Origin: Pseudomonas sp. B21-040
GTDB lineage: Bacteria > Pseudomonadota > Gammaproteobacteria > Pseudomonadales > Pseudomonadaceae
NCBI RefSeq assembly: GCF_024748695.1
Contig: NZ_CP087176.1
Location: 2,287,501-2,351,500, forward strand
Direction: 5' to 3'
Length of the DNA: 64,000 nt
Shown: in pieces, positions 1-64,000 of the stretch
Layout: every line of letters starts with the position of its first letter
How positions within the stretch are numbered: position 1 is the stretch's first letter
The notes under the pieces: generated by a model
What the model was told of the DNA's origin: nothing
Database searches by the model: none
The model's input: only the letters and a program-made list of their open reading frames with translations
Program-made: the position numbers and the translations under genes

Positions 1-506
1 GCATCGGCATGGAGTCCCACGGTCAGAATATCGTCCTGATCGTCAAGCAGGGCTGGCCGCAGCGTATTGCCCTGAAAGATTTCCACGACGGTGTGCGCTA
101 TTCACCCGAGCATCTCGGGCGCCCCGAGCTGTGCCCGACCCTGGTACCGCTGCCAGCCAGCCACGCCAAGCTCAACCGCAACTCGTTCATCCTCACCGAT
201 GACGTGGATGCGGTACGGGATTTCTCCTGTGATTCGTTCTTCTTCATCTGCCTGGCCGAGATGGCGATCTTCCTGCATCAGCACTATCAACTGGAGGAAG
301 CCCTGTTCTGGCAGATGACCGCCGAAGTGATCTCGGCTTACCAGGCCGAACACCCGCAACACCGTGTGCGTTATGAAACGTTTGATGTGTTCGCGCCGTT
401 CTATGAAGTCGAAGAACTGACCAAGCGCCGCTTGCTGGGCGATGGCGAACGTCGTTTCAAATCAGTGCCGAATCCGCTGCATGCCTTCCGGCCGCAATCA
501 TGCTGA
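1..506 (+). CDS. acsC: NIS siderophore synthetase, C-terminal part (AcsC-like)
   Basis: Partial: the reading frame is already open at base 3 and ends at the TGA at 504-506, so only about 167 C-terminal residues are visible. The start of the visible part carries the GMESHGQN motif followed by a K..R...LKDFHDG segment, which in the IucA/IucC (NRPS-independent siderophore) family lies in the C-terminal catalytic and FhuF-like region. These enzymes adenylate a carboxylate such as citrate and couple it to an amine or alcohol. The following genes are in achromobactin order (acsB, acsA, cbrABCD), so AcsC is the best assignment. Its end overlaps the next start by 7 bases. The family call is firm; the exact paralogue is inferred from gene order. 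Confidence 0.85.
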   Translation, partial: IGMESHGQNIVLIVKQGWPQRIALKDFHDGVRYSPEHLGRPELCPTLVPLPASHAKLNRNSFILTDDVDAVRDFSCDSFFFICLAEMAIFLHQHYQLEEALFWQMTAEVISAYQAEHPQHRVRYETFDVFAPFYEVEELTKRRLLGDGERRFKSVPNPLHAFRPQSC

Positions 507-1273
507 GGACCAACCTGCTCAAGCAGAAACTCACGGCGGGTGCGCCGGTGTATGGGTTGATCAGTTCGATTCCGGCACCGGCGGCCATCGAGTTGATTGC
601 CGAAGCCGGTTTCGATTTCGTGATCATCGATATGGAACACGTGCTGATCAATCCCGAAACTGTGGAGAACATGATTCGCACCGCCGAGAGCTACGCGATC
701 ACGCCGTTGGTGCGGGTCGCGGACCTCAACCCGAAAACCCTGCTGCGCCTGCTCGATGGGGGTGCCCAGGGCATTGTGTTGCCGATGATCGAAGCCCCCG
801 AGCCATTGGCCCAGAGCATCCGCGCCTGCAAATACCACCCGCAGGGCACTCGCAGCCTAAATGCCGGGCGCCCCGGCGCGTTTGGTAAACACAGCCTGGC
901 GAACTACATCGAGCTGGCCAACGAGCAAATCATGATCGTGGCGATGATTGAAAGCGCCGAAGGTGTGCGGCGCGCCGCAGAGATTGCGGCCGTTCCCGGC
1001 CTCGACATGATTCTCGAAGGCGCTGCCGATTTATCGCAATCGATGGGCCTGCCCTGGCAGATCGACCGGCCCGAGGTGCAGCAAGCGTTGCTCGCCGCTT
1101 GGCAAGCAACCCGTGCCGTGGGCGTGCCGTATTGCGCGATTCCACGCCAACCGGGCGACCACGAACGGTGGTTGGGCCGGGGCGTAAAAAGTTTTGTTTT
1201 GGGTGACGAGCGTGGCATCGCTTTTCGTGCCCTCCAGGCCAGATTGGCCGCCACTTCAGCAGAAGGAAAATAA
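500..1273 (+). CDS. acsB: HpcH/HpaI-family aldolase of siderophore operon (AcsB-like)
   Basis: A 257-residue protein, the usual length for HpcH/HpaI (2-oxo-acid, class II metal-dependent) aldolases. It shows the family blocks DFVIIDMEH near residue 40, GGAQGIVLPMIEAPE near 90, and MIESAEGV near 150, the last supplying the metal-binding Glu. The start ATG at 500 overlaps acsC, so translation is probably coupled. In achromobactin clusters AcsB is thought to help supply a siderophore building block (citrate or 2-oxoglutarate type); that role is from family knowledge and gene order, not visible here. Cytosolic; no signal peptide. Confidence 0.83.
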   Translation: MLRTNLLKQKLTAGAPVYGLISSIPAPAAIELIAEAGFDFVIIDMEHVLINPETVENMIRTAESYAITPLVRVADLNPKTLLRLLDGGAQGIVLPMIEAPEPLAQSIRACKYHPQGTRSLNAGRPGAFGKHSLANYIELANEQIMIVAMIESAEGVRRAAEIAAVPGLDMILEGAADLSQSMGLPWQIDRPEVQQALLAAWQATRAVGVPYCAIPRQPGDHERWLGRGVKSFVLGDERGIAFRALQARLAATSAEGK

Positions 1274-1277
1274 TCCG

Positions 1278-3125
1278 ATGAACTTCACCACGATGGCCGC
1301 CGACAGGGTGATGCAGGATCTGGTCGATTGCTTGCTGGCCGAACATTTTTTCGGGACCGAACCGCTGAACCTGATGGCGCCCTCGTCATCGGTCGATCAG
1401 CCGTTCAGCGGATTGAGCGCCGAGCAGCGCATTTGGGAACGGCACAGTGCGCCGCAGTCTTCGATCTTCGTGGCACTGCGCCCCGGCATCACTCAGCAAT
1501 GGGAAAAGGTACCGGGTACGCCCGTCGTGGGTCGGGAGAATGGGCAACTGACAGAACTGTCGCCTGAAGCGTTCATGACCCAAGTGTTGGCCGGAATGAC
1601 CGATCGCTACGAGGACAATGAAAAGGGCTTTGCGCTGTTCCTTGATGTATTGCGCACCAGCGTTCGCCAAACTGAAATGTCATTGGCCCATCGGGTCGAC
1701 AGCCAGCGCTTGCTGGAAAAAAGTAACGCGGATTTTTTCCTGACCATGGAGCAGTGGGCTTCGCTGCGTGATCGTCCTTACCATCCACTGGCCAAAGCCA
1801 AGCAAGGTTTGGATGACGCGGAATATCAGCAGTATCAAGCGGAATTCGCCCAGCCAGTGGCGCTGAACTGGGTCGCGATCGACCGCGCGCTGCTGCAATG
1901 CGGCGACGGTGTGGTGGACCTGGAGCAGAGCTATCCCGCCCGCTACCTGTTGCCGCCGGCGTTGCAGGCCGACCTGCAAAAAGAACTGCTACAACGGGGT
2001 ATCGCCCAGAGCCACATCGCACTGCCGGTGCACCCATGGCAGTTCGACCATGTACTGGAGGCGCAACTCGGCGATGCTTTCGCCAAGGGCGACTGCCAGC
2101 GACTGAAATTCACCGACGGCGATTTCTTCGCCACCTCATCGTTGCGTTCGATGACCCCCTGCTTCAACAGCGCTGATTACCTGAAGTTACCGATGGCGAT
2201 CTATTCGCTGGGTGCCTCGCGTTACCTGCCTGCGGTGAAAATGATCAACGGCGGTTTGAGTGAAGCGCTGTTGCGCCGGGCACTGGGCAAGGATCAGACG
2301 CTGCAACAGTCCCTGCACCTGTGCGATGAAACCAAGTGGTGGGCGTTCATGCCGCCGCACGCGACACTGTTCGACGAAGCGCCGCGTCATCTGGCGGCCA
2401 TGGTTCGCAGTTATCCTTCGGCGCTGCTCGAAGAGGCGGACACCCGACTGGTGCCCATGGCGGCCCTCGGCACGCCATTGCCCGGCAACAACCAGCACTT
2501 TTTCGATGACTGGATGGGCTACCGTCAACTGCCGGCCAACACCGCGTCGGTGATGACGCTGTTCCGCGAGTTGTGCCACAGCTTCTTCGAGATCAACCTG
2601 CGGATGTTCCGCATCGGCATGCTCGGTGAAGTTCACGGGCAGAACGCGGTGCTGGTCTGGAAGGCCGGCTACGCCCAAGGGCTGTTGCTGCGCGATCACG
2701 ATTCGTTGCGCATTTACGTGCCGTGGCTGGAACGCAATGGCCTGGCCGATCCGGCGTACCGGCTCAAGAAAGGGCACGCCAACACGCTGTATCACGAGCG
2801 TCCCGAAGACCTGTTGTTCTGGTTGCAGACACTGGGGATCCAGGTCAACTTCCGGGCGATCATCGATACGCTGGCGCAGGTTTACTCGCTGCCGGCCAGT
2901 ACCTTGTGGACGGCGATGGGCGAAGTGCTGAACGAGTTGATTGACACTATCGAGTTCGACACTGAAGCCCGGGCGATGATCAAGCAGCAATTGTTCGAAG
3001 CCCCTCACTGGCCACAGAAACTGCTGCTCACGCCAATGATCGAGCGGGCGGGCGGTCCCGGCAGCATGCCGTTCGGTAAAGGCCAGGTGGTGAACCCTTT
3101 CCACCGGTTGCATCGTGAAGCCTGA
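1278..3125 (+). CDS. acsA: NIS siderophore synthetase (AcsA-like, IucA/IucC family)
   Basis: 615 residues from the ATG at 1278, four bases after acsB. AAGGAAAA lies just upstream; an in-frame ATG at 1194 would lie inside acsB and is rejected. The protein has the IucA/IucC landmarks: the HPWQFDH block near residue 250, GNNQHFFDDW near 400, and EVHGQNAVL near 450 followed by LLLRDHDSLRIY. It should use ATP to condense a carboxylic acid with an amine or hydroxyl substrate in the cytosol, completing the siderophore scaffold. It is the second synthetase in the window beside the partial acsC, as expected for achromobactin. It overlaps cbrA by 11 bases. Substrate specificity is inferred only from gene order. 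Confidence 0.87.
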   Translation: MNFTTMAADRVMQDLVDCLLAEHFFGTEPLNLMAPSSSVDQPFSGLSAEQRIWERHSAPQSSIFVALRPGITQQWEKVPGTPVVGRENGQLTELSPEAFMTQVLAGMTDRYEDNEKGFALFLDVLRTSVRQTEMSLAHRVDSQRLLEKSNADFFLTMEQWASLRDRPYHPLAKAKQGLDDAEYQQYQAEFAQPVALNWVAIDRALLQCGDGVVDLEQSYPARYLLPPALQADLQKELLQRGIAQSHIALPVHPWQFDHVLEAQLGDAFAKGDCQRLKFTDGDFFATSSLRSMTPCFNSADYLKLPMAIYSLGASRYLPAVKMINGGLSEALLRRALGKDQTLQQSLHLCDETKWWAFMPPHATLFDEAPRHLAAMVRSYPSALLEEADTRLVPMAALGTPLPGNNQHFFDDWMGYRQLPANTASVMTLFRELCHSFFEINLRMFRIGMLGEVHGQNAVLVWKAGYAQGLLLRDHDSLRIYVPWLERNGLADPAYRLKKGHANTLYHERPEDLLFWLQTLGIQVNFRAIIDTLAQVYSLPASTLWTAMGEVLNELIDTIEFDTEARAMIKQQLFEAPHWPQKLLLTPMIERAGGPGSMPFGKGQVVNPFHRLHREA

Positions 3126-4038
3126 CCTTCATTGCCATCCCTCCAGGCGCACGCTGCTGCGCCTGTCGTTGGGCGTGCTTGCACTCAGGTTTACCCCATC
3201 GGCGTGGGCCCAAGCCGACGCCGCGCCGCTGCGGGTGATCACCCTGTTTCAGGGCGCCACCGACAGCGCCGTGGCGTTGGGCATCATACCGTGCGGCATC
3301 GTCGATTCCTGGAGCGAAAAGCCGACCTATCGCTATCTGCGTTCGACGCTGGAGCCGGCGCCCCATGTCGGGCTGGAAACCCAGCCCAGTCTTGAGGACA
3401 TCGCGCTGCTGAAGCCGGACGTGATCTTCGCCTCGCGCTTTCGCCATGAACGCATCGCACCGTTGCTCAAGCAGATCGCCCCGGTAGTGATGGTGGAGGA
3501 AGTGTTCGAGTTCAAAAAGACCCTGGCATTGATGGGCGTCGCCTTGCACCGCCAGCAGCAGGCCGACGAAGTGTTGGCCCGCTGGCAGCTGCGTATGGCG
3601 CAACTGCGCCAACAACTGCAGAAGAAGTTTGCCGGGCGCTGGCCGCCCACGGTGTCGATTCTGGATGTCCGTGAAGACCATATCCGCAGTTATTTGCCGG
3701 CCAGCTTTCCAGGTTCGGTGATCACCGAGCTAGGTTTCGACTGGAGTGAGGCCAGTCGGGCAGCGAGTGGGACATCTATCAAACTCACCAGCAAGGAGAG
3801 CCTGGCGGTGGTGAATGCCGACATTTTCTTTGTCTTCATGCGCGCGGAGAAGCCGGCAGTGCAGCGAAACTATGAACACCTGGTGCAGCATCCGCTGTGG
3901 CAGCAAATGCGTGCGCCACAACAGGGGCAAGTGTGGCGGGTCGACGGGGTGACCTGGAACCTGTCCGGGGGGATTTTGGGGGCGAACCTGATGCTCGATG
4001 ACGTTGCGCGGCTGGTCACGGCGGACGCGGCCTCATGA
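3115..4038 (+). CDS. cbrA: Periplasmic ferric-siderophore binding protein (CbrA-like)
   Basis: 307 residues starting at a GTG inside the end of acsA. The N-terminus has a twin-arginine-like signal ([11 protein letters not shown], then AWAQA as likely cleavage site near residue 32), so it is exported. The mature part is a FecB/BtuF-type periplasmic-binding domain: [17 protein letters not shown] at the front, [14 protein letters not shown] around residue 100, and a conserved NADIFFVFM stretch near 240. It should hand the ferric siderophore to the CbrBC permease. The 11-base overlap upstream and 4-base ATGA overlap downstream make it part of the operon. Confidence 0.87.
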
Positions 4039-5024
4039 GCAATGGTTTGAAGTTGTGGATTGCCGGTGTCGTGTTGCTGATGAGTTGCGTGCTGAGCCTG
4101 GCGGTCGGCGCGACCTGGATTCCGTTGTCGCAGATTGTGGCGGCGTTTGCGCATCCCGATCCGCTGAGCGTCAGTCATGTGCTGGTGACCACTACGCGCC
4201 TGTCGCGCACCTTGATGGCAGTGGCCGTGGGCGCGAGTCTGGCAGTGGCGGGGGCCTTGATGCAGGCGCTGACGCGCAATCCGCTGGCGTCCCCCGGGTT
4301 GTTCGGGATCAATGCCGGCGCGACGTTTTTTATCATTCTGGGTTCCTCGCTGTTTTCCCTGTCGTCCCCGGATGCCTGGCTGTGGTGCGCGTTCATGGGC
4401 GCGGCCGTGGCCGGTTGTCTGGTGTGGCTGATCGGCAACATGGGCCAGGGCAGTCTCAGCCCGCTGCGCATTGTGCTGGCGGGTGCGGCGATGGCGGCTT
4501 TGTTCTCTGCCTTCAGCCAGGCGTTGCTGGTGGTCAATCAGGATGGGCTGGACACCGTGCTGTTCTGGCTGGCGGGATCGTTGACGGAGCGCAGCCTGTC
4601 GGTCGCCGCGCCATTGCTGCTGTGTGGCGTACTCGGACTGTTCGGCGCGATGTTGCTGGCGGGGCAGGTCAACGTGCTCAACGCAGGCGAGGAGATTGCC
4701 ACCGGCCTGGGCCAGCGAACCGGTTTGATCCGGCTATTGATGAGCGTGCTGGTGGTCTGCCTGGCGGGCAGTGCCGTGGCATTGGCGGGCAGCATCGGGT
4801 TTATCGGTTTGCTGGTGCCGCACATGGTGCGCAAGGGGTTGTCCATCGATCATCGCTGGTTGCTGCCGGGGTGTGCGCTGCTCGGCGCGATTATTCTATT
4901 GCTGGCGGACACCTTGTCGCGGGTGTTGATCCTGCCTCAGGAAGTGCCGGTGGGCGTGATGACGGCGTTGTTCGGCGCACCGTTTTTTATTCTGTTGGCC
5001 CGACGTGGAGGTCGTTATGGATAA
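4035..5024 (+). CDS. cbrB: Ferric-siderophore ABC permease (FecCD family, CbrB-like)
   Basis: 329 residues, almost entirely hydrophobic with about nine or ten membrane segments. The FecCD signature [17 protein letters not shown] lies near residue 75 and [16 protein letters not shown] near 255, the latter contacting the ATPase. It forms half of the inner-membrane channel that imports the ferric siderophore. The start ATG overlaps the cbrA stop (ATGA) and the gene overlaps the next permease by 8 bases. Length and motifs are normal for the family; the substrate comes from context. Confidence 0.9.
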
Positions 5025-6048
5025 GGTCCTGACCTGGCGGCGCAGCGGGTTTTCCCGGCGGATCAACGTCATCACGTTGTGGCGGTTACTGGCGGCGTTG
5101 ATGGTGACGGTGCTGATCATGCTCGGTTCGCTGTCACTGGGCAAAGTCATGCTGTCGCCGCTGGAGGTGCTGCGAATTTTGCTTTGGAGCCAGGACGCCA
5201 GCCTGACGTTCATCGTCGAGCAACTGCGCTTTCCACGCATGCTGTTGGCAGCGTTGGTGGGGGCGGCGCTGTCGGTGTCGGGGCTGATTCTGCAAAGCAT
5301 CATCCGCAACCCGCTGGCGTCCCCTGACCTGCTGGGTATCACCAGTGGCGCCAGTGCGGCGGCGGTGCTGTATTTGTCGTTTTTCTCCGTGGCGCTGGGC
5401 CAACAGTATCTGCCGCTGGCGGCGATGCTCGGCGCGGGGCTGGCGGCATTGGCGATCTATCTATTGGCCTGGAAACAGGGCGCTTCACCGCTGCGACTGG
5501 TGTTGATTGGCGTCGGCGTCTGCGCGATGTTGACGGCGGCGACCACCTTCATTCTGGTCTTCAGCCCGCTGACCACGACCCTGTCGGCTTATGTCTGGCT
5601 GACCGGCAGCGTGTACGGTGCCAGTTGGCCGGAACCGCTGGCGCTGGGTCGCTGGTTGTTGGGCATTTGCCCGCTGCTGGTGCTGCTGGCCCGGCAGGTG
5701 ATGGTGCAACAACTGGACGACAACCTGGCCCAGGGCATTGGCGTTCGCGTGCAGTGGTTGCGCGCCGGTTTGTTGCTGGTGAGCGTGGCCTTGGCTGGGG
5801 CAGCGATTGCCTGGGGCGGGGCGATTGCATTTGTCGGGTTGATTGCGCCACACATTGCCAAGCGTCTGGTGGCCCCGGGTTTCGGCGGTCAGGCGGTGAT
5901 GGCGGCGCTCGTCGGGGCGAACCTAGTGGTGCTGGCCGACCTTGCCGGGCGTGTGCTGTTTTTGCCGCTGGATCTGCCGGCCGGCATTTTTGTCGCCGTG
6001 CTGGGCACACCCTTTTTTCTCTATTTGTTGATTAAACAACGTCATTAA
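5017..6048 (+). CDS. cbrC: Ferric-siderophore ABC permease (FecCD family, CbrC-like)
   Basis: 343 residues from the ATG at 5017, preceded by GGAGG at 5007-5011; an in-frame GTG at 5005 lies over that ribosome site and is less likely. FecCD family: [17 protein letters not shown] near residue 100 and [17 protein letters not shown] near 270, with many hydrophobic segments. It should pair with CbrB to make the heterodimeric inner-membrane importer. Overlaps cbrB by 8 bases and ends 12 bases before cbrD. Confidence 0.9.
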
Positions 6049-6060
6049 GGAATTCAACGT

Positions 6061-6852
6061 ATGACGTCGATTGCAAGTCGCGGCCTGACCCTGAGTTATC
6101 AGCGCCAGGTGATTATTGACGCGCTGGACATGCAACTGCCCCAGGGCAAGATTTCGGTACTGATTGGCAGCAACGGCTGCGGCAAAAGCACCTTGCTCAA
6201 ATCCTTCGCCCGACTGCTGAAACCGCAGCAGGGTTCGGTGATTCTCAACGGTGTGGATATTCAGCAAAAGTCCACGGCTGCCGTGGCCCGGGAGTTGGCC
6301 ATTTTGCCCCAGACCCCCAGCGCGCCGGAGGGCATCACCGTCCGGCAGTTGGTGGCGCTGGGGCGTTACCCGTATCAGAGCTGGATGCAACAGTGGTCGG
6401 CGCAAGACGAAGCCATGGTCAACCGCGCGCTGGCGCAAACCAGTCTGCAGGCCCTGGCGGATCGACCGGTGGACGCGTTGTCCGGCGGGCAACGCCAGCG
6501 TGCGTGGATCGCCATGACCCTGGCCCAGGACACCGGCATCGTGCTGCTCGACGAGCCCACCACCTTTCTCGACCTGGCGCACCAGATCGAAGTGCTGGAC
6601 CTGCTGCGCGACCTCAATCGGCTGGAAAACAAAACCATCATCATGGTGCTGCACGACCTCAATCTGGCCTGTCGTTATGCCGACCATATGGTGGCGGTGC
6701 ACAACCAGACCGCGTTTGCCCAAGGCCGGCCCGACGAAGTGCTGACCGAGGCGCTGGTCAAAACCGTGTTCGACCTCAATTGCCGGATCATTCCCGATCC
6801 GTTCTTCGGGACGCCGCTGTGCATTCCGTTTGGCCGGGAGTTGCCGCAATGA
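6061..6852 (+). CDS. cbrD: Ferric-siderophore ABC ATPase (CbrD-like)
   Basis: 263 residues. Walker [10 protein letters not shown] near residue 36, signature [12 protein letters not shown] near 140, Walker [14 protein letters not shown] near 160 and a switch His in VLHDLN near 195, all intact. It is the FepC/FecE type that energises iron-siderophore import. AAGGAATTCAACGT precedes the ATG. Its stop overlaps the next start (ATGA), tying the reductase-like gene to uptake. Confidence 0.92.
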
Positions 6853-7631
6853 GTCTGGCGCGACATTTCACGGCGCCGGAGTGGGCGGTGTTGTCCGCAG
6901 GCTTGCGGCTCAAGGGCGGCGACGAGCGCGACCCGTTGCGCTCGTTGCTGGCCCGGGATTTGTTGCAGGAGGACGTGTGCGAGCAACTGCTGGACGCCCT
7001 GGGTCCGGTGATTGGCTCGCCCACCCGGGCGATCACGGCCTCGCTGCTGGGCAAGCGCTTGTCCTTCCTGGCGACCGGCGCCTGCTTGTATGCGATGTCG
7101 GTGTATGACAAAGGGTTGTTGCTGACGCTCGACAACACGGTGATTGAATACGGTCACGATGACGGGTTGTGGACGTCTTCGATGCCGCTGCATCACGGCC
7201 AGCCGCTGACGTATGGGATCAATGAACGCGATGCCTGGAGGGAAGCCTTGGTGCAGGGACTGTTCGCGGGACTGCTGAAGCCGTTGTGGCAAACCTTCAA
7301 TCGGGTCACCGGTGTTTCCCGACGCATCCTCTGGGAAAACACCGCCGTGCGCGTTTATTCGCTGTATGAAAAACGCATGGCGAAAATCGACGATCCATCG
7401 ATACGGGCGCGTTATGAAGCGGACTTCCAGTGGCTGCTGACCCAAGCCGATCCCGCACTGTTCGGCCTCGACTACAACCCGCTGAGCCACTTCCGCCGAC
7501 CACCGACGCTGGTGGACGACGGGCAGCGCAGCATTCGCTTTCGCCGAACCTGCTGCTTTTACTACCTGGCCACCGAGCCCGCTGAATACTGCTCGACCTG
7601 CCCATTGCTACGTCCGGGGAAATGCCGATGA
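6849..7631 (+). CDS. FhuF-like siderophore-iron reductase
   Basis: 260 residues, translationally coupled to cbrD by an ATGA overlap. The C-terminus ends [17 protein letters not shown] then STCPLL, i.e. a CC pair followed by CxxC. That four-cysteine arrangement is the FhuF-type 2Fe-2S ligand set used for reductive release of iron from ferric siderophores. The rest of the sequence is only loosely recognisable, as is usual for this family. Cytosolic or membrane-associated; no signal peptide. Its place directly after the ATPase supports a role in freeing iron from the imported siderophore. Confidence 0.78.
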
Positions 7632-8254
7632 GTTACCAGATAAGCCCTCGCCAGCAGCTCGTCAGTCCAGAGTTGATCGACCAGTACCGGGCAATCCCGT
7701 CGTCCACGATAGGCCATTTTTCCGACCGCGGCTTTCTGCGGGGAATCAAGCCGCTGTTCAACGATATCCGCATGGTCGGCAATGTGGTCACCGTCAAAGT
7801 TTTCCCACCGGACGGCAGCATTTTGCGTGAAGCGTTGCTGCTGAGTGAGCCTGGCGACGTGCTGGTGATCGAATGTGTGGGCGACGCAGAGTGCGGCTGC
7901 TGGGGTGAGCTTCGGACCTTGGCCGGCTTGATCAAGGGACTGGCCGGGGTGGTGGTATCGGGCGCGGTTACTGATGTCGGCGCCTTGCGTCTTCATGGGT
8001 TGCCGGTGTTTTGTCGCGACGTCAGTGCGTTCACCACTCGGGGTATTGGCGCCGAGGGTGAAGTCAATCAGCCGATCCAGGTGGGCGAGGTTCGGGTGCA
8101 GCCAGGGGACTTGGTCATTGGCGACGATGACGGCGTCTACATTCTCGATGCCCGGCGAGCGGCCGAACTGCTGCCCGAATTAATCACCAAGGAAGAAACC
8201 GATCAACGCCGCCGCGCGGAGTTCCTGCTCAGACTGGACGCCCGCCTGTCCTAA
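7628..8254 (+). CDS. RraA-like protein (HMG/CHA-aldolase superfamily)
   Basis: 208 residues starting at an ATG that overlaps the previous stop. The middle contains the RraA/HMG-aldolase stretch GAVTDVGALRLHGLPVF followed by VGEVRVQPGDLVIGDDDGVYILD. In characterised aldolases of this fold an Arg-Asp pair sits where this protein has Thr115-Asp116, so the catalytic Arg appears to be missing. It could be a divergent aldolase or decarboxylase for a siderophore precursor, or a non-enzymatic RraA relative. It is the last gene of the operon; the 217 bases after it show no further gene. Confidence 0.72.
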   Translation: MSYQISPRQQLVSPELIDQYRAIPSSTIGHFSDRGFLRGIKPLFNDIRMVGNVVTVKVFPPDGSILREALLLSEPGDVLVIECVGDAECGCWGELRTLAGLIKGLAGVVVSGAVTDVGALRLHGLPVFCRDVSAFTTRGIGAEGEVNQPIQVGEVRVQPGDLVIGDDDGVYILDARRAAELLPELITKEETDQRRRAEFLLRLDARLS

Positions 8255-8471
8255 GGCATCATCGATTTGCTGCGTCGAACAGTCGCGGTTTTTTGATTCG
8301 CCGGTCAGTTTTTTGTTTGCCGCAATGGCATTAGTCTATAAACTTAACCTTTCGGTCAGCTTTGCGCTGTCAAACTCAGCCCTTTGAATCGTCAAAAAGG
8401 GCTTCCGCTAGACTCGAGATTTCCAGTACATAACCAGAAGGGCGGGCCCATAACCGCCCAGAGGATGATCC

Positions 8472-11303
8472 ATGTCCAACCGTGATATATCCCGGCGCTC
8501 GTTCCTTCAGGGCGGGCTGGTAGCGGGTGTGAGCGTGACGCTCACGCCACTGAGCAGCCAGGCGCTGGCAGCCTTGATGGAAAACAGCGTGACCGTGCCC
8601 TCCGAGCAATGGCTCGGCAACAACGGCAAGGCACGCACGCGTAACGATGCCTTGTCGAAGGTCTGCGGCAGCAAAGTCTTTGCCCGCGACATCCGCGCCA
8701 AGGACATGCCGGGCTGGCCACAGCAACAAGGCCACGCCATGCTGCTGAAAACCATCAAGGCCGACCGCATCTACGCGGGCATGGACCTGTCGTGGCTTGG
8801 CGCCGAATTGCAGCCCGACCGCATCGTCACCGCCGCCGACCTGGAGAAAGACGGTATCGCCTTTCCGGAAGATCACGCGCCTGATCCGCTGCTGCCGGAA
8901 GGCAAGGTGCCGATGTTCATCGGTCATCCGGTGGCGATCCTGATCTGGAACGACTTCGAGCGTTTTCGCCAGGCCAAGGCCAAACTCAAATTCAATGACA
9001 AAGCGATTCGCTACGGCGCCCAAGTGCCGTTCTACGAAGGCGATCCCTACGGCAGCTTCCGCTACGTGCGTGTGGGCGGCAAGACCTCGGCAGACGAAGA
9101 CGAATTCGCCAGCCTCAAGGACTCGATCCTGTTTCCGATGCTGAAAAACCGTCGCCCGGTGTGGAATTCTCAACCGAACCTGCACGGCAACCTGACCGAG
9201 CGCGGGTTGTTCTACGCTGATCGCATGAAACAGCAGATCGACACGCCGCCGGACAACTGGCTGGTGTTCGACGAGCGCTACAAAACCCCATCGATCGAAC
9301 CCGCCGCGATGGAGCCGGACAACGGCAACGGTTGGTACGACCCGGCGACCAAGACCCTGCATTTCGTTGTCGCCACTCAATGCCCGCTGGAAACCGCGAC
9401 CGAAACCGCGAAGATGATCGCGCCGTCTCGCTTCGGTCTGGCGCACTTGAACATGCACCCAGGCTACACCGTCGGCTACGGTTCCAAGGACCACAACATT
9501 TTCGTCTACTACGCGGCCCTCGCGGCGTTGTACGGCGCGGGTGTGCCGGTGCGCCTGGCCAACGATCGCTATGAGCAGTTCCAGAGCGGCATCAAGCGTC
9601 ACCCGTTCGATATCCGCTATCAATTGGCGGTGGACAAGACCGATCACAGCTTCAAGATTTTCCGCGCCGAGATGAGCGTCGACGGCGGCGGGCGAGTCAA
9701 CTACAGCCCATCGGTGGCGGCGGTTGGCGCCACGGCGGCGCAGTCGATCTACTACATGCCGCAGAACGATTTGCAGGTCACGGCCTACCATTCTCGCGCC
9801 GTTGAAGCCGGTTCGATGCGTGGCTACGGCACCCTGCAAAGCATGGCGTCCACCGAGATGATGGTCGACGAAATTGCCGATCGCCTCGGCATCGATGCCA
9901 TCGACCTGCGCAAGAAAAACGCCATGGTCTCGGGCATGAAAAACACCCAGGGCGCGGTGCCGGCGGGTGCCTTGCGCTTGCACGAGATTCTCGACAAGGC
10001 CGCCGTGCACGAAGTCTGGAAAAACCGCGACGCGATCAAAAAGCAGCGCGAAGCGCAGGATCCGGATAACTGGTATGGCGTGGGTTTTGCCATCTGCCAG
10101 AAAGACTTCGGCACCGGTTCCGAAGCGCCGATGGCCAGTATCGAATTCACCGCGCAAGGGCATATCACCCTGCGCCACATCGGTATCGAAATCGGCACGG
10201 GCATGTCCACTTCTCAAGCCTTGGTCGTGGCCGATTTCCTCGGCATCGCGGCGACTGAAGTGAAGACCGGCGAGACCGAATGGAAGGAGTTGCAGCTCAT
10301 CAGCGGCGGCAACCCGTACATCATGAGTCAGGCCGAGCAGGACAGTTTGCTGCGTAATCCGCGCTGGGTCGGCAAGATTGCCTCGGCGTCGTCGGCGACC
10401 AACTCTGCGTACTACTTCAGCCACGCCACCCGTGAAGCGGCACGCGTGCTGTTCAACCACGGTTTGTGGCCGGCGGCGTTGCAGATCTGGAGTCAGGGCC
10501 CTTACGGCGGTTCGGCCAACCCTTACGTGGTGCGTCGCGAAGATGCGCATTGGGTTGACGGCAAACTCACCGCCAACGGCATGCAGCCGTTGGGCTTTGA
10601 GCAATTGGCCAAGCACGCTCATGAGAAGGGTTTGGTCACTGGCGCGACCGTGCACGGTTTCAACCGCTGGAGCTGGGCCGAGGCCGAGTTCAGCATCGAC
10701 GGCGTGCGTGAGCGTCTGCCGCTCGACGCCCTGGCTGTCAAGTATGGCGACGGCGCTCCAAGCGTGAAAAAGGCGCAAATGAACAGCGCCGGTTTCCACC
10801 TGCTGGATCGCCAGAATGTGCATTACCCGGACACTCAGTTGAACAACGCGGCCGTGACTTACTACAGCCCGGTGGCGACGCTGGTGGAAGTGAAAGTGAA
10901 CAAGGGCTCGGCCGAAGTGCAGGTGCTCGATCATCACTCGTGGGTCGAGTGCGGTCGGGTGCTGGTGGAAGAACTGGTCAGGGGCCAGATCGAAGGCGGG
11001 ATCGCCATGGGCATCGGCCATGCGTTGATGGAAGAGATGCCGTTGTACGAAGGCGGACCGGGGGAGGGTGACTGGAACTTCAACCGTTACCGCTTGCCGA
11101 TGGCGCGCCACGTTGCGGTGTGGAAGCAGACAGCTGAAATCCTGCCGCCGTTGTCGCCGAGCGATCCATCGAAGGGCATTGCCGAAGTGGTGATGATCCC
11201 GGTGGTCGGTGCCATCGGTAACGCCGTGGCGCACGCCATCGGTAAACGGGTCCGCGACCTGCCTATCACTTCTGCTCGCATCAAGGAGGCCCTCAATGGC
11301 TAA
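8472..11303 (+). CDS. Molybdopterin-binding large subunit, isoquinoline 1-oxidoreductase/aldehyde dehydrogenase type
   Basis: 943 residues with a Tat signal (SRRSFLQGG, then a hydrophobic stretch to about residue 38), so the folded Mo-enzyme is exported to the periplasm. It belongs to the xanthine-dehydrogenase large-subunit family of the two-domain IorB type. Visible blocks include GGGRVNYSPS near 405, EAGSMRGYG near 445 and the late KGIAEVV, whose Glu905 corresponds to the usual active-site base. The next genes encode the 2Fe-2S subunit, a tri-haem cytochrome and XdhC. This suggests electrons pass from Mo to FeS to cytochrome c rather than to NAD or oxygen. Substrate (an aldehyde or N-heterocycle) cannot be told. 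AGAGGATGATCC precedes the ATG. Confidence 0.88.
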   Translation: MSNRDISRRSFLQGGLVAGVSVTLTPLSSQALAALMENSVTVPSEQWLGNNGKARTRNDALSKVCGSKVFARDIRAKDMPGWPQQQGHAMLLKTIKADRIYAGMDLSWLGAELQPDRIVTAADLEKDGIAFPEDHAPDPLLPEGKVPMFIGHPVAILIWNDFERFRQAKAKLKFNDKAIRYGAQVPFYEGDPYGSFRYVRVGGKTSADEDEFASLKDSILFPMLKNRRPVWNSQPNLHGNLTERGLFYADRMKQQIDTPPDNWLVFDERYKTPSIEPAAMEPDNGNGWYDPATKTLHFVVATQCPLETATETAKMIAPSRFGLAHLNMHPGYTVGYGSKDHNIFVYYAALAALYGAGVPVRLANDRYEQFQSGIKRHPFDIRYQLAVDKTDHSFKIFRAEMSVDGGGRVNYSPSVAAVGATAAQSIYYMPQNDLQVTAYHSRAVEAGSMRGYGTLQSMASTEMMVDEIADRLGIDAIDLRKKNAMVSGMKNTQGAVPAGALRLHEILDKAAVHEVWKNRDAIKKQREAQDPDNWYGVGFAICQKDFGTGSEAPMASIEFTAQGHITLRHIGIEIGTGMSTSQALVVADFLGIAATEVKTGETEWKELQLISGGNPYIMSQAEQDSLLRNPRWVGKIASASSATNSAYYFSHATREAARVLFNHGLWPAALQIWSQGPYGGSANPYVVRREDAHWVDGKLTANGMQPLGFEQLAKHAHEKGLVTGATVHGFNRWSWAEAEFSIDGVRERLPLDALAVKYGDGAPSVKKAQMNSAGFHLLDRQNVHYPDTQLNNAAVTYYSPVATLVEVKVNKGSAEVQVLDHHSWVECGRVLVEELVRGQIEGGIAMGIGHALMEEMPLYEGGPGEGDWNFNRYRLPMARHVAVWKQTAEILPPLSPSDPSKGIAEVVMIPVVGAIGNAVAHAIGKRVRDLPITSARIKEALNG

Positions 11304-11835
11304 CCGTCCGCTTCAACTGACCCTCAACGGTCAATCCGTCGGCCCGGTGGACATCCCTGATGATCTGCCGATGATCGACTACTTGCACGAATACAAGAAC
11401 CTCACCGGCTCGCGCCTGGGCTGCGGTCAGGGCATCTGCCACGCCTGTGTGGTGATCGTCGACAACCCGGACGGCACCAGCGAAGAAGTGCGCACCTGCA
11501 TCACCGGCGCGCATTACTTCGAAGGCAAAAAAGTACGCACTATCGAAGGCCATGCGAAACGTGACGAGGAAGGGAACGTCACTGAGCTGAACCCGATCCA
11601 GCAGCGTTTCGTCGATGAATTCGCTTTCCAGTGCAGCTACTGCGCCCCCGGTTTTGTGAATGCCGCGACGGTGTTGGTGGAAAAGCTGCAGCGTCAGCCC
11701 ATCGTCAAAAGCCAACTGGAAAAAGTCATCGAGGACAGCCTCGGTCACCACATCTGCCGCTGCACCGGCTACGTGCGCTACTACAGCGCGACGCGCAACG
11801 TGCTGACCGATCTCGGCCTGGTCAAGGAGGGTTAA
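11296..11835 (+). CDS. 2Fe-2S small subunit of the molybdenum hydroxylase
   Basis: 179 residues from the ATG at 11296, preceded by AAGGAGG at 11283-11289 and overlapping the large subunit by 8 bases. The plant-type cluster motif GCGQGICHACV is near residue 47 with its fourth Cys in RTCITG. The second cluster is CSYCAPG near 115 and HICRCTG near 155. This is the standard IorA/CoxS/PaoA layout. It has no signal peptide, so it is presumably carried out with the Tat-bearing large subunit. Confidence 0.92.
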   Translation: MANRPLQLTLNGQSVGPVDIPDDLPMIDYLHEYKNLTGSRLGCGQGICHACVVIVDNPDGTSEEVRTCITGAHYFEGKKVRTIEGHAKRDEEGNVTELNPIQQRFVDEFAFQCSYCAPGFVNAATVLVEKLQRQPIVKSQLEKVIEDSLGHHICRCTGYVRYYSATRNVLTDLGLVKEG

Positions 11836-11837
11836 GC

Positions 11838-13073
11838 ATGAAGCAACTACTTTCCCGCCTGGCGTTGGCGGTTGGTCTGGCTGCGCCGGTGTTGCTGGCC
11901 CACGCGGAAGATCAGGTCAAGCACGGCGAATACCTCGCCCGCGCTGCCGACTGCATGGCTTGCCACACCGCGCCGGGTGGCGCGCCGTATGCGGGCGGTC
12001 TGCCGATTGTCTCGCCGTTCGGTACGATCTACGGCACCAACATCACCCCGAGCAAAGAGCACGGCATCGGCCTTTACAACGATGACGAGTTCTTTGCCGC
12101 GCTCACCGAAGGCAAGCGTCGCGACGGCGCGAACCTGTATCCGGCGATGCCGTACACCTCGTATCACTTGATGCCGCGTGAAGATTCCGATGCGATTCAT
12201 GCGTACCTGAAAACCATCGAGCCGATTGAGCGTGCAGCCCCGGTCACCAGCCTGAACTTTCCATTCAACGTGCGCCTCGGTCTGATGGGCTGGAACATGC
12301 TTTACGGCAAGGACGTGAAATTGGCGCCCACCGAAGGCAAAAGTGACGCCTTCAAGCGTGGCCAGTATCTGGTCGACGTGCTCGGCCACTGCGGCGAATG
12401 CCACACCCCACGCGGTTTACCGGGGGCGATGCAGCAGGACAAACGTATGACGGGCGGCCTGCTCAATGGCTATCTGGCGCCAAGCCTGTTGGCCAATGAC
12501 CTGGCGGCTCGCGGCTGGAATCATCAGGACCTGAGTTCGTTCCTCAAGCACGGCATGAGCGCCCAGGGCACGATGTTCAACGAAATGTTCCCGGTGTTTC
12601 ACAACAGCACCCAGGGCCTGACAGATCCGGACCTGGCGGCGATGGCGACCTTCCTGCTCGGCGATCAACCACCGGCGGCGAAAGTGCTGACAGACATGTC
12701 GTTGGACAAACTCACGGCAAGTGCCCAGCGGGGGCGGCAGGAATACCTCAACGTCTGCGCCGGTTGCCACGCTGTCGGTGGCGAAGGCAAGCCGCACATT
12801 GCCGTGGCCATGCGGGGCAACACCACGCTGCGCCTGGAAGATCCGCGCAACCTGGTCCGGGTGATCGACGACGGTATTGGTGAGCAGAAGTTTTCCGGGT
12901 TCGAACACATGCAACCGATGCCGGGGTTTGCCGAGAAGCTCAGTCACGAGCAACTCACTGATCTGCTGAACTACCTGCGTCAAGCGTGGGGTGGTCAGGC
13001 TGGTGATCTGGCGGTCAATGATGTGCAGACGTTGCGCGCCGATGCGCCGCCGCTCGAGCACAAGGCGCACTGA
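11838..13073 (+). CDS. Tri-haem cytochrome c electron acceptor
   Basis: 411 residues with a Sec signal peptide (cleavage near AHA at about residue 22). Three CxxCH haem sites are present: CMACH near 36, CGECH near 185 and CAGCH near 308. This is the organisation of the cytochrome subunit of membrane alcohol and aldehyde dehydrogenases. It begins two bases after the 2Fe-2S subunit gene (AAGGAGGGTTAAGC upstream). It most likely accepts electrons from the Mo/FeS enzyme in the periplasm and passes them to quinone or to terminal oxidase cytochromes. Confidence 0.91.
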   Translation: MKQLLSRLALAVGLAAPVLLAHAEDQVKHGEYLARAADCMACHTAPGGAPYAGGLPIVSPFGTIYGTNITPSKEHGIGLYNDDEFFAALTEGKRRDGANLYPAMPYTSYHLMPREDSDAIHAYLKTIEPIERAAPVTSLNFPFNVRLGLMGWNMLYGKDVKLAPTEGKSDAFKRGQYLVDVLGHCGECHTPRGLPGAMQQDKRMTGGLLNGYLAPSLLANDLAARGWNHQDLSSFLKHGMSAQGTMFNEMFPVFHNSTQGLTDPDLAAMATFLLGDQPPAAKVLTDMSLDKLTASAQRGRQEYLNVCAGCHAVGGEGKPHIAVAMRGNTTLRLEDPRNLVRVIDDGIGEQKFSGFEHMQPMPGFAEKLSHEQLTDLLNYLRQAWGGQAGDLAVNDVQTLRADAPPLEHKAH

Positions 13074-13074
13074 C

Positions 13075-14046
13075 ATGCAGCATCTCGACCTGCAAGTGGT
13101 GCGCCGGGCGCTGGAGTGGTCGACGACCGGAAAGCGCCTTTGGCTCTGTACGGTGCTTGCCACCTACGGCTCGGCGCCTCGTGCGCCGGGTTCGCTGCTG
13201 GCGGTGAACACCGACGGGCAATGGATCGGTTCGCTGTCGGGCGGTTGTGTCGAGGAGGATTTTCTCGAGCGAGTCGCCGAAGGGGCGTTCCTTGAAGCGG
13301 TCAGCGTCGTCCGTTATGGCGAGGGCGACGATCCGCGCTCCCGGGTGAGTTTGCCCTGTGGCGGTGTGCTCGACGTGCTGGTGGAGAAGCTTGAGCCCGA
13401 TTGCGAGGTTCAGGCACACCTGCGGGAGCTGGAGTCGGCGCTGCTGGGGCAGCGTCGACTGATCCGCGAGATCGATCTGGCCAATGGTGCGCGCAGTCTG
13501 TTCGATGATCGCGAGCAGGGTGTGCGAATCGAGCGTGAGATCGATCGGGTGCGCGTGCGCATTGGTGCGGCACAGCGATTGTTGCTGGCGGGGTACTCCT
13601 CGGTCGCTCAGGCCTGCGCGGAGTTTGCCATCGGGCTGGGTTTCGAAGTGATTCTCTGTGATCCGCGCGACGAGGTGCTCGACGGTGTGGTGCTTGAAAA
13701 CGTCGAGATTCGTCGTCAACTGCCCTCGGTATTCATCGCTGACGGCGGCTGCCACAGCGACACCGCGGTGGTGGCGTTGACCCACGATCCGCGCATCGAT
13801 GACCTGGCAATGATGGAAGCTGTGCGCACCGAGGCGTTTTACATCGGTGTGATGGGGTCTATGCAAACCTCGCAAAAGCGCTTCGAGCGATTGCGTCGGA
13901 TTGGTGGTTTGGGGGAATTGGAGCTGTCGCGGATTCATGCACCCATCGGCCTGAACCTGGGCAGCAAAACCCCCGCTGAAATCGCCCTCGCCGTACTCGC
14001 CGACATCCTGCGGATTCGCAGCGGGATAGCGCGGGATCGACTCTGA
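13075..14046 (+). CDS. XdhC-family molybdenum cofactor maturation protein
   Basis: 323 residues starting one base after the cytochrome stop. The N-terminal XdhC/CoxI domain has GSAPRAPGS near 30 and LSGGCVEEDF near 55. The C-terminal part is a Rossmann-like XdhC_C domain (LLLAGYSSVAQACAEFA near 168, VALTHDPRIDD near 238, YIGVMGS near 260, then the IGLNLGSKTPAEIALAVLAD end). XdhC proteins bind and sulfurate the Mo cofactor and load it into xanthine-dehydrogenase-type enzymes, so its target here should be the large subunit three genes upstream. Cytosolic. Confidence 0.87.
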   Translation: MQHLDLQVVRRALEWSTTGKRLWLCTVLATYGSAPRAPGSLLAVNTDGQWIGSLSGGCVEEDFLERVAEGAFLEAVSVVRYGEGDDPRSRVSLPCGGVLDVLVEKLEPDCEVQAHLRELESALLGQRRLIREIDLANGARSLFDDREQGVRIEREIDRVRVRIGAAQRLLLAGYSSVAQACAEFAIGLGFEVILCDPRDEVLDGVVLENVEIRRQLPSVFIADGGCHSDTAVVALTHDPRIDDLAMMEAVRTEAFYIGVMGSMQTSQKRFERLRRIGGLGELELSRIHAPIGLNLGSKTPAEIALAVLADILRIRSGIARDRL

Positions 14047-14070
14047 CCCCCCGGTTCTTCTTGTAGGAGT

Positions 14071-14140
14071 GAGCCTGCTCGCGATAGCGGTGTGTCAGCT
14101 ATGAATCTCTGACAGGAAAACCGCTATCGCGAGCAGGCTC
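14071..14140 (+). repeat. REP doublet (inverted repeat)
   Basis: Two 20-base arms, 14071-14090 and 14121-14140, are exact reverse complements (core GCCTGCTCGCGATAGCGG) separated by 30 bases, with GTAGGAGT before the first arm. This is the common extragenic palindrome of the P. fluorescens group. It sits between the convergent XdhC and oxidase genes and may act as a bidirectional mRNA stabiliser or terminator. Confidence 0.9.
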
Positions 14141-14166
14141 GCTTCGACAAAGTATTGCAGTGTTGC

Positions 14167-15450
14167 TTAGTACCCGAATTTGTCCCGCAGCCCGTAGTAC
14201 CAGGCGCCTAACGCCGCAAACGGTGTGCGCAGCAATTGTCCGCCGGGGAACGGATAGTGCGGCAGATCAGCAAACGCATCGAAACGCTCGGCCTGACCGC
14301 GCAACGCTTCGGCCAACACCTTGCCTGCCAGGTGCGTGTACGTCACGCCATGACCGCTACAGCCTTGGGAATAGTAAATGTTGTCCCCCAGTCGTCCGAC
14401 CTGCGGAAGGCGTGACAGGGTCAGCAGGAAGTTACCCGTCCAGGCGTAGTCGATTTTCACGTCCTTGAGCTGCGGGAACGCCTTGAGCATCTTCGGCCGA
14501 ATGATCGCCTCGATGTTCGCCGGATCGCGCGCGCCATACACCACGCCGCCGCCGAAGATCAGCCGCTTGTCGCTCGTGAGGCGGTAATAGTCGAGCAGGT
14601 AATTGCAGTCCTCGACACAGTAATCCTGTGGCAGGAGGTTTTTCGCCAATTCGTCACCCAACGGTTCGGTGGTGATGACCTGGGTTCCACAAGGCATCGA
14701 CTTGGCCGCCAGTTCCGGCACCAGATTACCGAGATAAGCGTTGCCGGCGACGATGATGAACTTGGCCCTGACCTTGCCCTGTGGCGTATGCACCACCGGA
14801 TTGGCGCCGCGCTCGATGCGCACCGCTGGCGACTGCTCATAGACCGTGCCGCCCAGCGACTCAACAGCCGCTGCCTCGCCCAGCACCAGGTTGAGCGGGT
14901 GAATGTGCCCGCCACTCATGTCGAGCATGCCGCCGACATACTGATCGCAGTTCACGACCTCACGGATGCGGCGTTGATCCATCAGCTCAAGCTGCGTGTG
15001 ACCAAAACGTTCCCACAGACGCTTCTGCGATTCCAGATGACCCATCTGCTTGGCGGTGATGGCCGCGAACACGCCGCCGTCCTTCAAGTCGCACTGGATA
15101 TTATATTTGGCGACCCGATCACGAATAATCCGACCGCCCTCGAACGCCATCTGTCCCAGCAGTTGAGCCTGCTTGGGGCCGACGCTGCGCTCGATCACGT
15201 CGATGTCACGGCTATAGCTGTTGACGATCTGGCCGCCGTTACGGCCCGACGCACCAAAACCCACCTTGGCCGCTTCCAGGACCGTGACTTTAAAACCGCT
15301 CTCCAACAGAAACAGGGCAGAGGACAGGCCGGTGTAGCCGGCGCCAATTACGCAGACATCGGTCTCTACTTCGCCCTGCAAGGCCGGACGCGGCGGGACC
15401 GCATTGGCCGATGCGGCGTAATAGGACTCTGGGTAGGGAATGTTCGCCAT
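14167..15450 (-). CDS. FAD-dependent amine oxidoreductase, gamma-glutamylputrescine oxidase-like
   Basis: 427 residues of the DAO family. The FAD-binding GAGYTGLSSALFLLESG lies near residue 36, then GFGASGRNGGQ near 67, which is typical of PuuB/PauB-type enzymes. The C-terminus has YSQGCSGHGVTYTHLAGK, the second FAD contact region. These enzymes oxidise gamma-glutamylated polyamines to the aldehyde with release of ammonia and hydrogen peroxide. The gene stands alone with no puu/pau partners nearby, so the exact amine is uncertain. Confidence 0.82.
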   Translation of the reverse strand: MANIPYPESYYAASANAVPPRPALQGEVETDVCVIGAGYTGLSSALFLLESGFKVTVLEAAKVGFGASGRNGGQIVNSYSRDIDVIERSVGPKQAQLLGQMAFEGGRIIRDRVAKYNIQCDLKDGGVFAAITAKQMGHLESQKRLWERFGHTQLELMDQRRIREVVNCDQYVGGMLDMSGGHIHPLNLVLGEAAAVESLGGTVYEQSPAVRIERGANPVVHTPQGKVRAKFIIVAGNAYLGNLVPELAAKSMPCGTQVITTEPLGDELAKNLLPQDYCVEDCNYLLDYYRLTSDKRLIFGGGVVYGARDPANIEAIIRPKMLKAFPQLKDVKIDYAWTGNFLLTLSRLPQVGRLGDNIYYSQGCSGHGVTYTHLAGKVLAEALRGQAERFDAFADLPHYPFPGGQLLRTPFAALGAWYYGLRDKFGY

Positions 15451-15592
15451 CCTGCTGCCTCTGTTTAATATATTTTACGAGTGCATTGATCCTACCCGAG
15501 TTAAAAATCGACCGCCAGCCACCGGAAATTCTGCTTCACGGCAGCAAAATTAAATATTTTGCATATTCATAGGGTTAGCTCGAAAAAAGGTG

Positions 15593-15620
15593 TTGACACC
15601 CCTCCGGAATTCCGTAGAAT
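15593..15620 (+). promoter_or_regulatory. Sigma-70 promoter of tRNA-Val
   Basis: TTGACA at 15593-15598 and TAGAAT at 15615-15620 with a 16-base spacer, ending 13 bases before the tRNA. A GC-rich GCCGCC discriminator follows the -10 box, as expected for a stable-RNA promoter. Confidence 0.75.
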
Positions 15621-15633
15621 GCCGCCTCACAGC

Positions 15634-15710
15634 AGGCACGTAGCTCAGTTGGTTAGAGCACCACCTTGACATGGTGGGGGTCGTTGGTTCGAGTCCAATC
15701 GCGCCTACCA
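15634..15710 (+). tRNA. tRNA-Val (anticodon GAC)
   Basis: 77 bases including an encoded CCA end. The D-arm (TAGCTCAGTTGGTTAGAGC), the anticodon stem CCACC/GGTGG enclosing loop TTGACAT, and the T-arm with GGTTCGAGTCC are all present, reading valine GTC. The acceptor stem 5' strand AGGCACG faces CGCGCCT, leaving an A5-C68 mismatch. The 3' half is the att core of an element stack, and the identical 3' half occurs at 22643 and 41182. A GCGCCT 3' strand delivered by an element onto a host 5' strand meant for GTGCCT could explain the mismatch. Confidence 0.95.
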
Positions 15711-15744
15711 AACAAAATCCGCTCTGCTGGGCGGTCTAGAGGGG
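15663..15744 (+). other. att copy 1 (tRNA-Val 3' half)
   Basis: 82 bases starting in the anticodon stem and running 34 bases past the tRNA end. They are identical to 22643-22724, and the first 78 are identical to 41182-41259. Copies 1 and 3 also share the following terminator, giving 15662-15776 versus 41181-41295 with one difference. This is the left junction of the element stack. Confidence 0.92.
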
Positions 15745-15769
15745 CTCACCGAAAGGTGGGCCCTTTTTT
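15742..15769 (+). terminator. Terminator after tRNA-Val
   Basis: Stem GGGCTCACC (15742-15750), GAAA loop, GGTGGGCCC (15755-15763), then six T. It directly follows the att core and so is supplied by the integrated element rather than the host. Confidence 0.88.
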
Positions 15770-15904
15770 GTTGTCTTGGATTTCTTCAGAACGTTCACAA
15801 AATATCGGGTTCGTTCGCACTGGGCAATGTGAACGCCGATATCAGTTCGTTTTCGGGTGGGATTCTGCTTTGGGGTGGTGGGGGTGGGGTGTTGAAAGTA
15901 GTAA

Positions 15905-16129
15905 TCAGCCCTGCGACTGCTTGATGGCAATATCTCGGATGGTTTGGATATTCTGATGGATTGCTGAAAGTACAAACCACACTCCAGAGCCTAGGCAGCC
16001 TACGGCGAAGCCAATCAGGGCGCCGATGTACTCGTAGTTGCCCTTCATTGCGAAATACCCCACAACCGTTGCAACGATGATTCCTGCCCAGGCGAAGAAA
16101 TTCACTACGGTAATCACGATGTCTTTCAT
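15905..16129 (-). CDS. Small two-helix membrane protein, unknown
   Basis: 74 residues with two hydrophobic segments (about 7-28 and 35-56) and a short charged tail. CAGGAAG lies 6 bases before the ATG on the minus strand. It is the first gene inside element A. Not recognised; resembles small membrane proteins common on islands. Confidence 0.6.
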   Translation of the reverse strand: MKDIVITVVNFFAWAGIIVATVVGYFAMKGNYEYIGALIGFAVGCLGSGVWFVLSAIHQNIQTIRDIAIKQSQG

Positions 16130-16693
16130 TGTCTTTGCTTCCTGCGTGGTTAGAGTTGGGTTACTTTGCCATCATCAGGTTGAGCGGTAAACGGTGGTTC
16201 TAAAAGGGTCTTGGCTCGCAACTATATACAGCGGAATTTTGAGATAGGGTTCTCGCCCTTAAAAATCCGAATGACTGTTTTCAATCGCTGAAAATCAATG
16301 AAAAACGGTGCGCTCCAGCTAGGTCGCGGCCTACACGCTCGTTCCATCTTTCACACACAATTTACGCACAGGTTTATCCACAGGTAGTACGTTGCAACAC
16401 CCTGTGAAACGCATTATCTTGTATCTCGGCGGCGAAAAAACCCTACATGTAGGGGTTTGCCGTTAGCTGCTGACCTCGAACGAGGTACTTAGAAAAGTCT
16501 GCGAATGGTCGTGCTTCGGTCTCCACAACTTAGAACACAACCATCCGCACCAACTAAAGCTAAACAGTAGCGATTACGTTAGCCCTAGGGGGACTGCATT
16601 GAGCCAAACATTGACGTGATCGTCAACGGTTCTCTGCTGGCCGGTAATCCTTGGGGCTGACAAATCTATCCTTTGCTACAAAGGTAAAACGTC
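16130..16693. other. 564-base non-coding region of element A
   Basis: No convincing gene. It holds a DnaA-box match TTATCCACA at 16374-16382 with a weaker TTACGCACA at 16362-16370, and a 14-base palindrome CCCTACATGTAGGG at 16441-16454 flanked by A and T runs. Base composition is poorer in GC than the flanking chromosome. It may carry an origin or control region of the island; that is inference. Confidence 0.5.
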
Positions 16694-16948
16694 ATGCCTA
16701 GTAATAAAAAGCAGTCCTCATCGAAGTCGGCCAAGCTGGCCTCTGAAACCCTCCGCGATCCGCATGCCTCTAAAATTGCCAAAAGTCTCGCAGCCTCCAC
16801 GCTGGCCCAAACCAGCACTGGAAAGCAAACGAGTGCTGAGATGGAGGCGAAAGCAGGGCGGGTACTTCAGAGTGAGAAGTACAGCGAAGAGACGAAGACC
16901 CTTGCAGGCTCGGTCGTGTCTCAGTCCAACAAAGCACGGGGGGAGTGA
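16694..16948 (+). CDS. Small Ser/Ala/Lys-rich protein of a two-gene operon, unknown
   Basis: 84 residues, no Cys or Trp, rich in Ser, Ala, Lys, Gln and Thr, predicted mostly helical and soluble. It starts at MPSNKKQSSSK with AAAGGTAAAACGTC upstream. The gene for a 105-residue protein follows after 3 bases, and a strong terminator closes the pair at 17281. Size and tight pairing resemble a toxin-antitoxin or small effector pair, but neither protein is recognised and no function is claimed. Confidence 0.65.
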   Translation: MPSNKKQSSSKSAKLASETLRDPHASKIAKSLAASTLAQTSTGKQTSAEMEAKAGRVLQSEKYSEETKTLAGSVVSQSNKARGE

Positions 16949-16951
16949 ATC

Positions 16952-17269
16952 ATGCCTTTTCATGCAGTCGTAACGGTCGATTTGGATAACGGCGTCAGCT
17001 CAACAGCTCGCACCAAATTCAATGAAGAACTGAAGAAAAAACACTTCACGAAGCACAAGCTCACAACGCTGTGGACGGTGGTATACGTGGCTGGCACTTC
17101 GAGAGAGGCTGCTGTCAAATATGCCCGTGACAGCATTGATGCTGCCGCTGCTACCGCCGGTATCTCCACCTATGAAGCTTTCGTGTCAATCAGTGAGGCG
17201 CCGCCAGTAGAGTGGAAGAAAAGCGCGACAAACCCTCTCTTGGAGGGGCTGTTGCGGTTCCAGAAGTAA
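16952..17269 (+). CDS. Unknown protein, predicted ferredoxin-like fold, second gene of pair
   Basis: 105 residues. The sequence suggests strand (HAVVTVDL), helix (TKFNEELKKKH), strand (LTTLWTVVYVAG), helix (EAAVKYARDSIDAAAATAG), strand (YEAFVSIS), which is a beta-alpha-beta-beta/alpha ferredoxin-like order also found in Cas2/VapD/GhoS-type small proteins. That comparison is only by pattern; no catalytic motif is identified. CGGGGGGAGTGAATC supplies a strong ribosome site. Three bases separate it from the upstream gene. Confidence 0.65.
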   Translation: MPFHAVVTVDLDNGVSSTARTKFNEELKKKHFTKHKLTTLWTVVYVAGTSREAAVKYARDSIDAAAATAGISTYEAFVSISEAPPVEWKKSATNPLLEGLLRFQK

Positions 17270-17280
17270 AAAGCTTTAGG

Positions 17281-17301
17281 CCCCACCTCGGTGGGGTTTT
17301 T
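17281..17301 (+). terminator. Terminator of the 16694-17269 operon
   Basis: CCCCAC (17281-17286), a four-base loop, GTGGGG (17291-17296), then five T. Ends the two-gene transcript. Confidence 0.88.
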
Positions 17302-17326
17302 CACATCTGGCCATCTGGTTTTTTTG

Positions 17327-17539
17327 CTACTGATAATGTTGACGCAGCTTCTCTATAGCAGTGGTGATGGCGTCTGCATTCAAATCTAGCGTTCCCAATG
17401 CGGTGGTGATGTTGCCGTGCGTATCGACAGAGCCGCGTGCCTCGATCCACAGCGCCACTTCTAAGCCCGGCAGCGATAACATATTGGTTGAGAAGAAGTA
17501 GCTCCAATGCGTCGGCCATCGTTTCGTTGCTGTCGCCAT
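17327..17539 (-). CDS. Hypothetical protein
   Basis: 70 residues from the ATG at 17539, chosen because CAAGGACGACCC sits just before it; an in-frame ATG at 17614 is possible but lacks such a site. Sequence begins MATATKRWPTHW and has mixed hydrophobic and charged composition without a membrane segment. Not recognised. It is divergent from the interrupted lipoprotein gene at 17670. Confidence 0.55.
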   Translation of the reverse strand: MATATKRWPTHWSYFFSTNMLSLPGLEVALWIEARGSVDTHGNITTALGTLDLNADAITTAIEKLRQHYQ

Positions 17540-17669
17540 TGGGTCGTCCTTGATTGAGTTGAAAGAAGATCGTAGCTCGATTCGAGATTGGTTGGTGAAT
17601 CTGTTTGTGCTCATGGAGAACCAACTACAATCTGCGGATTAACTCACGTAGAGCGCCAAGGAAGTCCGA

Positions 17670-17768
17670 ATGAAACTGAGCCTTATTGTCTTGAGCTGTG
17701 CTGTCGCGGTGGTTCTGAGTGGCTGTGCAACGTCTTCCAAAACCTACACCCCTGATGGGCGTGAGGGC
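17670..17768 (+). pseudogene. Lipoprotein gene truncated by IS copy 1
   Basis: An ATG with AAGGAAG upstream opens a signal peptide with lipobox LSGC (Cys19), then ATSSKTYTPDGREG, where the IS begins. Only 33 native codons remain. Start and lipobox show a genuine outer-membrane or periplasmic small lipoprotein before disruption. The rest of the gene is not found on the other side of this IS copy. Confidence 0.75.
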
Positions 17769-17776
17769 TGCAGTGG

Positions 17777-18619
17777 TCAATTAATTCCGGACACCTCGAT
17801 AGGTGGTTTCGACGCCATTGCCCGTTCGTAAACGGTCGGTGGCAGATATCCCAGTTTTGAGTGCAGCCGCTCGTTGTTGTAATACCCAACGATGTATTCA
17901 GTGATGTCACGTATCGCTTCGGCGTGGTTGGCGTAATCGCGCCGCCATACCCGCTCCATTTTCAAACTCAGGAAGAAGCGCTCCATCACTGAGTTGTCCC
18001 AACAGTTACCTTTACGGCTCATGCTTTGCTGCATGTTATTTCTTGTCAGCAGCGCCCTGTAGCTCGCGCTGGCGTACTGGCTACCGCGATCCGAGTGAGC
18101 GATCAGACCAAGTGGCGGTTGACGCTGAGCAACTGCCAGTTGCATGGCACTACACACCAGCTCGGCAGGCATGTTCGGGGCCATGGACCAACCCACGATC
18201 TTGCGTGAGAACAAGTCCAGTACCACGGCCAGGTACAGCCAGCCGCTACGGGTCCGGATATAGGTAATGTCCGCCACCCAAGCCTTGTTCACCGCCGCGG
18301 GTTCGAATTGACGATTCAACACATTTTCAGCGATCGGCAGGTCGTGGTTGCTATCGGTCGTGTGCACAAACTTGCGCTTCCAGGCCGAACGCAGACCGTT
18401 GGCGCGCATCAAGCGACGAATTTTATAAACGCCTATTTCCATACCCTTAGCGCGCAACGCTTTACGCAACGGGCGACTGCCATAGCTGCCGCCACTCGCA
18501 GCAAACGACGCCTTGAGTTGCACAGTCACGGGACAAATCGAGGCTGGCGCTCCAGCACGCTTGTTGGCCTCGTAGAAACCGGATCGGCTGATACCCAGCA
18601 GCCGACAGACATACGCCAC
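17777..18619 (-). CDS. IS3-family transposase OrfB (copy 1)
   Basis: 280 residues read from an internal ATG; in life it is probably made as an OrfAB fusion by -1 slippage on the A7 run upstream. It has the rve integrase core with DDE residues in blocks VADITYIRT, LIAHSDRGSQY and MERFFLSLK. It ends inside the left inverted repeat. It is the catalytic part of the transposase. Confidence 0.92.
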   Translation of the reverse strand: MAYVCRLLGISRSGFYEANKRAGAPASICPVTVQLKASFAASGGSYGSRPLRKALRAKGMEIGVYKIRRLMRANGLRSAWKRKFVHTTDSNHDLPIAENVLNRQFEPAAVNKAWVADITYIRTRSGWLYLAVVLDLFSRKIVGWSMAPNMPAELVCSAMQLAVAQRQPPLGLIAHSDRGSQYASASYRALLTRNNMQQSMSRKGNCWDNSVMERFFLSLKMERVWRRDYANHAEAIRDITEYIVGYYNNERLHSKLGYLPPTVYERAMASKPPIEVSGIN

Positions 18620-18660
18620 CGAATAAGCCTTCTGTTGCAGCTGACGAACCAGGCGATACG

Positions 18661-18987
<327 letters not shown>

Positions 18988-19021
18988 CTATCGAGGTGTC
19001 CGGGGAAATTAGACCACTACA

Positions 19022-19090
19022 GTGTCGGTTACCGAGCTGCGACTGGAACGTTTTGATGGCACTCACTGGGTTGACCATCCGCCGATCTAG
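19022..19090 (+). pseudogene. C-terminal remnant of an unknown gene beside IS copy 1
   Basis: An open frame from the IS edge reads SVTELRLERFDGTHWVDHPPI then TAG, followed 21 bases later by a terminator. This is the tail of a gene whose front part is not on the other side of the IS, so a deletion ending in the IS removed it. Not identifiable from 22 residues. Confidence 0.5.
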
Positions 19091-19111
19091 ATATTTGCCA
19101 CCACCTCCCAA

Positions 19112-19135
19112 GGGCCACCATGCGTGGCCTTTTTC
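19112..19135 (+). terminator. Terminator
   Basis: GGCCAC (19113-19118), short loop, GTGGCC (19124-19129), then a T-run. Belongs to the broken gene ending at 19090. Confidence 0.75.
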
Positions 19136-19376
19136 ACATATCTTCTAGACATTTGTCGGTGAATTGCGTCTTTCAAATACGGCTAACATCAGTTTTGCTG
19201 GATGGTGCATTTCCCTTTTCCTCAACTGAGGCTCGCTAATGAAAGAAGATACAGGGGGTGGTTGTTCATCGCTTGTGTCGCATTGGTTGGCGTGCTGAGC
19301 GGGCTTTTTCCTCTGCATCGATTCCCAATGGGTACGGTATTTGGGGCATTTCCTTATTGGTTGTGGCTTGCAGTGG

Positions 19377-20219
19377 TCAATTAATTCCGGACACCTCGAT
19401 AGGTGGTTTCGACGCCATTGCCCGTTCGTAAACGGTCGGTGGCAGATATCCCAGTTTTGAGTGCAGCCGCTCGTTGTTGTAATACCCAACGATGTATTCA
19501 GTGATGTCACGTATCGCTTCGGCGTGGTTGGCGTAATCGCGCCGCCATACCCGCTCCATTTTCAAACTCAGGAAGAAGCGCTCCATCACTGAGTTGTCCC
19601 AACAGTTACCTTTACGGCTCATGCTTTGCTGCATGTTATTTCTTGTCAGCAGCGCCCTGTAGCTCGCGCTGGCGTACTGGCTACCGCGATCCGAGTGAGC
19701 GATCAGACCAAGTGGCGGTTGACGCTGAGCAACTGCCAGTTGCATGGCACTACACACCAGCTCGGCAGGCATGTTCGGGGCCATGGACCAACCCACGATC
19801 TTGCGTGAGAACAAGTCCAGTACCACGGCCAGGTACAGCCAGCCGCTACGGGTCCGGATATAGGTAATGTCCGCCACCCAAGCCTTGTTCACCGCCGCGG
19901 GTTCGAATTGACGATTCAACACATTTTCAGCGATCGGCAGGTCGTGGTTGCTATCGGTCGTGTGCACAAACTTGCGCTTCCAGGCCGAACGCAGACCGTT
20001 GGCGCGCATCAAGCGACGAATTTTATAAACGCCTATTTCCATACCCTTAGCGCGCAACGCTTTACGCAACGGGCGACTGCCATAGCTGCCGCCACTCGCA
20101 GCAAACGACGCCTTGAGTTGCACAGTCACGGGACAAATCGAGGCTGGCGCTCCAGCACGCTTGTTGGCCTCGTAGAAACCGGATCGGCTGATACCCAGCA
20201 GCCGACAGACATACGCCAC
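19377..20219 (-). CDS. IS3-family transposase OrfB (copy 2)
   Basis: 280 residues, same protein as in copy 1, with the DDE core intact (VADITYIRT, LIAHSDRGSQY, MERFFLSLK). Expected to be expressed as an OrfAB frameshift product from the A7G site at 20293-20300. Confidence 0.92.
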   Translation of the reverse strand: MAYVCRLLGISRSGFYEANKRAGAPASICPVTVQLKASFAASGGSYGSRPLRKALRAKGMEIGVYKIRRLMRANGLRSAWKRKFVHTTDSNHDLPIAENVLNRQFEPAAVNKAWVADITYIRTRSGWLYLAVVLDLFSRKIVGWSMAPNMPAELVCSAMQLAVAQRQPPLGLIAHSDRGSQYASASYRALLTRNNMQQSMSRKGNCWDNSVMERFFLSLKMERVWRRDYANHAEAIRDITEYIVGYYNNERLHSKLGYLPPTVYERAMASKPPIEVSGIN

Positions 20220-20260
20220 CGAATAAGCCTTCTGTTGCAGCTGACGAACCAGGCGATACG

Positions 20261-20587
<327 letters not shown>

Positions 20588-20852
20588 CTATCGAGGTGTC
20601 CGGGGAAATTAGACCACTACAGCTGTTCGCTGGAGCTGCGGTCTAAAAGAGATGCACGAGAGTGGCGGGAACAGACGATATACCAGTCGCCCGGACTGAT
20701 TCAATCTACTGTAATGGGAGTGGCATAAGTTCGGACAAGGCGGGGGCGGAGTACATAGTTTCTAATTTTACTTGTGTTCCGGAAACCTATCCATTCAGAG
20801 GGAGGGGTAAATCCCCTCCTCTGAGCGTAAGTAGGATATAAGGGGGATGAAA

Positions 20853-21086
20853 CTAATTTCCTTTCTTGTCAGAAAGAACACGAGTGACCATCCAGCCAAG
20901 ATACAGCAAGGAGGCGAACGAGAAAGTCACAAAAAAAACAAATACCTGCACTGGCTGAGACGCCATTTTAGGCAGCTCATAAAAGATGATAATCGGCATC
21001 AGAGTGGCGATGACGACAACAAGGTAGCGCGGGTTATGTTTGAATGCTTCAACAACAGAGCTGACGACGGAAGCCAGAGCTTTCAT
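20853..21086 (-). CDS. Small two-helix membrane protein, unknown
   Basis: 77 residues from the ATG at 21086 (GAGGTGCTCCTG before it; a longer form from 21143 is possible). Two hydrophobic helices at about 21-37 and 45-67, with an amphipathic N-terminal helix. It lies alone in element A, and the second membrane-protein gene of the island has the same size class as the one at 15905. Not recognised. Confidence 0.6.
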   Translation of the reverse strand: MKALASVVSSVVEAFKHNPRYLVVVIATLMPIIIFYELPKMASQPVQVFVFFVTFSFASLLYLGWMVTRVLSDKKGN

Positions 21087-21143
21087 CAGGAGCACCTCAA
21101 AACCATTTGCTATACGCTCATATATCGGATTTGCATGACGCAT

Positions 21144-21611
21144 GCGGTTCCCTGAGCGTTAAGCTATTAGCGTCATCTACTTTCCATAGGAAACCTCCTC
21201 TTTTGATTATGTAACACTAGTCGCATTTTTCAGGTGGTCAACGTAAGGGCCTTTGATTCCGATGAACGGGTAAGTTTTCGGCAACGCCTGTTTCGGGAAT
21301 CAATTTGGCAAGTTAGGTACGGTCGGGAGTTTGGATATCACCTCCAGTTTCTGTGCTGCACTTGCCCCATGACTGTACACATCGGATCTCAGGTTCCCGT
21401 TTCATACCCCACCAACTCTGCATTCAACATACCTTGCACGCCCGCCCTTACAAGCTGAGTGATGACAGTCTTACGGATGGAGTGAAAGACTTGCTGAGTA
21501 CAGATCTATGCGTTCTCTTGAGCCTGCCAAACGCCTTTATCGATGGTTCCTAACGAGTTTTTGGGGCCGCCAACCTTTCGGTTATTCGAGGCTGGCGGCC
21601 CATCCGGAGTG
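21144..21611. other. 468-base region without a convincing gene
   Basis: Short frames here have no ribosome site or recognisable composition. A perfect inverted repeat GGGCCGCCA (21564-21572) / TGGCGGCCC (21593-21601) lies just past the integrase stop; it lacks a T-run on the integrase strand, so it is at best a weak terminator. Confidence 0.4.
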
Positions 21612-22568
21612 TCAATCAATAAGGTGCAGAACATCCCTGACATTCAAATGGGAGTACCGGGCAACGGATCGTGTATCCCGGTGACCTGAGACAATCATGA
21701 TCTGTGCGTTGTTGAAGCCCTTCTTGGCGACGTTTGTGATTCTGGTGTGCCTGAGCTGGTGCAGTCTGACGCTGCTATCGAGTCCAGCCTTTACACGCGC
21801 CAGACGCACAGCCTGAGATACGGCGTGTGGAGTGACGGGGAATAACACTCCATTTGGGTGGCGTTCCACAGTGGCCCACAGTTGGGCGAGTTCTAGAATC
21901 TCAACAGCTCGGTGGGTAAGGGGAACGGATCGTGTGCCGTTCTTTCCATCGATCACATCGGCAATGCGGTCTTTGAGGTGCAGGCAGTCTCGCGTCAGTT
22001 TCAAGATTTCAGAGCGCCGCATTGCAGTCTCGTAGGCCAGCTCAACAATGAGTTTCATAGTGGGAGACAGTTTCGCTAGCAACAGCTCAAGCTCGCTCGC
22101 ACGGATTACCTTGTCAGAAGACCGGTCGGGTTTTGGAAGCGCGATATCACTCACTGGGTTGTGAATGTCGATCAGTAACCCGCGTTTGGCGAATTGGTAG
22201 AACCGCGACATGAATGCGAGCTGCGTTCTGCACGTGGACGGCTTCACCTTCTGCAATCGCATAATCTTGAAGTCATTGATCATCTGCGGCGTGATTTCAT
22301 GAATGGGCTGTGTGAAGTGCTTACCCAGATGCTCCACGATCTTCAGTGCGTGGTCGTAGCTTCCTTTCCCCTTGAGCATGGTTTCGCAGTAGGTCATGCC
22401 CAACGTATAGATGGTGTGGTGCTTGCGATCCATCGTCACAGCTTCGACCTGGCTCGCCCATGACTCTGCTTCGGCTTTGGTGCTGAAGGTTTTCGACTGT
22501 GGAGCTTTACCCTTTACCCGTACCTGAGCGTTCCAGTTGCCGGACGGCAGTAAGCGGAAGTTGGCCAT
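21612..22568 (-). CDS. Tyrosine recombinase (integrase) of element A
   Basis: 318 residues. The N-terminal part includes an AP2-like/arm-binding beta segment and a SAM-like core-binding domain (residues about 60-145). The catalytic domain has R in ETAMRRSEI near 187, HQLRHTR near 272, GHRD near 294 and the nucleophile Tyr in ARYSH near 305, so it looks active. Its 5' end faces att copy 2, 75 bases away. It should integrate into or excise from the tRNA-Val 3' end. Confidence 0.93.
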   Translation of the reverse strand: MANFRLLPSGNWNAQVRVKGKAPQSKTFSTKAEAESWASQVEAVTMDRKHHTIYTLGMTYCETMLKGKGSYDHALKIVEHLGKHFTQPIHEITPQMINDFKIMRLQKVKPSTCRTQLAFMSRFYQFAKRGLLIDIHNPVSDIALPKPDRSSDKVIRASELELLLAKLSPTMKLIVELAYETAMRRSEILKLTRDCLHLKDRIADVIDGKNGTRSVPLTHRAVEILELAQLWATVERHPNGVLFPVTPHAVSQAVRLARVKAGLDSSVRLHQLRHTRITNVAKKGFNNAQIMIVSGHRDTRSVARYSHLNVRDVLHLID

Positions 22569-22642
22569 TTTTGACGCCTCATAGTGTGAATGGGCGTTCT
22601 GTGAAACCCTTGAGCACCAAGGCTTGCAGCTTGCTCAAGCAG

Positions 22643-22724
22643 ACCTTGACATGGTGGGGGTCGTTGGTTCGAGTCCAATCGCGCCTACCAAACAAAATCC
22701 GCTCTGCTGGGCGGTCTAGAGGGG
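22643..22724 (+). other. att copy 2 (tRNA-Val 3' fragment)
   Basis: 82 bases identical to 15663-15744. The 5' half of the tRNA is absent, so this is not a functional tRNA. It is the junction between elements A and B. Confidence 0.93.
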
Positions 22725-22749
22725 TCACCGGAAACGGTGACCCATTTTT
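22722..22749 (+). terminator. Terminator after att copy 2
   Basis: GGGTCACCG (22722-22730), GAAA loop, CGGTGACCC (22735-22743), then A and five T. It has the same design as those after copies 1 and 3 but a different stem sequence. Confidence 0.85.
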
Positions 22750-22760
22750 GCTTTCTGCGA

Positions 22761-22803
22761 TTTGCAAAACTTTTGCAAAACTTTTGCAAAACTTTTGCAA
22801 AAC
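22761..22803 (+). repeat. Four tandem 11-base repeats (TTTTGCAAAAC)
   Basis: Units at 22761, 22771, 22782 and 22793; the first lacks one T. Each contains the palindrome TTTTGCAAAA. They lie between the att core and the relic of element B's integrase, where arm-type integrase or excisionase sites would be expected. Confidence 0.85.
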
Positions 22804-22809
22804 CCCCAC

Positions 22810-22945
22810 TCAAAACGCCAACTCGGCGCCCACCTCCAGGTACTCGATCTTCTTTTCGTCGTGCCCCTCCTGATAGTGCTTCGTCATCTTCTCGTCCGCA
22901 TGCCCCATCAGCGCCTGGATGTACTCCTGTGCATGGCTGATCCCT
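22810..22945 (-). pseudogene. C-terminal relic of element B integrase
   Basis: On the minus strand a frame reads QEYIQALMGHADEKMTKHYQ and continues EGHDEKKIEYLEVGAELAF to a TGA at 22810-22812. It contains the GHxD...Y end of a tyrosine recombinase with the nucleophile Tyr. The rest of the gene is missing upstream of about 22945. A closely similar relic follows att copy 3. Confidence 0.82.
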
Positions 22946-23040
22946 CGGTGTGGGGTTGCGTGTATTCGTCAGCACTCGGCCCGTCTGCTGGTTGCCGTTG
23001 GGCGCAGGGGAGAGTGCTGACGGATAAACGCTGGGCAAAA

Positions 23041-23068
23041 GAAAGGCCCGTGGACGTTCGGGCCTTTC
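23041..23068. terminator. Hairpin with perfect 10-base arms
   Basis: GAAAGGCCCG (23041-23050) and CGGGCCTTTC (23059-23068). T and A runs within the arms allow termination in either direction. It separates the integrase relic from the regulator gene. Confidence 0.65.
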
Positions 23069-23274
23069 ACAGATGCAGTGATCGTTTGGTTATGGTCTAT
23101 TTCATGATGGTCATCCTCCTATCGCTCGCTCACTGGGCAGGCAGTGGCCACCAATTGAATGGGTAATGCAGGGGGCCGCGTTGCGCGGTGCAGAAGTCTT
23201 CCGCATCGGGAGCCAATCTCCGGGGCAAACCGGGTGTCAGGACAAGCCACCGAAGGGCGGCCCGCTACCCGCCA

Positions 23275-23317
23275 TGTCGCGACACTTTTAGGGGTATCGC
23301 AAAACGTGTCGCGACAC
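23275..23317 (+). promoter_or_regulatory. Paired operator palindromes before the Rha-type gene
   Basis: TGTCGCGACA at 23275-23284 and the 12-base palindrome GTGTCGCGACAC at 23306-23317, 32 bases apart centre to centre, the second ending 3 bases before the ATG at 23321. Related dyads recur inside the gene at 23401-23426 and 23483-23501. They look like binding sites of an autoregulator. Confidence 0.6.
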
Positions 23318-23320
23318 ACC

Positions 23321-23983
23321 ATGTCGTCACGCGAAATCGCCGAGCTGACCGGCAGCACGCATGACAATGTTCTAAAAACGGTCCGGGCACTTGCTGCAAA
23401 GGGTGTCGTTTCTTCAAACGACACCCCCTATGTCCATCCTCAGAACGGCCAGGTCTATCGCGAGTTCCTGCTATCTCAACGAGACACCCTCGTAGTGGTG
23501 TCGGGCTACAGCGTCGAGCTGCGAGCGCGGATCATTGATCGCTGGCAGGAGCTGGAAGCACAGGTTGGCCATTTCCAGATTCCAGCGACTTACGCCGAAG
23601 CATTGCAGGCTGCCGCCGACCAAGCCAAGGACAACCAGTCGCTTCGTTTGGTCATCCTCGATCAGGCGCCGAAGGTCGCGGCTATCAAGCGTCTGGCGGC
23701 TGCTGGCGGCGCGATCTGCATCACCGACGCGGCAAAGCATCTGCAAGTCCAACCTTCGAAGCTCTTCGCCTGGATGGAGCGGCACCGCTGGATATTTCGC
23801 CGCACCGGTTCTGGTCGCTGGACCGCGTACCAGCCACGAATCACTTCCGGCTACATGGTCCACAAAGTCACCTCCCTGAAGGCAGACCCTGAAACCGGCG
23901 CAGAGCGCGCGGCATTCGATCCATTGGTCACCCCGAAAGGCCTTGCCCGTTTGGCTGAATTTAATATCGGAGCCTCGCTGTGA
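23321..23983 (+). CDS. Phage regulatory protein with Rha-type and KilAC domains
   Basis: 220 residues from the ATG at 23321; the frame is open back to 23159, but the upstream part covers the operator palindromes and has no phage-like sequence. The N-terminal ~90 residues match the Rha pattern (MSSREIAELTGSTHDNVLKTV, then YREFLLSQRDTLVVVSGYSVELRARIIDRW). The C-terminal part is a KilAC/antirepressor DNA-binding domain (ITDAAKHLQVQPSKLFAWM, RITSGYMVHK). Such proteins control early phage genes. It overlaps the next start by four bases. Confidence 0.82.
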   Translation: MSSREIAELTGSTHDNVLKTVRALAAKGVVSSNDTPYVHPQNGQVYREFLLSQRDTLVVVSGYSVELRARIIDRWQELEAQVGHFQIPATYAEALQAAADQAKDNQSLRLVILDQAPKVAAIKRLAAAGGAICITDAAKHLQVQPSKLFAWMERHRWIFRRTGSGRWTAYQPRITSGYMVHKVTSLKADPETGAERAAFDPLVTPKGLARLAEFNIGASL

Positions 23984-24774
23984 GTGTTCAAGCAATGTCG
24001 TGGGCGCTCTCGCTGCCTGTCCAATCCCTGAAAGACTCCAGTGCGCGTCACGTGCTGCTGTGCTTGGCCAACTACGCCGGTTCGAATGGTGCTGGCGCCT
24101 TTCCGTCGGCGTCCACCCTGGCTCAAGACACCGGCCTGTCTGAGCGCACCGTGCGTTACAAGCTGGACGATCTGGAGAGGTCGGGGCTGATCCAGAAGGG
24201 CAATCAAGCAATCGCCGCCGTGCACATCGACCGTCATGACCGCCGCCCAGTCGTTTACGACCTTCAACTATCGCGGGGTGCAAATCCTGCACCCCGTACA
24301 AAACGGGGTGCAGATGACGTAACGGGGTGCAACTCACAACAGAACGGGGTGCAGCCTGGAACAGAACGGGGTGCAGCGGCTGCACCCAATACATCAATTA
24401 ACCATCAAGGAACCAAACAGCAGCAGCGGCAGCCGATTGTCGATGTGATTGCTGAACAGGATCAGGCGGCCATCGAGGCGCTGGATGATCGCCAACGCTT
24501 CGCCATGTTCGCCGCTTGGACTCCGAGCGAGAAGGCGCTCGCCGACCAGCTTGCGATCGCCAGACTCCCCGCTGATGTCATCACTGACCAACTGCTCGAA
24601 ACGTTCATGGGTTTCTACGTTGCCCGCCCGGCGTCAGTCCATAGCGCTGCTGGTTGGTGCTTCGAACTGGTCAAGTGGGCAAAGCGAGACAAGACCAGAA
24701 CCGCCGGTGCTGCAGCGCAGACGGATGAGTTCGATGACACCAACACCGAATGGATGAATGGGGGTGCCCAGTGA
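23980..24774 (+). CDS. Phage replication initiator, O/DnaT-like, with HTH domain
   Basis: 264 residues starting at a GTG that overlaps the previous stop. The N-terminal winged helix region (LLCLANYAG, FPSASTLAQDTGLSERTVRYKLDDLERSGLI, residues about 25-75) binds DNA. The C-terminal part (FAAWTPSEKALADQLA, LETFMGFYVARP, WCFELVKWAKR) resembles the primosomal DnaT-type end. The linker between them is encoded by repeated GGGGTGCA iterons, as in lambda O where the origin lies inside the gene. Partner is the P-like protein next door, with which it shares a GTGA overlap. Confidence 0.82.
   Translation: MSVQAMSWALSLPVQSLKDSSARHVLLCLANYAGSNGAGAFPSASTLAQDTGLSERTVRYKLDDLERSGLIQKGNQAIAAVHIDRHDRRPVVYDLQLSRGANPAPRTKRGADDVTGCNSQQNGVQPGTERGAAAAPNTSINHQGTKQQQRQPIVDVIAEQDQAAIEALDDRQRFAMFAAWTPSEKALADQLAIARLPADVITDQLLETFMGFYVARPASVHSAAGWCFELVKWAKRDKTRTAGAAAQTDEFDDTNTEWMNGGAQ
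24275..24387 (+). repeat. Iterons within the O-like gene (likely phage origin)
   Basis: Five direct copies of GGGGTGCA begin at 24275, 24305, 24324, 24346 and 24368; the last four are preceded by AAC or AC and spaced 19-22 bases. Inverted copies TGCACCCC at 24288-24295 and TGCACCC at 24381-24387 flank the set. Position in the linker of the initiator gene matches the lambda-type origin layout. Confidence 0.75.
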
Positions 24775-25463
24775 AAACGGTTTCCACAGTTGCGGCCCAA
24801 GCCGTGAACAAGGCTCGCCACGGCGAATTCATTGACGCAACCACCGACGTTTCGGTTCAGTCCCAACGGGATCAGGCGCACGAAACCGGCAAGGTGATCA
24901 ATCAGCTGTTCCGCCAGCTGCGCTCTATTCGCACTGCATGGCGTCAGGCTTGGCCAGATGCGAAGGCCTACAAGGAATCGAAAGCCACCTGGTTGCAAGC
25001 GTTCATCGAAAACGGCATCTGCACCCAGGAGCAGATCGATATTGGCCTGATCCGTTGCCGCGCTGAGCCGTCCGACTTCATCCCGAGCGTCGGCAAGTTC
25101 ATTCAAGGCTGCGTGCCGACGCCGGAAATGCTCAACCCGCCGTTGCCGAGTGTGGAGACCGCTTACAAACAGGCCCTGCGTAACTGCCATCCAACGATGC
25201 ATGGCGTTGCGAAGTGGTTTCACCCGGCCGTTTACCACGCCACTGCTGCCGCTGGTTTCAACAGTCTGCCGCTGCTCAGTCGTGAGCTGGGGCTGATCAG
25301 TTTCGAAAAACGCTACCTGGAGCAAGTCCGCAAGGTTTGGATGGGCGAGCAGCTCGGCCCCGTGCCTGTTGCTGAGCTCGCCGCGCCTTCCGAGCGCACT
25401 CCAGAAGTTGGCAACAAGGCCTTAGCCGAACTGCGCGCACGCCGCGCCGGAGCATCCGCATGA
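24771..25463 (+). CDS. Phage replication protein P-like (helicase loader)
   Basis: 230 residues from a GTG that overlaps the stop of the O-like gene. It resembles lambda P-family proteins: KVINQLFRQLRSIRTAWRQAW near residue 40, SDFIPSVGKFIQGC near 100 and a long helical remainder. These load host DnaB helicase at the phage origin. It overlaps the next gene by four bases. Confidence 0.8.
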   Translation: MKTVSTVAAQAVNKARHGEFIDATTDVSVQSQRDQAHETGKVINQLFRQLRSIRTAWRQAWPDAKAYKESKATWLQAFIENGICTQEQIDIGLIRCRAEPSDFIPSVGKFIQGCVPTPEMLNPPLPSVETAYKQALRNCHPTMHGVAKWFHPAVYHATAAAGFNSLPLLSRELGLISFEKRYLEQVRKVWMGEQLGPVPVAELAAPSERTPEVGNKALAELRARRAGASA

Positions 25464-25678
25464 GTGCATTGAAAACCCAAGTCGCTGGCGGTCATTACAA
25501 ATCGCTGAAGATCCAGCCGATTGAATACATCCATGCGAACAGCATCCCGTTCGCCGAAGGCAGCGTCATCAAGTACGTGACGCGGTGGCGTGACAAGGGC
25601 GGGATCGCTGATCTGGAAAAAGCGAAGCATTTCCTCGAACTGCTAATCGAGCTGGAGAAGGCGAGGGCTCCGGAATGA
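25460..25678 (+). CDS. DUF3310-like phage protein
   Basis: 72 residues with the DUF3310 pattern GGHYKSLKIQPIEYIHAN, then FAEGSVIKYVTRWRDKGGIADLEKAKHFLELLI. This small family is common in phage replication modules and sometimes described as nucleotide-metabolism-like; the function is unproven. Four-base overlaps on both sides place it in the early operon. Confidence 0.85.
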   Translation: MSALKTQVAGGHYKSLKIQPIEYIHANSIPFAEGSVIKYVTRWRDKGGIADLEKAKHFLELLIELEKARAPE

Positions 25679-25977
25679 AGGTGACTTCCAAGAAGCTGCG
25701 CGCCTCGGCCAACGGCCAAGACTGCACGGTTCGCCTGCCGGGCATCTGCAACCACAACCTGGCTACGACCGTGCTCGCCCATTTGCCGTGCGGACAAAAG
25801 GGCATGGGCATGAAGGGCTTCGACACCGTGGCGGTTTACGCGTGCAGCGCCTGCCATGACGTCCTCGACGGCCGCGCCGCCGGCCACATCGATTGGCAGG
25901 ATATGCCGCGCGCCATCGCCGAAACACACGAGGCCCTGATCCGGGCCGGAATACTGACCGTGAAGGGGGCTGCATGA
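25675..25977 (+). CDS. DUF1364 (YbcO-like) putative nuclease
   Basis: 100 residues. The DUF1364 features are visible: CTVRLPGICNHN near residue 18, HLPCGQKGMGMKG near 37, and YACSACHDVLDGR near 55, with Cys and His residues spaced as for a zinc-bound HNH-like fold. Members occur in lambdoid nin regions. Overlaps both neighbours. Confidence 0.83.
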   Translation: MKVTSKKLRASANGQDCTVRLPGICNHNLATTVLAHLPCGQKGMGMKGFDTVAVYACSACHDVLDGRAAGHIDWQDMPRAIAETHEALIRAGILTVKGAA

Positions 25978-26087
25978 TCGATCCAACCAGCTTGCTCGTC
26001 CTGATGATCCTCGCCAGTGGCGGGCTTCTTGAACTCTGTCGTCACCTTGATCGCCGGTACCGGAAAGCACGGGGTGACCGTAAATGA
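25974..26087 (+). CDS. Small membrane protein (37 aa)
   Basis: An ATG that overlaps the previous stop opens a 37-codon gene with one hydrophobic helix (LLVLMILASGGLLEL) and a basic tail, ending with a four-base overlap into the VRR-NUC gene. Continuous overlaps on both sides support translation. Function unknown. Confidence 0.6.
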   Translation: MIDPTSLLVLMILASGGLLELCRHLDRRYRKARGDRK

Positions 26088-26515
26088 AGCCGGCCGCCAT
26101 GAAGTTGTTTAAGGCTAAACCCGTGCGCGCCAAGCGCATCGACCGTGAAGGCCTCGAGCAGGCCGCGCTGATAACCGAGCTGCACATTCGCATGCCCGAA
26201 GTCGCTGACCTGATTTACCACGTCCCAAACGGTGGCCACCGGCTTAAGAAAGTAGCGGCTGAGTTGAAAGAGCAGGGCGTGGTCGCCGGCGTTCCAGACC
26301 TGGTACTGACCATGGCTCGCGGCGGTTATTTCGGCCTGTATATCGAGTTCAAGGCGACACCACCAAATGCCGCTGCCGTCTCGGACAGCCAGCACAAATG
26401 GATTCGCAAGCTGAACGATCAGGGCTATCTCGCGGTAGTGTGCCGTGGCCACTTCGACGCGATGGAGCAGATCCGCGCCTACCTGCGACTCGCACCTACC
26501 GTGGTGGCCGCATGA
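26084..26515 (+). CDS. VRR-NUC domain nuclease
   Basis: 143 residues. The VRR-NUC core is clear: a Glu near residue 23, VPNGGHRLKKVAAELKEQG near 50, VAGVPDLVL then YIEFKATPP with the D-ExK catalytic set, and SDSQHKWIRKL near 100. Phage members are thought to act as Holliday-junction or replication-fork nucleases. Start at the first ATG overlapping the previous gene; a second ATG lies five codons in. Confidence 0.86.
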   Translation: MKPAAMKLFKAKPVRAKRIDREGLEQAALITELHIRMPEVADLIYHVPNGGHRLKKVAAELKEQGVVAGVPDLVLTMARGGYFGLYIEFKATPPNAAAVSDSQHKWIRKLNDQGYLAVVCRGHFDAMEQIRAYLRLAPTVVAA

Positions 26516-27807
26516 CAATGACCGTGGCTTTCTCCGATGCCGAGATTCGTCGTCGTGCCGATGATCCCTCTGCCGTGTTGATGCGTGACCCACGGCACCC
26601 GGGGCTCTACTTCCGTTTCACCGAGGCTCGTCCGCGCGGAACATGGAGCCTCGTGGTGCGCAAGAAGTGGAACCGGATCGGTTCCTATCCCGATCTGTCG
26701 GCGAAGGCCGTGCTGGCCGCGCTGCCCGATCTGCGCATGCGGCTGGGTACGGATCCGGAAGCGGGTGCGGCCGTGTCGCCCTGGGCAACGTTGGGCGAGT
26801 TGCTGAAGTGGTACGCCGACCGTATGAGCCGCGATCGCAACCTCTCCGATAAGCGCAAAGCAACTGGTAAGTCAGCGATTGCCTGCCACCTGATACCGCG
26901 TGTGGGTGATCTGCCGCTCGCCGATGTCCGCCACGGCACCCTCGACACCCAGCTGATGTGGCCGCTTCAGGAGACATTGTCGCTGGAGTTTGTGCGGCTG
27001 ATCTTCGGCCTGCTGGTGGTCGCGTGCCGTCAGGCTCACACGCTGGGCCTGATACCGACCAACCCGATGACAGGCATCAAGTTCAGCGACTTCTCCAAGA
27101 CCAAGATCAAAGCCAAGCCGGCGCGCCTTCGTGGTGTGCAGATCGAGGCGCTGCTGAGCCAGTTGCATGACCTTTTCGAGTCCGATCCACAGCCGGCCAT
27201 GCTCGCGCTGATGATGATCTGCCACGGCACGCGCATCGGTGAAACCCGCAAAGCACAGTGGTCGCACATCAGCCTGTCCGAGCGCACCTGGTATCTGCCG
27301 GTGGGCAATACCAAGACCCGGGTTGAACACTCGCTCCCACTGACCGATCAAGTCTGCACCCTTCTAATCCGGTTAATCCGGTACCGCGCGGCGCAACAGG
27401 CGAGCCATTACGACGGCGATTGCCTGTTTCGCTCCCGCAGTGGAAAGGGCATGAGCGAAGGCCAGGCCAGTGCCGTGTTCACCGGGTTGGGGCAGGGCGA
27501 GTGGAGCAGTCACGACCTGCGCAAGTTAGCCCGCACCGGCTGGGCAGACCTCGGCATCGACTTCCTGATTGGCGAGATGCTGATCAACCACGCCATGGGC
27601 CACAACGTGCAGGCCTACATCCATACCACCGTCGAAGAGCGCAAGCGTGCTGCCCTCGAACTGTGGCACGACCATTTAGACGGCAAGGGTTTTTCCCTGA
27701 TTCACGGGTTGGAGGACGGTAGAAACGAAAATTCGGGGAAACCGCTGAAAGCCACGGAACATAAGGCCTGCGAGGCCATTCACGAATCAACCATAGGCGA
27801 GGTTTAA
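26512..27807 (+). CDS. Second tyrosine recombinase, inside the phage early operon
   Basis: 431 residues, starting at an ATGA overlap with the VRR-NUC gene. An N-terminal beta-rich DUF4102-like segment (GLYFRFTEARPRGTWSLV) and a SAM-like domain precede the catalytic domain: MICHGTRIGETRK near residue 240, SSHDLRKLARTGW near 330, and NHAMGH...AYIHTT near 365 with the likely Tyr. All catalytic residues seem present. It is far from any att copy, so it is not the element's end-proximal integrase. It could resolve replicated genomes or act at another site. Confidence 0.85.
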   Translation: MTMTVAFSDAEIRRRADDPSAVLMRDPRHPGLYFRFTEARPRGTWSLVVRKKWNRIGSYPDLSAKAVLAALPDLRMRLGTDPEAGAAVSPWATLGELLKWYADRMSRDRNLSDKRKATGKSAIACHLIPRVGDLPLADVRHGTLDTQLMWPLQETLSLEFVRLIFGLLVVACRQAHTLGLIPTNPMTGIKFSDFSKTKIKAKPARLRGVQIEALLSQLHDLFESDPQPAMLALMMICHGTRIGETRKAQWSHISLSERTWYLPVGNTKTRVEHSLPLTDQVCTLLIRLIRYRAAQQASHYDGDCLFRSRSGKGMSEGQASAVFTGLGQGEWSSHDLRKLARTGWADLGIDFLIGEMLINHAMGHNVQAYIHTTVEERKRAALELWHDHLDGKGFSLIHGLEDGRNENSGKPLKATEHKACEAIHESTIGEV

Positions 27808-27809
27808 AA

Positions 27810-28124
27810 ATGGATAAAAGGACTCACGGCCCTGCCTTTGTGCGCTGCCAGATCCCGCTCACCGACTGCCCATCGTGTGCCGGGAAGGGAGTCATCCAAG
27901 GCGTGTTTCACCAACTCGACTGCATCGGTTGCCACGCCTCAGGCCAGGTACACGCCGTCACCCGGGAGCCGTTGCCGGTGGAAGACTTGGTGGTGCAATT
28001 GGGCATGCAGCTGCGCCGGGAGCGTCACCTTGCAACCCAGGCACCAGCGGCGAATGGCACCGTCGAGCAGTACCAGCAGAACAACAGTCGCGGCGCCGGC
28101 CGCTCGTCTTTCAAGGGGGATTGA
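27810..28124 (+). CDS. Phage protein with DnaJ-type zinc-finger pattern
   Basis: 104 residues. CPSCAGKG near residue 20 and CIGCHASG near 38 form a two-knuckle CxxCxGxG-like zinc motif. The C-terminus is polar and probably flexible. It lies two bases after the recombinase gene and three before the Q-like gene, in the late-control position of the operon. Confidence 0.68.
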   Translation: MDKRTHGPAFVRCQIPLTDCPSCAGKGVIQGVFHQLDCIGCHASGQVHAVTREPLPVEDLVVQLGMQLRRERHLATQAPAANGTVEQYQQNNSRGAGRSSFKGD

Positions 28125-28127
28125 TTC

Positions 28128-28481
28128 ATGGCGAGAACAAAAAGCTTCACCGAACGCACTGCAGAGGATCTGTTGGAGCATTGGGGCCGTTGGGTGGTGC
28201 TGGGCTCTGGCGTGTCCTGCTGCGCATCCCGCGAGAACACCCTGCACACACCGATGATCACCGACGACGATGCGTTGATGATTGATGGCTTGATGGGTCG
28301 CCTGCTCAAGCGTTATCCAGAGTGCGGCAACGTATTGATGAAGTACTACACCGCTCGGGACAAAGCGCTGGTTGATGTCGGTAAGAAACTGGGCTTTGGT
28401 GAGGAGAAGACCCGGCAGCTCTGGAAGGCTGGCATTGCTTGGGTCGATGGAGCGCTAGATTTTCGTCGTGAGGCCGCTTAG
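28128..28481 (+). CDS. Q-type phage antitermination protein
   Basis: 117 residues resembling the short Phage_antitermQ family of Pseudomonas prophages: W-rich N-terminus (EDLLEHWGRWV), LMGRLLKRYPECGNVLMKYY in the middle and a helix-turn-helix-like KLGFGEEKTRQLWKAGIAWVDGAL at the end. It is the last gene of the early operon and would let polymerase read through into late genes. GGGGGATTGATTC precedes the ATG. Confidence 0.75.
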   Translation: MARTKSFTERTAEDLLEHWGRWVVLGSGVSCCASRENTLHTPMITDDDALMIDGLMGRLLKRYPECGNVLMKYYTARDKALVDVGKKLGFGEEKTRQLWKAGIAWVDGALDFRREAA

Positions 28482-28561
28482 CGCTATACCGGTGATCGTA
28501 GTGGCATTTTGATAGATGTGGGTTCAAAATACTGCCTCATTTGATCGCCATGGAGAGCGAA

Positions 28562-29155
28562 ATGAACGAAGCAGTAGCGGTGGCGGCACCACACAAGCGG
28601 CAAGTTGGATTTCTTCTGGGGCTTGGGATTCTATTTTTCCCCTTGTTGTTTGGCTGGATGCTGTTGAGGAAGGGGCATTCAATCCTCTCGCGCATCGTCG
28701 GCTTCACCTGGATGGCCTTGTGCCTTGTATCCTTGATTGGCATGGGATCGATTTCTAAAAACAGCTACGACAGCTACAAGGAGAGGGCGGCACAATCTAG
28801 TTCGTCAGGCGCGCCACCTAAACAGCAAGCCCAGGCAGAACCGATTAAGGCTTACACGTCGGCGAAGGTTTCCCAGGATTATGAAGACAACACTATTGCG
28901 GCTGACCTGCAGTACAAGGGTAAGCGGGTCAAGGTGACTGGGCGAATCACCGATATCAATACTGACTTCCTTGGGAATCCGTACCTCGTACTTGCGGGCA
29001 CCAACCAGTTTATGGGGCCGCAGTTCAAATTTGATAAATCCGACATGTCCTCTCTTGCAGCGCTCAAGAAAGGTGCACAGATTTCGGTCGTCTGTACGGG
29101 CAAAGGGGATGTGGTCAAAACGCCGATGTTTGAAGATTGCGAAGTCTCCAAATAA
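28562..29155 (+). CDS. Membrane-anchored OB-fold (tRNA_anti-like) protein
   Basis: 197 residues from the ATG at 28562, preceded by GGAGAGCGAA. Two close hydrophobic helices at about 17-60, a Ser/Gln-rich linker, then a tRNA_anti-like OB domain: VSQDYEDNTIAADLQYKGKRV, KVTGRITDINTDFLGNPYLVL, SVVCTGKGDVVKTP, CEV. Such proteins appear as accessory genes in phages and islands. It lies outside the overlapping operon, with its own terminator, so it could be a lysogenic-conversion or exclusion gene. That role is inference. Confidence 0.75.
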   Translation: MNEAVAVAAPHKRQVGFLLGLGILFFPLLFGWMLLRKGHSILSRIVGFTWMALCLVSLIGMGSISKNSYDSYKERAAQSSSSGAPPKQQAQAEPIKAYTSAKVSQDYEDNTIAADLQYKGKRVKVTGRITDINTDFLGNPYLVLAGTNQFMGPQFKFDKSDMSSLAALKKGAQISVVCTGKGDVVKTPMFEDCEVSK

Positions 29156-29220
29156 CTCGTTGACACCCCCGGTCCCGATCTATAGATTTCACATTACTTT
29201 GCGGTTTTTCCGCGAGCAAA

Positions 29221-29246
29221 GCCCAACCATCGAGTTGGGCTTTTTG
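29221..29246 (+). terminator. Terminator
   Basis: GCCCAA (29221-29226), 8-base loop, TTGGGC (29235-29240), then five T. Ends the OB-fold gene transcript. Confidence 0.82.
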
Positions 29247-29262
29247 CTTTCTACAGTTCACA

Positions 29263-29290
29263 GAGCCTCGGCATTTGCCGGGGCTTTTTC
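29263..29290 (+). terminator. Second terminator
   Basis: AGCCTCGGC, ATTT loop, GCCGGGGCT, then TTTT. Lies just before the holin gene, a typical spot for a Q-controlled late block. Confidence 0.72.
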
Positions 29291-29377
29291 GTTTTCGGCG
29301 CCACCACACCCATTGCTCCGAGCTGGGAGTGCTGCTGGGGCCGGATCTATTCGCTCCCCGAAAGGGAGGATGCCGAG

Positions 29378-29713
29378 ATGCCAAACATGCCAGACAAACC
29401 AGACACCTGGCTGCTCGTTCTCGCGTGGCTTAGCCAGCATGCGCCTACGATCTACGCCGGTGCGTTGTCATTCGTTGTGGCTGCACTGCGGATCATCTAC
29501 GGCGGCGGCACCCAGCGTCAGGCACTGCTTGAAGCATCGCTCTGCACGCTGATCACCATTGGCCTAATACCGTTGCTTGAGTACTTCGGCCTACCTCAGA
29601 ACTTCGCCACTGCTGCCGGTGTGTTCATTGGCTTCCTCGGCGTCAAGAAGATCGCTGACCTTGCTGACCGCTTCGCCGACTTCAAGCTGCCAAAGCGCAA
29701 CACCGATCTATAG
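29378..29713 (+). CDS. Phage holin, lambda family
   Basis: 111 residues with three hydrophobic segments (about 10-42, 52-66 and 75-90) and a charged tail, matching the lambda-family holin class of Pseudomonas phages. GGGAGGATGCCGAG precedes the ATG. It should form membrane holes to trigger lysis. In intact relatives terminase genes follow, and here only a fragment does. Confidence 0.82.
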   Translation: MPNMPDKPDTWLLVLAWLSQHAPTIYAGALSFVVAALRIIYGGGTQRQALLEASLCTLITIGLIPLLEYFGLPQNFATAAGVFIGFLGVKKIADLADRFADFKLPKRNTDL

Positions 29714-29722
29714 AGGTGTCGT

Positions 29723-29800
29723 GTGATAAAGATCGATGCCCGAACCAATGTAGAAGAGCTATCCAAGGCTCTGCGCACTGTTGGTACACCAAGCTGTTGA
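29723..29800 (+). pseudogene. N-terminal stub of a phage tail protein Z-like gene
   Basis: A GTG after AGAGGTGTC opens IKIDARTNVEELSKALRTV, which matches the start of minor tail protein Z (GPZ) proteins. After about 20 codons the sequence switches to terminase sequence in another frame and stops. It is out of its usual order (before terminase), so a rearrangement or deletion made it. Confidence 0.6.
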
Positions 29801-30368
29801 TGGCGAACATCGGTTACAAGATTCAGCACAAGCGCCGCAACGTGATGATGTGGAGCCCGACTGATCCTGACGCCGAGGACATCAGTAAAAGCCACGTCAG
29901 CGGGATGATCCGAGACGTACCAGTGTTGGGCGACCTCGCTCCGTGGTTCGGACGTAAGCACAGCGACAACACCCTCGACCAGAAGATATTCGCGAACCGG
30001 CGGACGCTCTGGATCCGGGGCGGCAAAGCCTCCCGAAACTACCGTGAGAAATCCGCCGACGAGGTGATCTACGACGAGCTCTCGAACTTTGACGAAAGCG
30101 TCGAAGGCGAGGGGTCACCGATCACCCTGGGCGACAAGCGACTCAACGGCGCGATCTACCCGAAGTCAATTCGCGGCTCAACGCCGAAACGAGTTGGCTC
30201 CTGCCAGATCACCAAGGCTGTCGAAGAGTCACCCTACCTGCTCAAGTTTCACATCAACTGCCCGCACTGCCGGCAGGAACAGACGCTGAAGTGGGGCGGC
30301 AAGGATTGCGAGTTCGGCCTGAAGTGGGAAAAGAACGCCCTCGGTGAGGCAGAGAGAGCCTGGTACAG
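29786..30368 (+). pseudogene. Internal fragment of phage terminase large subunit (GpA-like)
   Basis: About 194 codons continue from YTKLLMANIGYKIQHKRRN through MMWSPTDPDAEDISKSHVS, the Walker B-like EVIYDELSNFDESVEGEG and a FHINCPHCRQEQ zinc knuckle to GEAERAWYR. These are middle blocks of lambda GpA-type packaging ATPase. Both the N-terminal Walker A part and the nuclease domain are missing, so it is inactive. Left junction is with the tail-Z stub and right junction with baseplate V. Confidence 0.85.
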
Positions 30369-30782
30369 GTGGAGTTGCTGAAGGACGAGCTACGCGACGG
30401 CCTTGAACACATGCAGAACTATGGCTTCACCAGTCACCCGCTGGGTGGTGATGTCGCGGTGGCCTTCCTTGGAGGTAATCGCGAGCAAGGGATTGTGCTG
30501 GTGGTCGATGACCGCCGGTACCGAATCCCCCTGCTGGCTGGTGAGGTCGCCATCTATGACGACCTGGGCAACAAGATCGAGTTGTTGCGAGAGATGGTGA
30601 AGGTCACCGCCGTTCAGCATCTCGAAGCCCAAGCACCGACGATCAAACTCATCGGCGATCTTGAGGTGATCGGCAACGTCAAAACCACCGGCACCATCAC
30701 GAACAACGGAAAGAACATTGGCAGCACTCACCAGCACAACGGCGTTACCGCTGGTAGTGGAAACTCAGGAGTGCCTATCTGA
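30369..30782 (+). CDS. Phage baseplate assembly protein V, N-terminally truncated
   Basis: 137 residues readable from a GTG at the junction with the terminase fragment. HMQNYGFTSHPLGGDVAVAFLGGNREQ and the repetitive IGDLEVIGNVKTTGTITNNG spike-like end are characteristic of Mu gp45-type baseplate V. Relatives carry some 30 more residues at the front. Whether it is translated from the new junction is unclear. It shares an ATGATGG-type overlap with the next gene. Confidence 0.78.
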   Translation: MELLKDELRDGLEHMQNYGFTSHPLGGDVAVAFLGGNREQGIVLVVDDRRYRIPLLAGEVAIYDDLGNKIELLREMVKVTAVQHLEAQAPTIKLIGDLEVIGNVKTTGTITNNGKNIGSTHQHNGVTAGSGNSGVPI

Positions 30783-31249
30783 TGGCCGATGCCGCAATGG
30801 TAATGACCGAAAGCGGTGGGGAGTTGCTCCTGTCGGGCTTCGACCTGGCGCGCGACGACGGCCTCGAAACTGCTGTGATCATCAGCCTGTTCACCGATCG
30901 CAGGGCCAGCCCTGAGCAGATCCCCGTCGAGTTGCCGCAGGACGACCTGCGCGGCTACTGGGGGGACATCGCAAACGCCACGCCATCGGACCAAACCGGT
31001 TCGCTGTTGTGGCTGCTCGCCCGCGAAAAGCAACTTCCGCAAGTCCTTGGCCGGGCCCAGCAATATTGCCGGGAAGCCTTGGCCTGGATGGTAGAGGACC
31101 TGGTCGCCACGCGCGTCGAGGTCACCGCCGAGTTTGTAGCCAGGGGCTGGATGTTGATCCTCGTCGATATCTACCGGCCGACCGGCTCGCCGGTTCGCTA
31201 TCAATACAACTACGAATGGGCGGCTCAAGCCGCGAAGAGGGCTGCCTGA
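30782..31249 (+). CDS. Phage baseplate protein, GP46 family
   Basis: 155 residues of the Mu gp46 family, with TAVIISLFTDRRA near residue 35 and DLRGYWGD near 58, then GSLLWLLAREK and a helical end. It is part of the wedge of contractile-tail baseplates. Start overlaps the stop of baseplate V and its own stop overlaps the J gene start. Confidence 0.87.
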   Translation: MADAAMVMTESGGELLLSGFDLARDDGLETAVIISLFTDRRASPEQIPVELPQDDLRGYWGDIANATPSDQTGSLLWLLAREKQLPQVLGRAQQYCREALAWMVEDLVATRVEVTAEFVARGWMLILVDIYRPTGSPVRYQYNYEWAAQAAKRAA

Positions 31250-32307
31250 TGCCATTTGCTCGACCAACACTGACCGAGTTAATCGAACGAGTGATCACCG
31301 ACATCAGCAGCCGTGTCACCGGTGTTGATAGTGCGGTGCTTCGCCGATCGCTGCTCGGGATTGTCGGCCAGTCAGAGGCTGGCGCGGTCCACATGCTGTA
31401 CGGCTACCTGGACTGGATTGCCAAACAATCGATTATCGACACTGCCGAAAAGGAATACCTCGAGCGCTGGGCGGCAATTTGGAAAGTCACTCGAAAAACC
31501 GCTGGATTTGCCAGCGGTCAGGTGGCGCTCGCCGGCACTGCTGGAGCCGTGGTGGTCAACGGAACGATATTGCAGAGACAGGACGGTGTTCAGTACAAAA
31601 CCCAAGGCGACGCCGTATTCAGTTCCGGTCCGCTCATCATTCCGGCTCTGGCGGTTGAGGCGGGGGAGGCTGGCAACTTTGATGCGGGCCTGCCCATTTT
31701 CCTGCTTTCGCCGATCGCTGGCGTTCAGTCCACAGGCACCACGGCGACCAAGCTTGAAAACGGGGTCGACGTCGAAACTGACGAACGTCTTCTCGCGCGC
31801 TTGCTTGCCCGAATCCAACAGCCTCCCCATGGCGGCGCTTCGTTTGATTATGAGCAATGGGCTCTCGAAGTTGCGGGCGTCACCAGGGTTTGGGTGTACC
31901 CGATCCAGATGGGGCCTGGCACCGTCACAGTCCTTTTCGTCTGCGATGAAGAGGTCAGCATCATCCCAAGTCCTGCGAAGGTCGCCGAGGTGCAGGCCTA
32001 TATCGATGCCAGAGCTCCGGTGACAGCTGAAGTCTTCGTAGCGGCCCCCGTCGCCGATCCGTTGAACATGAATATCAAGCTGACACCGAACACCACGGTC
32101 GTTCAGAGCGCGGTTCGCGCGGAGCTTGCAGATCTTATTGATCGGGATTCCGCGCCGGGTGGAACGATCTTCATCAGCCGGCTGCGTGAAGCCGTGTCCT
32201 TGGCTGCTGGGGAGAGCAATAACCAAATCGTCTCGCCAACAGCGGACGTCGCGCACGCTGCCGGGCACATGGCCACGCTCGGGACACCCACCTTTTCCAG
32301 CCTGTAG
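31249..32307 (+). CDS. Phage baseplate protein J (gp47-like)
   Basis: 352 residues. PFARPTLTELIERVITDI at the start, EYLERWAAIWKVTRK near 65, PPHGGASFDYEQWALEVAGVTRVWVYP near 190 and a C-terminal domain rich in beta strands match Baseplate_J of Mu-like phages. Start overlaps the GP46 stop (TGATG). Intact length suggests recent decay of the prophage or selection on the baseplate. Confidence 0.9.
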   Translation: MPFARPTLTELIERVITDISSRVTGVDSAVLRRSLLGIVGQSEAGAVHMLYGYLDWIAKQSIIDTAEKEYLERWAAIWKVTRKTAGFASGQVALAGTAGAVVVNGTILQRQDGVQYKTQGDAVFSSGPLIIPALAVEAGEAGNFDAGLPIFLLSPIAGVQSTGTTATKLENGVDVETDERLLARLLARIQQPPHGGASFDYEQWALEVAGVTRVWVYPIQMGPGTVTVLFVCDEEVSIIPSPAKVAEVQAYIDARAPVTAEVFVAAPVADPLNMNIKLTPNTTVVQSAVRAELADLIDRDSAPGGTIFISRLREAVSLAAGESNNQIVSPTADVAHAAGHMATLGTPTFSSL

Positions 32308-32315
32308 GAGGCGCA

Positions 32316-32906
32316 ATGCCAACAGCCGCTGAATACAGGGAGCAGCTCAAAGCGCTGCTGCCGCCTGGCCAGGCATTTCCACGAGACCCCGGCACCACGC
32401 TCCATGACTTACTCGACGGAATGTCAATTGAGCTCTCGCGGCTGGATGGCCGCGCCGGCGTGATGCCCCGGGAGGCAAACCCAGGCACTACGGCAGAACT
32501 ACTGCCCGATTGGGAGAGGGTCGCCGGGCTTCCCGACAAGTGCTCCGGATTGCTAGAGCAAACCCTTCAGGGGCGCCGCAGCGCATTGCTGGCGAAGCTC
32601 ACCAGCACCGGTGGGCAATCCGCCGCCTATTTTATCGAGGTAGCTGCAGCACTGGGATACACGGTAACGATCGAGACGTTCAAACCATTCAGGGTTGGAC
32701 GCTCGACCGTAGGCGACTCACTGCCCAATGGGCCTTGGGCTTTCACCTGGTTAGTCAGGGCTCCAGAAGTATCTGTTACTAGCTTTCGCGTCGGCCAGTC
32801 GGCGGTTGGTGAGCGGCTTCGCATATGGGGTAACGACACCCTCGAATGTAAATTAAATCAGTTGAAGCCCGCGCACACGATCGCGATCTTCGCTTACGGA
32901 GAATGA
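32316..32906 (+). CDS. Phage tail protein, DUF2313/YmfQ (gp48-like)
   Basis: 196 residues: EYREQLKALLPPGQAFPRDP at the start, WERVAGLPD then LQGRRSALLAKLTSTGGQS near 85, and KLNQLKPAHT near the end are all DUF2313 landmarks. It follows J in Mu-type baseplates. GGAGGCGC lies before the ATG. Confidence 0.88.
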   Translation: MPTAAEYREQLKALLPPGQAFPRDPGTTLHDLLDGMSIELSRLDGRAGVMPREANPGTTAELLPDWERVAGLPDKCSGLLEQTLQGRRSALLAKLTSTGGQSAAYFIEVAAALGYTVTIETFKPFRVGRSTVGDSLPNGPWAFTWLVRAPEVSVTSFRVGQSAVGERLRIWGNDTLECKLNQLKPAHTIAIFAYGE

Positions 32907-32909
32907 CGA

Positions 32910-33791
32910 ATGCACAGAATTGACGGTCCGGGAGCAACGGTAGACAACAAGTTTACAGACGGAGATCCGGTAGGCGGCATTCAGCCAACGGTTGTTACTG
33001 ATGAATGGATGAACGATGTTCAGGAAAACATCATGGCGGTGCTGGTGGCGGCCGGCGTATCGCCAACAAAGGGGCGTGCCGCTGACCTGCTCGATTCACT
33101 TAAAAAAGTCCCCACTGGCCGACTTATTAATATTCGGCTGTTCACCGCTTCAGGCACGTACACGCCAACATCCGGCACTAACTCAATTGTGGTTGAAGTC
33201 TGTGGCGGTGGCGGTGGTGGTGGCGGTGGCAGCAATTCCAATACTCCTAGTCCAGGCTTTGCATCTACGGGAACTGGAGGTAGTGCTGGCGCCTCAGCGA
33301 AGGGGATGTTCACTAGTGCGTTTACGGGACTGCCGATCACTGTTGGCGCAGGAGGATCCGGAGGGATTTCAACTGGCCTCGGTGCCAATGGAAGCAATGG
33401 AGGATCGAGTAGCCTAGGCGGATTGATTTCTGCGGGTGGCGGTGCGGGAGGCCCTGGGGGCATTGTAATCAGCTCTTTCCCAACAGCTAGCTCAGAGCAG
33501 TCCTCGGTCGCCGTCGGTGTTGGTGGAACAATCTATAACGGTGCAGGCGCGATAGGGGATAAAGGAACGCTCTATGCGGCAAACAACTTGTCGACCGGCA
33601 AGGGGGCCTCGTCGGCTTTTGGAGCTGGGGGGTACTCAAAAGCTTTGGCTGCTGGTGCTGGCCAGCAAGCTGGCGCCAATGCCACTGGCTTTGGCGCCGG
33701 GGGTGGTGGTGCTGGATCCGTGACAGGTGGCAATAATACAACTGGCGGCAACGGTGCATCTGGATTTGTTATTATATGGGAATACAGCTGA
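32910..33791 (+). CDS. Glycine-rich tail fibre protein
   Basis: 293 residues. The N-terminal ~70 residues (RIDGPGATVDNKFTDGDPVGG, VVTDEWMNDVQENI) are the usual attachment segment of Pseudomonas tail fibres. The rest is extremely Gly/Ala/Ser-rich with polyglycine runs up to ten, as in host-binding tips of glycine-loop adhesins. It would define host range. It is followed without gap by the assembly gene (split by IS66). Confidence 0.82.
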   Translation: MHRIDGPGATVDNKFTDGDPVGGIQPTVVTDEWMNDVQENIMAVLVAAGVSPTKGRAADLLDSLKKVPTGRLINIRLFTASGTYTPTSGTNSIVVEVCGGGGGGGGGSNSNTPSPGFASTGTGGSAGASAKGMFTSAFTGLPITVGAGGSGGISTGLGANGSNGGSSSLGGLISAGGGAGGPGGIVISSFPTASSEQSSVAVGVGGTIYNGAGAIGDKGTLYAANNLSTGKGASSAFGAGGYSKALAAGAGQQAGANATGFGAGGGGAGSVTGGNNTTGGNGASGFVIIWEYS

Positions 33792-34005
33792 TGAAGAAGT
33801 TTGCGCGGATTCAAGGCGTCTTGGTAGTAGAGCTAATCTCAATTGAGGAGGAACAAGATATAACCGATTTTTTCCATCCATCCATGATTTGGATTGATGT
33901 GAGCGACGTTGAAGGTATAAGGTAAGCGCTCCATGAACCCCACATTCAAAGCGCTTAGTTGATCCCGGATGCTTTGCTCCCGATTCCCTCAGGAGCCAGC
34001 CCGCC

Positions 34006-34365
34006 ATGATGCGACCCGATGCCAAAGTCGAAAAAGTCTATCTCTACCCCAAACCCGTGGACTTTCGAAAATCCATTGATGGCCTTGCCGCGCTGGTCGA
34101 ACTGGATATCAAAGTCGCTGTATTCGACCCTGTGCTTTTCGTCTTCCTCAACAAGCCACGCAACCGCGTGAAGATTTTGTATTGGGAACGCAACGGCTTC
34201 TGCCTTTGGCTCAAGCGCCTCGAATCCGAACGATTTAAAACATCGCCCGATGCCAACGATGAAGCGATCATCCTGACTGTCCAGGAACTGAACTGGCTAC
34301 TTGATGGTTTTGATCTGTGGCGCAACCGTCCTCATCAGGTTTTGACGCCTCGATACGTGGCCTGA
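34006..34365 (+). CDS. tnpB: IS66 TnpB accessory protein
   Basis: 119 residues with the classic IS66 Orf2 pattern: VYLYPKPVDFRKSIDGLAALVE near residue 12, ILYWERNGFCLWLKRLE near 58 and LTVQELNWLLDGFDLWR near 90. TnpB helps the TnpC transposase. The gene for TnpC starts 18 bases later. Confidence 0.95.
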   Translation: MMRPDAKVEKVYLYPKPVDFRKSIDGLAALVELDIKVAVFDPVLFVFLNKPRNRVKILYWERNGFCLWLKRLESERFKTSPDANDEAIILTVQELNWLLDGFDLWRNRPHQVLTPRYVA

Positions 34366-34383
34366 TTCGGTATAATCCAGGGC

Positions 34384-35895
34384 ATGATTTCCATGCCCGA
34401 AAACCTCCCCGATGATCCTGAATTGCTCAAGCAGATGCTTGCGAAGATGCAGTCCAGAGTCGGTTTCCTCGAAGAAGAAAATGCGCTGTTACGTCAGCGC
34501 CTGTTCGGACGCAAGTCCGAGCAAACGGCTGATCCGGCAACGCCGCAGTTGGCCCTGTTCAATGAGGCGGAAAGCGTCGTCGAACCCATTGATGAAGCCG
34601 CAGAAGAAGAGGCTGTTGCGCCGACCCAGCGGCGTGGCAACCGCAAGCCGCTGCCGGCCGATCTCCCCCGTATCGAAATCATCCACGAACTGCCCGAGCG
34701 TGAACTGACTTGTGCCTGCGGCTGCCGCAAACACGCCATCGGCGAGGAGGTCAGCGAGCAGCTTGAAATCGTGCCGATGCAAATCCGCGTGATCAAACAC
34801 GTCCGTAAGGTTTACGGTTGCCGTGCCTATGAAACGGCACCGGTCACTGCGGACAAGCCCGCTCAGTTGATTGAAAAAAGTATGGCCAGCCCAAGCGTGC
34901 TGGCGATGCTGCTGACCACCAAATACGTGGACGGTTTACCGCTTCACCGTTTCGAAAAAGTGCTGGGCCGCCATGGCATCGATATCCCGCGCCAGACCCT
35001 GGCCCGCTGGGTTATCCAGTGCGGCGAACACTTGCAGCCACTGCTGAATTTAATGCGCGACCAGTTGCTGGAAAGCCGAATCATCCACTGCGATGAAACC
35101 CGCGTGCAGGTGTTGAAAGAGCAGGATCGGGAACCCAGCAGCCAGTCCTGGATGTGGGTGCAAACCGGTGGCCCGCCCGACAAGCCAGTGATCCTTTTCG
35201 ACTACTCCACCAGCCGGGCGCAGGAGGTGCCGACGCGCCTGCTTGATGGCTATCGCGGATATGTGATGACCGATGATTACGCCGGTTACAACGCGCTGGG
35301 CGCGCAGGACGGGGTTGAACGTCTAGGTTGCTGGGCGCATGCACGGCGCAAATTCGTCGAAGCGCAAAAAGTGCAGCCCAAAGGCAAGACGGGACGTGCC
35401 GACATCGCGCTGAACCTGATCAACAAGCTTTATGGCATCGAACGCGATCTACAGGCCGGCAACGACGGCGAGCGTAAAACCGGTCGTCACGCGCACAGCC
35501 TGCCGGTGCTGGCTCAGTTGAAAAACTGGATGGAAAAGACACAGCCTCAGGTCACAGCTCAGAACGCCCTGGGCAAAGCCATCAGTTATCTGGCCAACAA
35601 CTGGAACAAACTTGCGCGGTATGTCGAGGAAGGCTACTTGCCGATCGACAACAACCCTGCCGAACGCGCCATCAGGCCCTTCGTGATCGGAAGGAAGAAC
35701 TGGTTGTTCAGCGACACGTCCAAAGGCGCGACGGCCAGTGCCCAACTTTACAGCCTGGTCGAGACAGCCAAAGCCAACGGCCAAGAGCCCTATGCGTGGC
35801 TGCGCCACGCACTTGAGCGCCTGCCGACGGCTTCTTCGGTTGAGGATTACGAAGCTTTACTGCCCTGGAACTGCTCGCCGGTATCGCGTAGTTAA
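34384..35895 (+). CDS. tnpC: IS66 TnpC transposase
   Basis: 503 residues. An N-terminal coiled coil ([28 protein letters not shown]), a zinc-binding CACGC segment near 117, and a DDE core with HCDETRVQV near 237, [10 protein letters not shown] near 303 and [18 protein letters not shown] near 425. It seems complete. Its last nine codons lie inside the first 404-base repeat unit. Confidence 0.95.
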
Positions 35896-35964
35896 ACGCG
35901 CTATTTATCTTGATGGCTGGCGGGGTTTACGGTGAGCTTAAAGAGTACGAACGGAGCAACGATC

Positions 35965-36225
35965 ATGGAATACGACGATAAACTGATTGAAGAAGCCGTG
36001 CTTGCCCTGTTGGCAACCTTCAGCTTTGATAACGGCAATGCTTGGAAAGGGTTCGACTTCGAGACCATGAACCGATTACATGAACATGGTTTCATCAGTA
36101 ATCCGGTGAACAAGAACAAATCGATTTGGTTGACGGCTGAAGGGTTGGAGCGAGGTCGGCAGATAGCCGACCGGTTGTTTGGGGTAAGAACTCAAGTGGA
36201 GCATGTATCCGACTCGGATATCTGA
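35965..36225 (+). CDS. IS66 passenger protein, DUF6429-like (copy 1)
   Basis: 86 residues from the ATG at 35965 (CGGAGCAACGATC before it). Acidic start MEYDDKLIEEAVLALL, then NGNAWKGFDFETMNRLHEHGFI and NKNKSIWLTAEGLERGRQIADRLFG: a winged-helix-like shape. It resembles a family often found beside IS66 transposases (DUF6429, by memory). Function unknown. Confidence 0.75.
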   Translation: MEYDDKLIEEAVLALLATFSFDNGNAWKGFDFETMNRLHEHGFISNPVNKNKSIWLTAEGLERGRQIADRLFGVRTQVEHVSDSDI

Positions 36226-36368
36226 CTTCATACCGCGGACATACGGTAGGTGGGGTTTATGGATCGCATACGAACTGCTCGCCGGTATCGCGTAGTTAAA
36301 CGCGCTATTTATCTTGATGGCTAGCGGGGTTTACGGTGAGCTTAAAGAGTACGAACGGAGCAACGATA

Positions 36369-36629
36369 ATGGAATACGACGATAAACTGATTGAAGAAGC
36401 CGTGCTTGCCCTGTTGGCAACCTTCAGCTTTGATAACGGCAATGCTTGGAAAGGGTTCGACTTCGAGACCATGAACCGATTACATGAACATGGTTTCATC
36501 AGTAATCCGGTGAACAAGAACAAATCGATTTGGTTGACGGCTGAAGGGTTGGAGCGAGGTCGGCAGATAGCCGACCGGTTGTTTGGGGTAAGAACTCAAG
36601 TGGAGCATGTATCCGACTCGGATATCTGA
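36369..36629 (+). CDS. IS66 passenger protein, DUF6429-like (copy 2)
   Basis: 86 residues, identical in sequence to copy 1. It exists because the last 404 bases of the element are duplicated; the ribosome site is the same apart from one base before the ATG. Confidence 0.75.
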   Translation: MEYDDKLIEEAVLALLATFSFDNGNAWKGFDFETMNRLHEHGFISNPVNKNKSIWLTAEGLERGRQIADRLFGVRTQVEHVSDSDI

Positions 36630-37025
36630 CTTCATACCGCGGACATACGGTAGGTGGGGTTTATGGATCGCATACGGTATAAGCGAGGGATGGAGCGCCT
36701 CCAATGAAAATGCCGATTGGTTGTTCACAGCTTTTGTCGCCCCCAAACAAACTCCAGATGAGGCTTACGCCGTAAATAAGGCCGCCCAAGTTTCCCTTCT
36801 GGTTCGGGCGTCAGAGAATATGACGCCGCTCTTGCTGTCGCTCCAACTGGGTGATGCGACAGAGGCAGAAATCGCGCTGGCCAAACGTTGGCAAACGTAT
36901 TCTCGAGCGCTGCAAACGGTAGACTTGGCTAATGAGCTTCCCGCTTGGCCCGCTATACCTTCCTGATGTAAGTCCATAACCCTGCCCGTTCCGACCCGTG
37001 AAGGGTATTTGTTGGGATGTAATTA

Positions 37026-38489
37026 CTATTCGGGGGCTTTTTGGTCTTCGAAAATAATGCTATATCTCGATAATATAGAAGAATTTGTCGCCACTATTGA
37101 ATACGTAAGGACTATTGCGTACGCAACTGCTATCGCTAAATTCTTAATGGATAAAAGGTTGTTGATTCTAGGCATGCAAAATTTGAATGCAATTGCGCCG
37201 TAGCAAAGAACTTGGAGCGGAAGGAAGAATCGCGTCTCGATTGCTCCAGGAATTATTGCTGCCACTGGAATGATAAATACGAACGCCCAAAAAATTCTTG
37301 CTATAATTTCTGCGTTAGGTTTGGAGGGTTCGAAGGTCCTCTCTAAAATTCCCCGAACAAGAAAAAATAAACCGAGAAAGAATACTGAAAGGCTTATTGC
37401 GGAGCGAAGCTTTTTCTCATGCGACGGGGATGTTGTATAAACCTCGTGGTCGCGAACGTCGATACCGTTAATGAAGTGCTTTAAATATATCTTTGAAAAC
37501 TCAACAGGCTCTGACAATACCATGTCTAGATACCACGGCACTGTCGCCGTTATCTCGGTCATTCCATATTTCTTGAAAAAGGTTTCTCCTGCCGGGTCGA
37601 AATAATAGATGCCAGATACCGTCTCGCTTTTTTCATCGAGTAAAGTTTCATAGCGCTGTATCGTGATGCCCCATTTCAATTGAGTGGCAAAGAGAGAGGC
37701 ATCGCCAATTTTTGATATTACAAATGGCGAAGGATTGTCAAAGTGCTTCATGTTGATCAATACTTGAGGTGTGGAGCATGTTGCGGCGCCAGCAATGAAA
37801 GTAAGAGTTGCGAAGGTTCTGGTTGTTATAGAATTGGATCTAAATATTACTAATGGCACTGCAATAGTTAGTGCGGTCAGCGTAAATACATAAATTGATC
37901 GAGTATTGCACGCTCCGTAAGCAACCATTCCTGCAAGAAAAACCAACGGAAACACACCGTATGGGGATTTGTTATCCTTGGCACAAATCAAAAGGTAAAC
38001 ACTAATAAAAGTCAGCGTAAGAGCGGGGAGGTCGCTTAGAGGGTAAGATACGAGCCCCGGGAAAAATATGGCAACAAGTGATGGAACTATAAGTCGCCTA
38101 GGCAGCGTGTCTGCTCCACCAAAAATTTTTATAAACAAATTAGGGAAGATAATACAAAGACTGTAGCTGTACGCAACAGCTTGTAGAATTCTTAATGGTA
38201 GATATCCAAATTGCGGCATGATTTCGGATAGGTACTTTGCGGGTGAAAGCAAAAGCGGGAAAAAATACCCCCGAAGGTTTTGAGGGAATGAGAAGTCCCA
38301 AATGTACGAGCTTAGATACCAGTAGTCTTTCGCATCGCCTAGAAATATTTTTGCATTGATAGATTTTTGCGCTAAGTAAAATATAAATGTTGCCGCAATA
38401 AAAGCGATAATTTTCTGATTTTTGTTCGTGACTTTTTTTATTTGCGCGAGCCACGTTGCTTTAGTTGATCCCAAGGCCAGTGTTTCCAT
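37026..38489 (-). CDS. Polytopic membrane protein, candidate serotype-conversion glycosyltransferase
   Basis: 487 residues with about ten hydrophobic helices and one large soluble loop (around residues 270-365). It has no signature I can name. It resembles GtrC-like or PMT-type membrane glycosyltransferases that phages use to alter host O-antigen, with acidic residues in the first periplasmic loop (GDAKDYW near 52). The gene is clearly AT-richer than its neighbours, on the opposite strand to the phage late genes, and sits between tail and lysis genes, a moron position. Function is inference. Confidence 0.65.
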   Translation of the reverse strand: METLALGSTKATWLAQIKKVTNKNQKIIAFIAATFIFYLAQKSINAKIFLGDAKDYWYLSSYIWDFSFPQNLRGYFFPLLLSPAKYLSEIMPQFGYLPLRILQAVAYSYSLCIIFPNLFIKIFGGADTLPRRLIVPSLVAIFFPGLVSYPLSDLPALTLTFISVYLLICAKDNKSPYGVFPLVFLAGMVAYGACNTRSIYVFTLTALTIAVPLVIFRSNSITTRTFATLTFIAGAATCSTPQVLINMKHFDNPSPFVISKIGDASLFATQLKWGITIQRYETLLDEKSETVSGIYYFDPAGETFFKKYGMTEITATVPWYLDMVLSEPVEFSKIYLKHFINGIDVRDHEVYTTSPSHEKKLRSAISLSVFFLGLFFLVRGILERTFEPSKPNAEIIARIFWAFVFIIPVAAIIPGAIETRFFLPLQVLCYGAIAFKFCMPRINNLLSIKNLAIAVAYAIVLTYSIVATNSSILSRYSIIFEDQKAPE

Positions 38490-38593
38490 GCTATGCCTTT
38501 TACTCCTTCGCGATGATATTTCGTGTTGTTTTTATGCAGCCGTAAAATTCTACAGCATTCCGCATTAAATTTATTCGCCATCGAAACCCAAAA

Positions 38594-38618
38594 ACCCGCC
38601 AAGCGCGGGTATTTTTTT
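38594..38618 (+). terminator. Terminator before endolysin gene
   Basis: ACCCGC (38594-38599), 5-base loop, GCGGGT (38605-38610), A, then seven T. Separates the membrane-protein gene from the lysis genes. Confidence 0.78.
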
Positions 38619-38633
38619 GCCCGGAGAAAAGTC

Positions 38634-39059
38634 ATGGCCGTAACTGAAAAAGATCGCAACATCCTCGCCCGCACACTGTGGGGAGAGGCGCGCGGCGAAA
38701 GTTTGGCCGGCCAGATCGCCGTGGCCTGGACCATCCGCAACCGCGTGTTCGATGGAAAGACTAGTTCATGGTGGGGGGAGGGCTACGCCGGCGTGTGCCA
38801 GAAGCCGTATCAGTTCAGTTGCTGGAACAAGAACGACCCAAACTTCGCGTACCTCAGCGGCGCGAAGCCGATTCCGCTCCGTGAATTTACCCAGGCGCGG
38901 ATCGCTGCCGACCAGGTGATCGATGGCAAGGTTCCTGATCCCACTGGTGGCGCGACCCATTACTACGCTATCGCCATGAAGACACCGCCAGCCTGGGCGG
39001 CAAAGGCGAAACAGACCCTCAAACTGAATGGCCACGTCTTTTTCAAGGATGTGCCATGA
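38634..39059 (+). CDS. Phage endolysin, SleB/cell-wall hydrolase family
   Basis: 141 residues from the ATG at 38634, after CCGGAGAAAAGTC. The Hydrolase_2 (SleB) landmarks are LARTLWGEARGESLAGQIAVAWTIRNRV near residue 10, VCQKPYQFSCWN near 52 and GATHYYA near 110, including the catalytic Glu in GEARGE. It degrades peptidoglycan during lysis and has no signal peptide, so it needs the holin. Overlaps the next gene by 4 bases. Confidence 0.9.
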   Translation: MAVTEKDRNILARTLWGEARGESLAGQIAVAWTIRNRVFDGKTSSWWGEGYAGVCQKPYQFSCWNKNDPNFAYLSGAKPIPLREFTQARIAADQVIDGKVPDPTGGATHYYAIAMKTPPAWAAKAKQTLKLNGHVFFKDVP

Positions 39060-39373
39060 CCGCATTCAGCAGAGTGTCCCGCGTTCTGGCCACTACCGAG
39101 GAAGGAAGCCTTTGGTTTGAGTGCCCTGGCTGCGAGATGGTGCACCGGATCATGCACGGCGCCGGACCGGGTCCGCGCTGGGGATGGAACGGAAATCTGG
39201 AAAGCCCAACGTTTACCCCTTCGGTTCTGGTGCGCTATTCATGGTCCGACGGGGATAGGGTGTGTCACTCGTTCGTAACTGACGGCCGCATTCAGTTTCT
39301 TGGCGATTGCACCCACGCACTGGCCGGGCAGACCGTGGATCTGCCTGCTTGGGAGGACGAGCAATGCCAGTAA
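39056..39373 (+). CDS. DUF6527-like phage protein
   Basis: 105 residues. LWFECPGCEMVHRI near residue 20, WGWNGNLESPTFTPSVLVRYSW near 42 and CHSFVTDGRIQFLGDCTHALAG near 70 fit a small zinc-bound beta-protein family seen in phage lysis cassettes (DUF6527, by memory). Starts in the endolysin stop and overlaps Rz by 10 bases. Confidence 0.75.
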   Translation: MTAFSRVSRVLATTEEGSLWFECPGCEMVHRIMHGAGPGPRWGWNGNLESPTFTPSVLVRYSWSDGDRVCHSFVTDGRIQFLGDCTHALAGQTVDLPAWEDEQCQ

Positions 39374-39894
39374 CGATTCCGTGGAAATTGATCGGCGTGC
39401 TGGCGCTGGCGCTGGCTCTGGTCGCCGCCGGAAGCGCCTGGCGGATTCAGGATTGGCGCTATGGAAAGCAGCTCGCCGAACAGGCTGGGCTGCATCAAGT
39501 CGACCTGACCACCATCAGCAACGCGGCCGCCGCCCAGGTGCGTGCGGATCAAGACAAGCGGCTGGCGCTCGAGCAGCGGCTAGCGGCCAGCGATCAAACC
39601 CACCACAAGGAGCTGACAGATGCTCAAACTGATCAGGCGCGCTTGCGCGATCGCCTTGCCACTTCTGATTTGCGGTTGTCAGTCCTCCTTGACGCCACGG
39701 ATCCAGCCAGTGGCTGTTCAATGCCAGCCGGTACCGAAACCGTCGGCGTGGTTCATGGAGGAGCGCGCGCCCGACTTGACCCAGCGCATGCTCAACGAAT
39801 TGTCGCCATCACCGACGCCGGCGATCAGGGACTGATTGCGCTGAAGGCGTGCCAGGCATACGTCAGAGAGATTTCCGCTCCCGCTTTTCCATGA
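39364..39894 (+). CDS. Inner-membrane spanin (Rz-like)
   Basis: 176 residues: an N-terminal membrane anchor (LIGVLALALALVAAGSAW) then a long helical periplasmic coil, typical of i-spanin. It contains an out-of-frame gene for the outer-membrane partner. Rz and Rz1 join to fuse the membranes in the last lysis step. Its last 32 bases overlap the convergent gene at 39863. Confidence 0.84.
   Translation: MPVTIPWKLIGVLALALALVAAGSAWRIQDWRYGKQLAEQAGLHQVDLTTISNAAAAQVRADQDKRLALEQRLAASDQTHHKELTDAQTDQARLRDRLATSDLRLSVLLDATDPASGCSMPAGTETVGVVHGGARARLDPAHAQRIVAITDAGDQGLIALKACQAYVREISAPAFP
39620..39835 (+). CDS. Outer-membrane spanin lipoprotein (Rz1-like), nested in Rz
   Basis: 71 residues in the +1 frame wholly within Rz. 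Signal peptide with lipobox LLICGC (Cys19) followed by a proline-rich short chain (PVAVQCQPVPKP), the standard Rz1 look. Nested coding is the lambda Rz/Rz1 arrangement. The ATG has AAGGAGCTGACAG upstream. Confidence 0.87.
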   Translation: MLKLIRRACAIALPLLICGCQSSLTPRIQPVAVQCQPVPKPSAWFMEERAPDLTQRMLNELSPSPTPAIRD

Positions 39895-40207
39895 GCAACC
39901 TCTGGTTTTCTCTAAACAGGTGATCTCGCTGGTCGGCTATCAGCTGGAGGCTATAAGCCTTACTGGATAGTTCAGAATGCTCTTCTTTAAGGCGGTTCAA
40001 CTCAGCTCGTAGCTGATCCCGCTCCTGGGACACGTCGGCATGCATCTGCACCAAACCGAAGATGTCTTCGCGGGCTTTGCGCAATTGCAGGGTCAGTTCC
40101 TGCACCTCGTTTTCCGTCATGCGCAGGAAGTAGCGACAGGTTTCAAGTTCAGTCGGGCAGCCAAGCCAGTCGCTGGTGTCTTCGATTTCGAGGGGGTCCA
40201 CGGTCAT
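39863..40207 (-). CDS. SOS-boxed coiled-coil protein, unknown
   Basis: 114 residues, almost fully helical from about residue 25 on (EVQELTLQLRKAREDIF, then ERDQLRAELNRLKEEHSELSSK and LFRENQRLLMEKRE), with heptad-like leucines. No domain is recognised. AAGG precedes the ATG, and a perfect LexA-type box lies 12 bases further upstream, so it should be induced by DNA damage. It is convergent to, and overlaps, the spanin gene; strong expression would be antisense to the lysis genes. Confidence 0.72.
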   Translation of the reverse strand: MTVDPLEIEDTSDWLGCPTELETCRYFLRMTENEVQELTLQLRKAREDIFGLVQMHADVSQERDQLRAELNRLKEEHSELSSKAYSLQLIADQRDHLFRENQRLLMEKRERKSL

Positions 40208-40219
40208 GCCTTATCTATA

Positions 40220-40235
40220 CTGTTTGGATATACAG
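40220..40235 (-). promoter_or_regulatory. LexA box
   Basis: CTGTTTGGATATACAG, an exact CTGT-N8-ACAG match, 12 bases upstream of the coiled-coil gene start at 40207 on the minus strand. AT-rich centre as in Pseudomonas SOS boxes. Confidence 0.78.
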
Positions 40236-40547
40236 TAATCGATGCGCAAAACTCAGGCGAGTATGAAGCGACGATCAGTAGAGTTTTGGGTTGGTGTTCG
40301 GTCGGCAGGACGCCGTAGGTGGTATTTTCTGCGGGAAATTCTTCCCCAAAATGCAACCGTTTGGACCAGTGTTTATTGGGTTTTAAAGAGTCGCAAAAGG
40401 TGGTGATTTTTGTGGCTCATTTGTAGCTCAAGGCCTTGATTATAAAGGCTTTTGACGATTTCTATACGGCATCCCAGGCTTTGATACGGCGATTCAATCT
40501 CTACGATGGTGTTCGATAAAGTCCGGCCGTCAGTTGCAGGCGGCGCA
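40236..40547. other. 312-base region, no gene seen
   Basis: No frame with start signal or coding look on either strand. It lies between two minus-strand genes; the left part presumably holds the promoter for 39863-40207. Confidence 0.5.
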
Positions 40548-40829
40548 TCAATTAAATTTTAAAGCAAAAAGATAATTTGCAACGTTTGCTCCACGCTGCG
40601 CGAACTCTTCGACATCGTTTTCGAATGCCTCTACTTCACTTAAGCCGCACTCATCCAGGCAGAGTATGATTGCCTGACGAAAGTGGTCAGTGCTGATACG
40701 CACGCCAAGTTCTTCAAATGCGGCTTTCAATGCGAAATAGAAGCGCTGGTTATCGAAAAAACGACCGGTATGCCATGTGTCCTCGCGGAGCCAAGGTTTC
40801 AGCAGGATTTTGAGTTTTTCAATTTCCAT
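40548..40829 (-). CDS. Hypothetical protein
   Basis: 93 residues from the ATG at 40829, preceded by GGGGTGGTTAT; the frame opens earlier, but that part covers an operator-like palindrome. It has aromatic-rich DTWHTGRFFDNQRFYFALKAAFEELG and is acidic toward the end (EVEAFENDVEEFAQ). No family recognised. It is the last gene before att copy 3, a position that often holds accessory cargo. Confidence 0.58.
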   Translation of the reverse strand: MEIEKLKILLKPWLREDTWHTGRFFDNQRFYFALKAAFEELGVRISTDHFRQAIILCLDECGLSEVEAFENDVEEFAQRGANVANYLFALKFN

Positions 40830-40846
40830 ATAACCACCCCAAAAAT

Positions 40847-40864
40847 ATCTGACGTCCGTCAGAT
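40847..40864. promoter_or_regulatory. Operator-like dyad
   Basis: ATCTGACG, two bases, CGTCAGAT: perfect 8-base arms, 17 bases upstream of the start at 40829. A regulator binding here would control that gene. Confidence 0.5.
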
Positions 40865-41181
40865 GTCCGTACCCTATTTTCAACCTCAGATCGAGTAAAG
40901 CAGGTGAAACCGGATATTTCCAACGTAAGGATGCGCCCGGTTTCTGTGGCCCTGAGTGCTGGTGTTACCCCTTCGGAATCTCGGTGTAATTCTGCTCTGG
41001 TGCGGTGACACACGGGCGTCATGTCGGTCCGTTGCGACAGCCGCCTGCGGTGAGAGGCTACTACTGTAGGAATATACAACGCTAAGTTATTGATTTTTAT
41101 AGGGTGCTGTCGCGGTTTTGCACCCGCCTTAAGACACCTATTTTTCTTTATAGATCATATGCTTGCATGGGTTTAGGGGTC

Positions 41182-41263
41182 ACCTTGACATGGTGGGGGT
41201 CGTTGGTTCGAGTCCAATCGCGCCTACCAAACAAAATCCGCTCTGCTGGGCGGTCTAGAAGGG
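41182..41263 (+). other. att copy 3 (tRNA-Val 3' fragment)
   Basis: The first 78 bases match copies 1 and 2 exactly, then one change (A at 41260). Right junction of element B. Similarity to copy 1 continues to 41295. Confidence 0.92.
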
Positions 41264-41288
41264 CTCACCGAAAGGTGGGCCCTTTTTT
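41261..41288 (+). terminator. Terminator after att copy 3
   Basis: GGGCTCACC, GAAA loop, GGTGGGCCC, then six T; same sequence as the terminator after the intact tRNA. Confidence 0.82.
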
Positions 41289-41341
41289 GTTGTCTGTGTT
41301 TGGGCAAGCTGTGGGAATATTTTGGGCAAACGACCACCGCG

Positions 41342-41700
41342 CTACACCTTCAGGTCGGCTTTGACCTTCATATAAGCCACCGCATCATCGCCGTGCCCTG
41401 CCTGGTAGTGCTCGGTCATCTTTACGTCAGCGTGCCCCATCTAGCCCTGAATGTATTCCTGCTCGAAACCCTGCTGTACGTACAGCCTGGCGCCGAGTGC
41501 GCGTATCTCGTGAAAGGTGGGGCGCTCACCGGTCGGCACGTTCTGGTAGGCCTTCGAATCGTCCTGCGCCTGGGCGAAGACTTGGTCAGCCATTCCTTTT
41601 TGAAACGCTCCAGGCGGCCGCTGAACTTCGGTGCGGCGTCACCGGTGAGCATCGCCAGCAACGCCCCGTCGTCAGTCAGTAGCGGAAGCAGCTTGGCGTT
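41342..41700 (-). pseudogene. Degenerate integrase C-terminus (third element relic)
   Basis: From the TAG at 41342-41344 (minus strand) the frame reads back VKADLKV, then MGHADVKMTEHYQAGHGDD, with an in-frame stop just before it, and upstream ERPTFHEIRALGARLYVQQG. That is the HExR...GH..Y end of a tyrosine integrase related to the relic at 22810. Further upstream (about 41560-41690) the frame reads FSGRLERFKKEW, which I cannot place. A premature stop and truncation make it inactive. Confidence 0.78.
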
Positions 41701-42097
41701 GGCAGCGTTGGCTACCTATTTCCGCGCAAGCAAGTCCGCTGCTGGAGAGCGATTGCAAATGCCAGTTCGGCCTTTGTTGCTCACCCTTCTGCTCTAATCG
41801 CTGAAGGCGAGGTGCAGGCCGGCGACGGGTCGGGTGGCGCAGGTGGCAGACGGGCGCGCAATGATCGAAGAGTCTTGGACTGGACGATACCCACGCGACA
41901 GGAGGCTGGTCGATCTGCCGCTGCTGGAATGCGGGTAGGCACATCTCCCAAAACAGCAGTGCCGGACCAGCGCTTGGAATTGTGCGCATTCTAATTTCAT
42001 TCGACGAGTGGGTTGTTGGTAAGGGGCTTTCAGCGGCGCAAATTATTCGTGATTCGGGCGTAAGATAGCAGTGCTACCTCACCAAAAGGAGCCGCAT
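41701..42097. other. 397-base region without a gene
   Basis: Degenerate sequence after the integrase relic; short frames have no start signals. Presumably scar between the element stack and the chromosome. Confidence 0.45.
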
Positions 42098-42292
42098 ATG
42101 ATCGCCGACGAAATGAAAAGGCAGGCATTTGAAGGCAGGGCTGTTTGGGATCAGTACTTCTGCGCTGCGTTGATTGCCGAAAGCAACCTGACGGCCCCGG
42201 TCGTAGGAGGGGCTACTCATGAGGACAGGCAGAACCTGTTGATTGAAAGGGCTAAGGCTCTCGCCGACAAGATGATGGACAACAGAAAATAA
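42098..42292 (+). CDS. Small conserved hypothetical protein
   Basis: 64 residues from the ATG at 42098, with AAAAGGAGCCGCAT before it, and a good terminator after it. Mixed charged helices, no signal or membrane segment. Not recognised. Confidence 0.65.
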   Translation: MIADEMKRQAFEGRAVWDQYFCAALIAESNLTAPVVGGATHEDRQNLLIERAKALADKMMDNRK

Positions 42293-42295
42293 CTT

Positions 42296-42319
42296 GAGCC
42301 CAGCCTTTGCGCTGGGCTC
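42296..42319 (+). terminator. Terminator
   Basis: GAGCCCAGC (42296-42304), 6-base loop, GCTGGGCTC (42311-42319), followed by a short T-rich stretch. Follows the small gene. Confidence 0.78.
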
Positions 42320-42362
42320 CTTGTTTCTGGCTATCTCAACGACAGGCGATGGGTATTCTGAG

Positions 42363-43115
42363 TCAGGCGACCAGGTCTACCTTTCCGCTCGCCAGGCGAT
42401 AGATGCCGCCCACTATTTTCAACGTACCTTTGCTGAGGGCATCAGTCAGAATGGGTGAGGCGTTTTTGAGTTTGTTGACCGAGTCTTTGACATTTTGGGC
42501 TACAGCGTTGGCAGGAAGACTCCCTGATTCTTTTAGCACTTTCTCGATAGAGGCCTTGAGTGCATCAGTCAGTTTTGGGATGTGGCCGGGGAAAACGGTT
42601 TGATCTTTTACTGCTTTTATACCTGCATTGATAGCGCCGCAGTCTTCATGCCCGAGCACGAGAATCAGCGGTGAGCCGAGCACCGCGATTGCGTACTCAA
42701 GGCTTGCCAGGCCTTCATCAGTAACGAAGTTACCGGCGACACGTATGGAGAAAAGATCTCCGCGTGCAGTGTCGAAAGCGTACTCGGGGGCGATGCGAGA
42801 GTCAGAGCAACTGAGCACCGACACGAACGGGTTCTGGCCTGAGACCAAGGCTTCTCGTTCGGCTTTGAAGTCATGCGTCTTGGAAGTGCCCGAAACATAC
42901 CGTTCGTTTCCCTCCATAAGCCTTTGAAGGGCCATGTCGGGGTTGATTGCGTTTTGCGGTTTTGGGGGTGGCGCCGTTTTCTCCGCAGCGTGGAGGAGTT
43001 GGCCAGGCAAGGCGCCAGCCAACAACAGTGCTCCTGCGCTAAGTCCGGCAAGCTGAAGGAACTTACGGCGGCCACTCGTTTTTTGAAGCGAATTTGAATC
43101 ACATGATTCACACAT
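42363..43115 (-). CDS. Beta-carbonic anhydrase with Tat signal
   Basis: 250 residues. The N-terminus has GRRKFLQLAGLSAGALLLAGALPG, a twin-arginine signal, so the enzyme is predicted periplasmic. Beta-class motifs are CSDSR near residue 103 and GHEDCGA near 158, giving Zn ligands Cys, His and Cys and the Asp-Arg pair. It interconverts CO2 and bicarbonate. Tat export fits a metalloenzyme that folds in the cytosol. Single-gene unit. Confidence 0.9.
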   Translation of the reverse strand: MCESCDSNSLQKTSGRRKFLQLAGLSAGALLLAGALPGQLLHAAEKTAPPPKPQNAINPDMALQRLMEGNERYVSGTSKTHDFKAEREALVSGQNPFVSVLSCSDSRIAPEYAFDTARGDLFSIRVAGNFVTDEGLASLEYAIAVLGSPLILVLGHEDCGAINAGIKAVKDQTVFPGHIPKLTDALKASIEKVLKESGSLPANAVAQNVKDSVNKLKNASPILTDALSKGTLKIVGGIYRLASGKVDLVA

Positions 43116-43639
43116 GGCTTGTGTACTCAGGTGAATTGGGAGGAAGGGCTTGCTGTCAAAAGCGAGCAGAAACCTTCAGCTCTTGATGGGTGGAGTCTAG
43201 ACGGTCTGTGACGTTATGTTTCTGGCGTCATATTCAGGCCTGCGGGTATGGCGGGTGATGGTTTGTTTCAGCTGGAACCTTCCAAGGGTCCATAAAAAAA
43301 TTGTGGATATTTAATGGGTTACGATATTTTTTAACCAACTAGTGACCTAAAATATATTGTTACAAGTAAGCCGTTGGGATATTATTCGCCCCGCGTTCAC
43401 CACCACGGTTTATGCATTTTTAAGTCCCAAGCTTCCATCAGCTGCTTGGGATTTTTTTTGCCTGAGATTTGTCTCGCACCTTCGAACTGCTGTTGCGCCT
43501 ATCCCCGGCACCAACGCTATTTGACGATCCATTGACTCAATCCCTGATAAAGCGCCCTGCGCTCAAATCGGGCAAGTCCCGGTTTTTTGGGCTACTACTG
43601 ACTGGCCAAACTCAAACTCGGTCTGACGGGGGTATATCA
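43116..43639. other. Intergenic region with an orphan terminator
   Basis: No gene seen in 523 bases apart from open frame without start signals. The left part should carry the carbonic anhydrase promoter. A strong terminator at 43425-43459 has no gene before it on the plus strand, so an unannotated small RNA is possible. Confidence 0.5.
43425..43459 (+). terminator. Orphan rho-independent terminator
   Basis: TCCCAAGC (43425-43432), 11-base loop, GCTTGGGA (43444-43451), then eight T. Confidence 0.82.
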
Positions 43640-44095
43640 ATGCTGGCTCATTGGTCACTTGCAGCAATTCACCTGCTGGCTTTTGCGCTGGGCTTCTGGG
43701 CGGTTTTGACCCGAGGGACGGCGTTCAGTCGCTTGGCGGCCGGGACGGGGGAGGTGCGTCGCGTACTGATGGCCGATAACCTATGGGGGGTCAGCGCAGT
43801 CATCCTCTTGGTCAGCGGTGGAATGCGGGCCTTTGGCGGATACGAGAAAGGCACCGATTATTACCTGCACCAGCCACTGTTTCATCTCAAGATGACGCTC
43901 TTCGTGCTTATCCTGCTGCTAGAAGTCGCACCCATGGTGACGCTGATCAAATGGCGAATTGCGCTTGGCCGTGGTGCGGCGATCGATGCCGGGCGCGCAA
44001 AACTGCTTGCCCGTTTCAGTCACATCGAAGCGCTGCTGGTGTTGCTGATGGTCATTGCTGCGACGGGTATGGCGCGCGGGGTGACGTTTGGTTAA
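43640..44095 (+). CDS. DUF2214-like membrane protein
   Basis: 151 residues from the ATG at 43640. Four hydrophobic segments (about 5-23, 44-62, 80-102, 125-147), with LMADNLWGVSAVILLVSGGMRAFGG and KGTDYYLHQPLFHLKMTLFVLILLLE as the most conserved stretches of the DUF2214 family. Role unknown. The frame is open upstream to 43469 but lacks a ribosome site there. Confidence 0.78.
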   Translation: MLAHWSLAAIHLLAFALGFWAVLTRGTAFSRLAAGTGEVRRVLMADNLWGVSAVILLVSGGMRAFGGYEKGTDYYLHQPLFHLKMTLFVLILLLEVAPMVTLIKWRIALGRGAAIDAGRAKLLARFSHIEALLVLLMVIAATGMARGVTFG

Positions 44096-44287
44096 GCGGG
44101 TGCGATCAGGTCCTTCCTCGGGTTTATTCAGAAATGTCTGACAGCCATGGCATGTGACATGCCGGTAGTATCGACGTCTTGCCGGGAGGGGAGAGGGTGA
44201 GCAATTAAACGGCGGGCACTACAGCGCCCGAATCTTTAGCCAGCCGATGTTCAGGGCGAACGGGCTGGCTACTGACTGCAACAGGAT

Positions 44288-44482
44288 TCAGGGAGTTTGT
44301 GGCTTGTCTGGCGCGGTGAGGCCAGCCTGAATGCGCTGATAGATTTCTTCACGATGCACTGCAACGTCTTTCGGAGCGTTGATGCCAATCCTGACTTGCT
44401 GGCCGCTCACGCCCAGGATGGTGATCGTAATGTCGTCACCGATGTTTATGCTTTCACCGACTTTGCGGGTGAGTATCAGCAT
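44288..44482 (-). CDS. rsmE: RsmE/CsrA-family translational regulator
   Basis: 64 residues from the ATG at 44482, preceded by [32 protein letters not shown] and [14 protein letters not shown] are CsrA/RsmA hallmarks, with the RNA-contact Arg near 44. The ending [12 protein letters not shown] matches RsmE rather than RsmA of P. fluorescens (by memory). It binds GGA loops in leaders to block translation and is titrated by Rsm small RNAs. Its own ribosome site AAGGAG has the GGA core for autoregulation. Confidence 0.92.
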
Positions 44483-44732
44483 GGTCTTCTCCTTGATTGC
44501 TTGGTAGGGCACCTGATTCGAACAGTGCAGAGGTCGGTGTTATGTATAGATTAGTGCGAAGTCTCACGGTTTGGGTGCCTCTTTCTGACGCGCAGATGCT
44601 GCATTAATTCCCAAGGCGTAACTATACAGAGGCTGCCATCATCATTCTCGTTGTTTTGAGTCCATTTTGCGGCACTCGAGAAGTATTCATGGGTGTTAAA
44701 ATCGCCGCTTTCGGCATTCAGAGGGAACCGTT

Positions 44733-45098
44733 GTGCGCAAAATGGTCTTGGTATTCGCTGTACTGGCGTTGGCTGGGTGCGGTGAGGGTAAGGGGGTTGA
44801 CGCTCAAAAGCCTAAGCCGGCAGTCGTTTCCGCTCCAGTAACGGCTACCGGGCCGCAATGGGATCTCGAGGTGCGAGGCGAAACAACCCAGGCTGTCAGC
44901 GATCTGAGCGGCTGGTTGATCGAGCATAGCTTCGTTTCCAACGTCATCATGGAAAATGGCAAGACGCGCATTCTGATGGGGCCATTCAGCTCGAAAGCCG
45001 AGGCCGAGGCCAAGCAGTCAGAGGTGGCGGCGGCGCTGGTTCGGGCCAAGAAGCAGAACATCGAATTGCTGGTGCTTGAGCATCCTTTGGCTCAGTGA
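44733..45098 (+). CDS. SPOR-domain lipoprotein
   Basis: 121 residues from a GTG at 44733 (GAGGGAACCGTT before it). Lipoprotein signal with lipobox LAGC (Cys16), a short linker and a C-terminal SPOR-like domain (WDLEVRGETTQAVSDLSGWLIE, RILMGPFSSKAEAEAKQSEV). SPOR domains bind denuded septal peptidoglycan. It is followed by a terminator and stands alone. Confidence 0.78.
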   Translation: MRKMVLVFAVLALAGCGEGKGVDAQKPKPAVVSAPVTATGPQWDLEVRGETTQAVSDLSGWLIEHSFVSNVIMENGKTRILMGPFSSKAEAEAKQSEVAAALVRAKKQNIELLVLEHPLAQ

Positions 45099-45118
45099 CA
45101 GTGGCAGATAGAAATAAA

Positions 45119-45149
45119 AAAGGCCTCGGGTATTACACCGAGGCCTTTT
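45119..45149. terminator. Terminator between convergent genes
   Basis: AAAGGCCTCGG, 8-base loop, CCGAGGCCTTTT; A-run one side and T-run the other, so it serves both the SPOR gene and the endonuclease gene. Confidence 0.88.
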
Positions 45150-45164
45150 GTTTTTCAGCGGCTA

Positions 45165-45854
45165 TCAACCGCAGGCTTTCATGTCCACCGGCCCGACAAA
45201 CTCATTGCCGCGACCCATGACGCACGCCACGCTTTGGTTGCGCTGACGTTCCCAGGCTTCCACCGGATAGGTCTTGTTCCAGGCTTCGTACAGTTGACGA
45301 TCCTGTTTCGACAGGCTCAAGCCGTATTGCTTGCTCATGTAAAAATAAGTCCGGGCGATCATGCCGCGAATGGATGGGCGGGGCATGACCTTCTTTGCCT
45401 TGAAGTCGACTTGGGTCAAGCACGAGCCATATTGACCGGTCTGCACCGGCAACCAACCAAAACTGAAGTTATTGCGATCGCCATTCACTTCGCCAATGCT
45501 CGGCACCAGGTTGTGCAAATCGGCTTCGGCCTTCTGGTAAGCCGGATCGTAACGGGTGCAGTTCTTGCGTCCGCCTTCCTGCCAGCACTGGCGCTGATGG
45601 CCGATCTGCCACGCAGGGACAATGTGCTCCCACTCGATGCGAGCCGCGCGTTTGGCATTTTTGCGTGGCACATAACCACAGGCCGCCAGGTTCACCTTGT
45701 TGCCGGTGTATTTGCAACCGCAATAAAACTCGGTGGATTGCGGTGCGTACAGCTTCCAGGCGACTTTTTTGGCTTCATTGAAAGTGCGTGGGGCGGCGGC
45801 CTGGGCGCCGAAGGTGATGAACAAAAACAGCAAAGCAAACCAGCGGACGCTCAT
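45165..45854 (-). CDS. endA: Endonuclease I (periplasmic)
   Basis: 229 residues from the ATG at 45854, giving a signal peptide (WFALLFLFITFGAQAAA). The nuclease core is IEWEHIVPAWQIGHQRQC near residue 80 with the His of the beta-beta-alpha-metal site, then DLHNLVPSIGEVNGDRNNFSF near 118. Eight cysteines would form disulphides as in EndA. It cuts DNA in the periplasm. It starts 4 bases after the LexA-boxed DUF1654 gene, so it is probably SOS-induced. Confidence 0.88.
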   Translation of the reverse strand: MSVRWFALLFLFITFGAQAAAPRTFNEAKKVAWKLYAPQSTEFYCGCKYTGNKVNLAACGYVPRKNAKRAARIEWEHIVPAWQIGHQRQCWQEGGRKNCTRYDPAYQKAEADLHNLVPSIGEVNGDRNNFSFGWLPVQTGQYGSCLTQVDFKAKKVMPRPSIRGMIARTYFYMSKQYGLSLSKQDRQLYEAWNKTYPVEAWERQRNQSVACVMGRGNEFVGPVDMKACG

Positions 45855-45858
45855 TGAC

Positions 45859-46098
45859 TCAATCTTCCTTCGGCACAACCCAGAAAATCTGCACGCCGCC
45901 ATCGTCGCGATAGGCGAGGGTGACGTTGTCGTTCTCGTCGATTTCTTCGAGCAATTGCTCCCACTCATCCACGGGTTCATCCGGCAGGCGGAAGATCAGT
46001 GCGGCTTTGGCTTTTTGAGCGGTGGGGGAATTGATGATTTTCTGAACGCGCATGCCCATGCGTTCATAGGTGCCAGGAGAGGTGGAGGTGGTAGCCAC
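45859..46098 (-). CDS. DUF1654-like SOS-associated protein
   Basis: 79 residues from a GTG at 46098, with AAGGATAATCCC before it. GTYERMGMRVQKIINSPTAQKAKAALIFRLPDEP and EIDENDNVTLAYRDDGGVQIFW are DUF1654 landmarks, a small family largely limited to Pseudomonas. Located 18 bases after a LexA box and 4 bases before endA, so both probably form an SOS operon. Function not known. Confidence 0.83.
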   Translation of the reverse strand: MATTSTSPGTYERMGMRVQKIINSPTAQKAKAALIFRLPDEPVDEWEQLLEEIDENDNVTLAYRDDGGVQIFWVVPKED

Positions 46099-46116
46099 GG
46101 GATTATCCTTATTAAG

Positions 46117-46132
46117 CTGTACGTGCATACAG
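46117..46132 (-). promoter_or_regulatory. LexA box
   Basis: CTGTACGTGCATACAG, exact CTGT-N8-ACAG, just upstream of the DUF1654-endA pair. Confidence 0.82.
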
Positions 46133-46249
46133 TATTTAACTGTAAGCATTTTCGCAACTGCTTAAAATTCAAGAAAATCCTCTGACAGTGGTTTTTTCCG
46201 TTTGGTGTAGGAAGAGCGAAATTTTTTTGTCGGCGTTTTGCGGAGGGCG

Positions 46250-46281
46250 TTAACCACTCGTCAACGCTGACGAGTGGTTAA
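46250..46281. terminator. Perfect hairpin beyond the asparaginase gene
   Basis: TTAACCACTCGTCA and TGACGAGTGGTTAA (46250-46263, 46268-46281) around ACGC. No T-run on either side beyond TAA, so it could be a rho-assisted 3' end or an mRNA-protecting structure. Confidence 0.5.
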
Positions 46282-46318
46282 TAAAGTGCCCGACCAGAAC
46301 CGGTGGGGCGAGGGCGAA

Positions 46319-47755
<1,437 letters not shown>

Positions 47756-48205
47756 GTGTCCTTCTCTATCGGTTTTCCAAATGCAGGCGCGATCACCATC
47801 GGTGGCAAATCCCCGTCAACGATCAATGCCTTGAGCGAAGCGACGGCAGATGCCTCGACAGCGGTTCTGGATAAGGAAGAGGGCCGCGACAACCAGGTTC
47901 GAACCGGTGGCGGAACGCAGGGCGCCGAAGCCAAGTCCGAAGGCGGCAGCACCCAAAGTATTGCGGTGCAAACGCTGCTCAAGCGTATGCAGGAACTGCA
48001 ACAGCAACTGCGCGAACAACAGCAGCAATTGGCCGCCGCTCAGGCAGCGACTTATCCGACGCCGGAAGCCAAGGCTACAGCGGTCATGTCGATCCAGGGA
48101 CAGATCGCCGACACCACCGGAGCGCTGTCACAAGTGACGGGTAATCTGGTGAAAGAGCTGGCCAAGGACTCCAGTACGGGTGGCCTGATCAGCACCACTG
48201 CGTAA
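47756..48205 (+). CDS. FlxA-like protein
   Basis: 149 residues starting at a GTG after ACAGGAGTTAAC. A disordered Gly/Ser-rich N-terminus then a Gln-rich coiled coil (LLKRMQELQQQLREQQQQLAAAQAA) and a helical end, as in FlxA-like proteins. E. coli FlxA is flagella-regulon linked, but no flagellar gene is near here. Role unknown. Confidence 0.7.
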   Translation: MSFSIGFPNAGAITIGGKSPSTINALSEATADASTAVLDKEEGRDNQVRTGGGTQGAEAKSEGGSTQSIAVQTLLKRMQELQQQLREQQQQLAAAQAATYPTPEAKATAVMSIQGQIADTTGALSQVTGNLVKELAKDSSTGGLISTTA

Positions 48206-48285
48206 CGTGGAGGGGGAGGTTTTGTTTGCGAAGACGCCAAACAGCTCGTTGACAAATCCTGGCAGGATTCGCATAGTTCGGTCTA

Positions 48286-48299
48286 CGCAAACGTTTGCG
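48286..48299. promoter_or_regulatory. RbsR operator (LacI type)
   Basis: The 14-base palindrome CGCAAACGTTTGCG, a classic LacI/GalR-family site, lies 96 bases before rbsB. The adjacent LacI-family gene rbsR in the operon is the obvious ligand. Confidence 0.85.
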
Positions 48300-48394
48300 C
48301 GACCCTGTTCGCAGTCTGACTCCTGACGATTGGGGTCCAGGCGTTACTCCAGCGCAAGCACTGCTCACAATAATCATAAGATCGGAGTGAACCC

Positions 48395-49351
48395 ATGAAG
48401 CTGCCATTCGCTGGACGTCTTCTTGCTGTCGCTATGCTGGCTGTCGCATCCGCTGCACTGCCTGTCTCATCGGCATTCGCCGAGTCTCCTGAAAAACCCA
48501 AAGTCGCGCTGGTCATGAAGTCCCTGGCCAACGAATTCTTCCTGACCATGGAAGATGGCGCCAAGGCCTACCAGAAAGACCATTCCGGCGAATTCGAGTT
48601 GATCTCCAACGGCATCAAAGACGAAACGGATACCGCTGGCCAGACACGCATCGTCGAGCAAATGATCCTGGCCAAAGTCAATGCACTGGTCATCGCTCCG
48701 GCGGATTCCAAAGCCATGGTTCCGGTGATCAAGAAAGCCATCGACGCCGGAATCACCGTGATCAACATCGACAACCAGCTGGATCCTGCCGTCGTCAAAA
48801 GCAAGAACATGACGGTGCCGTTCGTGGGCCCGGATAACCGCAAAGGCGCGCGTCTGGTCGGCGAGTACCTGGCCAAGCAACTGAAGGCCGGTGACGAAGT
48901 CGGCATCATCGAAGGCGTGTCCACCACCACCAACGCCCAGGCCCGTACCGCTGGTTTCAAAGATGCGATGGAAGCGGCGCAGATCAAAGTCGTTTCATTG
49001 CAGTCTGGCGACTGGGAGATCGACAAGGGCAACAAGGTTGCCGCCTCGATCCTCAGCGAGTACCCGGATGTCAAAGCCCTGCTGGCCGGTAACGACAGCA
49101 TGGCCGTCGGTGCCGTTTCCGCCGTGCGTGCAGCGGGCAAGGCCGGCAAGGTGCAAGTGGTCGGTTACGACAACATCAACGCCATCAAGCCGATGCTCAA
49201 GGACGGTCGCGTTCTGGCGACCGCCGACCAGTTTGCAGCCAGGCAAGCGGTGTTCGGTATCGAGACTGCGCTGAAGATCATCAAGGGCGAGAAGGTCGAC
49301 AGCGGCACCAACGGCGTGATTGAAACCCCGGTAGAACTGGTTACCAAGTAG
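48395..49351 (+). CDS. rbsB: Ribose ABC transporter binding protein
   Basis: 318 residues. Signal peptide (MLAVASAALPVSSAFA), then a type I periplasmic-binding fold: VALVMKSLANEFFLTMEDGA, VNALVIAPADSKAMVPVIKKA, VPFVGPDNRKGARLVGEYLA, ALLAGNDSMAVGAVSAV and VVGYDNINAIKPML. It delivers ribose to RbsAC. First gene of the rbs operon, 96 bases after the operator. Confidence 0.93.
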   Translation: MKLPFAGRLLAVAMLAVASAALPVSSAFAESPEKPKVALVMKSLANEFFLTMEDGAKAYQKDHSGEFELISNGIKDETDTAGQTRIVEQMILAKVNALVIAPADSKAMVPVIKKAIDAGITVINIDNQLDPAVVKSKNMTVPFVGPDNRKGARLVGEYLAKQLKAGDEVGIIEGVSTTTNAQARTAGFKDAMEAAQIKVVSLQSGDWEIDKGNKVAASILSEYPDVKALLAGNDSMAVGAVSAVRAAGKAGKVQVVGYDNINAIKPMLKDGRVLATADQFAARQAVFGIETALKIIKGEKVDSGTNGVIETPVELVTK

Positions 49352-49406
49352 GCCTTCTGGCGACACAACGGTGCTCGCCCGTCGGGGCGGGCACATGGAG
49401 AGTTTT

Positions 49407-50960
49407 ATGTCCGTTTGCGCCCCGAACGCTGTCCTCTCGGTCAGCGGTATCGGCAAGACCTACGCTCAACCTGTCCTGACCGGCATTGACCTGACGCTGA
49501 TACGCGGCGAAGTGCTGGCGCTGACCGGCGAGAATGGCGCGGGTAAAAGCACGCTGTCGAAGATCATTGGCGGGCTGGTGACGCCGACTACTGGCCAGAT
49601 GCAGTTTCAGGGGCAGGATTACCGCCCCGGCAGTCGGACCCAGGCCGAAGACCTGGGCATCCGCATGGTCATGCAAGAACTCAATCTGTTGCCGACACTG
49701 TCGGTGGCGGAAAACCTGTTTCTCGATAATTTGCCCAGTACCGGTGGCTGGATCAGTCGCAAGCAACTGCGCAAGGCGGCGATCGAGGCCATGGCTCAGG
49801 TCGGCCTCGATGCGATCGATCCGGACACTCTGGTCGGCGACCTCGGTATCGGTCACCAGCAAATGGTCGAGATTGCCCGCAACCTGATTGGCGACTGCCA
49901 TGTACTAATCCTCGACGAGCCGACGGCCATGCTGACGGCGCGCGAAGTCGAGATGCTGTTCGAGCAAATCACCCGCCTTCAATCGCGAGGCGTGTCGATC
50001 ATCTATATCTCTCACCGCCTCGAAGAGTTGGCGCGGGTCGCCCAGCGCATTGCGGTTTTGCGCGACGGCAACCTGGTCTGCGTCGAGCCGATGGCCAATT
50101 ACAACAGCGAGCAATTGGTCACCCTGATGGTCGGTCGCGAGCTCGGCGAACACATGGACATGGGGCCACGCAAGATCGGCGCTCCCGCGTTGACGGTCAA
50201 GGGCCTGACCCGCTCCGATAAGGTTCGCGATGTGTCCTTCGAAGTTCGCACTGGCGAAATCTACGGTATCTCCGGATTGATCGGGGCAGGGCGCACCGAG
50301 TTGCTGCGTCTGATCTTCGGTGCCGATACCGCCGACAGTGGCACGATCGCGTTGGGGTCACCGGCCCAAGTGGTGAGTATCCGTTCGCCGGCCGATGCGG
50401 TGAGTCACGGCATCGCTCTGATCACCGAAGACCGCAAGGGCGAAGGCTTGCTGCTGACCCAGTCGATCAGCGCCAACATTGCCATGGGCAACATGCCGGT
50501 GATTTCCAGTGCTGGTTTCGTCAACAACGCAGACGAGATGTCTTTGGCCCAGCGTCAGATCGACGCCATGCGTATTCGCAGCTCGAGCCCGACGCAACTT
50601 GTCTCCGAGCTGTCCGGTGGCAACCAGCAAAAGGTCGTGATCGGCCGTTGGCTGGAGCGTGACTGCTCGGTGATGTTGTTCGATGAGCCAACCCGTGGCA
50701 TCGATGTCGGCGCCAAGTTCGACATATACAGTTTGCTTGGCGAGTTGACTCGACAGGGCAAGGCGCTGGTGGTGGTGTCCAGCGACCTGCGCGAGCTGAT
50801 GCTGATTTGCGACCGGATCGGCGTGCTGTCGGCGGGGCGCCTGATCGACACGTTCGAGCGTGACCGCTGGACCCAGGATGACTTGCTTGCCGCCGCTTTT
50901 GCCGGCTACCAAAAACGTGATGCGCTGCTCAATGAAGCGGCGCCTAGGGACCTTCCATGA
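49407..50960 (+). CDS. rbsA: Ribose ABC transporter ATP-binding protein
   Basis: 517 residues from the ATG at 49407 (ATGGAGAGTTTT before it). Two fused ATPase domains as in RbsA: Walker A GENGAGKST near 40 with signature LGIGHQQMVEIAR and LDEPTAML, then the usual degenerate GLIGAGRTELL near 292 with LSGGNQQKVVIGRW and FDEPTRGID. It powers ribose import. Overlaps rbsC by 4 bases. Confidence 0.94.
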   Translation: MSVCAPNAVLSVSGIGKTYAQPVLTGIDLTLIRGEVLALTGENGAGKSTLSKIIGGLVTPTTGQMQFQGQDYRPGSRTQAEDLGIRMVMQELNLLPTLSVAENLFLDNLPSTGGWISRKQLRKAAIEAMAQVGLDAIDPDTLVGDLGIGHQQMVEIARNLIGDCHVLILDEPTAMLTAREVEMLFEQITRLQSRGVSIIYISHRLEELARVAQRIAVLRDGNLVCVEPMANYNSEQLVTLMVGRELGEHMDMGPRKIGAPALTVKGLTRSDKVRDVSFEVRTGEIYGISGLIGAGRTELLRLIFGADTADSGTIALGSPAQVVSIRSPADAVSHGIALITEDRKGEGLLLTQSISANIAMGNMPVISSAGFVNNADEMSLAQRQIDAMRIRSSSPTQLVSELSGGNQQKVVIGRWLERDCSVMLFDEPTRGIDVGAKFDIYSLLGELTRQGKALVVVSSDLRELMLICDRIGVLSAGRLIDTFERDRWTQDDLLAAAFAGYQKRDALLNEAAPRDLP

Positions 50961-51934
50961 AAACTGCATCTTCTGCCAGCAAACGTAGTGGCAATTTCTA
51001 CGGTCTGGGCACCTATCTGGGCCTGGCCGGTGCCTTGCTGGCGATGATTGCGCTGTTCTCGGTATTGAGCAGCCACTTTCTGTCTTATGACACTTTCAGC
51101 ACGCTGGCCAACCAGATTCCCGATTTGATGGTGCTGGCGGTCGGCATGACTTTCGTGTTGATTATCGGTGGCATCGACCTGTCGGTCGGCTCGGTGTTGG
51201 CGCTGGCGGCTTCAACCGTCAGTGTGGCGATTCTCGGCTGGGGCTGGAGCGTTCTGCCGGCGGCACTGCTTGGAATGGCGGCGGCAGCATTGGCCGGGAC
51301 CATCACCGGTTCGATCACCGTGGCCTGGCGGATACCTTCGTTCATTGTGTCTTTGGGTGTGCTGGAAATGGCCCGGGGCGTGGCCTATCAGATGACCGGT
51401 TCACGCACGGCCTACATCGGAGATGCCTTCGCCTGGCTGTCCAACCCGATTGCCTTCGGCATCTCGCCGTCGTTCATCATCGCCTTGCTGATTATCTTCG
51501 TTGCCCAAGCCGTGTTGACCCGTACGGTGTTCGGTCGCTACCTGATCGGCATTGGCACCAATGAAGAAGCGGTGCGTCTGGCCGGGATCAATCCAAAACC
51601 TTACAAGGTGCTGGTGTTCAGCCTGATGGGGCTATTGGCCGGTATTGCTGCGCTGTTTCAGATTTCCCGGCTGGAAGCGGCAGATCCGAATGCCGGCTCC
51701 GGGTTGGAGTTACAGGTGATCGCTGCCGTTGTTATCGGCGGCACCAGTTTGATGGGAGGACGTGGCTCTGTGATCAGCACGTTCTTCGGGGTCCTGATCA
51801 TTTCCGTATTGGCGGCCGGTCTGGCGCAGATCGGTGCGACCGAGCCTACCAAGCGCATCATCACCGGCGCAGTCATTGTTGTGGCGGTGGTGCTGGATAC
51901 TTATCGCAGTCAACGCGCAAGCCGGCGGACCTGA
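50957..51934 (+). CDS. rbsC: Ribose ABC transporter permease
   Basis: 325 residues with about eight to ten membrane helices. BPD_transp_2 family marks are MTFVLIIGGIDLSVGSVLALA near 65, EEAVRLAGINPKPYK near 202 and GSGLELQVIAAVVIGGTSLMGGRGSV near 250. It forms the channel with RbsA and RbsB. Confidence 0.94.
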   Translation: MKTASSASKRSGNFYGLGTYLGLAGALLAMIALFSVLSSHFLSYDTFSTLANQIPDLMVLAVGMTFVLIIGGIDLSVGSVLALAASTVSVAILGWGWSVLPAALLGMAAAALAGTITGSITVAWRIPSFIVSLGVLEMARGVAYQMTGSRTAYIGDAFAWLSNPIAFGISPSFIIALLIIFVAQAVLTRTVFGRYLIGIGTNEEAVRLAGINPKPYKVLVFSLMGLLAGIAALFQISRLEAADPNAGSGLELQVIAAVVIGGTSLMGGRGSVISTFFGVLIISVLAAGLAQIGATEPTKRIITGAVIVVAVVLDTYRSQRASRRT

Positions 51935-51937
51935 ATC

Positions 51938-52957
51938 ATGGCAACGATCAAGGATGTAGCCGCACTGGCGGGCATTTCCTACACCACGGTGTCCCATGTG
52001 GTGAACAAGACCCGACCGGTCAGCGAAAAAGTGCGGGTCAAGGTCGAGGCGGCAATCAAAACCCTGGATTACGTGCCGAGTGCCGTCGCCCGCTCGCTGA
52101 AAGCCAAGACCACCGCCACCATCGGTTTGTTGGTTCCTAACAGCCTCAACCCGTACTTCGCCGAGTTGGCGCGAGGCATCGAAGACTACTGCGAGCGCAA
52201 AGGGTATTGCGTCATCTTGTGCAACTCCGATGACAACCCGGACAAGCAACGCAGCTACCTGCGTGTGTTGCTGGAAAAGCGTATTGACGGTTTGATCGTG
52301 GCGTCGGCGGGTGGCGATGCGGGGTTGGCGCAAGGCCTGGCCGGCGTGCGTACGCCGATGGTCATCGTCGACCGCGGGCTGGAGGGGGTGAATGTCGATC
52401 TGGTACGCATCGACCACGAATACGGCGCCTATCTGGCCACGCGACATTTGCTGGAGCTGGGGCATCGGGACATCGCCACCATCGGCGGCCCTTTGGGCAC
52501 CAGTGTGGCGCAAATGCGTCTGGCCGGTTATTGCCGTGCCTTGCACGAGGCGGGCGTCGAAGTGAATCCCGAGCGCATGCTGGAAAGCGATTTCACCAGC
52601 ACCGGGGGATACAGCGCGGCCGCGATTTTGCTGGAACGCAATGCTCCCAGTGCGATCTTCGCCGGCAACGACATGATCGGCATCGGTGTGTTGCGAGCGG
52701 CTGCCGAGCGCAACATTCGCGTACCCACTGAATTGTCGGTAATCGGCTTCGACGATATCCAGATGAGCCGTTACGTTTACCCGGCGTTGACCACGGTGGG
52801 GCAGTCGATCCTGCAGCTCGGTGAGATGGCGGCGGAAGTGCTTTTGCGCAGGATCGCCACCCCGGATATGGCCACTGATCAACGAATTGTGACGCCGAGT
52901 ATTGTCTTGAGAGAGTCGACTGCGCCGCTTGCCGGTGTGTTCGTCCAGTACCGTTGA
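51938..52957 (+). CDS. rbsR: LacI-family ribose operon repressor
   Basis: 339 residues. N-terminal HTH (TIKDVAALAGISYTTVSHVVN, then RVKVEAAIKTLDYVPSAVARSL hinge) and a ribose-binding-like ligand domain (IGLLVPNSLNPYFAELARGIE, FAGNDMIGIGVLRAA, LSVIGFDDIQMSRYVYPALTTV). It should bind the CGCAAACGTTTGCG site and release on ribose. Starts 3 bases after rbsC. Confidence 0.93.
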   Translation: MATIKDVAALAGISYTTVSHVVNKTRPVSEKVRVKVEAAIKTLDYVPSAVARSLKAKTTATIGLLVPNSLNPYFAELARGIEDYCERKGYCVILCNSDDNPDKQRSYLRVLLEKRIDGLIVASAGGDAGLAQGLAGVRTPMVIVDRGLEGVNVDLVRIDHEYGAYLATRHLLELGHRDIATIGGPLGTSVAQMRLAGYCRALHEAGVEVNPERMLESDFTSTGGYSAAAILLERNAPSAIFAGNDMIGIGVLRAAAERNIRVPTELSVIGFDDIQMSRYVYPALTTVGQSILQLGEMAAEVLLRRIATPDMATDQRIVTPSIVLRESTAPLAGVFVQYR

Positions 52958-53015
52958 AATAGAAAAGCCGCTAAACCAAAAGCACCGCCGATACAGAATT
53001 GATGAGTAGCAATGT

Positions 53016-53933
53016 ATGCCAGCAAAAGTAGTGGTGATAGGCAGCCTGAACATGGACCTGGTAACCCGGGCGCCAAGGTTGCCGCGTGGCGGTGAAACGC
53101 TGATCGGCGAGTCGTTTGCCACGGTTTCCGGTGGCAAGGGGGCCAATCAGGCCGTCGCTGCGGCCCGATTGGGTGCCGAGGTGTCGATGGTCGGTTGCGT
53201 GGGCAACGATGCGTATGGCGCAGAACTGCGCGAGGCGCTGCTGGCCGAGCGTATCGATTGTGATGCAGTCAGTACCGTCGATGACTCCAGCGGCGTGGCG
53301 TTGATCGTAGTCGATGACAACAGTCAAAACGCTATTGTCATTGTCGCGGGTGCCAACGGATCGCTGACGCCGCAAGTCATCGACCGTTTTGACGCCGTGT
53401 TGCAGGCGGCGGATGTGATTATTTGTCAGCTGGAAGTACCGGATGCAACGGTGGGCCATGCCCTCAAGCGGGGGCGTGAGCTGGGCAAGACCGTCATTCT
53501 CAACCCTGCGCCCGCCAGCCGCCCATTGCCGGCTGACTGGTTTGCCGCCATCGATTACCTGATCCCCAACGAAAGCGAAGCTTGCGTCCTGAGTGGTATG
53601 CCGGTGGATTCCCTGGCGTCGGCTGAAGCCGCTGCGACCCGATTGGTTGCCATGGGGGCCGGTAAGGTGATTATCACTTTGGGCGCCCAGGGCTCGTTGT
53701 TCGCCGATGGCTCGCGCCTGGAGCATTTTCCCGCACCGAAGGTGAAGGCAGTCGATACCACGGCCGCCGGGGACACCTTTGTCGGTGGTTTTGCCGCCGC
53801 ATTGGCCGCTGGAAGCAGCGAAGCCGAAGCGATCCGGTTCGGTCAGGTCGCAGCGGCGTTGTCGGTCACCCGGGCTGGCGCACAACCTTCGATTCCCACG
53901 TTGTCTGACGTACAGGCGTTCAAAGCACCATGA
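53016..53933 (+). CDS. rbsK: Ribokinase
   Basis: 305 residues of the PfkB family. GSLNMDLV near 8, [15 protein letters not shown] near 38, [10 protein letters not shown] near 165 and the anion-hole/catalytic [18 protein letters not shown] near 245 with the base Asp. It phosphorylates D-ribose to ribose 5-phosphate. Overlaps rbsD by 4 bases. Confidence 0.94.
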
Positions 53934-54334
53934 AAAAAACACCGCTGCTCAATATCGCGCTGTCTCGGTTGATCGCCTCCCTGGGGCACGGCGACATGGT
54001 CGTCATCGGCGATGCCGGTCTGCCGGTGCCATCAGGCGTCGAACTGATTGATCTGGCGCTGACTCAAGGGATTCCGGATTTCATCAGTACCTTGAAGGTT
54101 GTGCTGAGCGAAATGCAGGTCGAAAGCCATGTTCTGGCCCAAGAGATCCTGAGCAAGCAGCCGCCAGCATTGAGTGTGCTGGACGAACTGAATGCCGAAG
54201 GTCAGCTGGGTTCGCGCGAGTTGCTCAGTCATGACCAGTTCAAGGTCCTCAGCCGACAGGCACGGGCGATTGTTCGTACAGGAGAATGTGCGCCGTACTG
54301 CAACATCGTGTTGGTGTCGGGAGTGACATTCTAA
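53930..54334 (+). CDS. rbsD: D-ribose pyranase
   Basis: 134 residues. [25 protein letters not shown] carries the conserved His20 and Asp; [12 protein letters not shown] closes the chain. RbsD speeds conversion of ribopyranose, making the furanose available for RbsK. Coupled to rbsK by ATGA. Confidence 0.93.
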
Positions 54335-54375
54335 CGCTGCCTACATTCGTTTCCCCCAAGCACAAGGAGTGCGAC

Positions 54376-55404
54376 ATGAACCGCTATGCTGAGAAACTGC
54401 ACCATCTGCTCCGGAGTCTGCTGCTTTTGTCCCTGATTACTGCAACGAGCGCCCAGGCGGCGGACAAGATCGACTTGATCATCGACACCGATCCGGGCGC
54501 CGACGATGTGGTCGCTTTGCTGTTCGCCCTGGCATCACCCGAAGAACTGAACATTCGTGCGCTGACCACCGTGGCCGGCAATGTGCGACTGGACAAGACA
54601 TCGCGTAACGCGCGACTGGCTCGTGAATGGGCGGGGCGCGAAGATGTGCCGGTGTATGCAGGAGCGCCGAGGCCCCTGATACGTGCCCCGATCTATGCCG
54701 AGGACATTCATGGCAAGGAAGGGCTGTCGGGTATCACCGTTCATGAGCCGAAGAAAGGCCTGGCTGATGGCAATGCAGTCAATTACCTGATTGATACCTT
54801 GAGGGCTGCCAAGCCCCACAGCATCACCATCGCGATGCTCGGTCCACAGACCAATCTGGCCCTGGCGCTGATCCAGGAACCTGGAATCGTTCAGGGCATC
54901 AAGGAGGTGGTGGTCATGGGTGGTGCGCATTTCAACGGTGGCAACATTACTCCGGTGGCCGAGTTCAACTTGTTCGCCGACCCACAGGCCGCCGAAGTCG
55001 TATTGAAAAGTGGCGTGAAGCTGACCTATCTACCGCTGGACGTGACCCATAAAATCCTCACCAGCGAATCGCGCCTGAAGCAAATTGCCGCGCTGAACAA
55101 CAATGCCAGCAAGCTGGTGGGCGATATTCTCAACGAATACATCAAAGGCGATATGGAGCACTACGGCATTGCGGGTGGCCCAGTGCACGACGCGACCGTC
55201 ATCGCCTACCTGCTCAAGCCCGAACTGTTTAGCGGTCGCTCAGTCAACGTGGTTGTTGATAGTCGCGACGGCCCGACCTTTGGCCAAACCATTGTCGACT
55301 GGTATGACGGACTGAAAGCGCCGAAGAATGCTTTTTGGGTCGAAAGTGGCGACGCTCAGGGTTTCTTCGACTTGCTGACTCAGCGCCTGGCTCGTCTGAA
55401 GTAA
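54376..55404 (+). CDS. Periplasmic nucleoside hydrolase
   Basis: 342 residues from the ATG at 54376 (AAGGAGTGCGAC before it). A signal peptide (LLLLSLITATSAQA) precedes IDTDPGADDVVALLFAL, the calcium-binding DxDxxxDD motif of the IU-nucleoside hydrolases; MLGPQTNLALAL and AEFNLFADPQAAEVVL follow, and the catalytic His is in GGPVHDATVIAYLL. It splits ribonucleosides to base plus ribose outside the cytosol, feeding the ribose importer encoded upstream. Followed by a terminator, so it closes the rbs operon. Confidence 0.9.
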   Translation: MNRYAEKLHHLLRSLLLLSLITATSAQAADKIDLIIDTDPGADDVVALLFALASPEELNIRALTTVAGNVRLDKTSRNARLAREWAGREDVPVYAGAPRPLIRAPIYAEDIHGKEGLSGITVHEPKKGLADGNAVNYLIDTLRAAKPHSITIAMLGPQTNLALALIQEPGIVQGIKEVVVMGGAHFNGGNITPVAEFNLFADPQAAEVVLKSGVKLTYLPLDVTHKILTSESRLKQIAALNNNASKLVGDILNEYIKGDMEHYGIAGGPVHDATVIAYLLKPELFSGRSVNVVVDSRDGPTFGQTIVDWYDGLKAPKNAFWVESGDAQGFFDLLTQRLARLK

Positions 55405-55413
55405 AACCACCCG

Positions 55414-55440
55414 CCCGCAGGTGCCAGCCTGCGGGTTTTA
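55414..55440 (+). terminator. Terminator of the rbs operon
   Basis: CCCGCAGG (55414-55421), 6-base loop, CCTGCGGG (55428-55435), then four T. Confidence 0.85.
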
Positions 55441-55650
55441 CGCCCGTCCTGCCTCTGCCGCGGCCTTTTGGTCCGCCAGGTGTTTTTCGAAAATCTGTTC
55501 GATGAAAGACTGTGCGGCCTCAGTCCCCAAGTCCCTGACGAGCAGGTCGATGCCGATAATGGCGAGTTCTTCCGTACTGCTTGGGCTGTAAGAGCTGTGC
55601 CCGTCTTGCCACTTGGCTTTGATGTCGGCGTCGATGCTTACGGTGGTCAT
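55438..55650 (-). CDS. Small hypothetical protein
   Basis: 70 residues from the ATG at 55650; a GTG at 55716 would add 22 residues. Acidic helical protein ending FIEQIFEKHLADQKAAAEAGRA. Converges on the rbs terminator. No family recognised. Confidence 0.6.
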   Translation of the reverse strand: MTTVSIDADIKAKWQDGHSSYSPSSTEELAIIGIDLLVRDLGTEAAQSFIEQIFEKHLADQKAAAEAGRA

Positions 55651-55783
55651 GATGGCACTCGTTAAGTCGGGAAAGTCTGAATGTCGAGTTAACCATTTTT
55701 GCGCGGTGTTTGGCACTCCGACTTAGGCATGAGGGGAGGGCTATGCGACACTTGGTTTTTGGCGAATTTTCAAGGACCGCGCT

Positions 55784-56089
55784 GTGCAGATCGATTTGAA
55801 CACTCCTGACGGTTTGACCCTTGAGGCGGTGCGCCAGTTATTGGCATCCGCCAGTGACGACGAACACACTCAGTTGCGGGTTACCAAGGGCGGTATCGCC
55901 TACATTTCTTCAGGCGTCGTAGGCGGCACTGATATCGACGGGCTGAGATTTCGGCTGGAGACGTGGGCTAAAGGCTCGGGATATGTAGGCTTGGTCGCAG
56001 CCAGTGACGAGGTCTGGGTCATGCAGATCTTCAATGCGCTGAAAGACAACTGGCCGAACCCACCGTATGACTACATCGACGTTTATTAA
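55784..56089 (+). CDS. Conserved hypothetical protein
   Basis: 101 residues from a GTG after AAGGACCGCGCT. Alternating strand/helix composition, ends DNWPNPPYDYIDVY. Similar small proteins are widespread in Pseudomonas; no function known. Soluble. Confidence 0.68.
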   Translation: MQIDLNTPDGLTLEAVRQLLASASDDEHTQLRVTKGGIAYISSGVVGGTDIDGLRFRLETWAKGSGYVGLVAASDEVWVMQIFNALKDNWPNPPYDYIDVY

Positions 56090-56254
56090 GCGCTATTAAT
56101 ATTCAGTCACGATTGAGTGCTAAAGGGCAGGGCAATGCTCAGGCAAACTCAGCGCTCGTCCGAAATGGGGGCGGGGTGATGGCATTCACCTTGAAACCAA
56201 TCGCCAGAACGGCGGTCGCACGATCTCAGCTTAACTATTGAAAAAGGAGGCTTC

Positions 56255-56575
56255 ATGCCTTGGAAGCTCGCGTCATTGGGTGCCTTGTTGGCCGCTACTC
56301 TGCTGGCAGGTTGCAGCAGCACGTCGCCTGAGTCGGCAACGGACCCTGTAACGACGACTGACACGGGTCATAGCCGCTGTGAAGCAAAGGCTGCCGAATT
56401 CACCCTTGGCAAACCAGCCTCACCGCAACTGCTGGAGCAGGCGCGCACTCGCGCAGGCGCACAGAACGCACGATTCCTGTCGCCTAACGACATGGTGACC
56501 CTGGAGTACCGCTCCGATCGTTTGAACCTGAACACCGATGCCAATCGGGTAGTCACTCGCGTCAACTGCGGCTGA
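56255..56575 (+). CDS. Lipoprotein, I78 peptidase-inhibitor-like
   Basis: 106 residues. Lipobox LAGC (Cys20), then a small domain containing RCEAKAAEFTLGKPASPQLLEQARTRAGAQNARFLSPNDMVTLEYRSDRLNL and ending RVNCG. This is the Inhibitor_I78-like pattern of proteinase-inhibitor lipoproteins in Pseudomonas. AAAAGGAGGCTTC precedes the ATG. Shares a bidirectional terminator with the cold-shock gene. Confidence 0.8.
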   Translation: MPWKLASLGALLAATLLAGCSSTSPESATDPVTTTDTGHSRCEAKAAEFTLGKPASPQLLEQARTRAGAQNARFLSPNDMVTLEYRSDRLNLNTDANRVVTRVNCG

Positions 56576-56601
56576 TCGCACCAGGCTTTTGTTTCGCCCA
56601 T

Positions 56602-56633
56602 AAAAAACCCCGCCACATGGACGGGGTTTTTTT
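56602..56633. terminator. Bidirectional terminator
   Basis: AAAAAACCCCG, short loop, CGGGGTTTTTTT between the convergent lipoprotein and cold-shock genes. Confidence 0.9.
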
Positions 56634-56647
56634 AGTGCGGCTGAAAA

Positions 56648-56860
56648 TTACTCAGCGCGGACTTGTGCAGCTTGCATACCCTTTTGGCCTTTCTCAGCCA
56701 CGAAGGAAACGGTTTGGCCTTCTTTCAGGCTTTTGAAACCGTCGCTTTCGATAGCTTTGAAGTGTACGAACAGGTCGTCACCGCCACCTTGAGGAGTGAT
56801 GAAGCCGAAGCCTTTTTCATCGTTGAACCATTTAACGGTGCCGGTTTGGCGATTAGACAT
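56648..56860 (-). CDS. Cold-shock domain protein (CspA family)
   Basis: 70 residues from the ATG at 56860: [19 protein letters not shown] (RNP1) and [10 protein letters not shown] (RNP2), the standard single cold-shock domain. It binds single-stranded RNA or DNA. GAGATACACC lies before the start. The 292 bases upstream contain a long AT-rich leader with no gene, as usual for csp genes with structured 5' UTRs. Confidence 0.94.
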
Positions 56861-57152
56861 GGTGTATCTCCAAGAAACATATATTTTCAGTAGTGCTGTG
56901 CTGCTCAGGCCAACTGGGCACACCCGAGTATCATAGTCGAAATGTTCGCTTTGGGAGCCCCCCGGACGTGCTGTTTGCCTTCATGATGCATGTTTTTCGT
57001 AGCGTCGAATGGCTGGAAGCCCCGGTTTAAGCGGCTTTTCGCTTAAAAAAACGGATGTAAAAAAAGCCATAAAAGCTGCGTAAATAATGTAAATCAAGCG
57101 TTTTTGGGCCATTTCAGGCCCTTGGGTTGCTCAAAAAGAGCTTTGCAAAACC

Positions 57153-57452
57153 TTATTTCTGGACTCTGCACACCGAGATTTCTTTCAGGGCGCGCTGGCC
57201 CAGTTCCTGGCTAGGCGGTGTTTTTTTGTCCATCAGCTGCGCGATTTCTTGCGTGGTGAATTTCTTCTCCAGAACGTCGGCACCGCATGCACAGTGCTTC
57301 TTTGCTTCGGCCGGGTTTACGCTTTGGCTGGCCGCTTTAGTGCAATCTCCCATGTACTGGTCTTTCACGCCGGTTGGCCAGGCGGCGTGTGCACTCAGTG
57401 GCAGTAGCAAGGCCAGCGGGGCGGCGAAGGCTAAAAGACGGATAACGCGCAT
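57153..57452 (-). CDS. Exported cysteine-containing protein, unknown
   Basis: 99 residues with a Sec signal (LLAFAAPLALLLPLSAHA) and a mature part of about 75 residues with four Cys (MGDCTKA, HCACGADVLEKKF, SVCRVQK), probably two disulphides. AAGGAGTTCCTGAC before the ATG. Not recognised by family. Confidence 0.72.
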   Translation of the reverse strand: MRVIRLLAFAAPLALLLPLSAHAAWPTGVKDQYMGDCTKAASQSVNPAEAKKHCACGADVLEKKFTTQEIAQLMDKKTPPSQELGQRALKEISVCRVQK

Positions 57453-57837
57453 GTCAGGAACTCCTTGGGGTGGATAGTCTGTAGCGATTCTCAGCCTATT
57501 TGAGGTGGCCCGTACATCTCAAGTTCACTTTGCGCCCTGGAAAGTGTGGAAATCTTCATTGTCCGAACGCGTACGCATCGACGACCGTTCATCTGTGCTA
57601 GCATGCCACGCTCGGGCGTTTGCAAGCTCCGGATGACCTTCAGTCCCGGTGGCGGCAATTGCGCGAATAACCCTGATTTGAATCCCAGTCACTCTGGTTC
57701 GGTTTTCCGGTTGGCCGCAAGGCTCCTGCCGCTGTAAGGCAGGCGTTCGTCATTGAATGGCCTGGATCGGATCTTGTACTGGCTCATCCCAACCCACGTG
57801 ACCTTTGGTAGGGGTCACCACTAGGAGAGGAGGCGCC
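57453..57837. other. thrS upstream region
   Basis: 385 bases. No gene seen; the strand-ambiguous short frames lack start signals. It should hold the promoter and leader of the thrS operon. Ends in GGAGAGGAGGCGCC, a strong ribosome site for thrS. Confidence 0.5.
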
Positions 57838-59760
57838 ATGCCAACTATTACTCTTCCCGACGGCAGTCAACGTTCATTCGATCACCCGGTTTCCGTAGCC
57901 GAGGTCGCCGCATCCATTGGTGCAGGTCTGGCCAAGGCCACCGTGGCCGGCAAGGTCAATGGCAAGCTGGTCGACGCCAGCGACATCATCGACAGCGATT
58001 CCACGCTGCAAATCATTACGCCAAAGGATGAGGAGGGGCTGGAGATCATTCGCCACTCTTGCGCCCACCTGGTTGGCCACGCGGTCAAGCAGTTGTACCC
58101 GACCGCCAAAATGGTGATCGGGCCGGTCATTGACGAAGGCTTCTATTACGACATCGCCTTCGAGCGTCCTTTTACTCCGGACGACCTGGCCGCCATCGAA
58201 CAGCGCATGCAACAGCTGATCGAAAAAGATTACGACGTGATCAAGAAAGTCACTCCGCGCGCCGAAGTGATCGAAGTGTTCAAGGCCCGCGGTGAAGACT
58301 ACAAACTGCGCCTGGTCGAGGACATGCCGAACGAACAGGCCATGGGTCTGTACTATCACGAAGAGTACGTCGACATGTGCCGCGGTCCGCACGTGCCGAA
58401 CACGCGCTTCCTGAAGTCCTTCAAGCTGACCAAGCTGTCCGGCGCCTACTGGCGTGGCGATGCCAAGAACGAGCAATTGCAGCGCGTTTACGGCACCGCG
58501 TGGGCAGACAAGAAGCAACTGGCGGCTTACATCCAGCGCATCGAAGAAGCTGAAAAGCGTGATCACCGCAAGATCGGCAAGCGCCTGGGCCTGTTCCACA
58601 CCCAGGAAGAGTCGCCGGGCATGGTGTTCTGGCACCCGAACGGCTGGACTCTGTACCAGGTCCTCGAGCAGTACATGCGCAAGGTTCAGCGCGACAACGG
58701 CTACCTGGAGATCAAGACTCCTCAGGTCGTTGACCGCAGCCTGTGGGAGAAATCCGGGCATTGGGCCAACTACGCCGACAACATGTTCACCACCCAGTCG
58801 GAAAACCGCGACTACGCCATCAAGCCGATGAATTGCCCTTGCCACGTGCAAGTGTTCAATCAAGGCCTGAAAAGCTACCGCGAGTTGCCGATGCGCCTGG
58901 CCGAATTCGGTGCCTGCCACCGTAACGAGCCATCGGGTGCGCTGCACGGCATCATGCGTGTGCGTGCGTTCACTCAGGATGACGCCCACATCTTCTGCAC
59001 TGAAGAGCAGATGCAGGCTGAATCCGCAGCGTTCATCAAGCTGACCATGGACGTTTACGCCGATTTCGGCTTTAAAGACGTCGAGATGAAGCTGTCCACT
59101 CGTCCGGAAAAACGCGTTGGTTCCGACGAATTGTGGGATCGCGCCGAAGCTGCATTGGCTGCAGCCCTTGATAGCGCTGGCCTGCCGTACGACTTGCAGC
59201 CGGGCGAAGGTGCGTTCTACGGTCCGAAGATCGAGTTCTCGCTGAAAGATTGCCTCGGTCGCGTCTGGCAGTGTGGTACCCTTCAGCTCGATTTTAACCT
59301 GCCTGTCCGTCTGGGAGCCGAATACGTCTCCGAAGACAACAGTCGCAAGCACCCGGTAATGTTGCACCGGGCGATCCTGGGTTCCTTCGAACGTTTCGTC
59401 GGAATTCTGATCGAGCACTACGAAGGGGCATTCCCCGCGTGGCTGGCGCCGACCCAGGCAGTGATCATGAATATCACTGATAAACAGGCTGATTTCGCCG
59501 CCGAAGTTGAAAAAACTCTCAACGAAAGCGGGTTTCGTGCCAAGTCTGACTTGAGAAATGAAAAGATCGGCTTTAAAATCCGCGAGCATACTTTGCTCAA
59601 GGTTCCCTATCTCTTGGTTATCGGAGATCGGGAAGTCGAGATGCAGACTGTCGCTGTGCGTACTCGTGAAGGTGCTGACCTGGGCTCGATGCCCGTCGCC
59701 CAGTTCGCTGAGTTTCTCGCGCAAGCGGTTTCCCGGCGTGGTCGCCCAGATTCGGAGTAA
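57838..59760 (+). CDS. thrS: Threonyl-tRNA synthetase
   Basis: 640 residues from the ATG at 57838, preceded by GGAGAGGAGGC (the earlier ATG at 57805 is out of place). TGS domain at 1-60, the editing domain with [20 protein letters not shown] near 74 and CRGPHVP near 182, the class II catalytic core ([52 protein letters not shown]) and the anticodon-binding end. It charges tRNA-Thr. Full length. The infC frame starts at its stop. Confidence 0.97.
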
Positions 59761-59762
59761 TT

Positions 59763-60311
59763 ATTATTAAGCGTGAAATGAGACAAGATAAACGAGCTGC
59801 ACCGAAAGCCCCGATCAACGAGAATATCTCGGCACGCGAGGTTCGGTTAATTGGGGCTGAAGGTGAGCAGCTTGGGATTGTGTCAATTGAAGACGCGCTT
59901 CTTAAGGCTGAAGAGGCCAAGCTGGATTTGGTGGAGATTTCCGCCGATGCAGTACCCCCTGTTTGCAAGCTGATGGACTACGGCAAGTCGATCTTCGAGA
60001 AGAAGAAGCAGATTGCTGCGGCCAAGAAAAACCAGAAGCAGATTCAGGTTAAAGAAATCAAGTTTCGTCCAGGGACGGAGGAAGGGGATTACCAGGTAAA
60101 ACTGCGCAACCTGGTACGTTTCCTGAGTGATGGGGACAGGGCCAAGGTATCCTTGCGATTCCGCGGCCGTGAGATGGCCCACCAGGAGCTGGGGATGGAA
60201 CTCCTCAAGCGAGTTGAAGGTGACTTGCTCGAGTACGGTTCGGTCGAACAGCATCCTAAGATGGAAGGACGCCAGCTGATCATGGTCATCGCCCCGAAAA
60301 AGAAGAAGTAA
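59763..60311 (+). CDS. infC: Translation initiation factor IF-3
   Basis: 182 residues if started at the ATT at 59763. Three consecutive in-frame ATT codons (59760, 59763, 59766) follow GGAG at 59754-59757, and no standard start lies upstream of the ATG at 59778, which would drop conserved residues. AUU initiation is the known self-control device of infC. Blocks [71 protein letters not shown] are canonical. Confidence 0.95.
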
Positions 60312-60371
60312 TCAACAGGGCACGGCAGGCCTTCTGATTATGTTTATCAACTGAATGCGGAGTATCCGAAC

Positions 60372-60566
60372 ATGCCAAAAATGAAGACCAAAAGTGGTGC
60401 TGCTAAGCGGTTTCTGAAAACTGCTAACGGTATCAAGCACAAGCACGCTTTCAAGAGCCACATCCTGACTAAAATGTCGACCAAGCGTAAGCGTCAACTG
60501 CGCGGTAGCAGCTTGCTGCATCCGTCTGACGTGGCAAAAGTCGAGCGCATGCTGCGCCTTCGTTAA
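60372..60566 (+). CDS. rpmI: Ribosomal protein L35
   Basis: 64 residues: [25 protein letters not shown] then [21 protein letters not shown], a full L35. ATGCGGAGTATCCGAAC precedes the start. Lies between infC and rplT as usual. Confidence 0.97.
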
Positions 60567-60594
60567 TTTTAGTCAAGAATAGAGGAAGTAACTC

Positions 60595-60951
60595 ATGGCT
60601 CGTGTAAAGCGTGGCGTCATTGCCCGTAAACGTCACAAAAAAATTCTGAAACTTGCTAAAGGCTACTACGGCGCTCGCTCGCGCGTATTCCGTGTTGCCA
60701 AGCAAGCGGTAATCAAGGCAGGCCAATACGCCTACCGTGACCGTCGTCAGAAAAAACGTCAGTTCCGCGCTCTGTGGATCGCTCGTATCAACGCTGGTGC
60801 ACGTATCAACGGTCTGTCCTACAGCCGTTTCATCGCCGGCCTGAAAAAAGCGTCCATCGAGATCGACCGTAAGGTTCTGGCTGATCTGGCAGTGAACGAA
60901 AAAGCGGCGTTTGCTGCGATTGTCGAGAAAGCTAAAGCCACCTTGGCTTAA
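60595..60951 (+). CDS. rplT: Ribosomal protein L20
   Basis: 118 residues: [29 protein letters not shown] to the C-terminal domain [21 protein letters not shown]20 also represses this operon in enterics by binding the rpmI leader; no such site is shown here. AGAGGAAGTAACTC precedes the start. Confidence 0.97.
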
Positions 60952-61006
60952 GTACCCCCGACAGTCACCCGGCCTCACCTCTGTGGGGCCAGGTGTTAAA
61001 CGTCAT

Positions 61007-62077
<1,071 letters not shown>

Positions 62078-62103
62078 TCGTAACGAATTCTTAGGAGAGC
62101 AGG

Positions 62104-64000
62104 ATGAAATTCAGTGAACAATGGCTGCGTGGCTGGGTAAGCCCGCAGGTAAGTCGTGACGAGCTGGTTGCTCGTTTGTCGATGGCCGGTCTTGAGGTCG
62201 ATAGCGTTACTCCGGCCGCCGGCGTATTCAGCGGCGTGATAGTGGGCGAGGTGCTGAGCACCGAACAGCACCCGGACGCCGACAAGCTGCGCGTTTGCCA
62301 GGTCAGCAATGGCACGGAGACTTTTCAGGTCGTATGCGGTGCGCCAAACGTGCGCCCGGGCCTGAAGATCCCGTTCGCCACCATCGGTGCCGAGCTGCCA
62401 GGCGACTTCAAGATCAAGAAAGCCAAGCTGCGTGGCGTTGAGTCCAACGGCATGCTGTGTTCGCAAGCCGAACTGCAAGTGGGCGAAGGCAACGATGGCC
62501 TGATGGAGCTGCCGGCCGATGCGCCGGTGGGCCAGGACATTCGTGAGTACCTGAACCTGGAAGATGCCAGCATCGAGGTCGACCTGACCCCGAACCGCGG
62601 TGACTGCCTGTCCCTGGCCGGTCTGGCCCGTGAAGTTGGCGCACTGTACGCCGCCCAGGTCACTCGCCCGGTTGTTGCTTCCGTTCCAGCCGTGCACGAC
62701 GAAGTGCGTTCGGTTGAAGTGCTGGCTCCGGCGGCGTGCCCGCGTTATCTGGGGCGTGTGATCCGTAACGTCGATCTGTCCAAGCCTACACCGCTGTGGA
62801 TGGTCGAGCGTCTGCGTCGTGCTGACGTGCGCAGTATCGACGCAGCTGTCGACATCACCAACTACGTGATGCTGGAGCTGGGTCAACCGCTGCACGCCTT
62901 CGACCTCGCCGAAATCAATGGCGGCATCCGCGTGCGGATGGCCGAAGAGGGCGAGAAGCTGGTACTGCTCGACGGTCAGGAAGTTACCCTGCGTAGCGAT
63001 ACGCTGGTGATTGCCGACCACACCCGCGCTCTGGCAATTGCTGGCGTTATGGGCGGAGAGCACAGCGGCGTCAACACCGCGACTACGCGCGATATTTTCC
63101 TGGAAAGCGCATTCTTCGATCAGATTGCAGTCGCTGGCAAGGCTCGTTCCTACGGCCTGCACACTGACGCTTCGCACCGCTACGAGCGTGGCGTGGACTG
63201 GCAATTGGCCCGTGAAGCCATGGAGCGCGCTACTGGCCTGCTGCTGGAAATCACCGGTGGCGAAGCCGGCCCGATCATCGAAACCGTCAGCGAGCAACAT
63301 CTGCCGAAGATCGCTCCGGTTACCTTGCGCGCGCAACGCATTACTCAAATGCTGGGCATGGAAATGGATTCGGCCGAAGTTGAGCGTCTGCTCAACGCTT
63401 TGGGCTTGTCCGTTTCGGCCGATGGGGCAGGGCAATGGCGCGTTGAAGTGCCAAGCCATCGCTTCGATATCAGCCTGGAAGTCGATTTGATCGAAGAGCT
63501 GGCCCGCCTGTACGGCTACAACCGTCTGCCGGTTCGTTACCCGCAAGCTCGCCTGGCGCCGCAAGCCAAAGCGGAAGCGCGTAGCGATTTGCCTGAACTG
63601 CGTCGTCTGCTGGTGGCGCGTGGTTATCAGGAAGCGATTACTTACAGCTTCATCGATCCGAAACAATTCGAACTGTTTAATCCGGGTGTGGAGCCGCTGC
63701 TGCTGGCCAACCCGATTTCCAACGACATGGCTGCCATGCGCTCGTCCTTGTGGCCGGGTCTGGTCAAGGCGCTTCAGCACAACCTGAACCGTCAACAGGA
63801 CCGCGTCCGTCTGTTCGAAAGTGGCCTGCGTTTCGTCGGTCAACTGGAAGGCCTGAAGCAAGAGTCGATGTTGGCCGGTGTTGTATGTGGTAGCCGTCTG
63901 CCGGAAGGCTGGGCGCAGGGTCGCGATGTCGTGGACTTCTTCGACGTCAAGGCTGACGTGGAAGCGGTGCTTGGTTTTGCCGGCGCGTTGGATTCGTTCA
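62104..64000 (+). CDS. pheT: Phenylalanyl-tRNA synthetase beta subunit, partial
   Basis: Starts at the ATG at 62104 after TTAGGAGAGCAGG and is still open at the window end (632 codons seen; the E. coli protein has about 795). KFSEQWLRGWVSPQVSRDELV begins the protein, then a tRNA-binding EMAP-type domain (VVGEVLSTEQHPDADKLRVCQV near 42) and the B3/B4 editing region (LDGQEVTLRSDTLVIADH, SYGLHTDASHRYERGVD). 26 bases after pheS. Confidence 0.96.
   Translation, partial: MKFSEQWLRGWVSPQVSRDELVARLSMAGLEVDSVTPAAGVFSGVIVGEVLSTEQHPDADKLRVCQVSNGTETFQVVCGAPNVRPGLKIPFATIGAELPGDFKIKKAKLRGVESNGMLCSQAELQVGEGNDGLMELPADAPVGQDIREYLNLEDASIEVDLTPNRGDCLSLAGLAREVGALYAAQVTRPVVASVPAVHDEVRSVEVLAPAACPRYLGRVIRNVDLSKPTPLWMVERLRRADVRSIDAAVDITNYVMLELGQPLHAFDLAEINGGIRVRMAEEGEKLVLLDGQEVTLRSDTLVIADHTRALAIAGVMGGEHSGVNTATTRDIFLESAFFDQIAVAGKARSYGLHTDASHRYERGVDWQLAREAMERATGLLLEITGGEAGPIIETVSEQHLPKIAPVTLRAQRITQMLGMEMDSAEVERLLNALGLSVSADGAGQWRVEVPSHRFDISLEVDLIEELARLYGYNRLPVRYPQARLAPQAKAEARSDLPELRRLLVARGYQEAITYSFIDPKQFELFNPGVEPLLLANPISNDMAAMRSSLWPGLVKALQHNLNRQQDRVRLFESGLRFVGQLEGLKQESMLAGVVCGSRLPEGWAQGRDVVDFFDVKADVEAVLGFAGALDSF

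Follow-up and report, generated by a model that had tools for sequence, protein, structure and literature searches.

A probable stack of three integrative elements at the tRNA-Val gene of Pseudomonas sp. B21-040

The tRNA-Val gene and its repeated 3' half

ARAGORN predicted a single tRNA gene in the window (the whole stretch of 64,000 nt analysed here), an intact tRNA-Val(gac) on the forward strand (15634-15710). No other close match over the full length was found in the genome, and the gene serves as the shared integration target of the elements described below, designated A, B and C in the order of their distance from the tRNA. From the anticodon stem onward its sequence recurs twice downstream in the same orientation. 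Copy 1 (15662-15776, forward strand) comprises the tRNA 3' half, a trailer hairpin and an intrinsic terminator. Copy 2 (22643-22724, forward strand) is followed by a B-type terminator, and copy 3 (41182-41259, forward strand) by the commonest terminator type, with similarity to copy 1 extending up to about 41299. A sequence-only reading of this region had reported 82 bases repeated at 15663 and 22643 and 78 of them at 41182, which was confirmed by exact matches: positions 15663-15744 are identical to 22643-22724 (82 nt), 15662-15740 to 41181-41259 (79 nt) and 22643-22720 to 41182-41259 (78 nt). Copies 1 and 3 are 99% identical over 115 nt (query 29-143), terminator included, whereas identity drops to 91% for copy 2, whose terminator is of another type.

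A 157-nt query gave 17 hits in the 6.75 Mb genome. Apart from the three copies all hits (14 of 17) were weak; 13 of these showed 75-85% identity within the first 63 nt of the query and the remaining one was a 30-nt terminator match. Repeat copies of comparable length were not found elsewhere in the 6.75 Mb. Judged from the sequence, a chance origin of the repeats is excluded, and those at 15662, 22643 and 41181 are real and represent attachment sites. Tyrosine-recombinase integration in the anticodon loop of tRNA genes is a recognised class. As is typical of this class, identity between attP and attB runs here from the anticodon stem and loop to the 3' end, and identity from CACCTTGACATGG onward is common to copies 1 and 3 and the attP of phage PotUPM1. 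The available text of PMC2647930 names class IA of tRNA integration. In 45 distinct att trailers 98.6% of the paired cells were standard, compared with 86.6% in shuffles, which shows that the elements import a structurally equivalent trailer and terminator along with the tRNA 3' half.

It might be thought that the copies go back to tandem tRNA-Val genes that have decayed and are no attachment sites at all, given that some relatives (e.g. L160, L161, L162) possess two tandem full tRNA-Val genes. However, the orphan copies start at the anticodon stem without a 5' half, every copy has an integrase or a relic of one beside it, and PotUPM1, a phage, carries the same tRNA half; the idea was rejected. 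We give decayed tandem genes practically no credence and treat the three copies as att sites.

Three elements and their integrases

Behind each att copy lie an arm-site array and an integrase, both of which differ from copy to copy. Element A (15663-22642, 6.98 kb) has att copies 1 and 2 at its ends and belongs to the IntA family, within the branch showing 88-94% identity to IntA. At its left end lies the A-type array of GTTCAC / GTGAAC repeats (15777-15840), followed by two small genes on the forward strand (16694-17269), one encoding 84 aa and assigned to phrog_5079 (function unknown), the other encoding 105 aa and belonging to no family. Two near-identical IS3-family copies are located on the reverse strand at about 17768-19022 and 19369-20623 (detected as repeat families and by NCBIfam transpos_IS3). 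IntA itself is an intact tyrosine integrase of 318 aa (21612-22568, reverse strand; Pfam Phage_integrase, E 4.3e-22) whose start codon is 74 nt from att copy 2, and open copies with 92-94% identity occur in five other genomes. The A-family proteins scanned gave no convincing hit to a structural protein, and no relaxase or conjugation gene was found by Pfam, PHROGs or NCBIfam among the scanned proteins of elements A and B. Defence genes were considered as cargo of the A elements of relatives, but this was dropped because none of 10 proteins from these elements matched a known defence gene in PADLOC (E 0.01).

Element B (22643-41181, 18.5 kb) is a defective prophage. Its att copy is followed by the B-type array of TTTGCAAA repeats (22758-22808) and by the IntB relic (22813-22929, reverse strand), which retains only the last 39 residues (340-378 of intact IntB; 82% identity). 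Genes for an antirepressor, O-like and P-like proteins, YbcO, Q, a holin, a TerL fragment, baseplate, tail fibre and an endolysin were recognised. A second, internal tyrosine recombinase (26398-27807, forward strand) has homologues in 165 phage records. Further along the forward strand follow the terminase large-subunit fragment (29716-30381), which overlaps the next open reading frame (30369-30782), the baseplate wedge genes and the tail fibre gene (30782-33791) and an IS66-type element (34006-35895; NCBIfam transpos_IS66). Capsid, portal and tail-tube genes gave no hit in the prophage open reading frames scanned. With this gene content, an integrase relic of 39 residues and a TerL fragment, element B falls short of a functional temperate prophage.

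Element C is a remnant of about 0.9 kb (41182-42050) consisting of an att copy and an integrase scar, its right end being placed where the conserved flank starts. The C-type array of TTTGGGCA-like repeats (41297-41340) precedes the IntC relic (41345-41715, reverse strand), two integrase pieces with one stop that correspond to IntC residues 300-379 (75%) and 48-101 (65%); residues 102-299 are missing. Flank alignments begin at 42029-42053 in L041, L051, L065, L066, L067, L070 and L089. The extent originally assigned to the stack, 15634 to 41800, was thus slightly short at its end, the conserved flank beginning at about 42050. No fourth att copy lies past element C, so it is from the integrase scar that C is counted as an element. 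The claim of at least three stacked elements holds in that there are three types, independent of each other in relatives, but the third is a remnant. Only some of the relatives have the carbonic anhydrase gene that lies beside C (42363-43115), which makes the original right end of C uncertain. We did not adopt this gene as cargo of C because the junction at about 42050 follows other arrangements in the seven relatives just named, and because L169 has the tRNA, the carbonic anhydrase gene and csrA without a second att copy.

The integrase coordinates of the sequence-only reading (intact 21612-22568; relics 22810-22945 and 41342-41700) agree with the open reading frame and the relic alignments. 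It had regarded the two relics as related and the intact integrase as different. The relics are indeed related, but they fall into two sub-lineages whose integrases are about 70% identical: the IntB relic is 82% identical to intact IntB and 61% to IntC, whereas the IntC relic is 75% identical to IntC and 64% to IntB. Pairing of arms and integrases was scored on seven intact IntB-like open reading frames, of which L168 stayed unscored with no core within 400 nt. All four B-type frames (90-100% identical to IntB) had TTTGCAAA arms without the C motif, and the two C-type frames (L052 and PotUPM1) had C motifs without the B motif. L168 shows C arms at the tRNA, and its integrase is 84% identical to IntC and 70% to IntB. 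Arm array type and integrase lineage therefore go together. Because the relics belong to two sub-lineages with different arm repeats, three specificities can be assumed to act on one core. Successive insertions at the same site, as proposed, are supported, but with three integrase specificities instead of two.

The same site in related genomes

In 20 of 60 fetched sites csrA is located 1.2-2.4 kb from the tRNA, compared with 28.7 kb here. The distance to csrA is a marker only; since the L052 prophage holds a csrA-like gene (75%), a small number of the long distances may refer to phage genes. Comparison with such compact sites had been suggested at the outset, with att-like repeats at element-free sites named as an observation that would speak against insertion. 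None of the 20 compact sites shows a second att copy, but 16 of them keep an arm motif of type A, B or C no more than 200 nt away from the tRNA and so are mostly scarred, few being a pristine attB.

Type A occurs without B and C in L044 and L082, and type C without A and B in L168 (both sides read in each case). Type B occurs without A and C in G098, where the two ends were read (left L054, right L055) 56 kb apart. Stacks among the relatives comprise A-C, B-C (L041), C-B (L045) and, in another species, A-B-C (L072). In the stacks of L041, L043, L062 and L072 the single C call is based on one motif each. In L110 and L111 the IntA element is distal to a prophage end; hence proximal insertion is not a rule.

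These relatives bear on two further explanations. The whole 26 kb might be mobile as a single composite element with copies 1 and 3 as its ends and copy 2 there only incidentally; as the closest pair, copies 1 and 3 could recombine in principle. However, A, B and C occur singly or reordered in relatives, the three arm arrays correspond to three integrase lineages, and BLAST comparison of the fetched loci L040-L113 with the window revealed the 26 kb as one collinear block in none of them. Movement as one unit, which the sequence-only reading had itself named as a finding against a stack, was thus not seen there. Compact sites, single types and other orders among relatives argue against one unit; we rejected it on the single-type and reordered relatives and regard it as extremely unlikely. 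The other explanation retains A as a separate element but takes the two relics as the ends of one prophage of the B/C kind, duplicated or rearranged. In its favour, both relics include C-terminal parts of related integrases in the same place after an att copy. Against this, the IntB relic is nearer to IntB and the IntC relic nearer to IntC, their arm motifs differ, in other genomes B and C types each directly adjoin the tRNA, and the stacks of L041, L045 and L072 combine them in different ways. A single prophage is therefore very improbable.

We consider it highly probable that tRNA-Val(GAC) is a hotspot for at least three lineages of tyrosine integrases, and that three insertions gave rise to the stack. 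The attP of each element would carry a copy of the tRNA 3' half, the trailer and the terminator. Crossover would occur at the start of the identity, in the anticodon loop, and recombination would swap the copy of the element in for the host 3' half. As a result of this replacement the tRNA would remain whole, and the far end would be marked by the host copy that had been displaced. Three events of this kind by different elements would yield the arrangement tRNA - A - B - C. The junctions are compatible with every order of insertion, since each att copy would precede the arms of its own element either way. There is, however, a gradient of decay from the scar of C through the deleted B with its integrase remnant to A with its intact integrase, which suggests that C was inserted first, then B and then A, and that only A may still be able to excise by means of its own integrase.

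Insertions in three states, one still with an intact integrase, another decayed and the third almost erased, thus share one site, with three integrase specificities. Because relatives have each type alone, other orders or hardly any element, the hotspot can be read in unusual detail, and together with them the locus forms a readable record of the reuse and erosion of a tRNA hotspot.

Known systems and the relatives of element A

Tandem accretion of integrative elements and prophages at a tRNA attB is a known concept. The locus resembles such arrays in having several head-to-tail elements at a tRNA 3' end, a restored tRNA and att copies between the elements; the att repeats share the tRNA 3' end and each type is found without the others elsewhere. 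It differs in that no conjugative element was found here; the members of the stack, a small element with an integrase, a prophage and a scar, have three different arm-site systems. The stack thus represents a known kind of structure at an ordinary kind of hotspot.

Phage PotUPM1 (OQ633420) contains the tRNA 3' half (80% over 107 nt) 48 nt past the stop codon of its integrase, which is 72% identical to IntB and 75% to IntC and is accompanied by C-type arms. Since the tRNA half adjoins an IntB homologue it can be taken as attP, and this combination of an IntB/IntC-type integrase with a tRNA-Val 3'-half attP is what the phage shares with the stack. In contrast to elements B and C, its genome of 35.7 kb was deposited as complete, and its host is P. 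otitidis. Beyond the integrase/att end only scattered short translated matches were seen in the first 11.6 kb compared. MT839008 was considered as a tiny phage with attP and rejected; since the complete tRNA and the sequence upstream of it are included, it is read as a chromosomal prophage fragment.

According to the available text of PMC2647930, P. fluorescens Pf-5 contains integrase-bearing prophages and prophage remnants at tRNAs with putative att sites of 60-104 bp that overlap these genes, as here, but the tRNAs are those for Ser, Cys, Leu and Lys, and that text contained no three-element stack. Islands I23, I44 and I55 of P. fluorescens SBW25 have a tyrosine integrase and no transfer genes, and I55 was moved experimentally by a jumbo phage, as described in the available text of PMC12595487. 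The same text gives a conserved RNA gene as their site and direct repeats at both ends, in common with the present elements; the differences are a tmRNA site, repeats of 14 bp, a larger size and putative defence genes (PMC12595487).

A compact sister branch of A, termed A1, comprises 17 sized elements of 6.2-6.6 kb. About 0.3 kb inside the element, the tRNA-Val leader and the first 24 nt of the gene are repeated in inverted orientation. This conserved copy was present in every A1 element with the tRNA-side end read and absent from the window, including its element A. RNAalifold detected no convincing covariation in this region, whichever strand was taken, and in Rfam only the tRNA itself exceeded the gathering score on this stretch. 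Relatives of the A1 helicase were found in 21 of 398 genomes of the genus search, many of them only 24-33% identical, and in 0 of 369 class-wide genomes outside the genus, the latter search having no positive control. Inverted copies matched their own hosts better than under permutation (mean 32.25 vs 30.79 of 34 nt; 0/20000), with common descent of host and element as a confounder and 2 of 18 A1 elements (L071 and L110, no tRNA in the locus) left out.

One might speculate, although we think it rather unlikely, that the IntA elements are a minimal, possibly helper-dependent (satellite-like) family sharing attB with temperate phages, in which the inverted copy of A1 may partner the tRNA 5' half as RNA or DNA, element A of the window being a relative lacking the copy. 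The copy may protect the tRNA against antisense read-through from the operon that the element carries. Alternatively, it may help to recognise the half of the target that is missing from attP.

Three elements stacked behind tRNA-Val

tRNA-Val(gac), at 15634-15710, was the only tRNA found in the window (G000:C1:2287501-2351500 of a single-contig genome of 6.75 Mb). Its 3' half, the start of att copy 1 at 15662, recurs exactly over 82 nt at 22643 (copy 2) and over 79 nt at 41181 (copy 3). A search of the complete 6.75 Mb genome found no further comparable copy. The repeated segment of the sequence-only reading is confirmed. Copies 1 and 3 were 99% identical over 115 nt, terminator included. Copy 2 was only 91% identical to copy 1 through the terminator because its terminator differs. 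The copy 3 terminator was the commonest type, occurring in 89 of 182 att copies read (duplicates included). In the A elements of three related loci (L042-L044) the terminator given to the tRNA differs from that at the far end. The interpretation as successive stacked elements was supported, with the refinements described below. Such a stack is ordinary in kind, if unusually legible here. No description of this hotspot appeared among the literature matches listed, which mostly leave out subscription papers, and a prior report may exist.

Element A (15663-22642) encodes an intact integrase of 318 aa, IntA, whose start codon side adjoins copy 2. It also carries two nearly identical IS3-family copies in the same orientation (17768-20623), spaced at 1.6 kb with about 0.35 kb between them. 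Its few small genes gave no useful family matches.

Element B (22643-41181) is a prophage with an antirepressor, O-like and P-like replication genes, a YbcO-type nuclease, Q, holin, baseplate, tail fibre and endolysin genes and an IS66 element. Its terminase fragment overlaps the next ORF, and no capsid, portal or tail-tube genes were identified among the ORFs scanned. A second tyrosine recombinase (26398-27807) lies between the replication genes and Q. Phage PseuP_224 shows the same internal arrangement plus an integrase at its left end, and homologues of the internal recombinase were present in 165 phage records, 147 of them Vibrio phages. A 300-nt tandem repeat at 35868-36571 (spacing 404), in which a 97-aa ORF is duplicated, adjoins IS66. 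An ORF of 487 aa at 37026-38489 had no NCBIfam match; it sits where the G+C content is the lowest of the window (41%, 37001-38000). Element C is a scar composed of an att copy and integrase pieces. It ends at about 42050, the start of sequence that seven other loci share.

Arm arrays, integrase types and integration

The terminator of each att copy is followed by a different repeat array: copy 1 has GTTCAC/GTGAAC, copy 2 has TTTGCAAA and copy 3 a TTTGGGCA-like array. These A, B and C arms adjoin tRNA-Val in many relatives, and array type tracks integrase type. Among seven intact IntB-like ORFs, all four that were 90-100% identical to IntB of L054 (one end of a B element) had B arrays. C arrays accompanied two others, those of locus L052 and of phage PotUPM1, whose integrases were 75% identical to each other and about 70% to the B group. 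Locus L168 was left unscored in this tally for want of a core within 400 nt; its integrase was 84% identical to IntC, and C arms were read beside its tRNA. The relic adjoining copy 2 (22813-22929) was 82% identical to IntB and 61% to IntC. That beside copy 3 (41345-41715), which has one stop and lacks residues 102-299, was 75% identical to IntC and 64% to IntB. The earlier proposal of two integrase types at one site is thus refined: arm arrays and relic identities separate the IntB from the IntC type, giving three specificities, with a related pair among them. In two loci, L087 and L096, the tRNA side of the element bears a B-type arm motif and the opposite end a broken IntA, which looks like a fusion of a B left end to an A right end.

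PotUPM1 was deposited as a complete circular phage of 35.7 kb. Its tRNA-Val 3' half (80% identity over 107 nt) adjoins a 72% homologue of IntB, and identity to the tRNA starts in the anticodon stem and loop, at CACCTTGACATGG. Strand exchange would be expected in this stem or loop, the exact cut being a prediction from sequence. The attP would then consist of an element arm, the 3' half of the tRNA together with its trailer and terminator, and the arm array. Integration would give the tRNA the 3' half of the element, and the host's own copy would be displaced to the element's far end. Two hairpins are retained in the att trailers. After three copies below 55 nt were dropped from a set of 48, 98.6% of paired cells were standard in the 45 distinct copies left, against a mean of 86.6% and a maximum of 89.2% in shuffled trailers. 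Double changes occurred in 8 of 17 pairs within the hairpins; some shuffles equalled that number, so that only the pairing percentage discriminates. Decay suggests that C is the oldest element and A the youngest, an order which junctions alone cannot show.

The site in relatives

Judging by its named relatives, the genome belongs to Pseudomonas. In a genus draw of 149 genomes, own included, the tRNA query matched in all at E 1e-9 or better (G130 only 5.7e-10), and the 5' pattern was present in 147. At least one orphan 3' half (49-nt 3'-half pattern minus 5' pattern) occurred in 14 of the 149, and two solely in the own genome; this is an undercount because halves whose first base is 32, which some A elements have, escape the pattern.

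With the far flank read, A was found alone in L044, L082 (integrase cut at residue 202) and L061 (tRNA outside the stretch), C in L168, and B in genome G098, where L054 and L055, the ends read, are 56 kb apart. B types lie directly on the tRNA in L040, L041, L050, L054, L137 and L159, and C types in L052, L126 and L168. Stack orders were read by arm motif, some from one motif only. A was followed by B in ten loci, not de-duplicated (L063, L064, L065, L068, L069, L072, L073, L086, L108, L109), and by C in L043, L062, L066 and L071. L041 reads as B followed by C and L045 as the reverse; in L072, from P. bubulae, all three are read in the order A, B, C. L042 has a C-like relic beyond its A element and an IS, and in L110 and L111 an IntA element is distal to a prophage end.

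A further 60 sites, a non-random set of the better-scoring tRNA matches among places not yet fetched, were measured from the flank marker csrA to the tRNA. The distance was 1.2-2.4 kb in 20 and 2.9-18.6 kb in 20; csrA lay outside the fetched stretch in the other 20. It is 28.7 kb in the window. Within 200 nt of the tRNA, 16 of the 20 compact sites had an arm motif (14 B, 1 A, 1 C). We read these motifs as scars of lost elements, most compact sites then not being pristine. A csrA-like gene, 75% identical to that of the host over 52 residues, was also seen inside the C-type prophage of L052 (about 10142-10297).

IntA elements and the A1 branch

Of 398 genomes of the genus, 21 had an IntA match with E no higher than 1e-70. 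Relatives of IntA are encoded at 48 loci of the genome collection, 31 of them titled Pseudomonas. A tRNA-Val 3'-half copy lies within 29 of these 31; the two without are L084, a contig of 3 kb, and L105, a fragment of 65 residues. The IntA elements form two branches. The one near the window's (88-94% IntA identity) includes nine with att pairs, 3.3-10.1 kb long.

The other, the compact branch A1 (IntA identity 71-79%), comprises 17 distinct elements, each with an att pair and a c1 gene. A run of genes recurs in A1: integrase, a small winged-helix protein that weakly matches O-like initiators, two unknown proteins, in most elements a helicase-like protein (phrog_2467), and a small protein. They measure 6.18-6.57 kb (sd 116 nt, n=17) though the cargo beside the tRNA turns over. 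Permuted sizes gave an sd of 248, and none of 20000 permutations was as small as observed. Because cargo length and remainder vary inversely (r -0.80), a size limit is hinted at, with the reservation that the elements are related. In L074 and L110 the A arms that come after the far att copy of an A1 element share 97% identity with those of the window, i.e. A1 is stacked on a window-like A end.

All 24 A1 loci with the tRNA-side end read, among them L042, L043, L044, L071-L080, L095, L110, L210, L212 and L215, contain the tRNA's first 24 nt as an inverted copy (22-24 of 24 matching) that includes some leader sequence and lies 288-325 nt from the core. They represent 18 distinct elements, the eighteenth being L080, which has c1-c4 and is outside the sized set. 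Within the A1 non-coding end this copy ranks with the best-conserved stretches, above much of its flank. It was found in none of 99 other loci with a core, some of which, such as the A1 locus L109, stop short of that end; several A loci without tRNA among them have the element's tRNA-side end outside the stretch. It is absent from the window (best 16/24).

The line between A and A1 is not sharp, since L200, with 92% IntA identity, has a distant helicase relative (26%) nearby. Other helicase relatives lie 0.3-2.5 kb from ORFs of 430-464 aa, called tyrosine-recombinase-like from 23-34% matches or a motif, in L198, L201-L205, L207 and L208, loci of further Pseudomonas genomes with no tRNA in the fetched stretch. 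Helicase relatives near recombinase-like ORFs suggest a wider class of small elements.
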